The notes under the pieces: model-generated
Seen by the model: the letters and a program-made list of their open reading frames with translations, nothing else
Told to the model about the DNA's origin: nothing
Databases searched by the model: none
Part shown: in pieces, positions 1 to 64,000 of the stretch
Position numbering within the stretch: position 1 is the stretch's first letter
How the letters are laid out: each line of letters starts with the position of its first letter
Made by a program: the position numbers and the translations under genes
DNA from: Sabellastarte sp. h YS-2021
Lineage: Eukaryota; Annelida; Polychaeta; Sabellida; Sabellidae
Length of the DNA stretch: 64,000 nucleotides
Assembly (NCBI GenBank): GCA_964017235.1
Contig: OZ024931.1
Location: forward strand, 22,606,189 to 22,670,188
Direction: 5' to 3'

Positions 1-1199
1 GACACCATGGGTGAAAACAATACCCCGCAATAATAAAAAGCAATAATATTTGAGGTAGCATTCCAATGTAAAATACTTTATGCGTATAAAAACAACTGTG
101 GTGCGTACTAAAACAGTACATTAGTACATTGTGCATGAATGACTTTAACTGCAGTGATAATTCCAGGGTGCTTTTAATATGCTCCATTGTCTAATGCTTT
201 GACCTGTTCTTTTACATAAAACTTTTTAAACTATAACTGTTTTAACATTGGTATTTAAGAATAAAATGCCAAAACTGCTGTACTTAAAGCATATCCTTTG
301 AACTTCTTCCATACTGGACTGAGGAAAACAGAGTTTAATCCGAGGAGTTTCCACCAAGACCTCAAAGATTTTGGTTTTCAAATAATTTTCTTTATTATTT
401 TCACAGGCAATTAACATTTTATTTTCTATAAATGACTTTATTTGTCACCAAATTTCATTTTACTAGTACAAGTTCATTACTACTAAAATGCTGATTCTGA
501 GACTGAAGCCCTCGGTCTCAATATTTTAGATCCCTAATTTGTTGTGAGCAACTAATTTAAGTAACAACAAAGTTCTGACAAAGGGTAATATATAAGTTGT
601 GAATATTTATAATCAGGGAATATGAACAATTCAGGCACTTTGTGAAGCACTAGGGCAATTCATGTAATGACTGAAAGTGAGCTCTAGGTATTACATGTAA
701 TGCCTGAACACAGTTTTCTATCATGTTTGATGATTATTAATAGATAATATTATTACAATACAGTTTTATCCTTTCTTGTTGTATGTTCAGAATTTGTTTT
801 ATGTAATTAATTTTATAAACAATAATGAAAACAGTATTATAATATAGTATGCCTACTTTCTAATTTATGCAAAAGGTAGAATATACATCAAAATATACAT
901 TTGTTAATTGTTATATAGTTAAAATGCCATCTTGAAATGTTTCTATAAGCAAGAAATAACCACTTTCAATGTACAGGATACTTAAAAAGATAATTACAGA
1001 CTGCCTGAAAATGTCAAATTTTTGTTTAGGCAATCTGTGTACCACTAAACCTTATATTTCAGTCATTATGTAAAAAGCCAACGCATTTCGTGGAATGCTT
1101 AACTATTTAGGCATTTCGTGAAATGACTGAAATGTTGAGTTATGACATGTTATGCCTGGTTACAAAGATTGCCTGTAACATATATATAGCCAAACTTAC
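1..1199. other. AT-rich intron sequence, no gene seen
   Basis: This stretch lies 3' of the last visible MTHFD2-like exon on the minus strand and is probably intron. I found no exon with the expected C-terminal dehydrogenase sequence, so the remaining exons must lie beyond position 1. Short palindromic words recur near 640-710 and 1080-1160 (CATTTCGTGAAATG, ATTACATGTAAT), which may mark a decayed small mobile element. I could not define its ends. Confidence 0.5.
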
Positions 1200-1307
1200 A
1201 TGCTTCAGTCTCCCCAATCCCGTCAGCATGTAACAACATGGCCAGTGGCATGCCCACATTCTTCGAGCGGCCACATACCACAGCATTCTTCCCAAAGGTC
1301 TCGATAC
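1200..1307 (-). CDS. MTHFD2: MTHFD2-like methylenetetrahydrofolate dehydrogenase, internal exon (Rossmann fold)
   Basis: This 108-bp exon encodes IETFGKNAVVCGRSKNVGMP followed by LAMLLHADG. It is the start of the dinucleotide-binding domain of the bifunctional 5,10-methylenetetrahydrofolate dehydrogenase/cyclohydrolase. The GRSKNVGMP signature is the pyridine-nucleotide-binding motif of the family and matches animal MTHFD2 closely. On the minus strand the acceptor is TTTGCAG just above 1307 and the donor is GTAAGT just below 1200. The exon enters in phase 1, which fits the exon at 3641-3773, and leaves in phase 1. It is the last exon visible; the remaining C-terminal third lies off the window. 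The reading frame is intact. Confidence 0.93.
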
Positions 1308-2171
1308 CTGCAAATGGAGAAAGATACTGCATAGGAAGTGTGAAAGTTATGACAGGGGGAAACCCACTCTGATCTAGAAAAAGGCTCTTTTCTAGAGCAA
1401 AAACTAAACGTTCCACTCAAGTTGCTAAAGGTTTTTAAAAGTGGAAAAAATAGTATATTTATTAGAATAATTGTGTGAAAAATTTGACGTGAAAATTATA
1501 AAATTTATTGAATTATTACCATTTGCAATCTTCTTGCAATGATAAGTTTTATCCTGTGTAAAATTATTGCAATGGTTGACTGTACATTCTTGATTTATTT
1601 AACTTTTCACAATGCATTCAATGTATAAGGAGATAGAGAGAAATATTATGTACATATATATCTTAGAATACAAGTACATATAAGTGGGAAAAAGATTATT
1701 CAGTCATTTGGTATCCAGAAAGGTCAAGTTTATTTATTTCAAAAACTTGCTCCAAACGAATGTGCATGCCAAAAGGAGATACTAAAGGAAAAAGCTGAGT
1801 TTTTAAAATGTACCCAGGTCGAGTAAGTTTCTGTACCCCAGTATCAATAATTAAGAGAGCTAGAGAGATTAAACATGCACAACATGATGTGATGGTAGTG
1901 GCATCAGAAAACCATTGTCAAAATCAAATAAACATCCTTTTCAAGGGATGCTCTCTTACAAATTCAGTTATATTAAGGCACTGGCATAGGTATATTAATG
2001 ATACTCCCTTGTAAAAGGCACAAAAGTGTTTGTTGGGCAACTTATTAATGACAAATGAGAATGATGCTCACTTATACTTTGATGGTTGTTGGACATGTGC
2101 TTATCTGTGAGTATTGTGGCAGTATGTATCAATTCATGAGTCAACTAATCTAAAAGCCTGTTTATTTGAAA

Positions 2172-3455
2172 CAAGATCACTGTCATGGCGTGTATCTCCT
2201 GCCGAGCATTAAAGGGGAAGAAATACCGTTTCCAAGATATTCACAATTTTCCATTTCCCTTTAAAATCCAACATGGCTGCCTCTTACCGTTTCCGAGATA
2301 TTTTCAATATTTTATGTTCCACTAAAATCCAAGATGGCCGCCAAAAGTGGCGAAAATTGAAATTTTTCCACTTTACACAGGATACTCTTGTACTACCCTG
2401 TGGGTCTAAATTTCGTTTGAAATCGCTCTATTTCTTATGGTCTTCGAGATATTCACACTTTTTCATTTTCCGCTAAAATCCAAGATGGCTGCCAAAAGTG
2501 GTGAAAATTGAAAATTTTCCCCTTTACCCAGGATACTCTTGTACTACCCTGTGGGTCAAAATTTCGCTCGAAAATCGCTCTATCTCTTACGGTTTTCAAG
2601 ATATTCACACTTTTTTATTTTCTGCTAAAATCCAAGATGTCCGCCAAAAGTGGCGAAAATTGAAAATTTTCCACTAGGGACAGGATACTCTTGTACTACC
2701 CTGTGGGTCAAAAATTCGCTCGAAATCGCTCTATCTCTTACCATTTCTGAGATATTTTCATTGTTTCATTTTCCACTAAAATCCAACATGGCCGCCAAAA
2801 GTGGCGAAAATTGAAATTTTTCGCCTTTGCATAGGATACTATTGTACTACCCTGTGGGTCAAAAATTCGGTTGAAATAACTCTATCTCTTACAGTTTTTC
2901 GAGATATTTGTCATTTTTCACATTTTCACTAAAAGTAGCAATAAAGTAGCCATTACTCACTTGTACATTGAGCAACAGGTGTGAAACTTAAATATGTTAC
3001 AGTTCACAAAAAAGTAGATGTACAACATATTTGAAAGAAACTGTGTAGCTGCAATATTTTTGATGATAGAAGCCATTTACTCATTATGGCTACCATTAAA
3101 AAGTGACAAAGTAGCTATTACTCAACTACGGAGATACACTTCCAAACTACTGACCAAGTTGTAGGTGCGGGAAAAGTACCTGAACAATATATTTGAAGAA
3201 AACACTATACATGCAATAGTTTGAGAGTTATAATCATTTTTGGCAAATGGGCTATTACTCACTCAAAATAGGCCAAAGTTCACAAAAACCAAAAAATACT
3301 GAAGGGCATAAAAATTCATTAGGACTAGTAATTTACCAAAAATATGTAACTGTAGCAATTTTGGAGGAAACTGCATGACAAACGCATGCACACACGGAGA
3401 TATGCACACACATGGTGCAAATGATAATCTCCCGCCGGCGCGCCGGGCGGGAGAT
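2172..3455 (-). mobile_element. K1: Helentron-like non-autonomous element with 151-bp minisatellite core
   Basis: The left end is CAAG followed by a weak hairpin and GTATCTCCTGCC. The core is a minisatellite. The right end is a GC-rich palindrome at 3427-3455 with arms ATCTCCCGCC and GGCGGGAGAT. The palindrome arm is an inverted copy of the motif beside the left hairpin, as expected of asymmetric terminal inverted repeats in Helentrons. The same head occurs at 11874 (K2) and, decayed, near 56820. No protein is encoded. The element lies in the MTHFD2 intron between the exons at 1200 and 3641. Flanks are A-rich (GAAA on the left, AAAAA on the right). Family assignment is inference; the end structures are seen directly. 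Confidence 0.6.
2240..2935. repeat. Minisatellite of K1, about 4.5 units of 151 bp
   Basis: The motif TACTACCCTGTGGGTC recurs at 2391, 2542, 2694 and 2845, giving a period of 151-152 bp. Each unit carries CAAGATGGCCGCC and the phrase AAATCGCTCTATCTCTTAC. It is a diverged relative of the 169-170-bp units of families F and P. Confidence 0.9.
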
Positions 3456-3640
3456 AAAAATATAACATGAAATGGATCAATAATCTACTGGTCTTATGAA
3501 TTATTTTTTATACTTTTGAAGACCACTCCATTTTTAAAATCAGCTTGTGCAGTAATAACACCAAAATATGGACACCAGCATCATTTTCTAACAAAAATCC
3601 CAACAAAACTGATATGCTTTGGTTCCACTCTTGTCCTTAC

Positions 3641-3773
3641 CTGAACGTTTGATCATCTCAATCACCCCAGCAGGAGTGGCTGGGACGAGGGAGTTGAGGT
3701 CACAGCAAAAACGCCCAACATTGACTACATTGAAGCCATCAACATCCTTATCTGGGACCACAGAGTTACACAC
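3641..3773 (-). CDS. MTHFD2: MTHFD2-like methylenetetrahydrofolate dehydrogenase, internal exon
   Basis: This 133-bp exon encodes VCNSVVPDKDVDGFNVVNVG and then RFCCDLNSLVPATPAGVIEM. PDKDVDGF is the conserved folate-site motif of the dehydrogenase/cyclohydrolase, and the PATPAGV segment matches the PATPWGV region of vertebrate MTHFD2. The acceptor (TGCGCAG) and donor (GTAAGG) are canonical. It enters in phase 0 from the exon at 6756-6898 and leaves in phase 1 into the exon at 1200-1307. No stop or frame problem is seen. Upstream and downstream introns contain P1 and K1 respectively. Confidence 0.95.
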
Positions 3774-4911
3774 CTGCGCAGATTACCAGAAAACACTGTA
3801 AATATCTAGTACTTTTAAGAGTAAAGCCTTTCTGTAAGAGTGACATGGTTAACTGTAGTACTCGATTTTATATTTTACAAACACAAACTGATGCCAATGT
3901 TTCATAACCAGTTACACTACATTATCTCAGATCCCACAGATTCAAATCAAACAATAAACTAAAAACATATTAAATACATTTCGGAAGTTCAGAGAATTCT
4001 GGTCCGGGGTAAAATTGGTATGTATGCTACATTATTAATCAAAACAATACTGGAAATGATAGAAAACCTTGAATTATCATAATCTTTATAGGGTATTTTC
4101 AGTGGCAATATACAAAGTGCAAAAAGGTAAATATCCAACATAAATGGTAACCATGGTAAGTTTGTGTTGGATTATACTCAAATTTTAAAGAGGCATAGAT
4201 TTCTTTGGGTACACACTTTCACCAAATCTTATATAGATCTGACAAATAGTTAAGGCTACAGGTTTAAAATCTGTCAAAGGGTCCAGCCTGCCACAAGCAA
4301 CGTCCAAGAACCCAAATAGTGAAACATAAATGGTTTGCATGGCAATAGTTGTTACTGGATCCAGCCCAAAACCAAAGCAATTGTATATCTCTTTGGTACA
4401 CACCTTTCCTCCAAAGTTGGTGAAAATCCATCAAGACATTTAAACATTGTGGGCAAGGTTAAAGTTTTTATGTTGCTGTGGCAACAAAGTCCAAAAATAG
4501 CCAGTCTTGGCAGTCAAGAACCCTGCCTGCAGGTACAACTAAATGGGCAACAACATTGAGATTTGGGCTGGGGTTCTTGCCTGCCGAGGCTGGCTAATTT
4601 TACTTAGCTAGAGAATATAAAATACTTTACAAGAATAACTGTGCAAGAGAGTTTTTTTTTTAATTTGTTTTTCAGGCCATCTCATCTTCTGAAAGATGTC
4701 AAGTCTATACATTTGAGCAATTTACATCGTGCACACAAATAAGTAGATTAAGAACTCATTTTGCAAAACAAGCTGAATTAACGTTAGTTTAGAAGCCATA
4801 AGTAACAAAAAAAAACAGGAACATAAAAACATATCAATAAACGGGCCAATAGACTACCATTAATCTTATAACTGTAAATTTACCCTAAAAGAGATTATTT
4901 TTTAAAAAAGA

Positions 4912-6413
4912 CTAGAAATAGGACGCCCTGTTGATAGTAGCTGCGACATATGAATAGAAACAGGATAGCATAGAAGAACACACATTATCATGTGTAATGT
5001 CCACCCCATGAACCTTTTGCCAAAATTGTACAGTAGTCTTACAAGACCCTGTTTCATTTGAAAAATATATCAATGATGCTTAAATATTTATTAGTGTACA
5101 TGTAAATTATTTCAGCTTCATGCCTTTTCGCACTGGTTGGGTCGAAAATTTTGACGAAATCACTCTATCTTGGACGGTTAAGAAGATAGAAGCAAATTTC
5201 TGTTTTTCTATTTTTGGCAAAAATTTGAAAATTCAAAATGGCCTCCATTTTTGGGAAGAGGAAAATTTTTTGAAAATTGCCAAGAGTACATTTCTTAGAT
5301 ACCCTATGGGTCGAAAATTTCAACGAAATAACTCTATTTTGCACGGTTAAGGCAAATTTGTGTTTTTCCATTTTGGGCAAAAATTCGAAAATTCAAAATG
5401 GCCGCCATATGTGGGGAGGAGAAAATTTTTTTGAAAATTGCAGAGTACATTTCTTTGATACCCTGTGGGTCGAAAATTTCGACGAAATCGCTCTATCTTG
5501 CACGGTTAAGGAGATAGAAGCAATTTTGTGTTTTGCCATTTTGGGCAAAATTCGAAAATTCAAAATGGCCGCCATTTTTGGGGAAGGGAAAATTTTTTAA
5601 AAATTGCAAAGAGTACAATGCTCAGATACCCTGTGGGTTGAACATTTTGACGAAATCGCTCTATCTCGCACAGTTAAGGAGATAGAAGCAAATTTGTGTT
5701 TTGCCATTTTTGGCAAAAATTCGAAAATTCAAAATGGCCGCCATTTTTGGGGAGGGGAAAATTTTTTGAAAATTGCAAAGAGTACATTCCTTAGATACCC
5801 TGTGGGTTGAAAATTTCGACGAAATCACTCTATCTCGAACGGTTAAGGAGATAGAAGCAAATTTGTGTTTGCCATTTTTGGCAAAAATTCGAAAATTCAA
5901 AATGGCCGCCATTTTTGGGGAGGGGAAAATGTTTTGAAAATTGCAAAGAGTACATTCCTTAGATACCCTGTGGGTCGAAAATTTCGATGAAATCGCTCTA
6001 TCTCGCACAGTTTAGGAGATATGAGCACATTTGCCTTTTTCAGTACTCAAAATAGCCAATTACTCATTTATTTAATTAATTACTCACTCATCTATGAAGC
6101 AATTCCCCCCAAAAGCAATCCCATACAAGCTATTAACCCAATGAACCTCCATACCAAATTTCAGAAAGCTAGGCTTAATAGCATTCCTTAAAATGTCTGG
6201 AAACCAAAGAGATACTCAAAAGTAGCAAAGTAGCTATTACTCCGTTAGCCATAGAGCTATCATCACCAAAAGCAATCCCATACAAGCTATTAACCCAATA
6301 AACCTGCATGCCAAATTTGGTAAAGATAGGATAAGAACTGTTGCCTAAAATGTCTGGAAACCAAGTGTGACGCCGGAAAAAGCAAAATTAATATACCCCA
6401 GTGGGGTGGACAT
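4912..6413 (-). mobile_element. P1: Helentron-like non-autonomous element with 170-bp minisatellite core
   Basis: The left end begins CTAGAAATAGGACGCC (on the minus strand, ...CTAG followed by T, the canonical Helitron 3' terminus). The left flank contains the small hairpin CACAT-TATC-ATGTG near 4980 and then ATGTCCACCCC. The right end near 6400 carries the inverted partner GGGGTGGACAT. P2 has the complete right palindrome (TATGTCCACCC with GGGTGGACATA). The left 190 bp is nearly identical to P3 at 63285, which fixes this boundary. The right 350 bp (AATTACTCATTTATTTAATT onward) matches P2. It encodes no protein and lies in the MTHFD2 intron between 3773 and 6756. Confidence 0.65.
5110..6020. 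repeat. Minisatellite of P1, about 5 units of 170 bp
   Basis: Repeated phrases are TACCCTGTGGGTCGAAAA, GAAATCGCTCTATCTCGCAC and CAAAATGGCCGCCATTTTTG. Spacing between successive CCCTGTGGGT motifs is about 169-170 bp. Open reading frames across it are by-products of the repeat. Confidence 0.92.
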
Positions 6414-6755
6414 AATAAAAAGGGTATCTCCCCATAATTCCAAAAGAATGGAATCAGAGGAATGTGGGACATTTAATGTACTAAAAATTGGGAATTTATA
6501 TATATATGTACACTGATCAACTGAAAAATGTTAAAAACCACATCAGTGGGTGCTAAATACCTGTTTTTTCTTTTAAAATGCTATAACTTCATAAAGACTA
6601 ACAGGTTAAGTTTGTCAGATAACAGAAATTTTGTTTTTAAGTACGTATGTTCCAGGTTTTGTTTTAAAAAGTCTGAATCTGAATGTCTATATTCTAAGAA
6701 AATTCTTTTATAGAAGAGTTGGTGAAGAAGGTCTGTGCTTTCCACCATTACATAC

Positions 6756-6898
6756 CTTGCGTTCACTGATGTGAGGAGGCACAGGAAGCTGAACTATGAT
6801 ACCATCTACTTCTGGACTTTCATTGAGATTCTGCACCTTAGCCAGTAGCTCAGCCTCTGTCACGGAGGAGGGGAAAATGATTGTGTCACTGGCTATAC
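6756..6898 (-). CDS. MTHFD2: MTHFD2-like methylenetetrahydrofolate dehydrogenase, internal exon
   Basis: This 143-bp exon encodes GIASDTIIFPSSVTEAELLA, a linker, then VDGIIVQLPVPPHISERK. The VDG(I/L)(I/L)VQLP(V/L)P motif is a hallmark of the folate-binding N-terminal domain of this enzyme family. The acceptor on the minus strand is CTTCCCAG above 6898 and the donor is GTATG below 6756. It enters in phase 1 from the exon at 7367-7551 and leaves in phase 0. The enzyme oxidises 5,10-methylene-THF and hydrolyses the methenyl product in one-carbon metabolism, in mitochondria if this is the MTHFD2/2L branch. The targeting peptide that would settle that is not visible here. Confidence 0.95.
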
Positions 6899-7366
6899 CT
6901 GGGAAGATAAAACCAAAACTGATAATTCTTCAATTTTCAGTCAATTTTAAGTGCTTAACTTGTTTGACATAGTTTTCTAAATGTCATCTTTAACTTTATA
7001 CTTTTTGAAATGCTCTGATAACCTAACATTTTAAAAGATATTCACAAAGGCAAAATAACAGCAGACTAATCAAGTTATAAAGCACAATTTTAAACAATAA
7101 ATGCAATGATTGATCTAGTTAAACCTGAATTCTGAAAAAAAAATTACTATCCCTCAGTTTATATTGAGGAAATTTCTTGGTAGAATCTTTAGTACCAAAA
7201 GTGCTAAACATGAGCTTTCAATGGCTTAATTTTCTGGAATAATCTGGAGCCATATACACAAAATGGACTATCAAAAGCTATTTTTAGCTGGTCTTATGCT
7301 ATTCTCTTTCATGAATACAGCCACAGAGATGAAATCTCCTACAGAAAAAGTCCACACTAAACATAC

Positions 7367-7551
7367 CTGTATCATCAGCTGCTTTCATCTTGTTCTTGAC
7401 ATAAGTTTGACTTGCTGGGTCCTCTCCAACTATGACTGCAGTCAGCTGAGGACGACGGTTTCCTGCAGCCATCCACTCATCTACACCTTTCCGCACCTCA
7501 GCTCGGATATCAGCTGCCATGGCCTTCCCATCAATAATCTTTGCAGCATGT
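7367..7551 (-). CDS. MTHFD2: MTHFD2-like methylenetetrahydrofolate dehydrogenase, exon with catalytic Tyr/Lys
   Basis: This 185-bp exon encodes HAAKIIDGKAMAADIRAEV, then a segment ending GEDPASQTYVKNKMKAADDT. The SQTYVKNKMKAA stretch holds the Tyr and Lys, four residues apart, that the family uses in cyclohydrolase and dehydrogenase catalysis. The acceptor is TTTTCAACAG above 7551 and the donor GTATGT below 7367. The exon begins with the third base of a codon, so at least one coding exon must lie upstream (above 7551 on this strand). That exon would hold the start codon and any mitochondrial targeting signal. I did not find it, and it may be hidden far upstream among the repeats. The four exons together match about two thirds of the usual 340-350-residue protein. 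Confidence 0.95.
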
Positions 7552-9036
7552 CTGTTGAAAAGTGAACTGTACTGTTTTTATTGCTGTTACAAACACCCCA
7601 ATTTCCAAAAAATGCACTGTTCTGGGGCAATTTTTTCACAAATTATGGTGTTTGAAAATATCTAGATGTCCATAGTATTTCTTCATTCATTACCAGTACT
7701 CCCTTGACTAAGAACCTAGATCTGCAAAGGCAGCAAAATAGGAAGAACACGAGAAACTATGCAGCAAAATGCTCTTTATTATATATTTTCACAGTTGTAA
7801 GTGATTTACTCAATTTTCAACTATCAAAGTAGCTATTTCTCAGCTGGAAAGGAGGATATATACAGCTCTGACAACTGGCCCTAAAACAGTACATCAAGAA
7901 ATACGTGAACAAAATATTTAAAAAAAACAGCAGAGATGGCAGTATCCCACATCCTGGGGAAATAATGTTGGACACCATGAGTCTACATCAAGGTCAAATC
8001 AAGGTCCCACCATCTACACCCCCAACCAATGTCCTTACCAATTATTAACTTTCAATATCCAAGGTATTCCCAGAAAAATTTCTAAAGGTCAAAGTCACCA
8101 TCACAAGGTCAGAAATCAATGTCCTCACCAAGCATTAAATTCCCACACCTTACTGCTCACATAGTACCTACCATCATGATAGACGTTCTGACATCCTACT
8201 TAGTACAAAAACAAATAAACAATAACAATTGACCGCTACTTTTACGACGACACAAACCGTCAGGTGTTCATTCATTGGTGGTTGTAAAATATCATCAGAA
8301 ATGGGTAAAAACGGAGGTAATTGTCAACCTTTTTACTTCACTGTATTGCAATTCATCAGTGCTAACTAAACAGACATTTAAAACCATCATTTGATTCATA
8401 ACATGACACTAATACATATAATATATATATCATGAGCAACTCACTCCTGCCAAAAGTCCTTGACATTGAAATAATAAGTAAACAACTGAAATTACCAATA
8501 TTCTAAGGTATCCCCATAACATATACACAGATACAAGACTGTGTGTTAAAGAAAGAATTATGGACATCACTTAAGTTATGAAATTACTAAAGCATGTTTA
8601 TAGAAATAAATAAGAACATATTTATATTTGCAACAAAGGTATAAATTTAACCTTCACAAAGGACCCGGGAATGAATGGTGTTACAAGTTAGAGAAGTAAC
8701 ATCTAGAACTGAAGTGGAGTAAGCCCCAGGCAATAGATAAATCAAGAATCCATCAGTGCAATGAATTAGTCATTGATAATTTCTTTAACAAATGTGGTAG
8801 GTTTTATTCCATTTATTCTTCATGGATGCACTTGTAGTCTTGTACATATTAAAAATGAAGAAGAAGCTGTTACTATACTAAATCAATAGCATTAATTTTT
8901 TCATTCCAAATATATATGCAAAACAAGGTACCAGGCATGATGTTAAAACAATCAATCAGTTAATCAATCAATACAACAAAATATCATTTTAATATGCAAC
9001 ATACTCCTTCACATTCCATTATAATCTTCAGAGGCT
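7552..9036. other. Intron or intergenic AT-rich sequence with a decayed repeat
   Basis: No exon is recognised. Near 7980-8150 there are two degenerate copies of a phrase built on AAGGTCAAATCAAGGTC and CCAACCAATGTCC(T)TACC. The same phrase recurs at 61430-61770. A fragment at 7800-7870 resembles the 155-bp E-type minisatellite. Confidence 0.45.
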
Positions 9037-9963
9037 CTCCTCAAAAAGCTAAAGTTAGAAAATGAACCTAGCTGCATATTCAATGCTGATGAAATGGGAA
9101 TCTCCAGCCAGTCAAGCAATAATGTCAAGGCGTATGGTGAAAAACAATGTCCCTTATAAACAGCAGAAGGTACAACAAACATTTTCTAAGATAATTATTT
9201 GATCACCTTTGATTATTTTTGTCACCCTGCAATATAACCAAGATTTTTAATGTATTTAATTTTCAACAAGTCACAAACATAGGTCATATTACTGGTCCGA
9301 TGTGTGTATCATCCAATGGAAAGGGGATGCCCTTATTCCTGATCTATTCAAAAAACTTTCCCATGATGCAGCAAAACATGACTCTACCCAAGTCATGGTT
9401 ATATCAGAAAATGATAAATTTGTGTGTTCAAAATTTCCTTCCACAAAATAATTGACACTTGTAAAGCATATCATAACACTTTGAAATTTTAGTTGCATAA
9501 TTTAATAAATACCATCAATTCATTAGATTATGTGGACCAGGAGCTTATTGAGGTCGGGTTTGAAAAGGTGTTTCTGAAGAACTGCGACTCAAAGAGGCCT
9601 GTGATGTTGTTGATGGACAATCACGACAGCCACAATAGCCTGAAAGTAATTGAAATGGCAATAGGAAACCAGGCAATTGATTTATTTTTGATTTTTCACA
9701 AGTTGAAATACTGTTGTGTCATTGCTTCTATCATGAGTTAAAATTTCTTTTTGAATCTTGCACTTTCAGGTTGAAATAATGGGATTGCCTCCTCATAGTA
9801 CTCACTTGTCACAACCTCTTGATGTCGACATATTCAACCATGTGAAGAAATCATACAATCAGATATGTGTATCGTCTGGGATAAGGAATTCCAAAGTGAA
9901 TGTTATGAAATCATTTTTTCGAATCACTTGGACAAATTCCATAGAACAAGGCACCACTCCATA
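9037..9963 (+). pseudogene. pogo/Tigger-type DDE transposase fossil
   Basis: Three blocks in order match the DDE_1 catalytic domain of pogo-superfamily transposases. EALLKKLKL leads into CIFNADEMGISS (first Asp, near 9086). VTNIGHITGPMCVSSNGKG follows at about 9275. LLMDNHDSHNS (second Asp) lies near 9615, and GLPPHSTHLSQPLDV (third Asp) near 9785-9830. These blocks are separated by non-coding or frame-changed stretches (for example about 9140-9270 and 9740-9770). Those stretches could be introns or decay; at least two frame changes are needed. The N-terminal CENP-B-type DNA-binding domain is not found. Terminal inverted repeats were not located. It is a plain DNA-transposon relic, or possibly a domesticated copy. 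Confidence 0.75.
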
Positions 9964-10424
9964 AGTGATAAAGAGTGTCAAAAGTCAGATGATCAGGACT
10001 TTTTCCCTTCAATGCCTGTGCCATTGATTCAAGTCATGTGAAACAAGAGGGTCAGAAATGCCCCAAAAGGCGAGCTGCGCAGGCAGCAATAAAGTTAGCG
10101 TGTGCTGGAATCAAATTTAGAAACAAGGAAAGAAACGTTAGGTCACCCAGTTAAGGTAAATGTGTTAGACACGCTAAGAAATCTAAAACTTGTAATCTAG
10201 GTTACATTATTGTATCTATGCTATACTAAATATAGGACTGAAACTAAGTAAGTGTAAAGCATTAATGTACCATAATATAATATTGCATGGCACCTAATCA
10301 CAAAAGATAATTTATTAAAGTAAGACATAGTATTACCATATCTACAGGATCGATGTATGGTAGATGTATGCAGAAAAAGGTGGTGACAGTGATCATGAAC
10401 ATACCAAAATTTGTTCATAATTTT

Positions 10425-11443
10425 TAGAGAACGGGCGGAATCACACCAATTTGGAAAGCAACTTAGCTATGATGGTGGTCTATCTCCCTGTCAATTTTGA
10501 ATTTGATTAGATAAAGTGTTTTCAAGTTAGAGTCAGGAAACGGAAACGTTGATGGACAGAGAAACGGACAAAAAGTGGACTAACCAACAGACGGAATTAC
10601 ACCAATTTCAAAAGCAACTTAGCTATGATGGTGATCTATCTCCCTGTCAAGTTTGAATTCGATTGGACAAAGCGTTTTCGAGTTACAGTCCGAAAACAAA
10701 AATGTTGATGGACCAAAATTTGTTCATAATTTTTAGAATCCTGTCAATTTTGAATTTGATTAGACAAAGCGTTTTCAAGTTAGAGTCCGGAAATGGAAAT
10801 GTTGACAGACTGACAAACGGACAAAAACGGACAAACAAATGGACGGAATTACACCAGTTTCGAAAGCAACCTAGCTATGATGGTGATCTATCTGCCCGTC
10901 AAGTTTGAATTCGATTGGACAAAGCATTTTGAGTTAGAGTCCGGAAACGAAAACGTTGACGGACAAATGAACGGACGGAAATACACCAATTTCGAAAGCA
11001 ACCTAGCTATGATGGTGATCTATCTCCCTATCAAGTTTGAATTCGATTGGACAAAGCATTTTCGAGATAGAGTCCGGAAACGGAAATGTTGACGGACAAA
11101 CAGTAAAAAACGGACAAACCAACAGATGGAATTACACCAAGTTCGAAAGCAACTAAGCTATGATGGTGATCTATCTCCTGTCAAGTTTGAATTTGATTGT
11201 ACAAAGCGTTTTCGAGTTAGGGTCTGAAAATGGAAATGTTCACAGACAGACAAACGGACAAATGAACGGACAAAATTACACCAATTTCAAAAGCAACCTA
11301 GCTATGATGATGATCTATCTCCCTGTCAAGTTTGAATTCAATCGTACACAGCGTTTTCAAGTTAGAGTCCGGAAACAAAAATGCTGACTGACAGATGTCG
11401 GACACATCAATCTAATAGGCAGGTTGGTTACACGCAACCTGCC
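10425..11443. mobile_element. M: minisatellite-bearing element fragment with terminal hairpin
   Basis: About six tandem units of roughly 130-155 bp share GAATTACACCAATTTC, AGCTATGATGGTGATCTATC and AGTTAGAGTCCGGAAAC. The array is followed at 11418-11443 by a hairpin with arms GGCAGGTTG and CAACCTGCC. This matches the 'array then terminal palindrome' layout of families K, F and H. A matching left head was not found, so the element is probably truncated. It abuts F1. Confidence 0.5.
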
Positions 11444-11873
11444 TGAAAAAGAAGTATGTAACTAGAGGATCGCTCGCAAAAAAAAAAGATAATGTTTTTG
11501 CATAGCAAAAACAAAGCGTCCCGAAAAGGATATAGAGGTGAGTGCTAAAGTATTAAGAAAATGCTTCGTTTCTAGCCTTATACTGTTGTGGCAATCAAAG
11601 TCAGCGCAGTCTGCTCTATCTAGCACGGTTTTCAAGATATAAGCATTTTTGTGTTTTGCAAAAAATAAAAAAATTAAAAATGTCCGCTATATTTGGCGAG
11701 ACAAAAATATTTTGAAAATTGGCATGGCTACTACTCGAGATACCCAGCAGGTCCAAAATTTTGTTGAGTTCGCTCCATATAGCACGGTTTTCGAGATATA
11801 AGCATTTTTGTGTTTTGCAAAAACTTTGAAAATTCAAAATGGCCACCATTTTTGGGGAGACAAAAATTTTTGT

Positions 11874-14231
11874 CAAGACCACTGCCGTGGTGTGTATCTC
11901 CCGCCGAGCATTAAAGCAGAAGAAATAGCTTTTCCGAGATATTCACAATTTTTCATTTTCGTGTGTGAAAGGTCTTCCAAAAGTAGGTGAATGAGTTATT
12001 TGAGAAAAATTGGCTATCTGCAATACTATTAAGAGATAATTCACATTTACTCATTTTGAGTAGGTGAATAATTATCTATGGGTCTGAAACTTCACCAAGT
12101 GAAAGCTCTCCCACAAGTAGGTGAATGAGTTATTTGAGAAAAATTGGCTATCTGCAATACTTTTAGAGATAATTCGCATTTACTCATTTTGAGTAGGTGA
12201 GTAATTAGCTATGGGTCTGAAACTTCACCATGTGAAAGCTCTCCCACAAGTAGATGAATGAGTATTTGAGAAAAATTGGGTATCCGCAATACTTTTACAG
12301 ATAATTAGCATTTACTCATTTTGAGTAGGTGAATAAATAGCTATGGGTCTGAAACTTCACAGAGTGAAAGCTCTCCCAAAAGTAGGTGAATGAGTTATTT
12401 GAGAAAAATTGGCTATCTGCAATACTTTTAGAGATAATTCACATTTACTCATTTTGAGTAGGTGAATAATTAGCTATGGGTCTGAAACTTCACCAAGTGA
12501 AAGCTCTCCCAAAAGTAGGTGAATGATTTATTTGAGAAAAATTGGCTATCTGCAATACTTTTAGAGATAATTCGCATTTACTCATTTTGAGTAGGTGAGT
12601 AATTAGCTATGGGTCTGAAACTTCACCAAGTGAAAGCTCTCCCAAAAGTAGGTGAATGAGTTATTTGAGAAAAATTGGCTATCTGCAATACTTTTAGAGA
12701 TAATTCGCATTTACTCATTTTGAGTAGACGAGTAATTAGCTATGGGTCTGAAACTTCACCAAGTGAAAGCTCTCCCAAAAGTAGGTGAATGATTAATTTG
12801 AGAAAAATTGGCTATCTGCAATACTTTTAGAGATAATTCGCATTTACTCATTTTGAGTAGGTGAGTAATTAGCTATGGGTCTGAAACTTCACAGAGTGAA
12901 AGCTCTCCCAAAAGTAGGTGAATGAGTTATTTGAGAAAAATTGGCTATCTGCAATACTTTTACAGATAATTCGCATTTACTCATTTTGAGTAGGTGAGTA
13001 ATTAGCTATGGGTCTGAAACTTCACCAAGTGAAAGCTCTCCCAAAAGTAGGTGAATGATTTATTTGAGAAAAATTGGCTATCTGCAATACTTTTACAGAT
13101 AATTTGCATTTACTCATTTTGAGTAGGTGAGTAATTAGCTATGGGTCTGAAACTTCACAGAGTGAAAGCTCTCCCAAAAGTAGGTGAATGAGTTATTTGA
13201 GAAAAATTGGCTATCTGCAATACTTTTAGAGATAATTCGCATTTACTCATTTTGAGTAGGTGAGTAATTAGCTATGGGTCTGAAACTTCACCAAGTGAAA
13301 GCTCTCCCAAAAGTAGGTGAATGAGTTATTTGAGAAAAATTGGCTATCTGCAATACTTTTAGAGATAATTCACATTTACTCATTTTCAGTAAGTGAGTAA
13401 TTAGCTATGGGTCTGAAACTTCACAGAGTGAAAGCTCTGCCAAAAGTAGGTGAATGAGTTATTTGAGAAAAATTGGCTATCTGCAAAACTTTTACAGATA
13501 ATTCGCATTTACTCATTTTGAGTAGGTGAGTAATTAGCTATGGGTCTGAAACTTCACCAAGTGAAAGCTCTGCCAAAAGTAGGTGAATGAGTTATTTGAT
13601 AAAAATTGGCTATCTGCAATACTTTTAGAGATAATTCGCATTTACTCATTTTGAGTAGGTGAGTAATTAGCTATGGGTCTGAAACTTCACCAAGTGAAAG
13701 CTCTCCCAAAAGTAGGTGAATGAGTTATTTGAGAAAAATTGGCTATCTGCAATACTTTAAGAGATAATTCGCATTTACTCATTTTGAGTAGGTGAGTAAT
13801 TAGCTATGGGTCTGAAACTTCACCATGTGAAAGCTCTCCCACAAGTAGATGAATGAGTTATTTGATAAAAATTGGGTATCCGCAATACTTTTATAGATAA
13901 TTAGCATTTACTCATTTTGAGTAGGTAAATAATTAGCTATGGGTCTGAAACTTCACCATGTGAAAGCTCTCCCAAAAGTAGGTGAATGAGTTATTTGAGA
14001 AAAATTGGCTATCTGCAATACTTTTAGAGATAATTCGCATTTACTCATTTTGAGTAGGTGAGTAATTGGCTATGGGTCTGAAACTTCACCATGTGAAAGC
14101 TCTTCCAAAAGTAGGTGAATGAGTTATTTGAGAAAAATTGGCCATCTGCAATACTTTTAGAGGTAATTCGCATTTACTCTTTTTGAGTAGGTGAGCAATT
14201 AGCTATGGGTCTGAAACTTCACCAAGTGAAA
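11874..14231 (-). mobile_element. K2: K-family element nested inside an F1 monomer
   Basis: The head CAAG-ACCAC-TGCC-GTGGT-GTGTATCTCCCGCC is a clear terminal hairpin followed by the K subterminal motif, and it closely matches the K1 head. It is followed by GAGCATTAAAG as in K1. The rest is the 133-bp minisatellite. The element begins and ends inside a 169-bp F monomer (left GACAAAAATTTTTGT, right TTGGGATAGCTGCTCTG), so it inserted into F1. Its far palindrome is missing, so this end is truncated. Confidence 0.55.
11965..14231. repeat. Minisatellite array, about 17 units of 133 bp
   Basis: TCTGAAACTTCACCAAGTG recurs at 12481, 12614 and 12747, giving an exact 133-bp period that continues to the end. 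Each unit holds AAAAATTGGCTATCTGCAAT and CATTTACTCATTTTGAGTAG. Units differ by only a few bases, and alternation of CACCAAGTG, CACAGAGTG and CACCATGTG variants suggests higher-order expansion in blocks. Confidence 0.95.
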
Positions 14232-15505
14232 GCTCTTTGGGATAGCTGCTCTGCAGAGATACCCTGAAGATAAAAAATTTCGTTGAAATCGCTCTATGTA
14301 GCACGGTTTTCGAAATATTAGCATTTTTGTGTTTTGCAATTTTTGCGCAAAAATTCGAAAATTCAAAATGGCCGCCATTTTTGGCAAGAGAAAATTTTTT
14401 TGAAAATTGGCATGGCTACTCTGCATAGATACCCTGTGGGTCAAAAATTTCGTCGAAATCGCTCTATCTAGCACGGTTTTCGAGATATAAGCATTTTTGT
14501 GTTTTGCAATTTTGCGAAAAATTCGAAAATTCAAAATGGCCGCCATTTTTTGCAAGAAATTTTTTGTTTGAAAATTGGCAGCTACTCTCCAGAGATACCC
14601 TGCGGGTCAAAAATTTCGTCGAAATCGCTCTATCTAGCAGGGTTTTCGAGATATAAGCATTTTTATGTTTTGCAATTTTTGCGAAAAATTCGAAAATTCA
14701 AAATGGCCGCAATTTTTGGCGAGACAAAAATTTTTTCAAAATTGGGATAACTACTCTGCAGAGATACCCTGTGGGTCAAAAATTTCGTCGAAATCGCTCT
14801 ATCTAGCACGGTTTTCGAGATATAAGCATTTTTGTGTTTTGCAATTTTTGCGAAAATTTCGAAAATTCAAAATGGCTGCCATTTTTGGCGAGACAAAAAT
14901 TTTTTGAAAATTGGGAAAAGTACTCCGCAGAGATATCCTGCGGGTCAAAAATTTTGTCGAAATTGCTCTATCTAGCACGGTTTTTGAGATATAAGCATTT
15001 TTGTGTTTTGCAATTTTTGCGAAAAATTCGAAAATTCAAAATGGCCGCCATTTTTGGCGAGATAAAATTTTTTTCAAAATTGGGATAACTACTCTGCAGA
15101 GATACCCTGTGGGTCAAAAATTTCGTCGAAATCGCTCTATCTAGCACGGTTTTCGAGATATAAGCATTTTTGTGTTTTGCAATTTTTGCGAAAATTTCGA
15201 AAATTCAAAATGGCCGCCATTTTTGGCGAGACAAAAATTTTTTGAAAATTGGGAAAAGTACTCCGCAGAGATATCCTGCGGGTCAAAAATTTTGTCGAAA
15301 TTGCTCTATCTAGCACGGTTTTTGAGATATAAGCATTTTTGTGTTTTGCAATTTTTGCGAAAATTCAAAATGGCCGCCATTTTGGGCGAGACAAAAATTT
15401 TTTGAAAATTGGGAAAACTACTCCGCAGAGATACCCTGCGGATCAAAAATTTCGTCAAAATCGCTCTATCTAGCACGGTTTTCGAGATATAAGCATTTTT
15501 GTGTT
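14232..15505. repeat. Minisatellite of F1, about 7.5 units of 169 bp
   Basis: Units share GAAATCGCTCTATCTAGCAC, GAGATATAAGCATTTTTGTG and CAAAATGGCCGCCATTTTTG. The period is 169 bp (for example 14665 to 14834). About 1.5 more units lie left of K2 at 11610-11873. One two-unit block is repeated almost exactly (14760-15090 against 15098-15330), a sign of recent two-monomer duplication. Confidence 0.93.
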
Positions 15506-15902
15506 TTCCTTATTTGGAAAATTCGTAATGATTAATTAATCATTAATTACTCGGCCATTTCTTGACCAATCAATGCCAAAATCTAATGATTTCCAGATTT
15601 TAATAGAATGAATGTATTTGCCAAGTTTCAGGTGAATTGATAAAATTCCTTTCAAGTTATCATCCGGACAAGCTTCCCCATCGAAAAAAGACATTTTTGG
15701 TCATGTGACCTCTCTGATTGGTTGAAATGTCACTGCAGCATATTCAAAAAAATTCCCCAAGGCTACTGCCTAAACCTGCCAAATTTGAAAATAATCCGCC
15801 TAACGGTTACAGAGTTATAAGGAAAACAAAATGCGGAGCCGGCGGAGCCGGCGGAGCCAGAAGCTCTCCCATACACAAACAAGCGTCCCTTGCGGGACGC
15901 TT

Positions 15903-16257
15903 AATAACTGTCATAGACTTAGCATGTACAATGCATATGGATAATCATTAAGAACTGAGTTATCATGCAAGCACATTAAATGTGTATGAATTTACATAAC
16001 ACGAATCCAGTTAAATATGACATAGTATTTATGAAAAAAAAAGTTTCACCTCTTTTATTTGTTACAGAATACAAGAAGCTGGCGGTTCAGTGTTCAACAA
16101 GTGTTGTCATGTCAGTTACCCTTTGTCAAGCATTAACCATGACATCGATGGAAGATGCCCAAACAAGGATGAACAATGTCCTCAATGTGGGTTATGTGGT
16201 TATTGAAGAAGACAAAAATCACACCAAGTGCCATATTGCATGGTGAATGTCAAGCGA
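15903..16257. other. Unassigned spacer
   Basis: No gene is recognised. A short cysteine-rich translation (CCHVSYPLSS, CPQCGLCGY) occurs at about 16100-16205 on the + strand. It has no start, splice context or family match that I can defend. Confidence 0.3.
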
Positions 16258-16597
16258 AAATGATTGTACAAGACCCTGTTTCATTTGTAAAATATATCAA
16301 TGATGCTTAAATATTTATTAGTGTACATGTAAATTATTTCAGCTTCATGCATTTTTGCATTGGTTGGGTCGAAAATTTGGACGAAGTCACTCTATGCTGC
16401 ACGGTTAAGAAGATAGAAGCAAATTTCTGTTTTTCTATTTTTGGCAAAAATTTGAAAATTCAAAATGGCCGCCATTTTTGGGAAGAGGAAATTTTTTTTT
16501 AAACTTGCCAAGAGTACATTTCTTAGATACCCTATGGGTCGAAAATTTCAATGAAATAACTCTATTTTGCACGGTTAAGGGGATAGAAGCAAATTTG

Positions 16598-16795
16598 CAA
16601 ATTTAATAAGTAAATTAAATTTTTATAAGTTAATACCCTATCCAATGGACAATTGCTAATTCGGTCAGCGCAGACCGGCCCGCCAAACGTCAGAAAAAGA
16701 CGTCCTGTGTTTCCACCGGCCAGGCCGGTCCAGTACTGTGCACTCCTTCATGTCTAGACAGCGTGACGTCATAGCATCTTTTTCGTTGTCTAAAC
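16598..16795 (-). repeat. DIRS-like downstream inverted terminal repeat
   Basis: From CCTATCCAATGGACAATTGC onward this is the near-perfect inverse of the segment ending at 23829 (and of its duplicate ending at 22032). The outermost 40 bases differ between the two ends, which is usual for DIRS1 elements. It contains TGACGTCA at 16764-16771, a full CRE/ATF-type palindrome also present in the other terminal repeats. Confidence 0.9.
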
Positions 16796-16846
16796 CTATT
16801 AGACCCCTAGTAAGCTGATAGCGGGGTCGGTGGGAGGGTCTTGCGT

Positions 16847-16942
16847 GTCCATTGGATAGGGTATTAACTTATAAAAATTTAATTTACTTATTAAATTTGC
16901 AATTTTATTGCGTTAATGCATCCTATCCAATGGACAATTGCT
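16847..16942 (-). repeat. DIRS-like internal complementary region
   Basis: Bases 16847-16899 are the inverse of the left outer end (16598 onward) and bases 16897-16942 the inverse of the right outer end (…23829). They are joined at AAATTTG/CAATTTT. The region is therefore the junction of the two element ends, as in the DIRS1 model where it templates completion and circularisation. Confidence 0.9.
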
Positions 16943-17267
16943 GAATAACTACCGCTTGGTTGGCGGGTAAGTTACTAGGGACTAAAAATTGTGAACTCAT
17001 ATTAGAAATAATGACAATTCCTTTTTAAAGCCTGGGTAGGCCATGAAGTCAATAACCCTTAAGGCTATGGTCGAATATCATCATCCGGTTATCCGGAATG
17101 GAACTGTCAGAGTCGACCTTGCCCCCCCCTTTTTTTACAGACCTGCTCTGAGGTAGAGGAAGAGAGGGATGAGTTCAGATTTTTTTTTTTGTGTTGCTCC
17201 TTAACTAGATGTGCAATATATATACAAATATGTACAGCTATTTACTGTACATATGTACAGATCTCCT

Positions 17268-18350
17268 CTAGGTACCAGTCTGTTGGTGGATCTGCTGAGC
17301 AGCCACAACAGGCCCAAGATGGTAGAGCTCTGAGTCAGCCCACGCCACATCCTTCAGATAGAATTGAGTGAAGGTATTATGAGATTTCCAGTGGCAGGCT
17401 GATAAGATCTGCTCCAAGGAGACTCCCGACTGGAAGGCCTTAGAAGCAGCAAAGGCCCTCACATCATGAGCTTTGACTTGATGTAGGGTGTGGGAATGAT
17501 GATCAGAGAGCTCATAGCATAGGATCACAGTCTGCTTGATCCATGAGGAGATAGTGGCAGGTGAGATGTCTTTGTCGAAGCCTTTCTTGAAGGAGACAAA
17601 AACTAATTCTTTGTCCTGCCTAATGTCTGAAGTCCTGTCCAAATACTAGCGCAAAGCTCTGACTGGACAAAGAGATCTATCAGACTTGAGGGATCTATCC
17701 AGAGTAGGAGCCAGGGCTGGTATGACCACTGGGGCTACACTCTCCGGACCCTCTTTGGCCAGCTGGTTCTTGGAGAGAAAGCTGGGAGATGGAAACAGAG
17801 ACACCTTAGACCAGTCCGACTGGTGCCTGATGTTCCTATGCTGCCATGCATGGATCTCACTCCTTCTTTTGCCAGAGCCCAGGGCCAAAAGGAAGACAGT
17901 TTTGAAGGTCAGATGCTTCAGAGATGCCTTCCTAAGAGGTTCGAAGGGAGCCTTTGTCAGCTGGTGTAGTACCAGGGAAAGGTTCCAGGAGGGTATTCCC
18001 CTCCGCCCTTTGGGTCTATCTCTGTGGAAACTTTCCAAGAGACGAGTGAGATTATCATCTTTGCTGATATTGACTGATGTATCACCTAGTTTATCAGCAA
18101 TGGCAGACCTGTATCCATCAATGGTGCTGGGCTGTAACTTCTTGTCCTCAAAGAGGTACATTAGGAAGTCAGCCACCGACTTTACAGGTGGTGACCTGAA
18201 GTCCACCTGATTAGTGATGCACCACTTTGTAAAAATGGTCCACTTTGCCTCATAGACTGATCTGGTTGATCTTCTTTGAGGAGCCTCAATTCTTGCTGCC
18301 ACTGCCTCAGAGAAGCCCTGTTCTTTGATTTTTGTGGCTCTAGGAGCCAG
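17268..18350 (-). pseudogene. DIRS-like tyrosine recombinase region (fossil)
   Basis: The N-terminal SAM-like segment is rich in basic residues (ARIEAPQRRSTRSVYEAKW). The catalytic part is recognised by the LALGSGKRRSEIHA motif with the first Arg, by HDVRAFAASKAF with the second Arg, and by CHWKSHNTFTQFYL with the terminal His and Tyr region. These features are typical of the recombinase of DIRS and Ngaro elements, which integrates a circular DNA copy. The region overlaps the RT/RNase H region in another frame, a normal DIRS arrangement. It is a fossil copy and not presumed active. Confidence 0.88.
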
Positions 18351-18749
18351 GTATGGAGATTTAGATTTGTCAGATTTCTGTGAGGGATCTGACTGAAGGG
18401 CTGTGTTAGCAGACTGGGCAGGTTGGGCAGGCTGAGGGGGACCTGGCTGGACATGTTCACTAAGTCCCAAAACCAAGGCATGTTGGGCCACCCCGGGGCA
18501 ATCAGAATGAGTCTGTTGCACGGGGAGTCCAGTAGCTTCTCCACCACTTTGCCCAATATGGCGGTCGGTGGGAAGGCGTATGCATCCAGGTCCTCCCATG
18601 GCAGAGTAAGCGCATACACTGCTACAGCCAGGGAGTCCGGTACTGGAGAGACAAACTGAGGTAATTTGTGGTTGAACCTCATGGCAAACAGATCTATTTG
18701 AGGGAGGTGCCATCGGTTGCATATTTGTTGAAAAACTTCCGGAAGGAGG

Positions 18750-20378
18750 GACCACTCTGTTTGGATGGTCTGACCCAGCCTGGATAGCTTGTCTGCTATC
18801 ACATTTAAATGGCCTGGGATGTGTCGGGCTTTTAGGGTCACTTGTCGCTGGGAACACCAGGTCAAGATTCTCCACAGTAGGGCACACAGTGGGCCCGACC
18901 TCATGCCTCCTTCCTTGTTTATGTAAGCTACTACTGTAGTATTGTCGGTTGCCACTAGAACTATTTTGTCTACATAGAGGTCTTGGAACTCTTTGAGGGC
19001 TAGAAACACTGCTTTGAGTTCCAGATAGTTTATGTGCAGCTTGCTTTCCGGCACCGACCAGGACCCTCTTGCAGTGAACTCGTTTAAGTGAGCGTCCCCC
19101 CCCCTTCTTTTGATGCGTCTGTAAATATTTGCAGAGCATGTCTTACTGGGTGTAATGGTTGACCTTGAAGCACATTGTCTTCCTCTAGCCACCATTTAAG
19201 TGAGGGTGCAGGGACCTTGGTAGAGGGATAATCTTCTCTAGAGATTCTGGTACCCTCCAATTGTTTTTGAGATGCCACTGTATGGGTCTCATGTGCAGTT
19301 GGCCGAGGTGAACCTGTTTTTCTGTGGCTGTTAGCAGGCCTATCAGGGACATGAACTGTTGGACCGGACAGGCAGGTAGTAACAGGAGTGCTTGTATCTT
19401 GTCCTGAAGGCTTTGCCACTGGTCCGGGGTCGGTCTGACCCGGCCGGACCTGAGATCGAACTGGTAACCTACAAAGTCGAAGACCTGTTTGGGTTCCAGC
19501 TCTGATTTCTCTAAATTCACCAGCCAACCTAGGTCCTGGCACATTTTGACTAGGATTTGGGTGTGTTGGAGACAAGTTTCTTGGGATCTGGCTCTCACCA
19601 ACCAGTCGTCTAGGTACTGGTGGATTCTTATACCCTTCACCTCCTTTGCTAACACAGTGAACTCCATTGGCGCTGTGGACAGGCCAAAGGGCAATGCCTT
19701 GAACTGGTAAGTCCGGCCCTGGATATGAAATCTTAGGTATTTCCTGGATTGTTCCTGTATTGGTATGTGGAAGTAGGCATCCTTGAAGTCTACCGAGGTG
19801 ACCCACTCCCCTTGTTGGAGGGATGTTCTGATGGTTTCCGGTGTCTCCATTTTGAATTTCTCCAACTTGAGGAAAAGGTTTAGTTTGCTTGGATCCAGTA
19901 TTGGCCTCCACTTGTTGTTGGGTTTTGGGACCCGAAAAAGTTGATTGAAAAACCCCAGAGATGTTTGACTGTGGACCAGTTCTACTGCATTTTTGTCCAT
20001 AAGCTGATGTAATGCCTCCAACAGGTAGCTGTTCCTGTGGGGATTGACATAACGGCTTACGACAGTCGGAGACCTTGTAAGATTTGACCGGATCCGAAAG
20101 GGAAGGGTGTAACCCTCTTTCAGGATTTGACCTATTTTCGGACCGGCCCCTAGATCCAGCCAAGTTTGCCAAAAGTTTCGAAGTTTGGCCCCTACAGGCA
20201 GATTTGGTACAGCATTGATAACATTTGAGGCAGGATTTACACAAGACAATTGAGTGACACAAGAAACACTTTTCACAGATTTTAATTTGCAATTTTTCAA
20301 GTGACAATCTGCTACCCCAGGACTTATATCTTTCCTTTGTGAAAGCCCGGGGGCAGTATAAAACATCTGTAACAACAT
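18750..20378 (-). pseudogene. DIRS-like reverse transcriptase and RNase H region (fossil)
   Basis: The reverse transcriptase shows KWRPILDPSKLN, VTSVDFKDAYFHIPI, the QYLDDW catalytic box and the LGWLVNLEKSEL segment, all characteristic of DIRS-type RT. It is followed by an RNase H region with an FTDAS start, an ELKAVFLALKEF segment and ATDNTTVVAYINKEG. RT precedes RNase H and the recombinase follows, which is the DIRS order. Confidence 0.9.
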
Positions 20379-20482
20379 GACAATTTACATTTAGGTTTAA
20401 CTGAGTGTTCATTGTCTGTCTTGGTAGTGGGGGCAGGTCCCCGGCCAGCAGTCGTAGCTGTACTCTGGGTACACAGTGATTG

Positions 20483-23400
20483 TCATTTGTACGACTGCTG
20501 GCCCTTGGCTGGTCGTGAAGAAAACTGCTGTTTCCCTTTGCCTTTCTTGTGATGACCACGTGAAAGATTCTTCCATGCCGGTCGTTCCTGCCTTATGTTA
20601 TCCGACCTAGTGTCCTCTCTCTCGTACAGGTGATATCTACGTTTCTTGTAGATAGAAGCAGACCGACCTTTGTCAAAGGAAGAGATTTCTTCCTCAGCAC
20701 ATTTAATGATAGTGTCCGGGAACAAAGTTTCTAACTGTAGAGGGGCGGTTCTGAGCGCATTCAACGTATCAGCTTTAACTCCTGCCTTCAAATACTGGAG
20801 ATAAGAATCTCTTCTGAGAAGGGTAGTATTAGCCAAGTTTATAAAAACAAAGTCAGTCAAGTGTTCCATTGACTTGGCCATTGCTTGACACACACTGGAG
20901 TTGAAGTCGAGGAGATACTGCAATTTGTCGACTGCTGATTTCCCTTTGGAGTCCCCATGTATATCCTTAAGTTAGGATTGCATGTTCTGTTGAATCTTCA
21001 GCACACAGCGATTGAACCCTGCTGCCTGGTTGCAGATCACTGAAGATTCACGGGCCGACTTTTCCCACTTTCACAAGTTTTCCTGAGAAATAGGGTGAGA
21101 TAGTGGTGGGTTGGTAGCGATGCCGGCTTGGCTTGTCTGGCAATTCTAAGGTAGGTGCTGTTTAAGCGTGAAGAGTTTGTATTCCAAGAGGAAACAGTGT
21201 CACTAGAGTCCTTCTTGGGGTCGGTGTGCAGGCCATACCACTTCCCAGTCGACCTGACTGGTCGCACAAATTGATCGGTGGTCGGCTAGAAGATGTTTTC
21301 ACTGCCTTGTCAGATTTAACCGACTTAGATGTTGAAGATTTCTTGCTGTCCGACTTCCTCTTCTTCTCTGGTGGCGCACTCAAACCAGGCGACCTAGAGG
21401 TGCTCTGGCCATCCACTACCCCCACTACTGACACAAGGGCCGGGTCCACAAGGGTGGGACTGAGAGTGTCTTCTGTAGAAGATTCTTTAGAAGGTGTAGA
21501 TCTTGCTTCTCGCTTCTCTTTTTTCAGCTTATAAGAGGGGGTGGAGAGCTGGGCTAACTGTTCAGGTGATAAGGCATTGCAGTGCGTACATGCAGAGTCT
21601 GGCTTTTCAACGCAAGGGTCTTGGCCCTTTTTCTTGTCACGGCACTGTGCACAGTAAGAATGAGGATCAAAGCCTGCCATCATATGTCCACAACCCCCAC
21701 GGCGTTGACTCGGAGAAGACATAATGGTCTTGATAGAAGCAAATAATAAAGTTTCTAAAACAGAACCTTCGAAATTCTCACCAAACTTTCAAAAATCCAA
21801 TCTCAAATAAAATTCCTTGTGCTCAGCACATGCGCCAAACGAAAAAGATGCTATGACGTCACGCTGTCTAGACAGGAAGGAAGTACGACACACCATCTGG
21901 CGAGTGCACAGTACTGGACCGGTCTGGCCGGTGGAAACACAGGACGTCTTTTTCTGATGTTTGGCGGGCCGGTCTGCGCCGACCGGATTAGCAATTGTCC
22001 ATTGGATAGGATGTATTAACGCAATAAAATTGTGTTTTTCCATTTTGGGCAAAAATACGAAAATTCAAAATGGCCGCCATATGTGGGGGAGGGGAAAATT
22101 TTTGAAAACTGCAAAGAGTACATTGCTCAGATACCCTGTGGGTCGAAAATTTCTACGAAATCGCTCTATCTCACACGGTTAAGGAGATAGAAGCAAATTT
22201 GTGTTTTGCCATTTTTGGGAAAAATTCTTTTTTTTTTTGGGGGGGGGGGGAGAGGAAAATTTTTTGAAACCTGACCGGTCGCACAAATTGATCTCTCAGG
22301 AGACCCCCTGCTTCGGAAGTACGGGTCGGGTAACCTTGTACCAGAGTCAAGTTTAACTTCGACATTTTCTTGCAGAGCCATTCATCAATGGGAAGGTTGA
22401 CCGACACCTTGCCGGGAGTTTGAAGCTTTGGGCCAGCAAAAGGGTTGTCATCAGCTGTAGCAGTACTAGAGTCCAAGTCCGGCACATGATGCCAACCCAT
22501 ATAGGACCGGATACCTCTCATTGTTTCCCGGTAGGACTGTTCTTCAGAGAGGGATTGGTCATGTTCGGAAGCATTGAATTTTTGTTCATCCGACAATTCA
22601 CCCTCTTCCGGGAAAAGTTCCAATGATGGTCGATCAGACGAGAGAGAATCTGAGTCCGAATCACTTGCAGGGGAAGAGTCCCTTCTATCATAAACACTAG
22701 CTGGCTTTCTCTGAGAGGTCGGTTTGCTGGTCAGTTCAGAAGACTGTGAACTGGTGGCTTTACTAGTCGGCCTGTGCTTAGAGACAGTGTCGGTGGATCA
22801 ACAGTGGTAGGTCGGTCGCCTAACTGAGAGCTCTGGCTAGTAGGCTGCAAAAAGGGCTCCGGTCTGATAGCATGAGCCGGTGGAGCATGGGTCGGTGTAT
22901 CCTTGACTGTAGTGAAGGCCTGATCCGACGGTGTTTCCATAGTTCTAGCCATTAGTAAAGCTTCCAACCGGTTGAACCGGTCCGACCATTTCTGATCTAG
23001 TTCAGTGAATCTGGAGTCGGTTGAAGAAGATGAGGGTCAGTCAGAGGCAGACTTTTCTGTAGAAGTAGAGGCCGGTGGTCGGCTAGAAGATGTTTTCACT
23101 GCCTTGTCAGATTTAACCGACTTAGATGTTGAAGATTTCTTGCTGTCCGACTTCCTCTTCTTCTCTGGTGGCGCACTCAAACCAGGCGACCTAGAGGTGC
23201 TCTGGCCATCCACTACCCCCACTACTGACACAAGGGCCGGGTCCACAAGGGTGGGACTGAGAGTGTCTTCTGTAGAAGATTCTTTAGAAGGTGTAGATCT
23301 TGCTTCTCGCTTCTCTTTTTTCAGCTTATAAGAGGGGGTGGAGAGCTGGGCTAACTGTTCAGGTGATAAGGCGTTGCAGTGCGTACATGCAGAGTCTGGC

Positions 23401-23519
23401 TTTTCAACGCAAGGGTCTTGGCCCTTTTTCTTGTCACGGCACTGTGCACAGTAAGAATGAGGATCAAAGCCTGCCATCATATGTCCACAACCCCCACGGC
23501 GTTGACTCGGAGAAGACAT
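20483..23519 (-). pseudogene. DIRS-like gag region (fossil, contains a duplicated block)
   Basis: The upstream region encodes a low-complexity Ser/Thr/Lys-rich protein with an N-terminal Cys/His cluster (CGHMMAGFDPHSYCAQCRD and a downstream CTHC). The stretch nearer the RT is basic and Arg/Lys-rich. This composition and position fit the gag-like product of DIRS elements. The start region is present twice because of the 1797-bp-offset duplication. No further detail of its damage is given. Confidence 0.75.
21274..22267 (-). repeat. Extra copy of the DIRS promoter end plus flanking P sequence
   Basis: The block is repeated at 23071-24062, with an offset of 1797 bp. I noticed only a couple of base differences and one homopolymer length change over about 990 bp. 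Each copy contains the start of the gag region, the inverted terminal repeat and about 230 bp of flanking P monomer. Because flank is included, this is a segmental duplication after insertion, not a second insertion. A 24-base word ending in ACAAATTGATC lies at both 21250-21273 and 22268-22291, which suggests the duplication and a later internal deletion. Confidence 0.85.
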
Positions 23520-23628
23520 AATGGTCTTGATAGAAGCAAATAATAAAGTTTCTAAAACAGAACCTTCGAAATTCTCACCAAACTTTCAAAAATCCAATCT
23601 CAAATAAAATTCCTTGTGCTCAGCACAT

Positions 23629-23829
23629 GCGCCAAACGAAAAAGATGCTATGACGTCACGCTGTCTAGACAGGAAGGAAGTACGACACACCATCTGGCGA
23701 GTGCACAGTACTGGACCGGTCTGGCCGGTGGAAACACAGGACGTCTTTTTCTGATGTTTGGCGGGCCGGTCTGCGCCGACCGGATTAGCAATTGTCCATT
23801 GGATAGGATGTATTAACGCAATAAAATTG
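23629..23829 (-). repeat. DIRS-like upstream inverted terminal repeat
   Basis: This is the inverse of 16598-16795 for about 150 bases (CCTATCCAATGGACAATTGC onward). A duplicate occupies 21832-22032. It carries TGACGTCA at 23651-23658. The outer edge GCAATAAAATTG meets the interrupted P monomer. Confidence 0.88.
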
Positions 23830-25369
23830 TGTTTTTCCATTTTGGGCAAAAATACGAAAATTCAAAATGGCCGCCATATGTGGGGGAGGGGAAAATTTTT
23901 GAAAACTGCAAAGAGTACATTGTTCAGATACCCTGTGGGTCGAAAATTTCTACGAAATCGCTCTATCTCACACGGTTAAGGAGATAGAAGCAAATTTGTG
24001 TTTTGCCATTTTTGGGAAAAATTCTTTTTTTTTTTGGTGGGGGAGAGGAAAATTTTTTGAAAATTGCTAAGAGTACATTTCTTAGATACCCTATGGGTCG
24101 AAAATTTCGACGAAATCGCTCTATCTCGCACGGTTAAGGAGATAGAAGCAATTTTGTGTTTTGCCATTTTTGGGAAAAATTCGAAAATTCAAAATGGCCG
24201 CCATTTTTTGGGGGGGAGGGGGGGAATTTTTGAAAATTGCCAAAAGTACATTGCTCAGATACCCTGTGGGTTGAAAATTCGACGAAATCGCTCTATCTCA
24301 CACGGTTTAGGAGATATGGGCAAATTTGTGCTTTGCCATTTTTGGCAAAATTCAAAAATTCAAAATGGCCGCCAGTTTTGGGGAGGGGAAATTTTTTTGA
24401 AAACTGCAAAGACTACATTGTTTGAATACCCTGTGGGTCGAAAATTTTGACGAAATCGCTCTATCTCGCACGGTTTAGGAGATATGAGCACATTTGCCTT
24501 TTTCAGTACTCAAAATAGCCAATTACTCATTTATTTAATTAATTACTCAATCATCTATGAAGCAATTCCCCCCAAAAGCAATCCCATACAAGCTATTAAC
24601 CCAATGAACCTCCATACCAAATTTCAGAAAGATAGGGCTTAATAGCATTCTTTAAAATTTCTGGAAACCAAAGAGACACTCAACAGTAGCAAAGAAGCTA
24701 TTACTCAGTTAGCTATAGAGATATCATCACCAAAAGCAATCCCATACAAGCTATTAACCTAATAAACCTGCATGCCAAATTTGGTAAATATAGGATAAGA
24801 ACTGTTGCCTAAAATGTCTGGAAACCAAGTGTGACACCGGATGGTGGATGGCGGAAAAAGCAAAAATAATATGTCCACCCCCCCCAGTGGGTGGACATAA
24901 TGACTGTTTCCTCTGTAAAGGGAATTCCCTCCCCACAAAGGAAAAGCCAAAGGGAAATTGAAAGGAAGAAAACAAAATGCCATAATAAAGGGGGCCTGTG
25001 ATCTGTCTTAACACTGGTTTCACTGCCCGTGCCTCAAGGTGCACATTCCTCATCTTTGAAACCACTATATTTGTCCTACTTGTGAAAAAATAATAAACAA
25101 GAGGATCGCTTGCAAAAACAAGCAATCAGTGCCCGTGAACGGGCTCTGTGTCAGCTGACTGTGTGTTTTGAGTTTCAGAGTAGAAGTGACAGAAGAAAAA
25201 AACACAAAAGTTGTGCCCTGGAAATGGTGTTTGGAAGAAAAGTAAGAAGGTTACTGTTAAGGTGTAAAAAGTAAGTTAAAAACATATTTAATGAAAATAT
25301 TGCAAATGCAATAGTTTTAATTTTACTATGTTATAGCTGACCCCAAAATATGTGAATAACACACTGAAA

Positions 25370-25854
25370 CTAGACCTATAGCATCGGAGAACTGATGCAA
25401 ATTGCATCCACCAGAAAACTCACAAAAGCCATTAAAACATGCTTAACCTTGGAGCTTTGACCTTGAAAGAGGGGTCCAAGGTCAAATCTGACCACACCAA
25501 AAGAATCCAGGCCAATGATTTCCTATATGTTGGTTTACCATCCCAAACCTGTAGGACAATAATAAGCGAGTTATAAGCACTTTTAAGTTTGGCTATCCTC
25601 GTTTGACCTTGTAGGAGGGGTCCAAGGTCAAATCCGACCACACCAAAAGATTCCCGGCCCATGATTCCTATATGTTGGTTTACCATCCCAAACCTCTAGG
25701 ACCGATAATAAGCGACCTATAAGCACTTTTCATGACTGATAAAGAAACGCCTGTGGCGGCCATGTTTTTTTTTTTTTTTTTTTCAAAATGAGGACCCAAA
25801 TATTTCCAGTCAAGATTTTATAATGAGGAACATATCCTGCTGTCCGGTGGATAC
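25370..25854 (-). mobile_element. H2: internally deleted H-family element inside E2
   Basis: The head CTAGACCTATAGCATCGG with its hairpin, two to three 147-bp units, and the right-end half palindrome TCCGGTGGATAC are all present. The surrounding sequence is 155-bp E minisatellite on both sides. Confidence 0.7.
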
Positions 25855-26880
25855 AACTAAATACTCTAAATGCAATACTTTTGAAGTTATAAGTGATTTA
25901 CTCAACAGTGATAATCTAAAAGTAGCTATTACTCAGCTATGCCATGAGCTACAGGTCTAAAATTTTACTATGTTATAGCTGACCCAAAAGTAGCTGAATA
26001 ACATATACAAACAAATTACTGTAAATGCAATAGTTTTCAAGTTATTAGTGATTTACTCAACAGTGATAACCTGAAAGTAGCTATTACTCAGCTATGCCAT
26101 GAGCTACAGGTCTGAAATTTTACTATCATCATGTTATAGCTGACCCAAAAGTAGCTGAATAACATATTTACACAAAATTCTCTAAATGCAATAGTTTTCA
26201 AGTTACAAGTGATTTTACTCATGATGTAAGTTACTGAAAAGTCCAAAAGTAGCTATTACTCGCTTAGCTATTGAGATAGACACCCAAGTTACTCACCATG
26301 TTGTAGCTATGGAAAAAGTAGCTGAATAACATATTTAAAGAAAATGCTCTAAATGCAATACTTTTCAAGTTATAGATGATTTAGTGTTGAGTAAGAACCT
26401 CAAAGTAGCTATTACTCAGCTAAGCAATGAGCCATTGGTCTGGATTTTTACTATGGTATAGCTTACCCCAAAATAGGTGAATAACATATGAAACTAAATT
26501 CTCTAAATACAATACTTTTCAAATTATAAGTGATTTACTCAACAGTGATAACATAAAAGTAGCTATTACTCAACTATGCCATGACCTACAGGTCTGAAAT
26601 TTTACTATGTTATAGCTGACCCAAAAGTAGCTGAATAACATATTTACACAAAATTCTCTAAATGCAATAGTTTTCAAGTTACAAGTGATCTTACTCATGA
26701 TGGAAGTTACTGAAAAGTCCAAAAGTAGCTATTACTCACTTAGCTATTGAGATAGACACCCAAGTTACTCACCATGTTGTAGCTATGGAAAAAGTAGCTG
26801 AATAACATATTTTAATAAAATGGTCTAAATGCAATACTTTTCAAGTTATAATTGATTTAGTGCATGATTTCATGAATTTT
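25855..26880. repeat. E-family minisatellite, about 6-7 units of 155 bp
   Basis: Units share AAAGTAGCTATTACTCAGCT, TTTTACTATGTTATAGCTGA and AGTAGCTGAATAACATAT. Variant units with GATGGAAGTTACTGAAAAG alternate with the standard form, giving a loose higher-order pattern. Confidence 0.9.
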
Positions 26881-27384
26881 ATTGCATTGAAAATTATTTT
26901 AAAAATTAATAAAAAAAAAATAAAGACAGATCCAGGTCTTATATTCACACAAGGTACTCTACTAGTGGCCTATTACATCTATGCAAGATATGAGAAAAAT
27001 CCCCGCAATAGTGAATGAGAAAATTGTGATCAAGTGTTGAAATTTTCAAACTGGGTGGGGGTACCTCACTTGTAATGGCTCTGGCAAACAGACGAACAGA
27101 CAGATCTGCATGAATTTTACGATTTATCATCCTCGATAGTTAAGGTATCTTTTAAAAAAAACAGCATGTCTCTGGGTCTTGTAGTTTTGGAGAAGAAGTT
27201 TGTCACGCGGACGCGTACGCGTACACAGACGCGGACGCCGCAGAGTGATGCCATAATGTCAGCTGACTGACAAGTCAGCTGACATAAAAGATAATCCCTA
27301 AAAGGACATAACGGTGAGTGCTAAAGTATTAAGAAAATGCTCTACTTCTAGCCTTATCCTGTTGTGGCAAGCAAAGTCTGCATA

Positions 27385-28575
27385 ATCTGCTCTATCTAGC
27401 ACAGTTTTCGAGATATAAGCATTTTTGTGTTTTGCATTTTTTTGTGAAAAATTTGAAAATTCAATATGGCCGCAATTTTTTGAAAATTGGAATTGCTACT
27501 CTGCAGATACCCTGTGGGTCAAAATTTTCATCGAAATTACTCTATCTAGCACGATTTTCGAGATATAAGCATTTTTGTGTTTTGCATTTTTTGCGAAAAA
27601 TTCGAAAATTCAAAATGGCCGCCATTTTTGGCGAGACAAATTTTTTTTTTTTGAAAATTGGGATGGCTACTCTTCAGGAAAACCCTATGGGTCAAAAATT
27701 TCGTTGAAATTGCTCTATCCAGCACAGTTTTCGAGATATAAGCATTTTTGTGTTTTGCAATTTTTGCGAAAAATTCAAAATGGCTGCCATTTTTGGCAAG
27801 ATAAAATTTTTTTGAAAATTGGGATGGCTACTCTGCAGAGATACCCTGCAGATTAAAAATTTTGTCGAAATCGATCTATCTAGCATGGTTTACGAGATAT
27901 AAGCATTTTTGTGTTTTGCAATTCTTGCGAAAAATTTGAAAATTCAAAAATGGCGAGACATAAATAGTTTGAAAACTGGGATGGCTACTCTGCAGAGATA
28001 CCCTGTCATTCAAAAAATTCGTAGAAATTGCTCTATCTAGCACGGTTTTCTAGATATGAGCAATCTTGTGTTTTGCAATTTTTGCGAAAAATTCGAAAAC
28101 TCAAAATGGCTGCCATTTTGGTCGAGAAAAAAAAAATAGGGATGGCTACTCTGCAGTGATATCCTGTGGGTCAAAAATTTCGTTGAAATCACTCTATCTA
28201 GCACAGTTTTCGAGATATAAGCATTTTTGTGTCTTGCAATTTTTCCGAAAAATTCGAAAATTCAAAATGGCCGCCAGTTTTGTTGAGACAAAAATTGTTT
28301 GAAAATTGGGATTGCTACTCTGCAGAGATACCCTGCGGGTCAAAATTTTGTCAAAATTACTCTATCTAGCACGGTTTTCGATATATAAGCATTTTTGTGT
28401 TTTGCAATTTTTCCGAAAAATTCGAAAATTCAAAATGGCCGCCAGTTTTGTCGAGACTTTTTTTTTTTTTTTAAATTGGGATGGCTACTCTGCAGGGAAA
28501 CCCTATGGGTCAAAAATTTCGTCAAAATCGCTCTATCTCGCACGGTTTTCAAGATATAAGCTTTTTTGTGTTTTC
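27385..28575. repeat. Minisatellite of F2, about 7 units of 169 bp
   Basis: Same monomer as F1 (GAGATATAAGCATTTTTGTG, AAAATGGCCGCC) but more diverged from unit to unit, with internal deletions and runs of T or A. Confidence 0.9.
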
Positions 28576-28710
28576 CTTATTTGGAAAATTCGTAATGATT
28601 AATTAATCATTAATTACTCAGCCATTTCTTAATCAACCAATGCCAAAATCTAATGATTTCCAGATCTTAATAGAATGAATGTATTTGCCAAATTTCAGGT
28701 GAAATATCTC

Positions 28711-29489
28711 TGGTGGCCATGCCTTCTTATCAAAACTTTTTTTTCTGCAGTTGTTTGTGGCCATATACATTGCTGTAGCCCAGGCACGATTTTAAACGGT
28801 CAAAATGACAACATCAAGGTCAAACCTCAAACTCTTCGGAAACAAAATGCTAAAACAAAAACATAACACCCAAATAAACATTCACAAAAGATGAGCAGCT
28901 ATTTCCAAATACGATATGATGTTTTGATCTGATGACTTGTGAGAGTTTTTTTGTCGACGTAGTGCACAAAAATCCACAGATGTCAGCCAATCTATATTTT
29001 ATATACTTGTAAAGAACTGTCACAGGCAAATTGTGCAGAAGGTCATTAAGAAACATCTTTTGTATAACTCTGTACTTGTGTTACTTTTCAATCTTCTCTA
29101 TGCCAAGGCTAAACTTATGATTACAAGGGGCTTTGCGGTATGGAGGTTTCGTTTTAAAACTCAGTGGAGGAGTCATGGTAAACTTGAATAATATCTAAGT
29201 TTAGAGTGGCACAAAATCTTTATTTAGGAATGGATTTTGATAATTGATTGAGGTACCATTGTTCTCAGTTTTTAATCATGGATCTAATGGTATGGAATAA
29301 TATCGGATTATGCTGAGATAGGGTATTATATTTTTTTGAGCAACTATACTGCATCTAATTAATTCCACATGAATACATGTATACCGATTGAAATTCTTTT
29401 GACCAGCTAGGATTAGGCTCTCTCTGTGATGCACTATAAAGGCTTATTCCTAATAATTGACTTCAAAGAAGTTAGGGTTTTTGTGTTTA
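28711..29489. other. No gene or repeat recognised
   Basis: AT-rich sequence without exon signals that I can support. Confidence 0.4.
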
Positions 29490-31030
29490 TAGAATAGAAA
29501 CATTTATATAGCGCAAAATTGATGCAACATCCTCTAATGCACTTGAGACAGAAAAGGCAAAGTTTAAGGACATGCCGGATCAAAATCCATAGTTTTTAAC
29601 CGGCCCTGAAACCCTATTATTGCATTCTGTGATCAGACAGATTGTGGGAGTCTGTTCCATTCAGTGGAAGAAACAATGCAAAACCCCGCCCACCAACAGC
29701 CCTCCTGGGACAAACTGAAAAAAGAGAAAGCCGACTTCCACAAGTAAAGCTACTGGTTTTTATTAAGGATCAAGAGTATGTGGGTTGGGAGAATTGGATA
29801 ACCTTGAAGTAATAAGATTATATTTGAACAAGATACGGTATGAAATGAGGAGATAATGTGGTTTTTGCAGATAAAAAGTAACATGGCTTGTTTATCAAGT
29901 CTGAAAACAATTCTACAAAGGGCATTTTGAATCTTTTGGAGTTTAGCCACATAATATTTATTCAAACTATAGAATAGGGAATTGTAGTAGTCGATCCGAC
30001 CACTGATCATTGCATTTGCCAGCAGGGTTGCAGTCTCCACACTGAGGAATTTACAGATGCGTATATGACTGGCAAAGGTGTTTCCAGAATCAAAAGTAAA
30101 ACCTAAATTCTTAACTTCATTGGTAGGGGAGATAGAATTTCCAAGAAACTGGGTGGGAAATTTTTGCATAAGGACTCCCGGGCCCTTCGGTCGCCAATGA
30201 TGGTGAATTCTGTTTTCTCTGGATTAAGTTTCAGTCTGACATCCATCCATCCATTTTTGAATACAAGCAAGACACTCTGTGAGCTCAGCAATACTGGAAT
30301 CAAAGTTCCTGGAGTCAAGTGCCAAGTATATTTGGGTGTCATCGACATAAAGATGATGGGTAACATTGAAACTGGAAATTATATGGCTGGGGGGTAGTAT
30401 AAAGAGTAAAAAGCAGGGTACCCAGGACAGGACCTTGGGGGCCCATAAGGCAGTTAAGAAGCCATCTGAGAAGCTATTACCCAATTTAACCTTCTGTCTG
30501 CATTTTGAGAGATAACATTTGATCCATATCAGCACAGTGGCATCCACGCCGAACCAATCCCTGAGGCAGTTAAAAAGAATGTTCCAGTCAATGGTATCAA
30601 ATGCTGCTGAGAGGTCCAACAATGTGACTGCATCAGCCTTACCAAGTCCATTGAAGCAGTTATGTCGTTTTGAATTTTAAGGAGTGCTGTTTCTATAGAA
30701 TGCAATCTCTTGTAGGCTGATTGGTTGACACTGGAAAGCCCCTCTTTATTAATGTAACTATTTAACTGACTGTAGTGCAGTTCTGATTTTCATAATTTTG
30801 TCACTGAAAAAAATGCCAGAAGGAACTGGCTAGATCAGTAGGACTGACATGATCGGGTAAAATAATGATTGAGGATTTATGCAGAATTTTTGGAAGGTGG
30901 CCCACAGAGCCATGGGATTACCAAAAATTTCAGCAATAACTGTGGAATAGTACCTGTATCTAGACACTTCAAGTAACAACTGCACGATATATACTGCGGT
31001 TAATTGCAGAATTGCCCAAAATCCCCAGAT
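29490..31030 (-). pseudogene. CR1/L2-like LINE fragment (reverse transcriptase, 3' half)
   Basis: Minus-strand segments in order match a non-LTR retrotransposon. A linker (AEIFGNPMALWATFQKF) precedes RT blocks LDLSAAFDTIDWN, HHLYVDDTQIYLAL (the DD catalytic box), RLKLNPEKTEFTIIG and ISPTNEVKNLGFTFDS. The 3' end near 29510 reads TTTGCGCTATATAAATGTTT on the minus strand, a common CR1/L2-type tail. The blocks lie in different frames with internal stops, so it is decayed. The endonuclease domain is missing, i.e. the copy is 5'-truncated. Confidence 0.82.
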
Positions 31031-31600
31031 CAAAAATCCCTAGATCAAAAAAATCCCTTAAAGTAAGAGTAAAAGATAAGGTACACTTTATTTGGAGTTA
31101 CTGAACTTTACATACATTCAGGTAGGGTATTATGTTGCCCTGAATATTAAGCTTTTAACCTGATTTTAAAAACACATCTTTTTAAAAATTGCTGTTAACA
31201 TTTCCTTTGATAGAATTAGTTCCTGAGTAGGTTTAAAGGCTCCTTTAAGATGCATCTTATCAACCGTCAAAGACTTTAAAGGTGATTGAATGGGTTCCAC
31301 AGCATACATTAAAGTGCTTAAATGTTGACTTAGTCTTTGAACATCCTTTCCTGAGCAGTTACCAAAGAAAGAATCAGCCTATCTGTAGACAATGGGACAA
31401 ACAAAAGCCACTTCCCCTGATAGCAATTAACAGTTAGGGCCACACTTCATACAGGTAGATTAAAGGACACGGTTATAAAATAGTTCTTTAATAAATCAAT
31501 CCAAATAGGGCTAAAAATCTAACCTGATTAATTGAAACCCACATGCATTCCCTGGAACAGCTAGATTAAAGACTACAGTTAAAATTTAATCAATGAATAA
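31031..31600. other. AT-rich spacer; left flank of H1
   Basis: No coding sequence is seen. The last 40 bp (GATTAAAGACTACAGTT … TTTAATCAATGAATAA) is repeated at about 34403-34446, where it is not interrupted. That gives an empty-site comparison for H1. Confidence 0.5.
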
Positions 31601-34297
31601 CTAGACCTAGCGCATCGGAGAACCGATGCAAATTGTATCCACCGTAAAGACAATGCACCAAAACCTCTAGGACCAATAATAAGCGAGTTATAAGCACTTT
31701 TAAGTTTGGCTGTCCTCATTTGACCTTCAAGGAGGGGCCCAAGGTCAAATCCGACCACACCAGAAGATTCCCAGAACATGATTTCCTATATGTTGGTTTA
31801 CTATCCCAAACATCTAGGACCAATAATAAGCGACTTATAAGCACTTTTTAGTTTGGCTGTCCTCACACTTGACCTTGAAGGAGGGGCCCAAGGTCAAATC
31901 CGACCATGACAGAAGATTCCCCACCCATGATTTCCTGTATGTTGGTTTACCATCCCAAACCACTAGGATCAATAATAAGCGAGTTATAAGCACTTTTAAG
32001 TTTGGCTGTCCTCATTTGACCTTGAAGGAGGGGCCCAAGGTCAAATCCGACCACACCAGAAGATTCCCAGCCCATGATTTTCTATATGCTGGTTTACCAT
32101 CCCAAACATCTAGGACCAATAATAAGCGAATTATAAGCACTTTTAAGTTTGGCTGTCCTCGTTTGACCTTGAAGAAGGGGCCCAAGATCAAATCCGACCA
32201 TGACAGAACATTCCCCGCCCATGATTTCCTATATGTTGGTTTACCATCCCAAACCTCTAGGACCAATAATAAGCGAGTTATAAGCACTTTTAAGTTTGGT
32301 TGTCCTCGTTGGACCTTGAATGAGGGGCCCAAGGTCAAATCCGACCACACCAGAAGAATCCCAGCCCATGATTTCCTATAGGTTGGTTTACCATCCCAAA
32401 CCTCTAGGACCAATAATAAGCGAGTTATAGGCACTTTAACCTATGGCTATCCTCATTTGACCTTGAAGGAGGGGCCCAAGTTCAAATCCGACCACGCCAG
32501 AAGATTCCCAGCCCATGATTTCCTATAGGTTGGTTTACCATCCCAAACCTCTAGGACCAATAATAAGCAAGTTATAGGCACTTTAACCTTTGGCTATCCT
32601 CGTTTGACCTTCAAGGAGGGGCCCAAGGTCAAATCCGACCACACCAGAAGATTCCCAGTGCATGATTTCCTATATGTTGGTTTACCATCCCAAACATCTA
32701 GGACCAATAATAAACGAGTTATAAGCACTTTTAAGTTTGGCTGTCCTCATTTGACCTTGAAGGAGGATCCCAAGGTCAAATCCGACCACATCAGAAGATT
32801 CCCAGCCCATGATTTCCTATATGTTGGTTTACCATCCCAAACCTCTAGGACCAATAATAAGCGAGTTATAAGCACTTTTAAGTTTGGCTGTCCTCATTTG
32901 ACCTTGAAGGAGGGGCCCAAGGTCAAATCCGACCACACAGAAAGATTCCCAGCCCATGATTTCCTATAGGTTGGTTTACCATCCCAAACCTCTAGGACCA
33001 ATAATAAGCGAGTTATAGGCACTTTTACCTTTGGCTATCCTCGTTTGACCCTGAAGGAGGGGCCCAAGGTCAAATCCGACCACACCAGAAGATTCCCAGC
33101 CCATGATTTCCTATATGCTGGTTTACCATCCCAAACCTCTAGGACCAATAATAAGCGAGTTATAAGCACTTTTAAGTTTGGCTGTCCTCATTTGACCTTG
33201 AAGGAGGGGCCCAAGGTCAAATCCGACCACGCCAGAAGATTCCCAGCCCATGATTTCCTGTAGGTTGGTTTACCATCCCAAACCTCTAGGACCAATAATA
33301 AGCGAGTTATAGGCACTTTTACCTTTGGCTATCCTCGTTTGACCTTGAAGGAGGGGCCCAAGGTCAAATCCGACCACACCAGAAGATTCCCAGCCCATGA
33401 TTTCCTATATGCTGGTTTACCATCCCAAACCTCTAGGACCAATAATAAGCGAGTTATAAGCACTTTTAAGTTTGGCTGTCCTCATTTTACCTTGATTGAG
33501 GGGCCCAAGGTCAAATCCGACCTCACCAGAAGATTCCCAGCCCATGATTTCCTATATGTTGGTTTACCATCCCAAACCTCTAGGACCAATAATAGAGAGT
33601 TATAGGCACTTTTACCTTTGGCTATCTTCGTTTGACCTTGAAGGAGGGGCCCAAGGTCAAATCCAACCACACCACAAGATTCCCAGCCAATGATTTCCTA
33701 TATGCTGGTTTACCATCCCAAACCTCTAGGACCAACAATAAGCGAGTTATAAGCACTTTTAAGTTTGGCTATCCTCGTTTGACCTTGAAGGAGGGGTCTA
33801 AGGTCAAATCTGACCACATCAGAAGATTCGCAGCACATGATTTCCTATAGGTTGGCTTCACATTGCAAACCTCTAGGACCAATAATAAGGAAGATATAGG
33901 CACTTTTAAAGTCCGCTATGTGGGTTACTTCGGCACTCCGTGGATGACCTTGAATTAGGAGCTTCAAGGTCAAATGTGTGCAAGGTTGTAGAGGACATGT
34001 ATATGTGTCATACATATCACCTATGAAGAGATTCAACCTTCTACCTATGAGGAACAGCCAGTAGAAAAATGTAGATTATTTTCAAAGAAATGCCCGTGGC
34101 GGCCATCTTGTTTTTCAGAATGAGGCTATTTTCCTTCCCAGAGAAGCTTACCCCCCAATGAAGATATCCTGCAAATTTGGTGAACCTAGCTGCTGTTGTT
34201 TTCCTCTTAGAGCGTTAACGCCGAAAATCTCTGTACGTGCGGCGGCGGCGTAGCGGACGCTAAACCAAAGTATCCACCGGATGCTTCCGGTGGATAC
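31601..34297 (-). mobile_element. H1: Helitron/Helentron-like element with 147-bp minisatellite core, both ends intact
   Basis: The left end reads CTAGACCTAGC, then a perfect hairpin GCATCGG-AGAA-CCGATGC, then GTATCCACCG. On the minus strand this is motif, hairpin, about 11 nt, CTAG, then T, the textbook Helitron 3' terminus. The right end at 34270-34297 is a perfect palindrome with 12-bp arms, GTATCCACCGGA and TCCGGTGGATAC. It repeats in inverse the motif next to the left hairpin. The inside is a long 147-bp array plus a unique right segment (33900-34270) containing GGCGGCCATCTTG. No coding region is credible. The flanks read GAATAA on the left and AATAACAAGG on the right, against GAATAACAAAAAGG in a nearby unfilled copy. 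Target duplication of AATAA or a plain AA/TT insertion both fit. Confidence 0.75.
31650..33900. repeat. Minisatellite array of H1, about 15 units of 147 bp
   Basis: Units share GACCTTGAAGGAGGGGCCCA, CCCAGCCCATGATTTCCTAT and AGGACCAATAATAAGCGAGT. The period is 147 bp (33045 to 33339 is two units). Two alternating variants, one with AAGCACTTTTAAGTTTGGCT and one with AGGCACTTTTACCTTTGGCT, point to dimeric expansion. As 147 is a multiple of three, long open frames run through on both strands. Confidence 0.95.
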
Positions 34298-34300
34298 AAT

Positions 34301-35157
34301 AACAAGGAAAAGGGAGGGCCACACAATTGGTTTGAAGAGGACAGGAATTGGAAGCCACATCATAGACAAAGAAAAACAAAGACAACAATGCATTTGTTAA
34401 TGTAAAGACTACAGTTGAAACTGGTTTCTTTAATCAATGAATAACAAAAAGGAAAAAGAAGGGCCAAAATTATTTTGAAGATGACAGTAATTGGAAGCCA
34501 CACCATACACAAAAACAAGGACAATATAACAATACATTTGTCAATGGTATTGTATTGGGGATTTTTGATCTGGGGATTTTCTATGGGACTGCAGATTTCC
34601 AGGGATTTTCAATCCAGGGATTTTCAATCTGGGGATTTTCATATACAATCCTGTTGAGACAGGGGTGAATGCCAGTCTCAAATTGTATGGTGGAAGCAGA
34701 AGGGAAAGTGGGATGGAAATTTGAGCAGATTAAGAACAAAGAAAGTCTGGTGCAAAATTAGTATTTCAAAGAAGTAATTTGTTAAAAAAAATTGATGTGG
34801 AATGAAAGAAGTATATTATAATGTATCTACTGTAATTTGCTTGAAGTACTGCAATATCAAAATTTGATGTAATCCACGGGGAAATGTCTGTTCAGCAATT
34901 ATACCCATAAGCATCTATTGTGACAATTAAAGCTACTTTTCAAATGTAATGTGAACAATTATTGTAGTTTCTTAAGAGAATGTATGATAAGTGACAATAA
35001 AAACAGATACAGACCAGTTTACTGTGTAGAAATGTAAATTTTTGTTACCAATCCATCTACATGTCTGCAAAATTATCAATTAGTTTATGGACATCAGACA
35101 TTAAAAAATTACATATTTTTAAAATATGATACACACAAAATATGTAACCTAAGTCCA
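34301..35157. other. Spacer with a duplicated ~100-bp unit and short GGGGATTTTC repeats
   Basis: A unit containing GAAGCCACACCATA and CAATGAATAACAA occurs twice (about 34300-34400 and 34430-34530). At 34555-34650 the word GGGGATTTTCAATCT recurs four to five times in tandem. No gene is seen. Confidence 0.55.
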
Positions 35158-35165
35158 GTCACAGT

Positions 35166-35552
35166 TAAGGCTGCGACGAGTGGTTAAAATCAATCCTGGT
35201 AACCGAGCTACCTAAATTCGTCTTCCAATCCGGTATTCGCGTAGTTTAGTATGCACGTTTTTTCCTCTCCTTAAACACAATGGTCGTTTCTGGAAACGAT
35301 GTCTTTGCATTGAAATAGTTGTGAAAGGTACTTAAAACTTATTATATTGTTATAAAATGGAGAATATTATGTGAAACTCCCCAATATACAAAGAATTCTG
35401 ATGTTTTGCTGTGTCGTCATGTTTTCTCTTTCCAAAAAACGTAACCTAGTGGGCAACAACATAATATATTATAGTAGTTAACGACTATCGGGTGGACCAG
35501 ATACCACTCGAGATCTCCCTAAATCGACCCCGACCACCCGGTCACAGCCTTA
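35166..35552. mobile_element. hAT-like MITE (387 bp)
   Basis: The left end TAAGGCTGCGAC…GTGG and the right end (inverse) TAAGGCTGTGACCGGGTGG form imperfect terminal inverted repeats starting TAAGG, which fits the hAT YARNG rule. The flanks carry an 8-bp duplication with one mismatch: GTCACAGT at 35158-35165 and GTCACAAT at 35553-35560. No transposase is encoded. Confidence 0.65.
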
Positions 35553-35675
35553 GTCACAATACCTGTGCGACCACATAAATAGAAAAGTAAATTAAATAAA
35601 ACATCCTATAATCTGTGAAATTCACATGAAAAATCTCCCGCTTTTTTTCCGCGAATCTTCCAAATTATCAGCAAA

Positions 35676-36740
35676 ATGACAGGGCTAATCACTGCAAGAA
35701 GGAAAATCTGCAAAGATAATTCAAAACAACTCAAATATTCATTTAACATATACAGTTTGCCGTCCTTGGTCCAATTCTATTTTCCCTCTACACTAACCCA
35801 ATTAGCTCAATCATTCACTCTCCCAGTAGTATTAACCACCATTTCTACGCCGATGACACTCAGTTATACACAACACTCTCACCAACAAAATTCTCTCACC
35901 CTATACAAAAACTAAAAAAACTGCCTAAACGACATTCAAAATTTCATGTTCGCAAACAAATTAAAACTCAACCCTGAGAAAACTGAGTTTATTCTGATAG
36001 GCTCCAAAAACAACCATAAAGAACTCCTTCCTCACTTTCCGATCAATATTCTCGGTAATCAGGTCTCGCCAGCAGAAAGTGTTAGGAACCTCAGAGTGGT
36101 GTTCGACTCCAATTTCAATTTCTCAGTCCATGTGTCACAGGTCATAAAGCCCACCAGAGTTCATGCGAGAGACCTCTATAGAATTTCGTCCCATTTTAGA
36201 CCTTAATACATCAGTTCTTTTAGCAAATGCTTTGGTGAGCAGCAGATTGGATTACTGCAATTCCCTATTCTTGTCACTTACAGATTTTGAAGATTGCAGT
36301 TAGTCCAAAACTCACTCTGTAGGGTTGTCACCTGTCCCTCTAAATACTCTCACATTACCCCTCAACTGAAAAAACTCAACTGGCTCCCTGTCAAATATAG
36401 GATACAATTCAAAATTGGTCTCATTACATACAAAATTCTCAACCAGGGTCAGCCAGTTTACCTAAGAGAATTAATTCATCCCTACACCTCCTCCAGGAAT
36501 ACAAGGCAAAGTACCCCTAAACCCAAGTTCCTTCACACCCCCACTTTCGACCGTAAGGTTTATAAATCAGTCAAACTTTTCTCCAATTCTTTCAGTCACT
36601 ATGCCCCGGTTCTTTGGAACCCCTTCCAAATAAGAAATAGCCCCTATGTAGCATCTTTCAGGAAACACCTCAAAACCCAATTTTTAATTCCAGTTTCCCC
36701 AACTTAGTTTCCTTCCCTCTTGGTCACACCCACAACTTCG
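35676..36740 (+). pseudogene. CR1/L2-like LINE fragment (reverse transcriptase and C-terminal part)
   Basis: The + strand contains an RT catalytic box (HFYADDTQLYTTL near 35840-35880), KLKLNPEKTEFILIG, LGNQVSPAESVRNLRVVFDS and then the thumb/C-terminal region VQNSLCRVVTCPSKYSHITP, LNWLPVKYRIQFKIGLIT. Only the last 137 codons (36294-36707) are a clean open frame; earlier parts change frame. It is related to, but distinct from, the minus-strand LINE at 29490-31030. The 5' end is truncated close to 35676. Confidence 0.85.
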
Positions 36741-36779
36741 GATTTCTGACCTTGAACGCCCCTCGACTCTCCTTATGAT

Positions 36780-36984
36780 AATGATTTTTGTTAACTCAGT
36801 GCACGGAGTTCCCCTTTCCGGGGAAGATATTGCGCCTGCAAAGCAGTAGATTAGATATCACTACATTCGCGATTTTATTCCCATTGTCTGTTCCCCAAGG
36901 GGAACACAAGCAAAGTAGAGCCGACGTAACCACTTCTGGGATACAGGATATAATGGATACGGGCGAGGAAAAAACGACAGGTAA
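36780..36984 (+). other. CpG-bearing segment with a possible first coding exon
   Basis: A small patch is richer in CpG than its surroundings. It contains ATGGATACGGGCGAGG at about 36952, reading M-D-T-G-E-E-K-T-T and ending at ACAG/GTAAAG, a good donor. It could be the first exon of an unrecognised + strand gene. No downstream exon was recognised, so this is only a possibility. Confidence 0.2.
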
Positions 36985-37021
36985 AGTTCCTACATTACTA
37001 CAGTAGTTGGAGAATGGGTCG

Positions 37022-38052
37022 ATCACGATCCTATCGTTGTGTCGTCTATTATCGACGGTCGTCCATTATCGACGGCTGCGCATTAATATATTGCAGTTCT
37101 GTACACGTGCTTTTATTGTCAATAAAAAATGAAGTAAATAAATATAATAACCTTATTTTAAAATATATTACAAGATATTAAATTCAAATATTGTTTTGAA
37201 TTTTATAAAATAACGTTTCTATTTCATGGTGCAGTAAAATCCTGATTTTGTTAGGTGAAATATAATATGAATGTTCAAAGCAAAATAAAATATGGTTGCC
37301 ATTGGTAACACTCATAAATTTCCGTGAAATATGCAAATTTTATCCTGTTAAAATACTGTTCTTACATATTTTGTAAAAGACAAATAGATTTATAAGATTT
37401 TATTTTTAAAAATAAACCGTCATCTTTTTCTAATTATTAACCTTTATCTCAATTTTTTCACTGACCGCATGCTTTAGTTTAGCAGCAAATATATGAAAAA
37501 TGTGGAATAAAATATTTTGATTTTTGGATGTTATAATAAAATAAACTGTGCCCATGCTCATTAACATAAAATCACGTGCTTTGTCTTGACACAAAATGGA
37601 AGAAACAGTCTTCAAAACAAACTTTAAAAATGATGATGTAATAGTCTATGAAAATAATTTTATGTCCACACCTTCAAGAAAGATTGTTATATGAATTTTT
37701 TATGATATAATTGCAACAATTAATCCGTTTATTTGCTAAATTATCATTTTACAGAGGACAATGTAGAAAATAAAAAGTTTAGAATATATTGTGAATACCA
37801 TTAATATGTATACGTTTATTTTACCGTCGATAACAGACAACCATTTGTAAAATAAACACACTGTACACACAGAAATTGAATCAAATAAAAAAAAATAAAA
37901 GAAGTTAAAATATTTAACCCATTATATTTGTTCTTGCCACTTAAACGGTATATTTTTAAATTTTAAGTTTAAAATACTGTAGGGACTGATGAAAGAAATG
38001 AAAATGGATTAAAATGCGTAAGACCGTCGAAAACCGGCAACGCAAGGATATA
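37022..38052. mobile_element. Possible TIR DNA element, about 1 kb, non-coding
   Basis: The left end contains CGTTGTGTCGTCTATTATCG and ACGGTC. The right end, read on the minus strand, contains GCGTTGCCGGTTTTCGACGG and TC. A further internal copy of ACCGTCGATAACAGACAACC lies near 37823. The inverted ends are imperfect and I could not fix a target duplication. The interior is very AT-rich without a credible gene. Confidence 0.4.
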
Positions 38053-39866
38053 TTATCGCCCAACGATCACTGGGAAACTCGTTTAGTTTATGACAATCTT
38101 ATCGGATGTATCCTAGAACATATGTATCCTTGCTACTAGTGTGATACATTATTACCAAGAAACAGAACTGACCGTCGAGTTATGGTAGGATTCAAGATTT
38201 CTAAAGTCTACTTGCGAGAACATGTGAGGTCCAGCGGACGGTTAAAAAATAATGAAAGAAAGCCATTTAAGAACCTGTTGACACTTGTTGAAATCAATTT
38301 ACTTGCACGGCACTGCGGATAATGGAATCTTAATGCTGTTCTTAATAAATGTGAATGTATCCTTTGAGAAAACATTTTGAAACAGTGGTTCACTCGCCAG
38401 TGTTTATGACCGTGTTTATAACCTAGATACCTTGCTGCTAACAACCACGAAAAAGTATCACCAATAAAATAGCCGTTTATATAATTTAGGGCTCTCAACT
38501 TTCCGTAATTCGCTGGTGTGAGTGCACTGCAACTTAGCCTTAAAATGAAACGGGTGCATGAGTTTCTGCGGTGTTTGTGAAATTGTAGTTTGTTTTTTTA
38601 AATACTGTGCAACCTGTACCTTCATTCACATAATTAAGGCAATTTTCTATATAAATGGCATGGTACAACTTCCGAGCATAATTTAAAACTTTGCAGTATC
38701 ACATACTAGCATTTCAGCAAATTAAGGCAGCAGTGATGTCTAGCAAATGCAGATTCACAACAAAGAAACAATACTAATTCAACCAATCAAAATCTTACAA
38801 GACAGATAGGAAAAATATCTCTTGCATCCAGCTTAATTCATATAATAATTCAGACTTCTTTTAATTCAATTTCTAAAATAATGTCAAAGTAAAATTTCTG
38901 AGTTAGGATTTGAATTTAAATAATTATCTTAGAAGTAAAGGAAATGTGTAAAGACAAGTAAATAATAGAAGTTAAAATGTGAAATATAATATTTTGTGTA
39001 AAATGTGGATACTTTGTGAGAATGTGACTTTGTCACAATGACATATACATCAAGAAATGAATAAAAACAAATAAAAGATGTCCAGAGTATAAATTTCGTG
39101 TTCTCATTGGCTTTCCATGGACTAAATCAGGATCCTATTGTCCAGTTTTTTTGTATTGTGCTGGATAAGGCAACTATGTGCTATTTCTTCTCACAGAAAC
39201 TATTTAAAATAGGACAAGCCAAGCAAAATTTTAATTCTACCAGAATTAACTTGATTTGGAATATATTAAGAAAATAAAAAACATGGTCTAACAACCCACT
39301 CCAGGGTGTTGACTATTTTATGAATAAAATTAACTATGACTTCTGAACAGCTTATATTATGGCATGACCTTCTATCTAAAAACTGAACTATTCTATTTCA
39401 TTTGTAAAAGAATTACTTTGACGATTTTTCTAATTAAAGTCAGACTGTTTGAAATTATGGTATTATGGCTGCATTATTAACACATTGGCAGTGACTATAA
39501 TTTGTAGATATAGATAAGACTGTTACAGTAGTGTAACACTGGTTATCTGACATAATATAAAACTAATGTGAGAAAAATCCGAATTCTGCCTGTCATAAAC
39601 ATATTCTAAAATAAATTCTCACATAACGTACTGATGTTTTTTTTTGTTTTGTTTTGGCTTATAAAATTTGACCAAACAGTATGCAGCAATTCAAGATGGG
39701 CATATTTATGAAGTTGCAAGTATAAATTTTGCAGTGCTTATAACAAAAAAAATTATATTTGTGAAAACACTCAATAAATTTTGATACACATACGAGGTAC
39801 AAAAAATGTTAAAATAAGATTTAGTTTTAAAAGTACTTTACATTGTAATGGTCTGAAATGAACTGG
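38053..39866. other. No supported gene
   Basis: AT-rich. A 96-codon minus-strand open frame at 38208-38498 has no recognisable domain. The segment around 38040-38560 is less AT-rich than its surroundings. Confidence 0.4.
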
Positions 39867-39877
39867 TATGGTGTGTA

Positions 39878-40118
39878 TTCTTTATTTATTTGGGGTTTTA
39901 CATCGCTTTCAACACTGTACAGGTCATATCACGACGGGTAGTTGGAAGGGCAGAGGAAACCAGTACCTTCAGTTCGTTAGGGTTCTGTACTGTAAACTGC
40001 CGACCAACAGCAAGCAACTACCAGCTTTCCCACTTGAGGCCGTGCCGGGAATTGAACCCCGGCCTCAGAGGTGGGAGGCGAGAGTGTTACCACTCTGCCA
40101 CCGTGGCCCCCTATTATT
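39878..40118 (-). mobile_element. tRNA-derived SINE, full length, with 11-bp target duplication
   Basis: The 5' end at about 40110 (minus strand) has a tRNA-like head with an A box (TGGCAGAGTGG) and a B box (GGTTCAATTCC). The body ends with GAAAGCGATGTAAAACCCC and an AATAAATA tail. TATGGTGTGTA flanks it at 39867-39877 and about 40119-40129. It would be transcribed by RNA polymerase III and mobilised by a LINE. Two related copies lie at 41387 and 44053. Confidence 0.85.
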
Positions 40119-40129
40119 ATGGTGTGTAA

Positions 40130-41378
40130 TGTTTAAATACAATAATATATTAATATAATATTAGTCATCATGGAATATATAATATATAAAGATTAGTTCC
40201 ATATGTATACAGACAGCATGGCGTGGAAGGTAATAGAATAAGATAAAATTCAATTTTACTTATTTATTTTTGCCTTGATGATAAATGTTGAAAAGATTGG
40301 TTAGATATAGGTTTAATTAGTGACAAAGAAAGATATGTAATTTGGGACAATTAAAAAATTATGTCAGACCATGAAGATTATGCTGATTGAGGACATCATC
40401 GAGATCCATCTCATACTGACCCGTCCCTTGCTAAATTTTTAAAGACATTGTGTTAGAGGACTTCATTGCTTTAGCTTAAAAAAATTTCCCTAAAATACTG
40501 TCTACCAGGTTGAAATGCTAGAAACATGCACTTTAATTGTAACTAACTTCAAAAGAAATTTCACCTGACAGTCAAAACGTTAACCTGCTATTACACATGG
40601 GTTGACTCAATTTTAGGATATCTATTATACTTTGGTACAGATTAACAAACTGTGTTGGAAACATGTCAACAAATAAGGTATTGAAATTATGGATCAATTA
40701 TTAATTATTTCTAAAACTAATACCCATGTTGAAAGATATTTTGCCCAATGAGAAGCATAAGAAATAGTAAATCAGTTTCTGTACAGACTGTAACATAAAG
40801 CTACTTCCAATAATGAAGGTGTATCATTCTCACTCAATTTTTGGGTCATGTGTTTATGTTGCAGAGCACTAGTAGGTCAAAATTATGAACCTCATTCCAT
40901 TTTCAAGATGTCAACCATTTTTATGTGTGAGCTCTAGCAAGGCCTGTGCTTCTAGGAATAACTTCTTTTTTTGACACCAGACTTTCATGAATTGTGATGC
41001 AGTATGATGAGCATCTGCCTGTTCACTGACGTTAAGCGGCAGTGGGCTAAATTAGCACTGGAATGGGTGACTCTTTCAGAGCATTAGTTGTGTCTTTGAT
41101 GGCTTTGCACCTCGTGCTACTAGATGGAAACCTCTTTCACCCTTGTCTGAATAGCTTTTGGGTCATGACCAGCTTTCCAAATTATAGAAAAAAAGTTTAT
41201 TTTTCACAAATAATACATTGTAGATTTAGCAGAGCACCCGCCTCCCTCAGCATGTCAAGAATTTGCTTGAAATTGCTCAGTCTAGCTTCGTTTTGGAGGT
41301 AACAGCCACTTCTTTAAATTTGATTTCTGGTCATGTGACCCTAGGACACCTAAATGTACAAAAAGCTGATTTTTCATG
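40130..41378. other. No supported gene
   Basis: AT-rich sequence. No exon, repeat array or element end that I can support. Confidence 0.4.
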
Positions 41379-41386
41379 TCGTGCAC

Positions 41387-41581
41387 CTCTGAGGCCGGGG
41401 TTCGGTTCCCGGTACGGCCTCCAGTGGGAAAGCTAGTAGTTGCTTGCCGTTGGTCAGTGGTTTACAGTACAGAACCCTGACGAACTGTATGCATGGTTTC
41501 CCCTGCCCTTCCAACTACCCGTCATGATATGACCTATACAGTGTTGAAAGCGACGTAAAACCCCAAATAAATAAATTCACT
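41387..41581 (+). mobile_element. tRNA-derived SINE, 5'-truncated
   Basis: Same family as the copy at 39878. It lacks the A box and starts just before the B box (GGTTCGGTTCC), then runs to GCGACGTAAAACCCC and AATAAATAAAT. TCGTGCAC flanks it at 41379-41386 and 41582-41589 as the target duplication. Confidence 0.85.
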
Positions 41582-41589
41582 TCGTGCAC

Positions 41590-43215
41590 TGAAGACTTGA
41601 AGCAGCCTAATTGGGTTTAAAATCTGCTCAAAATCTTGCTTTATTTTCGAGATATCAGCCTTTAAAATGCTTTTTGAGTCATGTGACCCTGGGACGACCA
41701 AATATGGAGTGATGACTTTTTGTAAATAATGCACAATAGACATGGTAGATCAAAATGAGCACAAAATCATTATTAGATCCTTCTGTGAAGGTTAATTTAA
41801 GGTGGCAGTTTTCAAGGAACTATAGTGATCTCTCAATTGTTGGATCTTCAGGCTGTTGTTTCAGACGTCACAGATCTCTTTGCCATGTGATTCAATCACA
41901 AGCTTTTCTTGCATATGTCCCCTGCACTAGATCCTTAGGCTCTGGCAATAGATGCCCTGCATGGAGTTCATTTGGTCCTGACTACTTCAGTACTCCTTCC
42001 CTCCTCCAGCTCTTTGTCCACTAGTGGTCAAGAAGTTAATCAACTCAGAGCTGTAGGATGCTTCTTGTAGCCTTCCTTGGCAAACCAAGGTTTTACTTAA
42101 AGATCTCCTTTACGAAGTCAGTGGCTCTTCCTCTAAATCTTCTATAACAACCTCATCTACAGGTTTGTTATTAATAGGGCCTTCTCTAAAATTTTGAATT
42201 CTATGTATGGTGTATGTGGCAGTCACCAAAGGTCTAGCTGTCTTTAACCAAAGTGTTTTCATATGGTAGGTAACTAGGTATATATCGTTTTTTTCATAAA
42301 AATATATTTTACAATTAAAAATATGAAAATCCATAATGAAGAATCAGCTTGTCAGATGCAGAGTTACAGTGTGAATCCACATCTCAAGAACCATTGATCA
42401 CTGGAGGTTTATCTTTCATATTAACGAACCACTTATTAAAAGGGACCTAGAGAACTAATCATTGACATCAGTATCTCACTTAACGTAATCAGCAGAAGAA
42501 AGCAGTTGCATATTCTCAGTTTGAATATGAACAAGACAGGCTAACTATATGGTTTCAAAAATCATAAGTTTCAGTTTATTAGCGCAACAGTTCTATCAAA
42601 GCCATCAGCGAGTATTGAGATGGTCACCCATCCAAGTTTTAATGAAGCCCATTGCTGCTTAACTTCAGTGATGAGACAGGTTCTCATCATGCTACACCAC
42701 TATTCAAGAAAGTCCGGGTGACAAAAAAATGAGAAAAAAGTAATCTCTGGAAATAGTGCAAGGCTTGCTAGAGCTCGTGCTTAAAAACATGTTATGTACC
42801 ATATACAGGAAACCTCTATTGGGATTTAACAATGCATAACATGTTGTGTTTGCTGGATATAAAAGTTAAAGGAGATTTGGCTCTGAAACTACAGCAAGAT
42901 GCACAAGGTAAGGTATCCATAACCAAACAACAAATTTTTAATTTTTTTGAATATGAATTAGATTCATTTATTTCTGGAAGGTCCATTGAAAATGTATTGT
43001 TTCCTGGACAAAATTGAAAATTTTAGTTAAGTTAGCTTTTATAAGCTACAAGCTTACCATCTGGGGCTCAGTGATAACTCTGGAGGCTGCTTGTGGCCAA
43101 CTCAAGAAAAATGAACATATAATGACTGAGTCACCTGTTTGGTGGCAGCACTAGCAGCCTCGATGTGACATGAATAGTGACATAGTACACAACTTTCTTT
43201 TTTGAGTGCTAAATG
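41590..43215. other. No supported gene
   Basis: The only open frames are under 90 codons and carry no recognisable domain. Nothing else is seen. Confidence 0.4.
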
Positions 43216-43216
43216 T

Positions 43217-43550
43217 TTTGCCACTGTGGCCTAGCAGGTAACACACTTGTCTAGGTACTCAGAGGACGTGGCTTCAATCCCAGGTACAGGCAGATACATA
43301 GTGTCTCGGATGACCACTTAAAATGGCGGTCCTCTGTCATTGGGTCCTATCCCCAGTGGCAGGTTAAAGAACCTCAAGGACATTGATAAATGGTCATCCT
43401 TGAGCCTCTATCTTCAAGTTAGGGGAATGTCAGTTACTTGTGTGTTGAGGCTGTACCTGTACAGTCAGATTGGTTAAATAGCTCTTTGAGTCCTGTAGTA
43501 TATGGAGATACTGCACTGAGTATAAATACATAATAATAATAATAATACAG
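43217..43550 (+). mobile_element. Second tRNA-derived SINE family, with (AAT)n tail
   Basis: The head has an A-box match (TGGCCTAGCAGG) and a B-box-like GGCTTCAATCCC 43 bases later. A central part includes CAGTGGCAGGTTAAAGAACC, and a tail of TAATAATAATAAT follows at about 43530-43545. The body differs from the other SINEs in the window. Confidence 0.65.
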
Positions 43551-44052
43551 CATACCCAATTTCTCGATGCCCAAGGCAGTAAGCAACTTGTACTCAATGG
43601 CTGTGCACTTGATATAAGAACCTTTTACAGCATACTCAACAGGTCCATACCCAATGCATTGTGAAATAATTAGTTTTTAAGAAAATTTTTCAAGTAGTCA
43701 GAAATGGGACAAGGATCACTCTCTGGATCAAAATAATTGGGCTTGACATAGGTTTACATGATGAAACAGCTCTGTTTGTGGGCTGAATAACTCGGTTATT
43801 GATAGATTTTGAGAAAATTTAAAGGACATGTTACACATGAGCTGAGGAAGAAGTGATGAAAATTTGGGTAGCAGCAGTGATGTAGATCTTCTGTATATAG
43901 CCATTGGGTATGCTAGCAGTGATATAGATATTGCAGACACAGCCATTGGATATGCTAGACTGATATCACTATTAACATACACAGCCTTTCGGTAAATAAC
44001 CACTCAGAATTATAATTCATTATTGATGTTATATGCTTAGTCGATTAGTCGA

Positions 44053-44282
44053 GGGGCCACGGTGGCAGAGTGGTAACACTCTCGCCTCCCACTGAGGCTG
44101 GGGTTCAGTTCCCGGAATGGCCTCAAGTGGGAAAGCTGGTAGTTGCTTGCCGTTGGTTGGCAGTTTACAGTACAGAACCCTGATGAACTGTATGTACTGG
44201 TTTCCTCTGCCCGTCCAACTACCCGTCGTGATATGACCTGTACAGTTTTGAAAGCGACGTAAAACCCCAAATAAATAGATAA
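44053..44282 (+). mobile_element. tRNA-derived SINE, full length
   Basis: GGGGCCACGGTGGCAGAGTG starts the tRNA-like head. The B box is GGTTCAGTTCC, and the 3' end is GCGACGTAAAACCCC with AATAAATAGATAAAA. It is the same family as the copies at 39878 and 41387. The head is far too interrupted downstream to be a working tRNA gene. Confidence 0.85.
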
Positions 44283-44361
44283 AATTCACAAAAAGGTTGA
44301 TTTTGGTAGAGCCTGAAGACCCTGAGACTGTTTAGGAGTGTCATTTTAAAAGAGGAATTAT

Positions 44362-44970
44362 CCCAGTAAACATTACAAACGTTTATAAACGTTTATAAAC
44401 CAAACTATGAACGGTTTGTTTAAGGTTTAAAATGATGGGCTCCTAAAAGTTCGCCTATAAACATTTATCAATGTTGAAGCATAAACATTTATAAACGCTA
44501 ATACATAAACGTTTATAAATGTTTGTACACTGTGGTTTCTACATCAACCACAGTTCACTACCCTTTATAGGTTCAAGTACACAGCATGATTCAAAGTAGA
44601 ATGTAAACATCAATTTAACCTTGTACAGTGCATTATATGATATAATGTACTTTTATATCTCCACTTATAATTTAATGATGGCTTTAAACAAGAGTGATAC
44701 TGCAAGATATACTAACAGAAATATTTCTCCAGTTTCTCTCAAAATGGCTGTGCTGACATCATCATCCAAAATGAAAGTGAGGTTAAGATATTCTTCACTC
44801 TTTATAAAACATTTAAAAAAATGTATTAAATGTTTATATACCAAACTAATATTGCTGAAACATTTATAAACCCATAATATTGAATAATTGTCAATATTTA
44901 GGTTTATTTTTGGTTTTAAAATGTTTATACATTTACTGAACGTTTATAAATGTTTGCGATGTTTACTGGG
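44362..44970. mobile_element. MITE with CCCAGTAAAC inverted ends, copy 1
   Basis: It begins CCCAGTAAACATTACAAACG and ends with the inverse (GTTTGCGATGTTTACTGGG). Many AAACGTTTATAAACG words fill both sides. The flanks show TAT on each side. Internal sequence (AATATTTCTCCAGTTTCTCT and AAAATGGCTGTGCTGA) is shared with copy 2 at 46934. An 82-codon open frame inside looks incidental. Confidence 0.75.
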
Positions 44971-45483
44971 TATCCTCCTTCCTTCACCAATTGTGAATTG
45001 AATAATGAAGATGGAGAGCAAGGTTCTGAGTTCCTGATATCTAATCACACCCAAGTCAGGTTGGAGGTGGATCATTTCGGCATCTCTCCTAATGAGACCT
45101 GCATTGCACATTAAGTAAAGGTCATTTTAGATGGCAGCTTGGGCTCCCTCCAAGCAACCTTTAACATCTTGGAAATATGTGGCGTCTTTTCTGGATTAAA
45201 ATGAACTTGGAAAAAACACAGCTAATATGGATAGTGCACAAGACAAAATGTAAAGAAATATTAAATGTAAAAGTAAAATGAGACTGGGACACCACAGTGT
45301 TTGACCTCTTGGGAATGTCTTTTACAATGGATCTAAATAAGATATCAAATTTAAATTATGACAAAGGAATCATTTGCACAAGAAAATTATTAAAAATTGG
45401 AATACACGACACTTGATCCCTTTAGGGAAGATAACAGTAATGAAAACCGTAATAGTTTCAAAATTCACACACTTATATTTTAA

Positions 45484-47555
45484 AGGTCATAGGAAACATT
45501 TTTCACAAAAATTGTGAAGTTAGCTTAATTCAATAGACAAACAACCTATAAGAATGAAAATGTGGTTTATTTTAAGAAATATATGGTACAAGAGCCATAA
45601 ATAGCATTAGAAAAAAAATAAATATCATGAAGTGGAGTAAAAAGCCAACATATTGTTTTTCTCGTAGTAGATGATTGATGACGTCACAGGTTCATAACGA
45701 AGTTCTGTTTAGTTGGCGATATAATGTATATATTTACAAACTGAAGGAAGATAACATGTTTCTTTGCCAGAAAAAAGCTCACTAGCCTTTATTTTTTCCA
45801 TATGCTGTTTTTTCAAGTTTTACCTAATTTTTAGCCACTGACAATTCTACCAAACAGATATACTGTAAGTAAGCTCATCTTGGAATGTAGAAAACGTAAA
45901 CATCTGTATGAGATATTGCCTCCTCCCATTTTTTTCAAGGTTTTAAACTGTGATGGGAAAGTAGCCTTTCACAAGTTAGATATTTACATAAAACTAAGAA
46001 TCTGTTGACAAATTCAAAAGTTGTCATTAAAATGTACTGGATACAGGTTTTTTGCCTTTAATCACCGGTACTTCTATCAAGATAAGGTATGATGTAAAGT
46101 GAAATCAAAATATATACAATTTGTTTTCATTTGCATAAATCATTTATAAAAGCATGCTGTTGTAGTCAAATTTATTGAATTTATTCTGAAAGAATTTTAA
46201 GTTCTAACTTTTATATTATCAGTTCATGAAATAATTCAGTATATAATGGGTTTTCCTTAAGATATATAGTAGTTCAGTACTTCTTGACCTTAAATTTTTA
46301 TAATTTTAAGTTTTGGAAATTAGTTGGTAACATTTTCTTCTCAATTTAAGCCTTTGTTGAGACCAAGAAAAAGGAATTGTGTTTGGGGTACTGTAGATGG
46401 CTAGACGCATTATGTATACAATGAAATACTCTTAGTGAGAAAGTTCTGAACTAATTTGGGGAACATATATGATTATCCTTGCTTGAGGCCCAATTCTAAA
46501 GACATTTATGTTGTATTTATTTCATCTCCCAGCAATAATTAGTTTTCAAAATTGAAAAACTAACTATCAAAACTCATCTCAGAGTTGAACCTGGTTGACT
46601 GCATTGTTTTCTGATTTTTATCCAACTTGCTTAATACCTCTCTAAATAATTTTTTATCTGAAACAAATATAAAAGATGTTCTCAAGGCTATTTCAGAAAC
46701 TTACTATTGCAGAATGATGTCTTATAAACAAATAAACTTCATAAAAACAGATAATGCAATCTTTTAAATATATATGTATGTATTAAAAGGCATACGGAAA
46801 TGATAGTTTGTTTATACTGTCATGAACCTGTGATGTCAAGACTAGTACTTTTTACAAGAGTTGTCGAGTGAAAAATAATGGCGACAGTTGTGAAAATCTT
46901 GAAAAACAGCCAGAAAGTGATTGAATACCATGTCCCAGTAAACATTACAAACGTTTATAAATGTTTATAAACCTAACTATAAACGGTTTAGATTAGGTTT
47001 AAAATGATGGGTTTATACACATGTTTAAAATCTGGAGAAATATTTCTTTAAGTATATCTTGCTGTATCACTGTTGTTTGAAGCCATCATTACATTCTAAG
47101 TAGATATATAGAAGAATATAATTTGATGATATTATATACTTTTATATCTCTACTTAGAATATAACGATGGCTTCAAACAACAGTGATACAGCAAGATATA
47201 CTTACAGAAATATTTCTCCAGTTTCTCTCAAAATGGCTGTGCTGATGTCATCATCCCAAATGAAAGTGAGGTTAAGATATTTTTAACCCTTTGTAAACAT
47301 TTAAAAACGTTTATAAACATTTATAAACCAAACTAATGTTGCTGAAACGTTTATAAACCCATAATATTGAATAATTGTCAATATTTAGGTTTATATTTGG
47401 TTTAAAAAACGTTTATAGGTTTACTAAACGTTTATAAACGTTTGCTATGTTTACTGGGGTAACCTTGTCCAGACACATCTTATTTTTACAGCAATTGAAC
47501 TTTCATATGTATATGTAATTATTGATGAATGATCTGAAAATGCTTCCTATGACCT
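45484..47555. mobile_element. TTAA-target DNA transposon, non-autonomous, inside the L1-like LINE
   Basis: The ends are AGGTCATAGGAAACATTTTT and the inverse GAAAATGCTTCCTATGACCT. TTAA flanks both ends (45480-45483 and 47556-47559). TTAA duplications are typical of piggyBac and Kolobok elements; I cannot choose between them. A subterminal inverted pair, GATGACGTCACAGGTTCAT near 45680 and ATGAACCTGTGATGTCAAG near 46820, supports one element. No transposase is seen. It splits the LINE between the THLY and PTPGNFLK blocks and itself contains the MITE at 46934. Confidence 0.8.
46934..47458. mobile_element. Foldback MITE with CCCAGTAAAC ends, copy 2
   Basis: The ends match copy 1 at 44362. In addition the interior has a second, longer inverted pair. 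A segment at about 47027-47112 (CTGGAGAAATATTTCTTTAA onward) is the inverse of about 47140-47223, which ends AGAAATATTTCTCCAG. The central part could therefore fold into a hairpin with arms of roughly 85-90 bp. GT lies on each side of the element. It is nested in the TTAA element. Confidence 0.78.
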
Positions 47556-48609
47556 TTAACTGTTCCTACTCCAGGAAACTTCTTGAAACTATTGAATAAA
47601 GAATTATTAAATTTTCTTTGGAAAAATCAACTGGAAAAAATAAATACGTTGGTCTAAAAATAATTACCCTGTTTGAGAAATCATTGAAATTGACATAGAT
47701 AAGGAAACTACTTTCAAATACAAATGCACCCTGGTTAACCCTACTAATTGATACAGTGAGTAATGTTTCAAGAATTAGATCATTAGGTCTGGTGTGGTGC
47801 CAAAAAATATTGAACCACTGTAATTCCTTTTGGAATAATATTTTTAATTATTACATGGACCTCTGTAATCAACAGGAGATAAAATCAAACAGCGGCATTT
47901 TGCATTTGAACATATGGGTCAGTGAAAGGATACAGAAAGATATGTTCTTCCCCCATGGGGAAGAATCATCATCAAGCATAAGAATCATTGGTTATTTGGT
48001 TGACTCTGCTGGTGTTGTTTTATTTGGAGAACAAGTAGGTCAAGACTACAGCTTTAATGTAAATATATTAGAATACTATTGTGTTAAAAAATTGTCGTTA
48101 CTCTCATAAAAAACACTCACAACCAGGTGAATTTCTGCTAATAAGACCATATATTCCATTTCACATTCAGATATTCTTAAAACAAAATGTGGGTAGTGAA
48201 ACATATTGTAGTATTTCTGTCAAAAGTAAATCAGAGCCACCATGAAGGTGTGATATTAGATGAAATGTAGTCAGTGAATAAGAAAGTTGTTTTAGCTTGG
48301 GTTCCAAGTCACGTAGGCATAAAGGGCAATGAACAAGAGGAGAGTGCCCGTGAACAGGCACTGTGTCAGCTGACTGAGTGTTTTTGATTTGTGAAGGTGA
48401 TTTGAGGACAGAATAATTATCAGGAAAAGGGCTGTACAGAAATACAGTAAATGGTAACTGAACAGCAAGTTCGAAAGAAATTCCGAAGCTGACAGAAGAA
48501 AAGGATAAGAAAGTTGTGCCCTGTAAATGGTATTATGAAGGAAAATAACAAGGTAATTGTTTAAGTGTAAAAATAGGTTAAAACATATTTAAAGAAATAC
48601 TACAAATGC

Positions 48610-49370
48610 AATATCCTCGTTCGACCTTGAAGAAGGGGTCCAAGGTCAAATCTAACCACACAAATACATTCCCAGCCCATGATTTCCTATGGTTTACCAT
48701 TCCAAACCTCTAGGACCAATTATAAATGAGTTATAAGCACTTTTAAGCTTGGCTGTCCTCATTTGACCTTGAAGGAGGGGTCCAAAGGTCAAATCTGACC
48801 ATACCAAAAGATTCCAAGCTAATGATTTCCTATGGGATGGTTTACCATCCCAAATCTCTGTCACCAATAATAAGCGAGTTGTAGGCACTTTCAATTTTCG
48901 CTATCCTCATTTGACCTTGAAAGAGTGTTCCAAGGTCAAATCGGACCATATCAACAGATTCACAGCCCATGATTTCCTGTCTGTTTACCATCCCAAACCT
49001 CTGGGACCAATAATAAGCGAGTTATAAGCACTTTTAAGTTTGGCTATCCTTTTGACCTTGAAGGAGGGGTCATTGAAGGTCAAATCTGACCACACCAAAA
49101 GATTCCCACCCCATGATTTCCTGCAGGTTGGTTTATCATCCCAAACCTCTAGGATCAATAATAAGGGAGATAGAAGCACTTTTCATGACTGACAAAAAAC
49201 ACCTGTGGCGGCCATCTTGTTTCTCAAAATGAGGCCAAAAATATTCCCAGACAACATTTTATGGTTATTAATATATACTGCAAACTTAAGAAAGCTAGCT
49301 ATAATATTTTTTTTTCATCAGAGCAGTAATGGTGAAATCTCTCTACACACTGCGGCTATCCAGTGGATAC
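48610..49370 (-). mobile_element. H3: relict H-family element inside E1a
   Basis: About four 147-bp units (CCTCGTTCGACCTTGAAGAA onward) are followed by the H right segment (GTGGCGGCCATCTTGTTTC) and a decayed right end (CTATCCAGTGGATAC). The H head with its hairpin is missing. The left junction (AAATGCAATATCCTCGTTCG) is identical to that in E1b. Confidence 0.65.
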
Positions 49371-50940
49371 AATGATTTACTCAACAGTGAGAACCTGAAA
49401 GTAGCTATTGCTCAGCTATGCCATGACATAGAGGTCTGCAATTTCACTATGTTATAGCTGACCAAAAATTCTGTGAATAACATATTTAACAAATTACTCT
49501 AAATGTAATAGTTTTCAAGTTACAACTGATTTACTCAACAGTGAGAACCTCAAAGGAACTATTACTCAGCTATGCAATGAGCTACATGTCTGAAATTTTA
49601 CTATGTTATAGCTAACCCAAAAGTAGGTGAACAACATATTTAAGCAAACTACTGTAAATGCAATAGTTTTCAAGCTACAACTGATTTACTCAATAGTGAG
49701 AACCTGAAAATAGCTATTGCTCCGCTATGCCATAGCTGACCCAAAAGTAGGTGAACAATATGTTTTAACAAAATACTCCAAATGCAATATTTTTCAAGTT
49801 ATAGCTGATTTACTCAACAGTCAGTACCTGAGAATAGCTATTGCTCAGTTGGGCCATGAGCTATAGGTCTATAATTTCACTATGTTATAGCTGACCCAAA
49901 AGTAGCTGAATAACATATTTGCACAAATTTCTGTAAATGCAATAGTTTTCCAATTATAACTGATTTACTCAACAGTGAGAACCTAAAAGTAGCTATTACT
50001 CAGCTATAAAATGAGCCAAAGGTCTGAAACTTCACTATGCTATAGCTGACCCCAAAATAGGTGAATAACATATTGAAACAAAATACTCTAAATGCAAAAG
50101 TTTTCAAGTTATAAGTGATTTACTCAACGGTGATAACCTAAAAGTAGCTATTACTCAGCTATGCCATGAGCTACAGGTCTGAAATTTTACTATGTTATAG
50201 CTGGCCCAAAAGTAGCTGAATAACATATTTATACGAAATTCTCTAAATACAATAGTTTTTAAGTTACAAGTGATTTTACTCATGATGGAAGTTACTGAAA
50301 AGCCCAAAAGTAGCTATTACTGACTTAGCTATTGAGACAGACACCCAACTTACTCACCATATTGTAGCTATGAAAAAAGTAGCTGAATAACATATTTTAA
50401 CAAAATGCTCTAAATGCAACACTTTTCAAGTTATAAGTGATTTACTTAACAGTGATAACCTAAAAGTAGCTATTACTCAGCTATGCCATGAGCTACAGGT
50501 CTGAAATTTTACTATGTTATAGCTGACCCAAAAGTAGCTGAATAACATATTTATACGAAATTCTCTAAATGCAATAGTTTTCAAGTTATAAGCGATTTAC
50601 TCAACAGTGATAACCTAAAAGTAGCTATTACTCAGCTATGCCATGAGCTACAGGTCTGAAATTTCACTATGTTATAGCTGGTCCAAAAGTAGCTGAATAA
50701 CATATTTATACGAAATTCTCTAAATGCAATAGTTTTTAAGTTACAAGTGATTTTACTCATAATGGAAGTTACTGAAAAGCCCAAAAGTAGCTATTACTCA
50801 CTTAGCTATTGAGACAGACACCCAACTTACTCACCATATTGTAGCTATGAAAAAAGTAGCTGAACAACATATTTTCACAAAATGCTGTAAATGCAACACT
50901 TTTGAAGTTATAAGTGATTTAGTGCATGATTTCATGAATT
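49371..50940. repeat. E1a minisatellite, about 10 units of 155 bp
   Basis: Standard E units (CTATGTTATAGCTGACC, AGTAGCTATTACTCAGCT) become more uniform toward the right. The final units are of the variant type with CTCATAATGGAAGTTACTG and GACACCCAACTTACTCACCA. Confidence 0.9.
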
Positions 50941-51254
50941 TTAATGCATTAAAAATTATTAAAAAAATTTATTAAAAACAAGAGGAGAGTGCCCGTGAAC
51001 GGGCACTGTGTCAGCTGACTGAATGTTTTTGATTTGTGATGGTGATAATGAGAGGAAAGCATAATTATCAGGGAAAGGGCTGTACAGAAATACAGTAAAT
51101 GGTAACTGAACAGCATGTTCGAAAGATATTCCGAAGCTGACAGAAAAAAAGGACAAAAAAGTTGTGCCCTGCAAATGGTATTATGAAATAAAGTAACAAG
51201 GTAATTGTTTAAGAGTAAAAAGTAGGTTAAAAATATTTAAAGAAATACTATAAA

Positions 51255-52080
51255 TGCAATATCCTCGTTCGACCATGAAGAAGGGGTCCAAAGGTCAAAT
51301 CTGACCATACCAAAAGATTCCCAGCCAAAGAATTTAGGATGGTTTACCATCCCAAACCTCTCGGACCAATAATAAGTGAGTCATAGGCACTTTTTAAGTT
51401 TGGCTATCCTTGTTTGACCTTGACGGAGGGGTCCAAGGTCAAATCCGACCACACAAAAAAATTCCCAGCCCATGATTTCCTGTAGCTTGTTTAGTATCCC
51501 AAACCTGTAGGACCAATAATAAGCGAGTTCTAAGCAATTGTAAGTTTGGCTATCCTCAATTGACCTTGAAGGAGGGGTCCCAGGTCAAATCTGACCACAC
51601 CAAAAGAATCCCAGCCCATGATTTCCTATATGTTGGTTTACCATCCCAAACCTCCAAGACCAATAATACGCGAGTTATAAGCACTTTAAGTTTGGCTATC
51701 TTCGTTTGACCTGGAAGGAGGGGTCTAAGGTGAAATCTGACCACACCAAAAGATTCCCAGCCCATGATTTTCTATAGGTTGGTTTTCCATTCCAAACCTC
51801 TAGGACCAATAATAAGCGAGTTATAAGCACTTTTAAGTTTGGCTATCCTCATTTGACCTTGAAGGAGGGGTCCAAGGTGAAATCCGACCACACCAAAAAA
51901 TTCCCAGCTCATGATTTTCTATAGGTTGGTTTTCATTCCAAACCTCTAGGACCAATAATAAGCGAGTTATAAGCACTTTTATGTTTGGCTATCCTCATTT
52001 GACCTTGAAGGAGGGTTCCAAGGTCAAATCGGACCATATTAACAGATTCCCAGCCCATGATTTCCTACAGGTTGGATACA
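51255..52080 (-). mobile_element. H4: relict H-family element inside E1b
   Basis: About 5.5 units of 147 bp run from CCTCGTTCGACCATGAAGAA to GGTTGGATACAATGATTTAC. Both H ends are lost apart from GGATAC. It shares its left junction with H3, so the H passenger was already in the E copy that gave rise to both. Confidence 0.65.
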
Positions 52081-54610
52081 ATGATTTACTCAACAGTGAG
52101 AACCTGAAAGAAGCTATTGCTCAGCTATGCCATGACATAGAGGTCTGCAATTTCACTATGTTATAGCTGACCAAAACGTCTGTGAATAACATATTTAACA
52201 AAATACTCTAAATGTAATAGTTTTCAAGTTACTACTGATTTACTCAAGAGTGAGAACCTCAAAGTAACTATTACTCAGCTATGCAATGAGCTACATGTCT
52301 GAATTTTTGCTCTGTTATAGCTGACCTAAAAGTAGGTGAACAACATATTTAAGCAAAATACTGTAAATGCAATAGTTTTCAAGTTACAACTGATTTACTC
52401 AATAGTGAGAACCTGAAAATAGCTATTGCTCCGCTATGCCATGAGCTATAGGTCTGTAATTTCACTATGTTATAGCTAACCCAAAAGTAGGTGAACAATA
52501 TATTTTAACAAAATACTCCAAATGCAATATTTTTCAAGTTATAGCCGATTTACTCAACAGTCAGTGCCTGAGAATAGCTATTGCTCAGTTGTGCCATGAG
52601 CTACAGGTCTGTAATTTCACTATGTTATAGCTGACCCAAAAGTAGCTAAATAACATATTTGCACAAATTTCTGTAAAGGCAATAGTTTTCCAATTACAAC
52701 TGATTTACTCAACAGTGAGAACTTCAAAGTAGCTATTACTCAGCTATGCAATGAGCCACAGGTCTGGAACTTCACTATGTTATAGCTGACCCCAAAATAG
52801 GTGAATAACATATTGCAACAAAATACTCTAAATGCAATAGTTTCCAAGTTATAAGTGATTTACTCAACAGTGATAACCTAAAAGTAGCTATTACTCAGCT
52901 ATGCCATGAGCTACAGGTCTGAAATTTTACTATGTTATAGCTGACCCAAAAGTAGCTGAACAACATATTTATACTAAATTCTCTAAATGCAATAGTTTTC
53001 AAATTATAAGTGATTTGCTCAACATTGAGAACTTCAAAGTAGCTATTACTCAGCTATGCAATGAGTCACAGGTCTGGAACTTCACTATGTTATAGCTGAC
53101 CCCAAAATAGGTGAATAACATATTGAAACAAAATACTCTAAATGCAATAATTTCCAAGTTATAAGCGATTTACTCAACAGTGATAACCTCAAAGTAGCTA
53201 TTACTCAGCTATGCCATGAGCTACAGGTCTGAAATTTTACTGTGTTATAGCTGACCCAAAAGTAGGTGAATAACATATTTAAGCAAAATACTGTACATGC
53301 AATAGCTTTCAAGTTACAACTGATTTACTCAATAGTGATGACCTAAAAGTAGCTATTACTCAGCTATGCCATGAGCTACAGGTCTGAAATTTTACTATGT
53401 TATAGCTGACCCAAAAGTAGCTGAATAACATATTTATACTAAATTCTCTAAATGCAATAGTTTTGCAATTACAACTGATTTACTCAATAGTGAGAACCTC
53501 AAAGTAGTTATTACTCAGCTATGCAATGAGCTACAGGTCTGAAATTTTACTATGTTATAGCTGACCCAAAAGTAGGTGAACAACATATTTAAGCAAAATA
53601 CTGTAAATGCAATAGTTTTCAAGTTACAACTGATTTACTCAATAGTGATGACCTAAAAGTAGCTATTACTCAGCTATGCCATGAGCTACAGGTCTGAAAT
53701 TTTACTATGTTATAGCTGACCCAAAAGTAGCTGAATAACATATTTATACGAAATTCTGTAAATGCAATAGTTTTCCAATTACAACTGATTTACTCAATAG
53801 TGAGAACTTCAAAGTAGCTATTACTCAGCTGTGCCATGACCTACAGATCTGAAATTTCACTATGTTATAGCTGGCCCAAAAGTAGCTGAATAACATATTT
53901 ATACGAAATTCTCTAAATGCAATAGGTTTTAAGTTACAAGTGATTTACTCAATAGTGAGAACTTCAAAGTAGCTATTACTCAGCTATGCAATGAGCCACA
54001 GATCTGAAACTTCACTATGTTATAGCTGATCCCAAAATAGGTGAATAACATATTGAAACAAAATACTGTAAATGCAATAGTTTCCAAGTTATAAGCGATT
54101 TACTCAACAGTGATAACCTAAAAGTAGCTATTACTCAGCTATGCCATGAGCTACAGGTCTGAAATTTTACTATGTTATAGCTGACCCAAAAGTAGCTGAA
54201 TAACATATTTATACGAAATTCTCTAAATGCAATAGTTTTGAAGTTATAAGCGATTTACTCAACAGTGATAACCTAAAAGTAGCTATTACTCAGCTATGCC
54301 ATGAGCTACAGGTCTAAAATTTTACTATGTTATAGCTGACCCAAAAGTAGCTGAATAACATATTTATACGAAATTCTCTAAATGCAATAGTTTTTAAGTT
54401 ACAAGTGATTTTACTCATGATGGAAGTTACTGAAAAGCCCAAAAGTAGCTATTACTCACTTAGCTATTGAGACAGGCACCCAACTTACTCACCATATTGT
54501 AGCTATGAAAAAAGTAGCTGAATAACATATTTTAACAAAATGCTCTAAATGCAACACTTTTCAAGTTATAAATGATTTTGTGCATGATTTCATGAATTTT
54601 AATGCATTAA
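52081..54610. repeat. E1b minisatellite, about 16 units of 155 bp
   Basis: The period is about 155 bp (ACCTAAAAGT at 54116 and 54271). Several three- to four-unit blocks recur in the same order, so the array has expanded by multi-unit duplications. Confidence 0.93.
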
Positions 54611-57269
54611 AAATTATTAAAAAAATGTATAAAAAAAAAAGTAAGACAGATCCAGGTCTCATACTCACACAAGAGAATCTACCTGTGGCCTAGTACATAT
54701 ATGCAAGATATGAGAGAAATCCCTGCAATAGTCACTGAGAAAATTGTGATTAAGTGTTGAAATTTTCACACTTTTGGTGGGGGTACCCCCCTTGTAATGT
54801 CTCTAGCAAACAGACGAACAGACAGATTTGCATGCCATGAACAATTTTTCATCCTCGATAGATAAGGTATCTTTTAAAAAAAACAGCACGTCTCTAGGCC
54901 TTGTAGTTTTGGAGAAGAAGTTGTTCACGCGGACGCGTACGCGGACGCCCACGCCGCAGAGTGACGACATAATGTCAGCTGACTGACATAAAAAAGTAAG
55001 ACAGATCCAGGTCTCATACTCACACAAGAGAATCTACCTCTGGCCCAGTACATATATGCAAGATATGAGAGAAATCCCTGCAATAGTCACTGAGAAAATT
55101 GTGATAAAAAGTTGAAATTTTCACACTTTTGGTGGGGGTACCCCCCTTGTAATGTCTCTAGCAAACAGACGAACAGACAGATTTGCATGTCTTGAACAAT
55201 TTTTCATCCTCGATAGATAAGGTATCTTTTAAAAAAAACAGCATGTCTCTAGGCCTTGTAGTTTTGGAGAAGAAGTTGTTCACGCGTACGCCCACGCCGC
55301 AGAGTGATGACATAATGTCAGCTGACTGATAAGTCAGCTGACATAAAAAGCAGATGAACTTACCAAACAGGCCTTGAATTTTAATGTTTTAGACTTGAAA
55401 GTCCCCTATACAGACTTGAAAGTGAATGTAAATAGCATTTTTAAACAAAAGTGGCAAGCTCAATGGAATGCGTGTCCTGATAACAAGCTATTCCAAATAA
55501 ACCCTACAGTAGGAGATTTTTAAGTTTGGACGGGTTTATCTCATAGGGAGGAAATAGTTATTACTCGAGCCCGTATAGGACACACTTATTTCACCCATAG
55601 TTATCTATTAAAAGGTGAGGATATGCCCTGGTGCAATCCATGTCATTGTCCTGATACAGTGAAACACATAATACTGGACTGTATTGACCTACGTGACACG
55701 AGAATTAAATATTATAGAAATGTTAGTACAATGGAAAAATTATTTAGTGAAAATGTTTTTAATATCATTAATTATTTAAAAGAATGTGGCCTGTTTAAAA
55801 AGTTTTAATTAAATTATTTTGTGTTTTGTCCTTAATGTTAATTTATTCTGTAATATCTAGTCTTGATTCGTGTTGTTCTGTGATATTGATCTATACTTTA
55901 TTTTTACACTTTATTTTGTTTGTTATGTATTATTGATTGTGATTTTTTACATTGTTTATTCTAGTCATTTCGTATAATCTTGTTTTTTTGTTTGTTATTT
56001 TTGCCACTTTTTAATTATTTGTTTATATATGTCTGTGAATATTAGTTAATGTATTTATAGTAGTTAATGTTTTTATAGTGCAGTATAACGCATTAGTGTT
56101 GTTGCACTGAAAATTTTAAATATCTTATCTTATCTAGATGAAATGTAAGACTAGTAACAACTTATCTAAAGAGATATGGTCTTTAATATACAAAATCTGT
56201 TTTATGGTGACAACAGATAATTCAACCATGTGGTTTCAATAAAAATTGATAAATAATATATTAGCTACCCAGAGCTCCCTGTTTTAATCTTAAGATTACA
56301 GATTCATGTCTATGTGACATATGTGGTAGTAGTGTGGAAACAATTCAGCATTTGATCACACAATGTAGTACTGTTTAAACACTATGGTCTAGCATTCTAT
56401 AATGGATAAAAGAAACAAGCAATCAGTGCCCGTGAATGGGCTGTGTCAGCTGACTTTGTATTTTGAGCCTCAGAGTACAAGTGAAAGTATAAAAGCTGCA
56501 AGTGGTTTTGAGAAGTGAAGTATACATTTAACTGTCATGGTGTTTCCAAAGTAGCTACTGAGGACATAGTTCATAACAAACATAGAGAGTTGAAAAAGTA
56601 GGTGCATAGTGACTGCCACCCTTTAATAATGATAATATATGGGTTTTGTAAATTTTGAAGTCAAAAGAAGGGCTTACTAAAGGAACCTGAGTTTTGAGAA
56701 GATACATAACTGCTTTAGAATAAGCACATGGATAGAGTACTTCAGGTACACACGGAAGGCATATTTTAGAATTTAATGAATGAAATATGGATTATAGTGT
56801 TGAGAAAACAAATGCGATCAAAACCACTGTTGTGGTGTTTATCTCCTGCTGGATATTAAGGAAAAATGGAGGTAGTGTGACCATGAAACTGGGGTCAAAG
56901 TCCAAGAAGCAATAACAAGATAAAAGACCTTTGCAATCTGATAAACTAAATGAACTTTGAAGCAACCCTATGAACCAGCAGATGTAACATATGCCAAAAT
57001 CACTATGTTTTTTTGTGCATTTTCCATGCCACAAAAATTCAAGACCGCTGTCAGAATTTAAATTTTTTCCAAAATTTGAGTTTTACATGCTCCCAACTCT
57101 TCAGCAATCTTTAGAGGATTTCCCACTTGAACTAAAATACGTTAAATTTAGATGTCTAACTGAAATGGGAAAAAGTATAAAAAAAACCCATACTTTTGAG
57201 AGAACAGCATACACAGGCATAATAAAGCTCAGTGAAAGTGAACCTTCCCATTTATTTTGATTTTCTTAC

Positions 57270-57400
57270 GTGTTACCGAACACATATGTAAGACAGAAGA
57301 GATACACATCAATACAAATCTTCTACCCCCTCTCAACTACACTGAACACTGAAGGTAGCAACACACAGACACAAACACACACACCTGTACCCATCTCCCC
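57270..57400. repeat. CA-rich simple sequence
   Basis: ACACACAGACACAAACACAC and neighbouring words form a degenerate CA microsatellite near 57358-57390. Confidence 0.6.
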
Positions 57401-57599
57401 ACTCCGTACGCACAGAGGCAATTCTTATCTGTACTGCAGTTTGTGTGATTGATGGGGAGTGAGGGGGAATTGTCTGTACAAATCAACAATGTATAGTTTT
57501 TTATGTAACAATTAATTATGTAATGAGCTGCAAGTCTGAAATTTTACTATGTTATAGCTGAAAGAAAAAATAAGTGAAAAACATATTTACCAATATGCT

Positions 57600-58630
57600 C
57601 TAAACGTAATTCTGCAAAAAGTACAGGTCTCTCTGGAGCATATGGGATAAAGTTTTCCTGTGGCAGGCTAATGTCCTCTGTTGGATATGGACACTCTTGT
57701 CAAGGACCTCCAAATAGTTATATGTTTGCCATAGGTACTTTTTAATGATCCTTTCTGGGGCAACCCCTTTTTGAATTTGGTTCTTGCAATACTTGACAGT
57801 AGCTTTGATGCTGCCCTGCAGTTTACCAAAATGTAACATTGTAAAATAATCTGGTTGAAGGCAGCTGAAAAATTGAGGGTACATATATTTTGTCTAGCTT
57901 AGTGTTAAAATTGTTTGACTATCTGTGGGGGGCATTTCCCCACATAGCTGCTGAGGGCCTAGGATAAATGCATATTTTAGCAGTCACTATTTAAGTCCTC
58001 CATCTTCTCTTCAAAGCAGGCATCTACCATGTAGTACCACTTCCCTGTGGCTTGGGCAGGTTTAATAAATTTCCCTTTAGAGAGGTTGACCATGTTGAAG
58101 TATGTTCAAACTTCTCTAGGGCTTTAGGGAGGGATTGGCAGGGAGAAAGGTAGAAAACTCCTCAGGCCCAAGTTCCTGTTTCTGAGCAACTGCGTTCAGG
58201 CCCAAGATTGAGGTTGAGAACACTGGCATGCTTTCCCTGGGATCATGGATATTAAGGACTTGTCCAAACATTTCTATGTCCTCAGTGTATTGGGAGGGCA
58301 AGTTATTAATATATACTTCCCTAGATACGATAGTCACTACTAGAGACCGATAGTACGCTTGTGCTGAGGATTCAAGTTCCTGTTGCGAACCCCAAAACAT
58401 GGGTACCCCTGCCTCAGGATCACCCAAGAGTTTGGACTCTTCCAATTTATGACCTTTTCTTTGATACATCAGAGATTGACTGGCAAACAAAGCAAATACC
58501 ACTGCCATTAACACAGAGGTCATCACCATTTCCTGCCTCTCTCAGGTGGGGCAATAATTGTATAAGCTAAAACAATGAGGTGACTTTAAAGCCTGAGGCT
58601 TACTGGGGTTTGATTGTCGAGCAGACATGC
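57600..58630 (-). pseudogene. Unidentified coding-like block inside E3
   Basis: Two minus-strand open frames, 58116-58529 (137 codons) and 57600-57884 (94 codons), lie in a segment of more balanced base composition than the satellites around it. The first begins MVMTSVLMAVVFALF, a hydrophobic stretch, and continues with a polar region rich in Glu, Gln and Ser (GSQQELESSAQAYYRSLV, SQYTEDIEMFGQVLN). The second contains LHFGKLQGSIKATVKYCKNQ. I do not recognise either. The block interrupts E-family minisatellite on both sides, so it arrived by insertion. It may be a piece of another element, a processed gene fragment or a captured host segment. Confidence 0.3.
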
Positions 58631-58677
58631 TGCCTGCCTGGTAAATATGCTGTTTAAAAAATTGAATTTAAGGAAAA

Positions 58678-59652
58678 CTAGACCTAGCGCATCGGAGAAC
58701 CGATGCAAATTGTATCCACCAGAAAGAAAACTCACCAGAGCCAATCAACCATTGCTTAACCTTGAAGGTGCCCAAGGTGAAATCTGACCACATCAAAAGA
58801 TTCTTAGCCCATGATTTCCTGTAGCTTGGCGTGACATTGCAAACCTCTAGGAACATGAATAAGCGAGATATAAGCTTTTAATTTTGGCTATCCTCATTTG
58901 ATCTCGAAAGAGGGGTCCAAGGTCAAATCTAACCACACCAAAAGATTCCCAGCCCATGATTTCCTATAGGTTGGTTTACATCCCAATCATCTAGGACCAA
59001 TAATAAGCGAGTTATAAGCACTTTTAGGTTTGGCTATCCTCGTTTGACCTTGAAGGCAGGGTCCAAGGGCAAATCCAACCACACCAAAAGATTCCCAGCC
59101 CATGATTTTCTATAGGTTGGTTTTCCATTCCAAACCTCTAGGACCAATAATAAGCGAGTTATAAGCACTTTTAAGTTTGGCTATCCTTGTTTGACCTTGA
59201 AGGAGGAGTCAAAGGTCAAATCTGACCACACCAAAAGATTCCCAGCCCATGACTTCCTATAGGTTGGTTTACCATCCCAAACTTCTAGGACCAATAATAC
59301 GTGAGATATAAGCACTTTTCATGACTGACAAAGAAACACCCGTGGCAGCCATGTTGTTTTTCAAAATGAGTCCAAAAATATTCCCAGTCAAGATTTTTTA
59401 ATGACGAACATATTTGAGATCTATACCTAGAATACCCTTTGCTCTACGGGGCCAACAAAAGTCCTTGCTTTAAGTCGAATAAACGTCCCTGGCAGTCATC
59501 TTGTTTTTCAAAATGAGGCCAAAAATATTCCCAGGCAACATTTTATGGTTATTAATATATCCTGCAAACTTGAGAAGGCTAGCTATAATATTTTTTTCGT
59601 TAGAGTGGTAATGGTGAAATCTCTCTACACACTGCGGCTATCCAGTGGATAC
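58678..59652 (-). mobile_element. H5: H-family element inside E3
   Basis: The head CTAGACCTAGC, the perfect hairpin GCATCGG-AGAA-CCGATGC and GTATCCACC are intact. There are about four 147-bp units and two successive copies of the right segment (GGCAGCCATGTTGTTTTTC and GGCAGTCATCTTGTTTTTC). The right end is the same decayed CTATCCAGTGGATAC as in H3. Confidence 0.72.
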
Positions 59653-60640
59653 AATGATTTACTCAACAGTGAGAACCTGAAAGTAGCTATTGCTCAGCTA
59701 TCCCATGACATACAGGTCTGCAATTTCACTATGTTATAGCTGACCAAAAATTACGTGAATAACATATTTAAGCAAAATACTGTAAATGCAGAAGTTTTCA
59801 AGTTACAACTGATTTACTCAATAGTGAGAACCTGAAAATAGCTATTGCTCAGCTATGCCATGAGCTATAGGTCTGTAATTTCACTATGTTATAGCTGACC
59901 CAAAAGTAAGTGAACAACATATTTTAACAAAATACTGTAAATGCAATATTTTTCAAGTTACAACTAATTTACTCAACAGTCAGTACCTGAAAATAGCTAT
60001 TGCTCAGCTGTGCCATGAGCTAAGGTCTGTAATTTCACTGTGTTATAGCTAACCCAAAAGTAGGTGAACAACATATTTAAACAAAATACTGTAAATGGAA
60101 TAGTTTTCGAGTTATAACTGATTTATTCAACAGTAAGAACCTGAAAATAGCTATTGCTCAGCTATGTAATGAGCTATATCACTGGCAATATCACTATGTT
60201 ATAGTTGACCAAAAATTAGGCGAATAACATATTTAAACACATACTCTAAATGCAATAGTTTTCAAGTTAGAAATGATTTACTCAACAGTGATCACCTCAA
60301 AGTAGCTATTACTCAGCTATGCACTGAGCTACAGGTCTGAAATTTCACTGTGCTGTAGCTGACCCAAAAGTAGCTGAATAACATATTATACAAAATTCTG
60401 TATATGCAATAATTTTCAAGTTATAGGTGATTTTACTCATTATGGGAGGTACTGAAAAATCAGAAAGTAGCTATTACTGACTTAGCTATTGGAATAGACA
60501 CTCGAGTTACTCAGCATGTTGTAGCTATGAAAAAGTAGTTGAATAACATATTTTAACAAAATGCTCTAACTGCAATACTTTTCAAGTTATAAGTGTTTTA
60601 GTGCATGATTTCATGAATTTTATAGCATTAAAAATTATTT
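59653..60640. repeat. E3 minisatellite, about 6 units of 155 bp
   Basis: Same unit as the E1 and E2 arrays (TAGCTATTGCTCAGCTATG, TTTCACTATGTTATAGCTGA), with more divergence between units. Confidence 0.88.
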
Positions 60641-61070
60641 TAAAAATTAATTTAAAAAAAATTAAGACAGATCCAGGTATAATTCTCACAAAAGGTAATC
60701 TACTAGTGGCCTAGTATATATATGCAAGATATGAGAAAAATCCCTGTAATAGTGAATGAGAAAATTGTGATAAAGGGTTGAAATTTCCACACTTTGGGTG
60801 GGGGTACCCGACTTGTAATGACTCTGGGGAACAGACGAACGAACAGATCTGCATGGCCTTAACAATTTTTAATCCTCGATATTTAAGGTATCTTTTAAAG
60901 AAACAGCAGGTCTCTGGGTATTGTAGTTTAGGAGAAGTTGTTCACTCGGACGCCCACACCGCAGAGTGATGACATAAAAATGAATATCAACAATATGTAT
61001 ATTCACTAATAAAGGTAAAGAAACATCTCTGATGAAATTTGTGCTCAGCAACACGAAGATAGAAGTTGTG

Positions 61071-63284
61071 TACTATATAATCATCTAGATCACTTCAGGG
61101 CTTTTAGTACTGCCACTGAACAGGCGACTCAGTCACTACCTGCTCATGTTTCTTAAGTTGGCAGCGCTGCAAGTGGCCTCCCAAGTTAGCACTTAGTCCC
61201 AGATGGTAAGCCATTGTGGCGCAATAAAATAATGTATCTCCAACCCATTTTATTTTGATTATACAGCTAGATCTTTCATGGAAAATAATTCTATCCATTT
61301 TGTTGATTACAGCAGTCCAAAAGACCATGGATAGGCTCTCTGTAGTTGTCTATGCATCCATTCGGGCACTCGACACACATCTGAAGCAGTAGTTTTAGTG
61401 TTCAAACTAGTGGTATCATTATTTGACAGAGCTAAGGTTCAATGTCACACCTAACCAATGTTCCTACAAAGTATCAACTTCCAATGCATTACAGTTTCTG
61501 AGGTATAGTCCAGATAAGATTTTAAAGGGGTCAAGGTCACTACAGCAAGGTCAAATCAAGGTCACACCATGACATTGCACACCTACACCCTCCAACCAAT
61601 GTCCTTACAAGTATCAAATTTCTATACCTTATGGTTTCTGAGATTTTAAAGGTCAAGGTCACTACAGCGGTAAGGTCAAATCAAAGTTACACCATGGCAT
61701 TGCACACCTACACCCCCAACCAATGTCCCTACCAAGTATCAACTTCCTACGCCTTAAAGTTTCTGAGATACAGTTGATAGAATTGATCAACTTAGACTGA
61801 TCAAACAAAAGGCTTGGGCACATGCATTTCCCAAAGTTCTTTATTTTTAGAATCATATTTTTGCAACTCAGGACCCGATTCTCATGGGTAACCCGCAGGC
61901 CAAAGCAGCACATGAATAAAAAGCTTTACTGATAACAACACAATCAAATGAAAACTTTACAATACCTTTACTTGATGTTTATACACATATTTTAGTCTAC
62001 ATAGCACTGTTTACTACACAATAAACACAATTGGGATACAAAATTATTATTTTCTTGTTTTATGTAAATAAGTATTGACCCATTATAAAGAGTCTACCTC
62101 CTCCACCTTTTCAAGGGGAAAGAGATTATTTCTATATTTTTTTTTTATTTTCGAAAATCAATGGACATCTTACAAACTTTTTTGTACTGAGTGATCTTGA
62201 TTTGTTACAGAATTGCTCTTTAACTTGATGTTTGTGCTGATGAAACTTATGATTTACCATGAAAAGCAGCATATAATGTCTGATCAATTTATATTACTTA
62301 AATACAGTTCCTTTTCTCTCTTTGTTGAATCATGTCTGCGAATCAATGACTTAACTCGGTAAAATATTACACTTAGTGACCACTAGTACATACAACTGAT
62401 TATATATTTAAAGAAAGATTGCTTTCGTATCTACAAGGAAGTTTGCTGACACTTTTAGATATGGAATATGTAACATTTTTGTTGACAACCTGCATTACAA
62501 AAATAGAAACAACACAAAACAATGTAAACAAAACCAATACTATACTGCAAATGAAAGCTTTTTTTGTGCAATGCAATATAATGTTTCTCTTATTCTATCT
62601 CCACTTTTACATGATAATTTTGTTTAATGGCAACTCAATGCATTACAAATAAGTACATTTCACCACTCTCAAAACATCACCAATCTTTACTTACAACTGC
62701 GCACAAAAGACTCATCAGTTAATGCTTGATATTACACTTGTAAATTTACGGGACTTTTCACATAAAATTGGAGCATTTTCCCTTTTTAATATTTTTGAAA
62801 TCAAATTACAATACAGTGAGCATACTGGGTCAATGGAAAATGATTTTAGGAAGGGTTCCAGCATTCACAATATATACTTTGCAAGAGTACATCTGTTTGC
62901 TTGCTTTGTTCAATGTCGTGATGGACTTGTAGAAACCCCTGTATGGAGCAGACACCAGTGATGCAAGCTACAGCGATAGCTCACACTCTTATACTTTCTG
63001 GAAATATCCTAAAATGTTATCTAGAAGTGTCAATCTTGATTTTTGTCCACAGCTGTTCAGGCTAAAATGACAACGTAATACAGATTACATACACAGAAAC
63101 AAGATGGATGACTGAACCAGACAATGAGGTACAGATGACAGAACTCCTGCATAGAATAGTAAAATATTACTGGCCTGTTACAAGTTGATCCAGGGTTTAT
63201 TTATATCATGAAAGAAAAACATTATGAAGGACCACATTGAATCAGCAAGTAACTCAATCCACAGCTTCAGTGCTGATAGTGTAA
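61071..63284. other. No supported gene; decayed tandem repeat
   Basis: At 61430-61770 a unit of roughly 120-130 bp (CAAGGTCACTACAGCAAGGT, CCAACCAATGTCC) is repeated about three times. A relative lies at 7980-8150. Short open frames nearby show no domain. Confidence 0.45.
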
Positions 63285-64000
63285 CTAGAAATAGGACGCC
63301 CTGTTGATAGTAGCTGTGACATATGAATAGAAACAGGATAGCATAGAAGAACACACATTATCATGTGTAATGTCCACCCCATGAACCTTTTGAAAAAATT
63401 GTACAGTAGTCTTACAAGACCCTGTTTCATTTGTAAAATATATGAATGATGCTTAAATATTTATTAGTATACATGTAAATTACTTCAGCTTCATGCCTTT
63501 TTGCATTGGTTGGGTCGAAAATTTCGATGAAATCGCTCTATCTCGCACGGTTAAGGAGATAGAAGCAAATTTGTGTTTTGCCATTTTTGGCAAAAATTTC
63601 AAAATTCAAAATGGCCGCCATTTTTGGGGAGAGGAAAATTTTTTTGAAAATTGCCAAGAGTACATTGCTCAGATACCCTGTGGGTCGAAAATTTAGACGA
63701 AATCACTCTATCTCGCACGGTTAAGGAGATAGAAGCAAATTTGTGTTTTGCCATTTTTGGCAAAAATTCGAAAATTCAAAATGGCCGACATTTTTGGGGA
63801 GGGGAAATTTTTTTTGAAAATTGCCAAGAGTACATTTCTCTGGGGGGGGGGGGGGTCGAAAATTTCGAAAAAAAATCGCTCTATCTCGCACGGTTAAGGA
63901 GATAGAAGCAAATTTGTGTTTTTCCATTTTTGGCAAAGTAGCTAAGTAGCTATTACTCAGTCAGTTATATAGCTATTATCACTAAAAGCAATCCCAAGCA
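63285..64000 (-). mobile_element. P3: P-family element, runs off the window
   Basis: CTAGAAATAGGACGCC and the following 190 bp are nearly identical to P1. About 2.5 units of 170 bp follow, then the start of the P right part (AGCTATTATCACTAAAAGCA). One unit contains a run of 13 G near 63842. The far end lies beyond 64000. Confidence 0.7.

Follow-up and report, generated by a model that had tools for sequence, protein, structure and literature searches.

The window analysed here comprises 64,000 nt of contig OZ024931.1 (GCA_964017235.1, Sabellastarte sp. h YS-2021), and the coordinates below are window positions on the plus strand. One host gene only was identified in it, MTHFD-like and on the minus strand. 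A Pfam search of four ORFs at 57.6-58.5 kb gave nothing, and a PDB search with one of these returned nothing significant. A tRNA scan made two tRNA-Val calls in fetched locus L048. The non-coding repeats of the window are cut-down Helentron passengers (HINEs), rolling-circle elements lying on the minus strand (Table 1).

Repeat families of the window

The families themselves are ordinary HINEs, an already known kind of element. The sequence-only reading had described five of them (K, P, F, H, and E) as sharing one blueprint of a CTAG/CAAG end, a hairpin, a motif X, one or more arrays and a palindrome X-loop-X′, and this was confirmed for K, F, H, and E, and for P once its copies are combined. 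It is this common layout which suggests that the five belong to the HINEs. A sixth family with the same layout, Q, had been missed. The X motif is specific to each family.

The polarity proposed earlier, from left to right, proved to be wrong: along the window the elements run right to left. On the minus strand, what was called the "palindromic right end" becomes their real 5′ end, made up of a subTIR with its complementary repeat, and the "CTAG/CAAG hairpin end" becomes their real 3′ end. The palindrome had also been considered a non-standard feature, which was mistaken; it corresponds to the published 5′ end of HINE/DINE-1 elements. Inverted subTIRs are present at both ends within single copies of K, F, H, and E and across copies of P, and likewise in Q and its Helentron.

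Table 1. Elements assigned to HINE families in the window
Feature	Position	Strand	Details
HINE family K	2172..3455	-	3′ end CAAG 2172; decayed 3′ hairpin; X ~2193; cores ~151 bp; 5′ subTIR+IR palindrome 3427-3455
HINE family P copy 1	4912..6413	-	3′ end CTAG 4912; hairpin ACACA..TGTGT; X 4997; core ~168 bp; second palindrome arm only (6404-6413)
HINE family Q	10044..11445	-	3′ end CAAG 10044; 5′ subTIR+IR palindrome 11416-11445; relative of autonomous Helentron C3:168.667-168.679 Mb
HINE family F	11462..15902	-	3′ end CTAG 11462; hairpin TGTTTTTGC/GCAAAAACA; X 11514; 133- and 169-bp arrays; GCGGAGCCG repeat 15833-15858; 5′ palindrome 15881-15902
K-type 3′ end within F composite	11874..11916	-	
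HINE family P copy 2	23880..24898	-	intact 5′ palindrome 24870-24898; 3′ end looked for, not found
HINE family E copy 1	25098..27284	-	nested H-type 3′ end 25371; 5′ palindrome 27257-27284
HINE family H	31601..34297	-	3′ end CTAG 31601; hairpin GCATCGG/CCGATGC; X 31635; 147-bp array; 5′ palindrome 34270-34297
HINE family E tandem copies	48334..55343	-	3′ ends 48334, 50979; 5′ ends 54973-54988 (shortened), 55316-55343
Mixed E/H block	56413..60977	-	E-type 3′ end 56413; H-type 3′ end 58678; 147- and 155-bp arrays; partial E 5′ end 60947
HINE family P copy 3	63285..64000	-	3′ end CTAG 63285; 5′ end ~0.3 kb past window (L061:259-310)

Both the 3′ hairpin and the complementary repeat adjoining the 5′ subTIR are present, with three exceptions: the first palindrome arm is missing from P copy 1, the hairpin of K at 2172 is decayed, and Q showed no simple 3′ hairpin on folding with RNA energy parameters. 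With the same parameters, the folding energies of the terminal palindromes lie between -16 and -23 kcal/mol in K, P copy 2, F, H, E copy 1, and Q, and that of the shortened E end at 54973 is -8 kcal/mol only; the 3′ hairpins range from -4.5 (P) to -12.4 kcal/mol (E), with F at -8.3. Family F is a composite, as a K-type 3′ end lies within it at 11874 and nearly identical F-K spacing recurs in loci L037 and L049. The E copies are partly tandem and truncated, with two 3′ ends preceding the 5′ ends at 54973-55343. Across the whole genome, 3′ ends with no more than three mismatches number 3680 for H, 9340 for P, 12197 for E, 1539 for Q, and 9259 for F; the same patterns reversed gave 0 matches each time.

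Element ends and Helentron partners

Boundaries, the TT target and empty sites were examined for family H only, in a set of 20 loci fetched from exact matches to its 3′ end. In most copies the boundaries coincide with CTAG and the palindrome: the palindrome is complete (no more than three substitutions) in 17 of the 20, the right terminus is GATACAAT in 18, and AA directly precedes CTAG in 19 (AA|CTAG junctions). In L045, a P element begins directly at the end of H. Queries made of the joined flanks, spanning the junction, found a match in four of 16 cases among the sequences searched, which included the window and other loci. These empty sites, at which the exact join is ambiguous by up to ~3 bp, are for L042 a stretch of 157 bp with 85% identity (window 18770-18924), for L033 neighbouring repeat units, for L037 a repeat in L036, and for L039 67 bp in L041. 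The sequence-only reading had named target duplications of 5 bp or more, as left by cut-and-paste elements, as evidence that would count against it, and none was seen at the four sites.

This absence bears directly on whether the families are instead MITE-like cut-and-paste elements with terminal inverted repeats. X and X′ do stand inverted at opposite ends, and relatives in bivalves (Pearl) were originally named MITEs, as stated in the available part of PMC7492417. The lack of target duplication in family H is nevertheless the ground on which cut-and-paste MITEs were rejected, and the asymmetric ends, the CTAG/CTTG terminus and a Rep/helicase element carrying the ends of Q also speak against this identity, which is very improbable.

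The search for a Rep-helicase element with ends matching one of the families, proposed in the earlier reading, succeeded for both ends of Q. The element is an autonomous Helentron in the same genome (C3:168.667-168.679 Mb) with Rep, PIF1 helicase and a C-terminal endonuclease. Its ORF of 2237 aa has the Pfam domains DUF6570, Helitron_like_N, PIF1, and Exo_endo_phos, with Rep and the PIF1 helicase in one protein and HUH and YxxxY visible. The endonuclease domain (Exo_endo_phos) scores 27.7 bits when searched alone, against a cut-off of 24.5, and 21.4 bits, below the cut-off, in the whole ORF; a PDB sequence search up to E 0.1 gave no match for it. The 5′ palindrome of the Helentron contains AGGCGGGTTGCG, and its 3′ end a 12-bp inverse, and the Q element of the window is 84% identical to it over 230 bp at the 3′ end and 80% over 533 bp at the 5′ end. 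Counting the query, five copies are nearly identical over 2.7 kb, which suggests that the element was copied recently. Of 3927 candidate matches to its 3′ flank, 40 were scored (97-100% identity); the end falls within 689-709 of 1251 in 38 of these, and within 689-694 in 32, in a tally that leaves out the locus of the query itself and one match ending at 670.

The 24 Rep matches yielded no complete autonomous partner for K, P, F, H, or E; one of them was read with both ends and seven over 3 kb each, and in just one of these seven further loci a window-family end probably forms the 3′ end of the element itself. A decayed Helentron at C5:143.54 Mb carries the 18-nt 3′ subTIR of P ~1 kb after its endonuclease ORF, a partial match in ends for that family. 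By eye, an endonuclease-like ORF is common to L057 and L055, and none was seen in L058. When six Rep/helicase loci were aligned, their endonuclease domains were 20-32% identical to one another. The proposal that one transposase serves all families is therefore unlikely, given at least six divergent Helentron proteins and a family-specific X, and was rejected. The Helentron-type, non-autonomous nature claimed for the repeats is itself supported by the layout, the partner with Q ends and the H empty sites. It is very probable that the six families are HINEs, each mobilised in trans by a Helentron protein that would recognise the X of that family.

Strand co-orientation of unrelated families

All 23 end matches in the window agree in strand, upholding the single orientation noted earlier; 15 of them are the very sequences from which the library of ends was drawn, their direction being set by the layout, and eight are further copies. 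Within 10 kb on either side of the window two more ends agree with it, and an old element (73% identity) ~7 kb past the window lies on the opposite strand. In the seven of the 20 H loci having ends of foreign families, these agree in 16/16 cases. Genome-wide, the strand split is ~50:50 in each of five families.

Unrelated HINE families tend to share their strand within ~30-50 kb on one chromosome. Using contig C1 only, with the first 100 exact (youngest) matches listed per family (51 for Q), cross-family pairs lie on the same strand in 69/76 cases below 30 kb (40/45 at 10-30 kb) and in 33/42 at 30-50 kb, with a decay to chance by ~200-300 kb. The pairs depend on one another: pairs occur in 46 bins of 200 kb, of which 40 are all-same, one is all-opposite, and five are mixed, and mixed-strand stretches do exist, e.g., C1 17.3-18.6 and 25.4-25.9 Mb. 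No non-HINE control repeat was found in at least four fetched loci at the first thresholds; lower thresholds gave several across these loci, a SINE among them. The SINE control, which used a shorter pattern, the 62-nt one being too sparse for local pairs, shows no co-orientation (SINE-SINE 3/8, SINE-HINE 4/14 on the same strand).

The agreement might be secondary, HINE clusters having been duplicated segmentally or by unequal crossover, or read-through composites having moved as a unit. Core repeats are indeed shared in one strand sense (E-H, F-P, E-F, and K with E, F, and P), and the recurring F-K composite, the partly tandem E copies and the H-P junction of L045 also speak for it. Families with no core match between their window elements nevertheless still agree in 27/34 pairs below 50 kb (37/45 when P-E pairs, which share 35 bp, are added), spacings vary, and in 2000 runs of a null that flips same-family copies within 100 kb as blocks the count never exceeded 57, against 69 observed, so that this origin appears unlikely, though it is the stronger of the two alternatives to local polarity. 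Still less probable is that orientation follows the target, a need for oligo-T letting T-rich strands attract one orientation. On the plus strand of the window, non-HINE DNA has 380 A-runs to 304 T-runs (runs of at least 4), the DNA immediately left of H is A-rich (67 vs. 37 runs), and barley Helitrons favour an asymmetric target (PMC5738225, in the part available). In that non-HINE DNA the AT skew is just 0.017, and across 70 kb of sequence flanking H on the right it is 0.023; we judge this too weak for an agreement of 40/45 across families at 10-30 kb, and a T-rich strand as sole cause was rejected.

From the one chromosome and the window we infer that co-orientation comes from insertion into single-stranded DNA exposed on one strand, at replication forks or by transcription. 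To the wider reading we give a probability of about 0.5: that the strand of Helentron insertion is set by local chromosome polarity, most likely the single-stranded strand at forks (or transcribed DNA), HINEs forming a fossil strand map with domains of tens to hundreds of kb across unrelated families. In minus-strand order, an element comprises a T-rich 5′ junction, the 5′ subTIR (X) with its complement as a hairpin, a microsatellite, the tandem core, the 3′ subTIR (X′), the 3′ hairpin, and CTAG/CTTG, followed by host TT. X may act as the recognition code for the Rep/helicase/endonuclease protein, and the 3′ hairpin with CTAG/CTTG would mark termination, the transferred strand presumably entering a TT site by rolling-circle steps and leaving no target duplication. 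Should the strand domains hold genome-wide, animal Helentron insertion would rely on single-stranded DNA that is polarised. The orientation of HINEs could then be read as a germline record of the polarity of replication or transcription in non-model animals, obtained without experiment from the tens of thousands of HINEs in the genome, and a question of mechanism in rolling-circle transposons would become testable from sequence alone.

Comparison with known systems

The comparisons below draw on the available parts of the papers cited. The Cg_HINE elements of Crassostrea gigas (PMC7492417) have, as here, a 5′ subTIR with complementary IR, a microsatellite, a satellite-like core and a 3′ subTIR with palindrome; they also share the absence of target duplication, oligo-T sites, a fixed relative orientation of core and flanks, and several families per genome. 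No autonomous partner could be linked to the oyster families, whereas here a recent Helentron shares both ends with Q. Integration in both orientations is reported there, with no mention of local co-orientation in the part available.

DINE-1/HINE elements and Helentrons (PMC4067079) likewise have a Rep/helicase/endonuclease partner, subTIRs, a 3′ stem-loop, and TT insertion with no target modification. However, CTAG is given there only for proto-Helentron-Pi, while the 3′ ends here are CTAG or CTTG, and the exact spacing of subTIR and hairpin relative to the ends is not the same. The same paper mentions that in bat and maize Helitrons of distant relationship occur near one another, and that related Helitrons form clusters side by side, which is a point in common with the elements here. 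Helitron2 of Fusarium (PMC5148889) also forms composite and self-inserted elements, but the fungal elements lack the endonuclease domain, and the terminal sequences and insertion sites of FoHeli differ from those here. In the parts available of PMC4067079, PMC7492417, PMC5148889, PMC5371812, PMC2575219, and PMC5738225, co-orientation of different families is not reported.

A parallel in mode of action, if the proposal of local polarity holds, would be the IS200/IS605 family (IS608, ISDra2; PMC5371812), and HINEs may be the animal counterpart of IS608. These elements are prokaryotic and use a different transposase. Their transposition is single-stranded, the strand of insertion follows the lagging-strand template, and their orientation records the direction of replication.

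Layout, ends and insertion sites of the families

The order proposed by the sequence-only reading (CTAG or CAAG, a hairpin, a family-specific motif X or subTIR, tandem arrays and a palindrome made from X) was recovered in single copies of the non-coding families K, F, H and E, while for family P it emerged only across copies, the first palindrome arm being gone from P copy 1. A sixth family, Q, was added. With RNA parameters, the folding energies of the terminal palindromes range from -16 to -23 kcal/mol in K, P copy 2, F, H, E copy 1 and Q, with only -8 kcal/mol for the palindrome of a shortened E end. The hairpins at the opposite end are weaker: -12.4 (E), -11.7 (H), -8.3 (F), -7.3 (the K-type end at 11874) and -4.5 kcal/mol (P); no simple hairpin was seen there on folding of the window copy of Q.

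Features of the window and of the genomic loci (L) and contigs (C)
Feature	Position	Strand	Details
MTHFD-like gene	window 1150-7580	minus	exons matched near 7.5 and 1.2 kb; by eye, another stretch near 6.8 kb
K hairpin	window 2172		decayed
Q	window 10044-11445
K-type 3' end	window 11874		within F; near-identical arrangement in L037 and L049
DIRS-like retroelement	window 15907-23750		by eye: ORFs for reverse transcriptase and a tyrosine-recombinase-like protein
Empty site for H of L042	window 18770-18924		157 bp, 85%
Full P palindrome	window 24870-24898
tRNA-derived SINE	window 39904, 41552, 44256	both	AAGCGACGTAAAACCCCAAATAAA tail
E copies	window 48-55 kb		tandem, truncated
H element	L042:361-6579		42-copy 147-bp array; one frame open across most of it
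Head-to-tail chain	L045:221-3543		H about 70 bp inside F 3' end; P begins right at H 5' junction
Autonomous Helentron (L051)	C3:168671501-168681500		2237-aa open frame
ORF upstream of Rep ORF, autonomous Helentron	L052:522-1190		222 aa
HINE domain, chosen example	C1 6.80-7.17 Mb	plus	10/10; E, P, H, F
HINE domain, chosen example	C1 24.66-25.05 Mb	minus	15/15; E, F, P, H
HINE domain, chosen example	C1 9.49-10.747 Mb	minus	18/19
Mixed-strand stretches, e.g.	C1 17.3-18.6, 25.4-25.9 Mb	both

The genome searched comprises 1.79 Gb in 647 contigs, the window being C5:22606189-22670188. With up to three mismatches, end patterns (forward + reverse strand) numbered 1842+1838 for H, 4738+4602 for P, 6117+6080 for E, 745+794 for Q and 4684+4575 for F, and the same five patterns reversed gave 0 matches genome-wide. 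The ends of H coincide in most of the copies read: among 20 C1 loci, each chosen by an exact match to the 3' end, the palindrome is complete in 17, the right terminus GATACAAT is present in 18 and AA directly precedes CTAG in 19. Two loci (L047, L049) show no intact H right end within the stretch read. The open frames of the H array in L042 recur at 1764 bp (12 units), which suggests higher-order repeats.

The joined flanks of 16 H copies were compared with the fetched loci and the window, and four match across the junction as empty sites. These are the DIRS-like copy in the window (for L042, where H interrupts a DIRS-like copy), neighbouring units of the tandem repeat of L033 itself, an uninterrupted repeat in L036 (for L037) and 67 bp of L041 (for L039); the other 12 gave no junction-spanning match in these sequences. 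Target duplications of 5 bp or more, named beforehand as counter-evidence, were looked for at the four empty sites and none was seen; the join itself can be placed to within about 3 bp.

Autonomous Helentrons and their probable passengers

The Pfam domain Helitron_like_N was found at 24 places genome-wide. At L051, the open frame carries DUF6570, Helitron_like_N, PIF1 and a C-terminal Exo_endo_phos domain, whose score passes the Pfam cut-off when the domain is searched alone but not within the whole ORF. An Ulp1-type protease domain lies at the ORF start, and HUH and YxxxY motifs were read from the sequence. A genome search with the 3' flank yielded 3927 candidates, and the 40 matches scored among them are 97-100% identical. 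With the query locus itself and a match that stops at 670 set aside, the remaining 38 terminate at 689-709 of 1251, and 32 do so at 689-694, just past ...CCTCTTG/TT. For 2.7 kb upstream, five Helentron copies, counting the query, are almost identical. The putative 5' end reads TTTTTAGGCGGGTTGCGTGTAACCAACCCGCCTA; next come a GTCY microsatellite and 187/164-bp repeats, and the 3' end has a 12-bp inverse of the subTIR.

The search for a Rep-helicase element with ends matching a family succeeded for Q at both ends: the left end of the window copy corresponds to the Helentron 3' end (84% over 230 bp) and its right end to the Helentron 5' end (80% over 533 bp). The left end of the sequence-only reading is therefore the 3' end and the palindrome the 5' end; judged by sequence comparison, this reversed polarity holds directly for Q and, by way of the same layout, for the other families.

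Besides L051, 3 kb was read at each of seven Rep loci among the 23 other matches; at least three of the 23 are further copies of the L051 Helentron. At a decayed Rep locus on C5 with internal stops, an 18-nt P 3' subTIR lies about 1 kb after the endonuclease ORF and adjoins a truncated P 5' end, and this locus is probably, from its sequence, a P partner. No partners for K, F, H and E were found in L051 and the seven loci. The endonuclease domains of six loci (two partial) are only 20-32% identical in pairwise comparison, which makes the single transposase envisaged for all families unlikely; one mechanism for all is likely.

Strand co-orientation of unrelated families

Over distances of up to about 30-50 kb, unrelated HINE (non-autonomous Helentron) families mostly lie on the same strand, and some domains extend over hundreds of kilobases (C1, 0-147 Mb; window 2172-64310). 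The single orientation noted in the window was borne out by 23 of 23 end matches, 15 of these being library sources oriented by layout and 8 further copies. Beyond it, two further ends agree with the window strand and one diverged element, 7 kb away, is opposite. Ends of other families occur in 7 of the 20 H loci, and all 16 agree with the H strand.

The strand data cover one chromosome and the window region, in exact (youngest) copies, with the first exact places listed on C1 sampled for H, P, E and F (100 each) and Q (51; the 49 others listed lie on C2 and were not used). Two elements from different families lie on the same strand in 69/76 pairs below 30 kb (40/45 at 10-30 kb), 33/42 at 30-50 kb, 215/345 at 50-200 kb, 95/176 at 200-300 kb and 155/337 at 300-500 kb. 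When same-family blocks were flipped together, 2000 runs averaged 38 same-strand pairs and peaked at 57, compared with the 69 observed. Among 46 200-kb C1 bins with pairs, 40 were all-same, one all-opposite and five mixed, and family pairs without common core sequence were on the same strand in 27/34 cases below 50 kb. The AT skew of the flanks is about 0.02. As a control, the first 100 exact places of a tRNA-type SINE (4371 exact 21-mer matches genome-wide) were taken from C1, 0-54 Mb. In these small numbers the co-orientation seen with HINEs is absent: 3/8 SINE-SINE and 4/14 SINE-HINE pairs share a strand below 30 kb, 8/19 when only the nearest HINE below 50 kb is counted, and 17/57 SINE-HINE pairs below 100 kb, a weak opposite tendency. 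No report of such co-orientation was found in the literature covered, which was available in part and excluded subscription papers; of all the findings, these strand domains most merit follow-up.

An unmodified target is consistent with a single-stranded intermediate (PMC4067079, part of the text), and if the target were also single-stranded, strand preference would be set by whichever strand is exposed. IS608-type elements favour the lagging-strand template, their orientation tracking replication (PMC5371812, in the part available), and the longest domains, at hundreds of kilobases, suit replication as the cause, which we regard as possible yet doubtful. The steep drop beyond 30-50 kb suits transcription, as does the position of K and P in sense direction within introns of the MTHFD-like gene, the sole gene found in the window; that cause appears the less probable of the two. 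Other or mixed causes are given about an even chance (roughly 0.5).

Comparison with known HINEs and Helentrons

In the parts of the sources available, DINE-1/HINE elements are described with subTIRs, an inverted repeat near the 5' subTIR, a 3' stem-loop, TT sites, an unmodified target and Helentron partners (PMC4067079), and Helitron2 with a hairpin at both termini (PMC5148889). The 11 Cg_HINE elements of the oyster have a left part of 5' subTIR, complementary inverted repeat and microsatellite, satellite-like cores, and a right part of 3' subTIR and palindrome (PMC7492417). By these descriptions the palindromic end, which had been thought non-standard, is standard and the families belong to a known kind. 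Their identity as Helentron passengers was suspected correctly, as the layout matches that of HINEs and a Rep-helicase element carries the Q ends; they are ordinary HINEs, read with inverted polarity. Endonuclease-bearing Helentrons with CTAG/CTTG ends may represent a minor variant, CTAG being described for the proto-Helentron only in the available part of PMC4067079. Relating any autonomous partner to the Cg_HINE elements proved impossible, according to the available part of PMC7492417, whereas in Sabellastarte the partner of Q is in hand.
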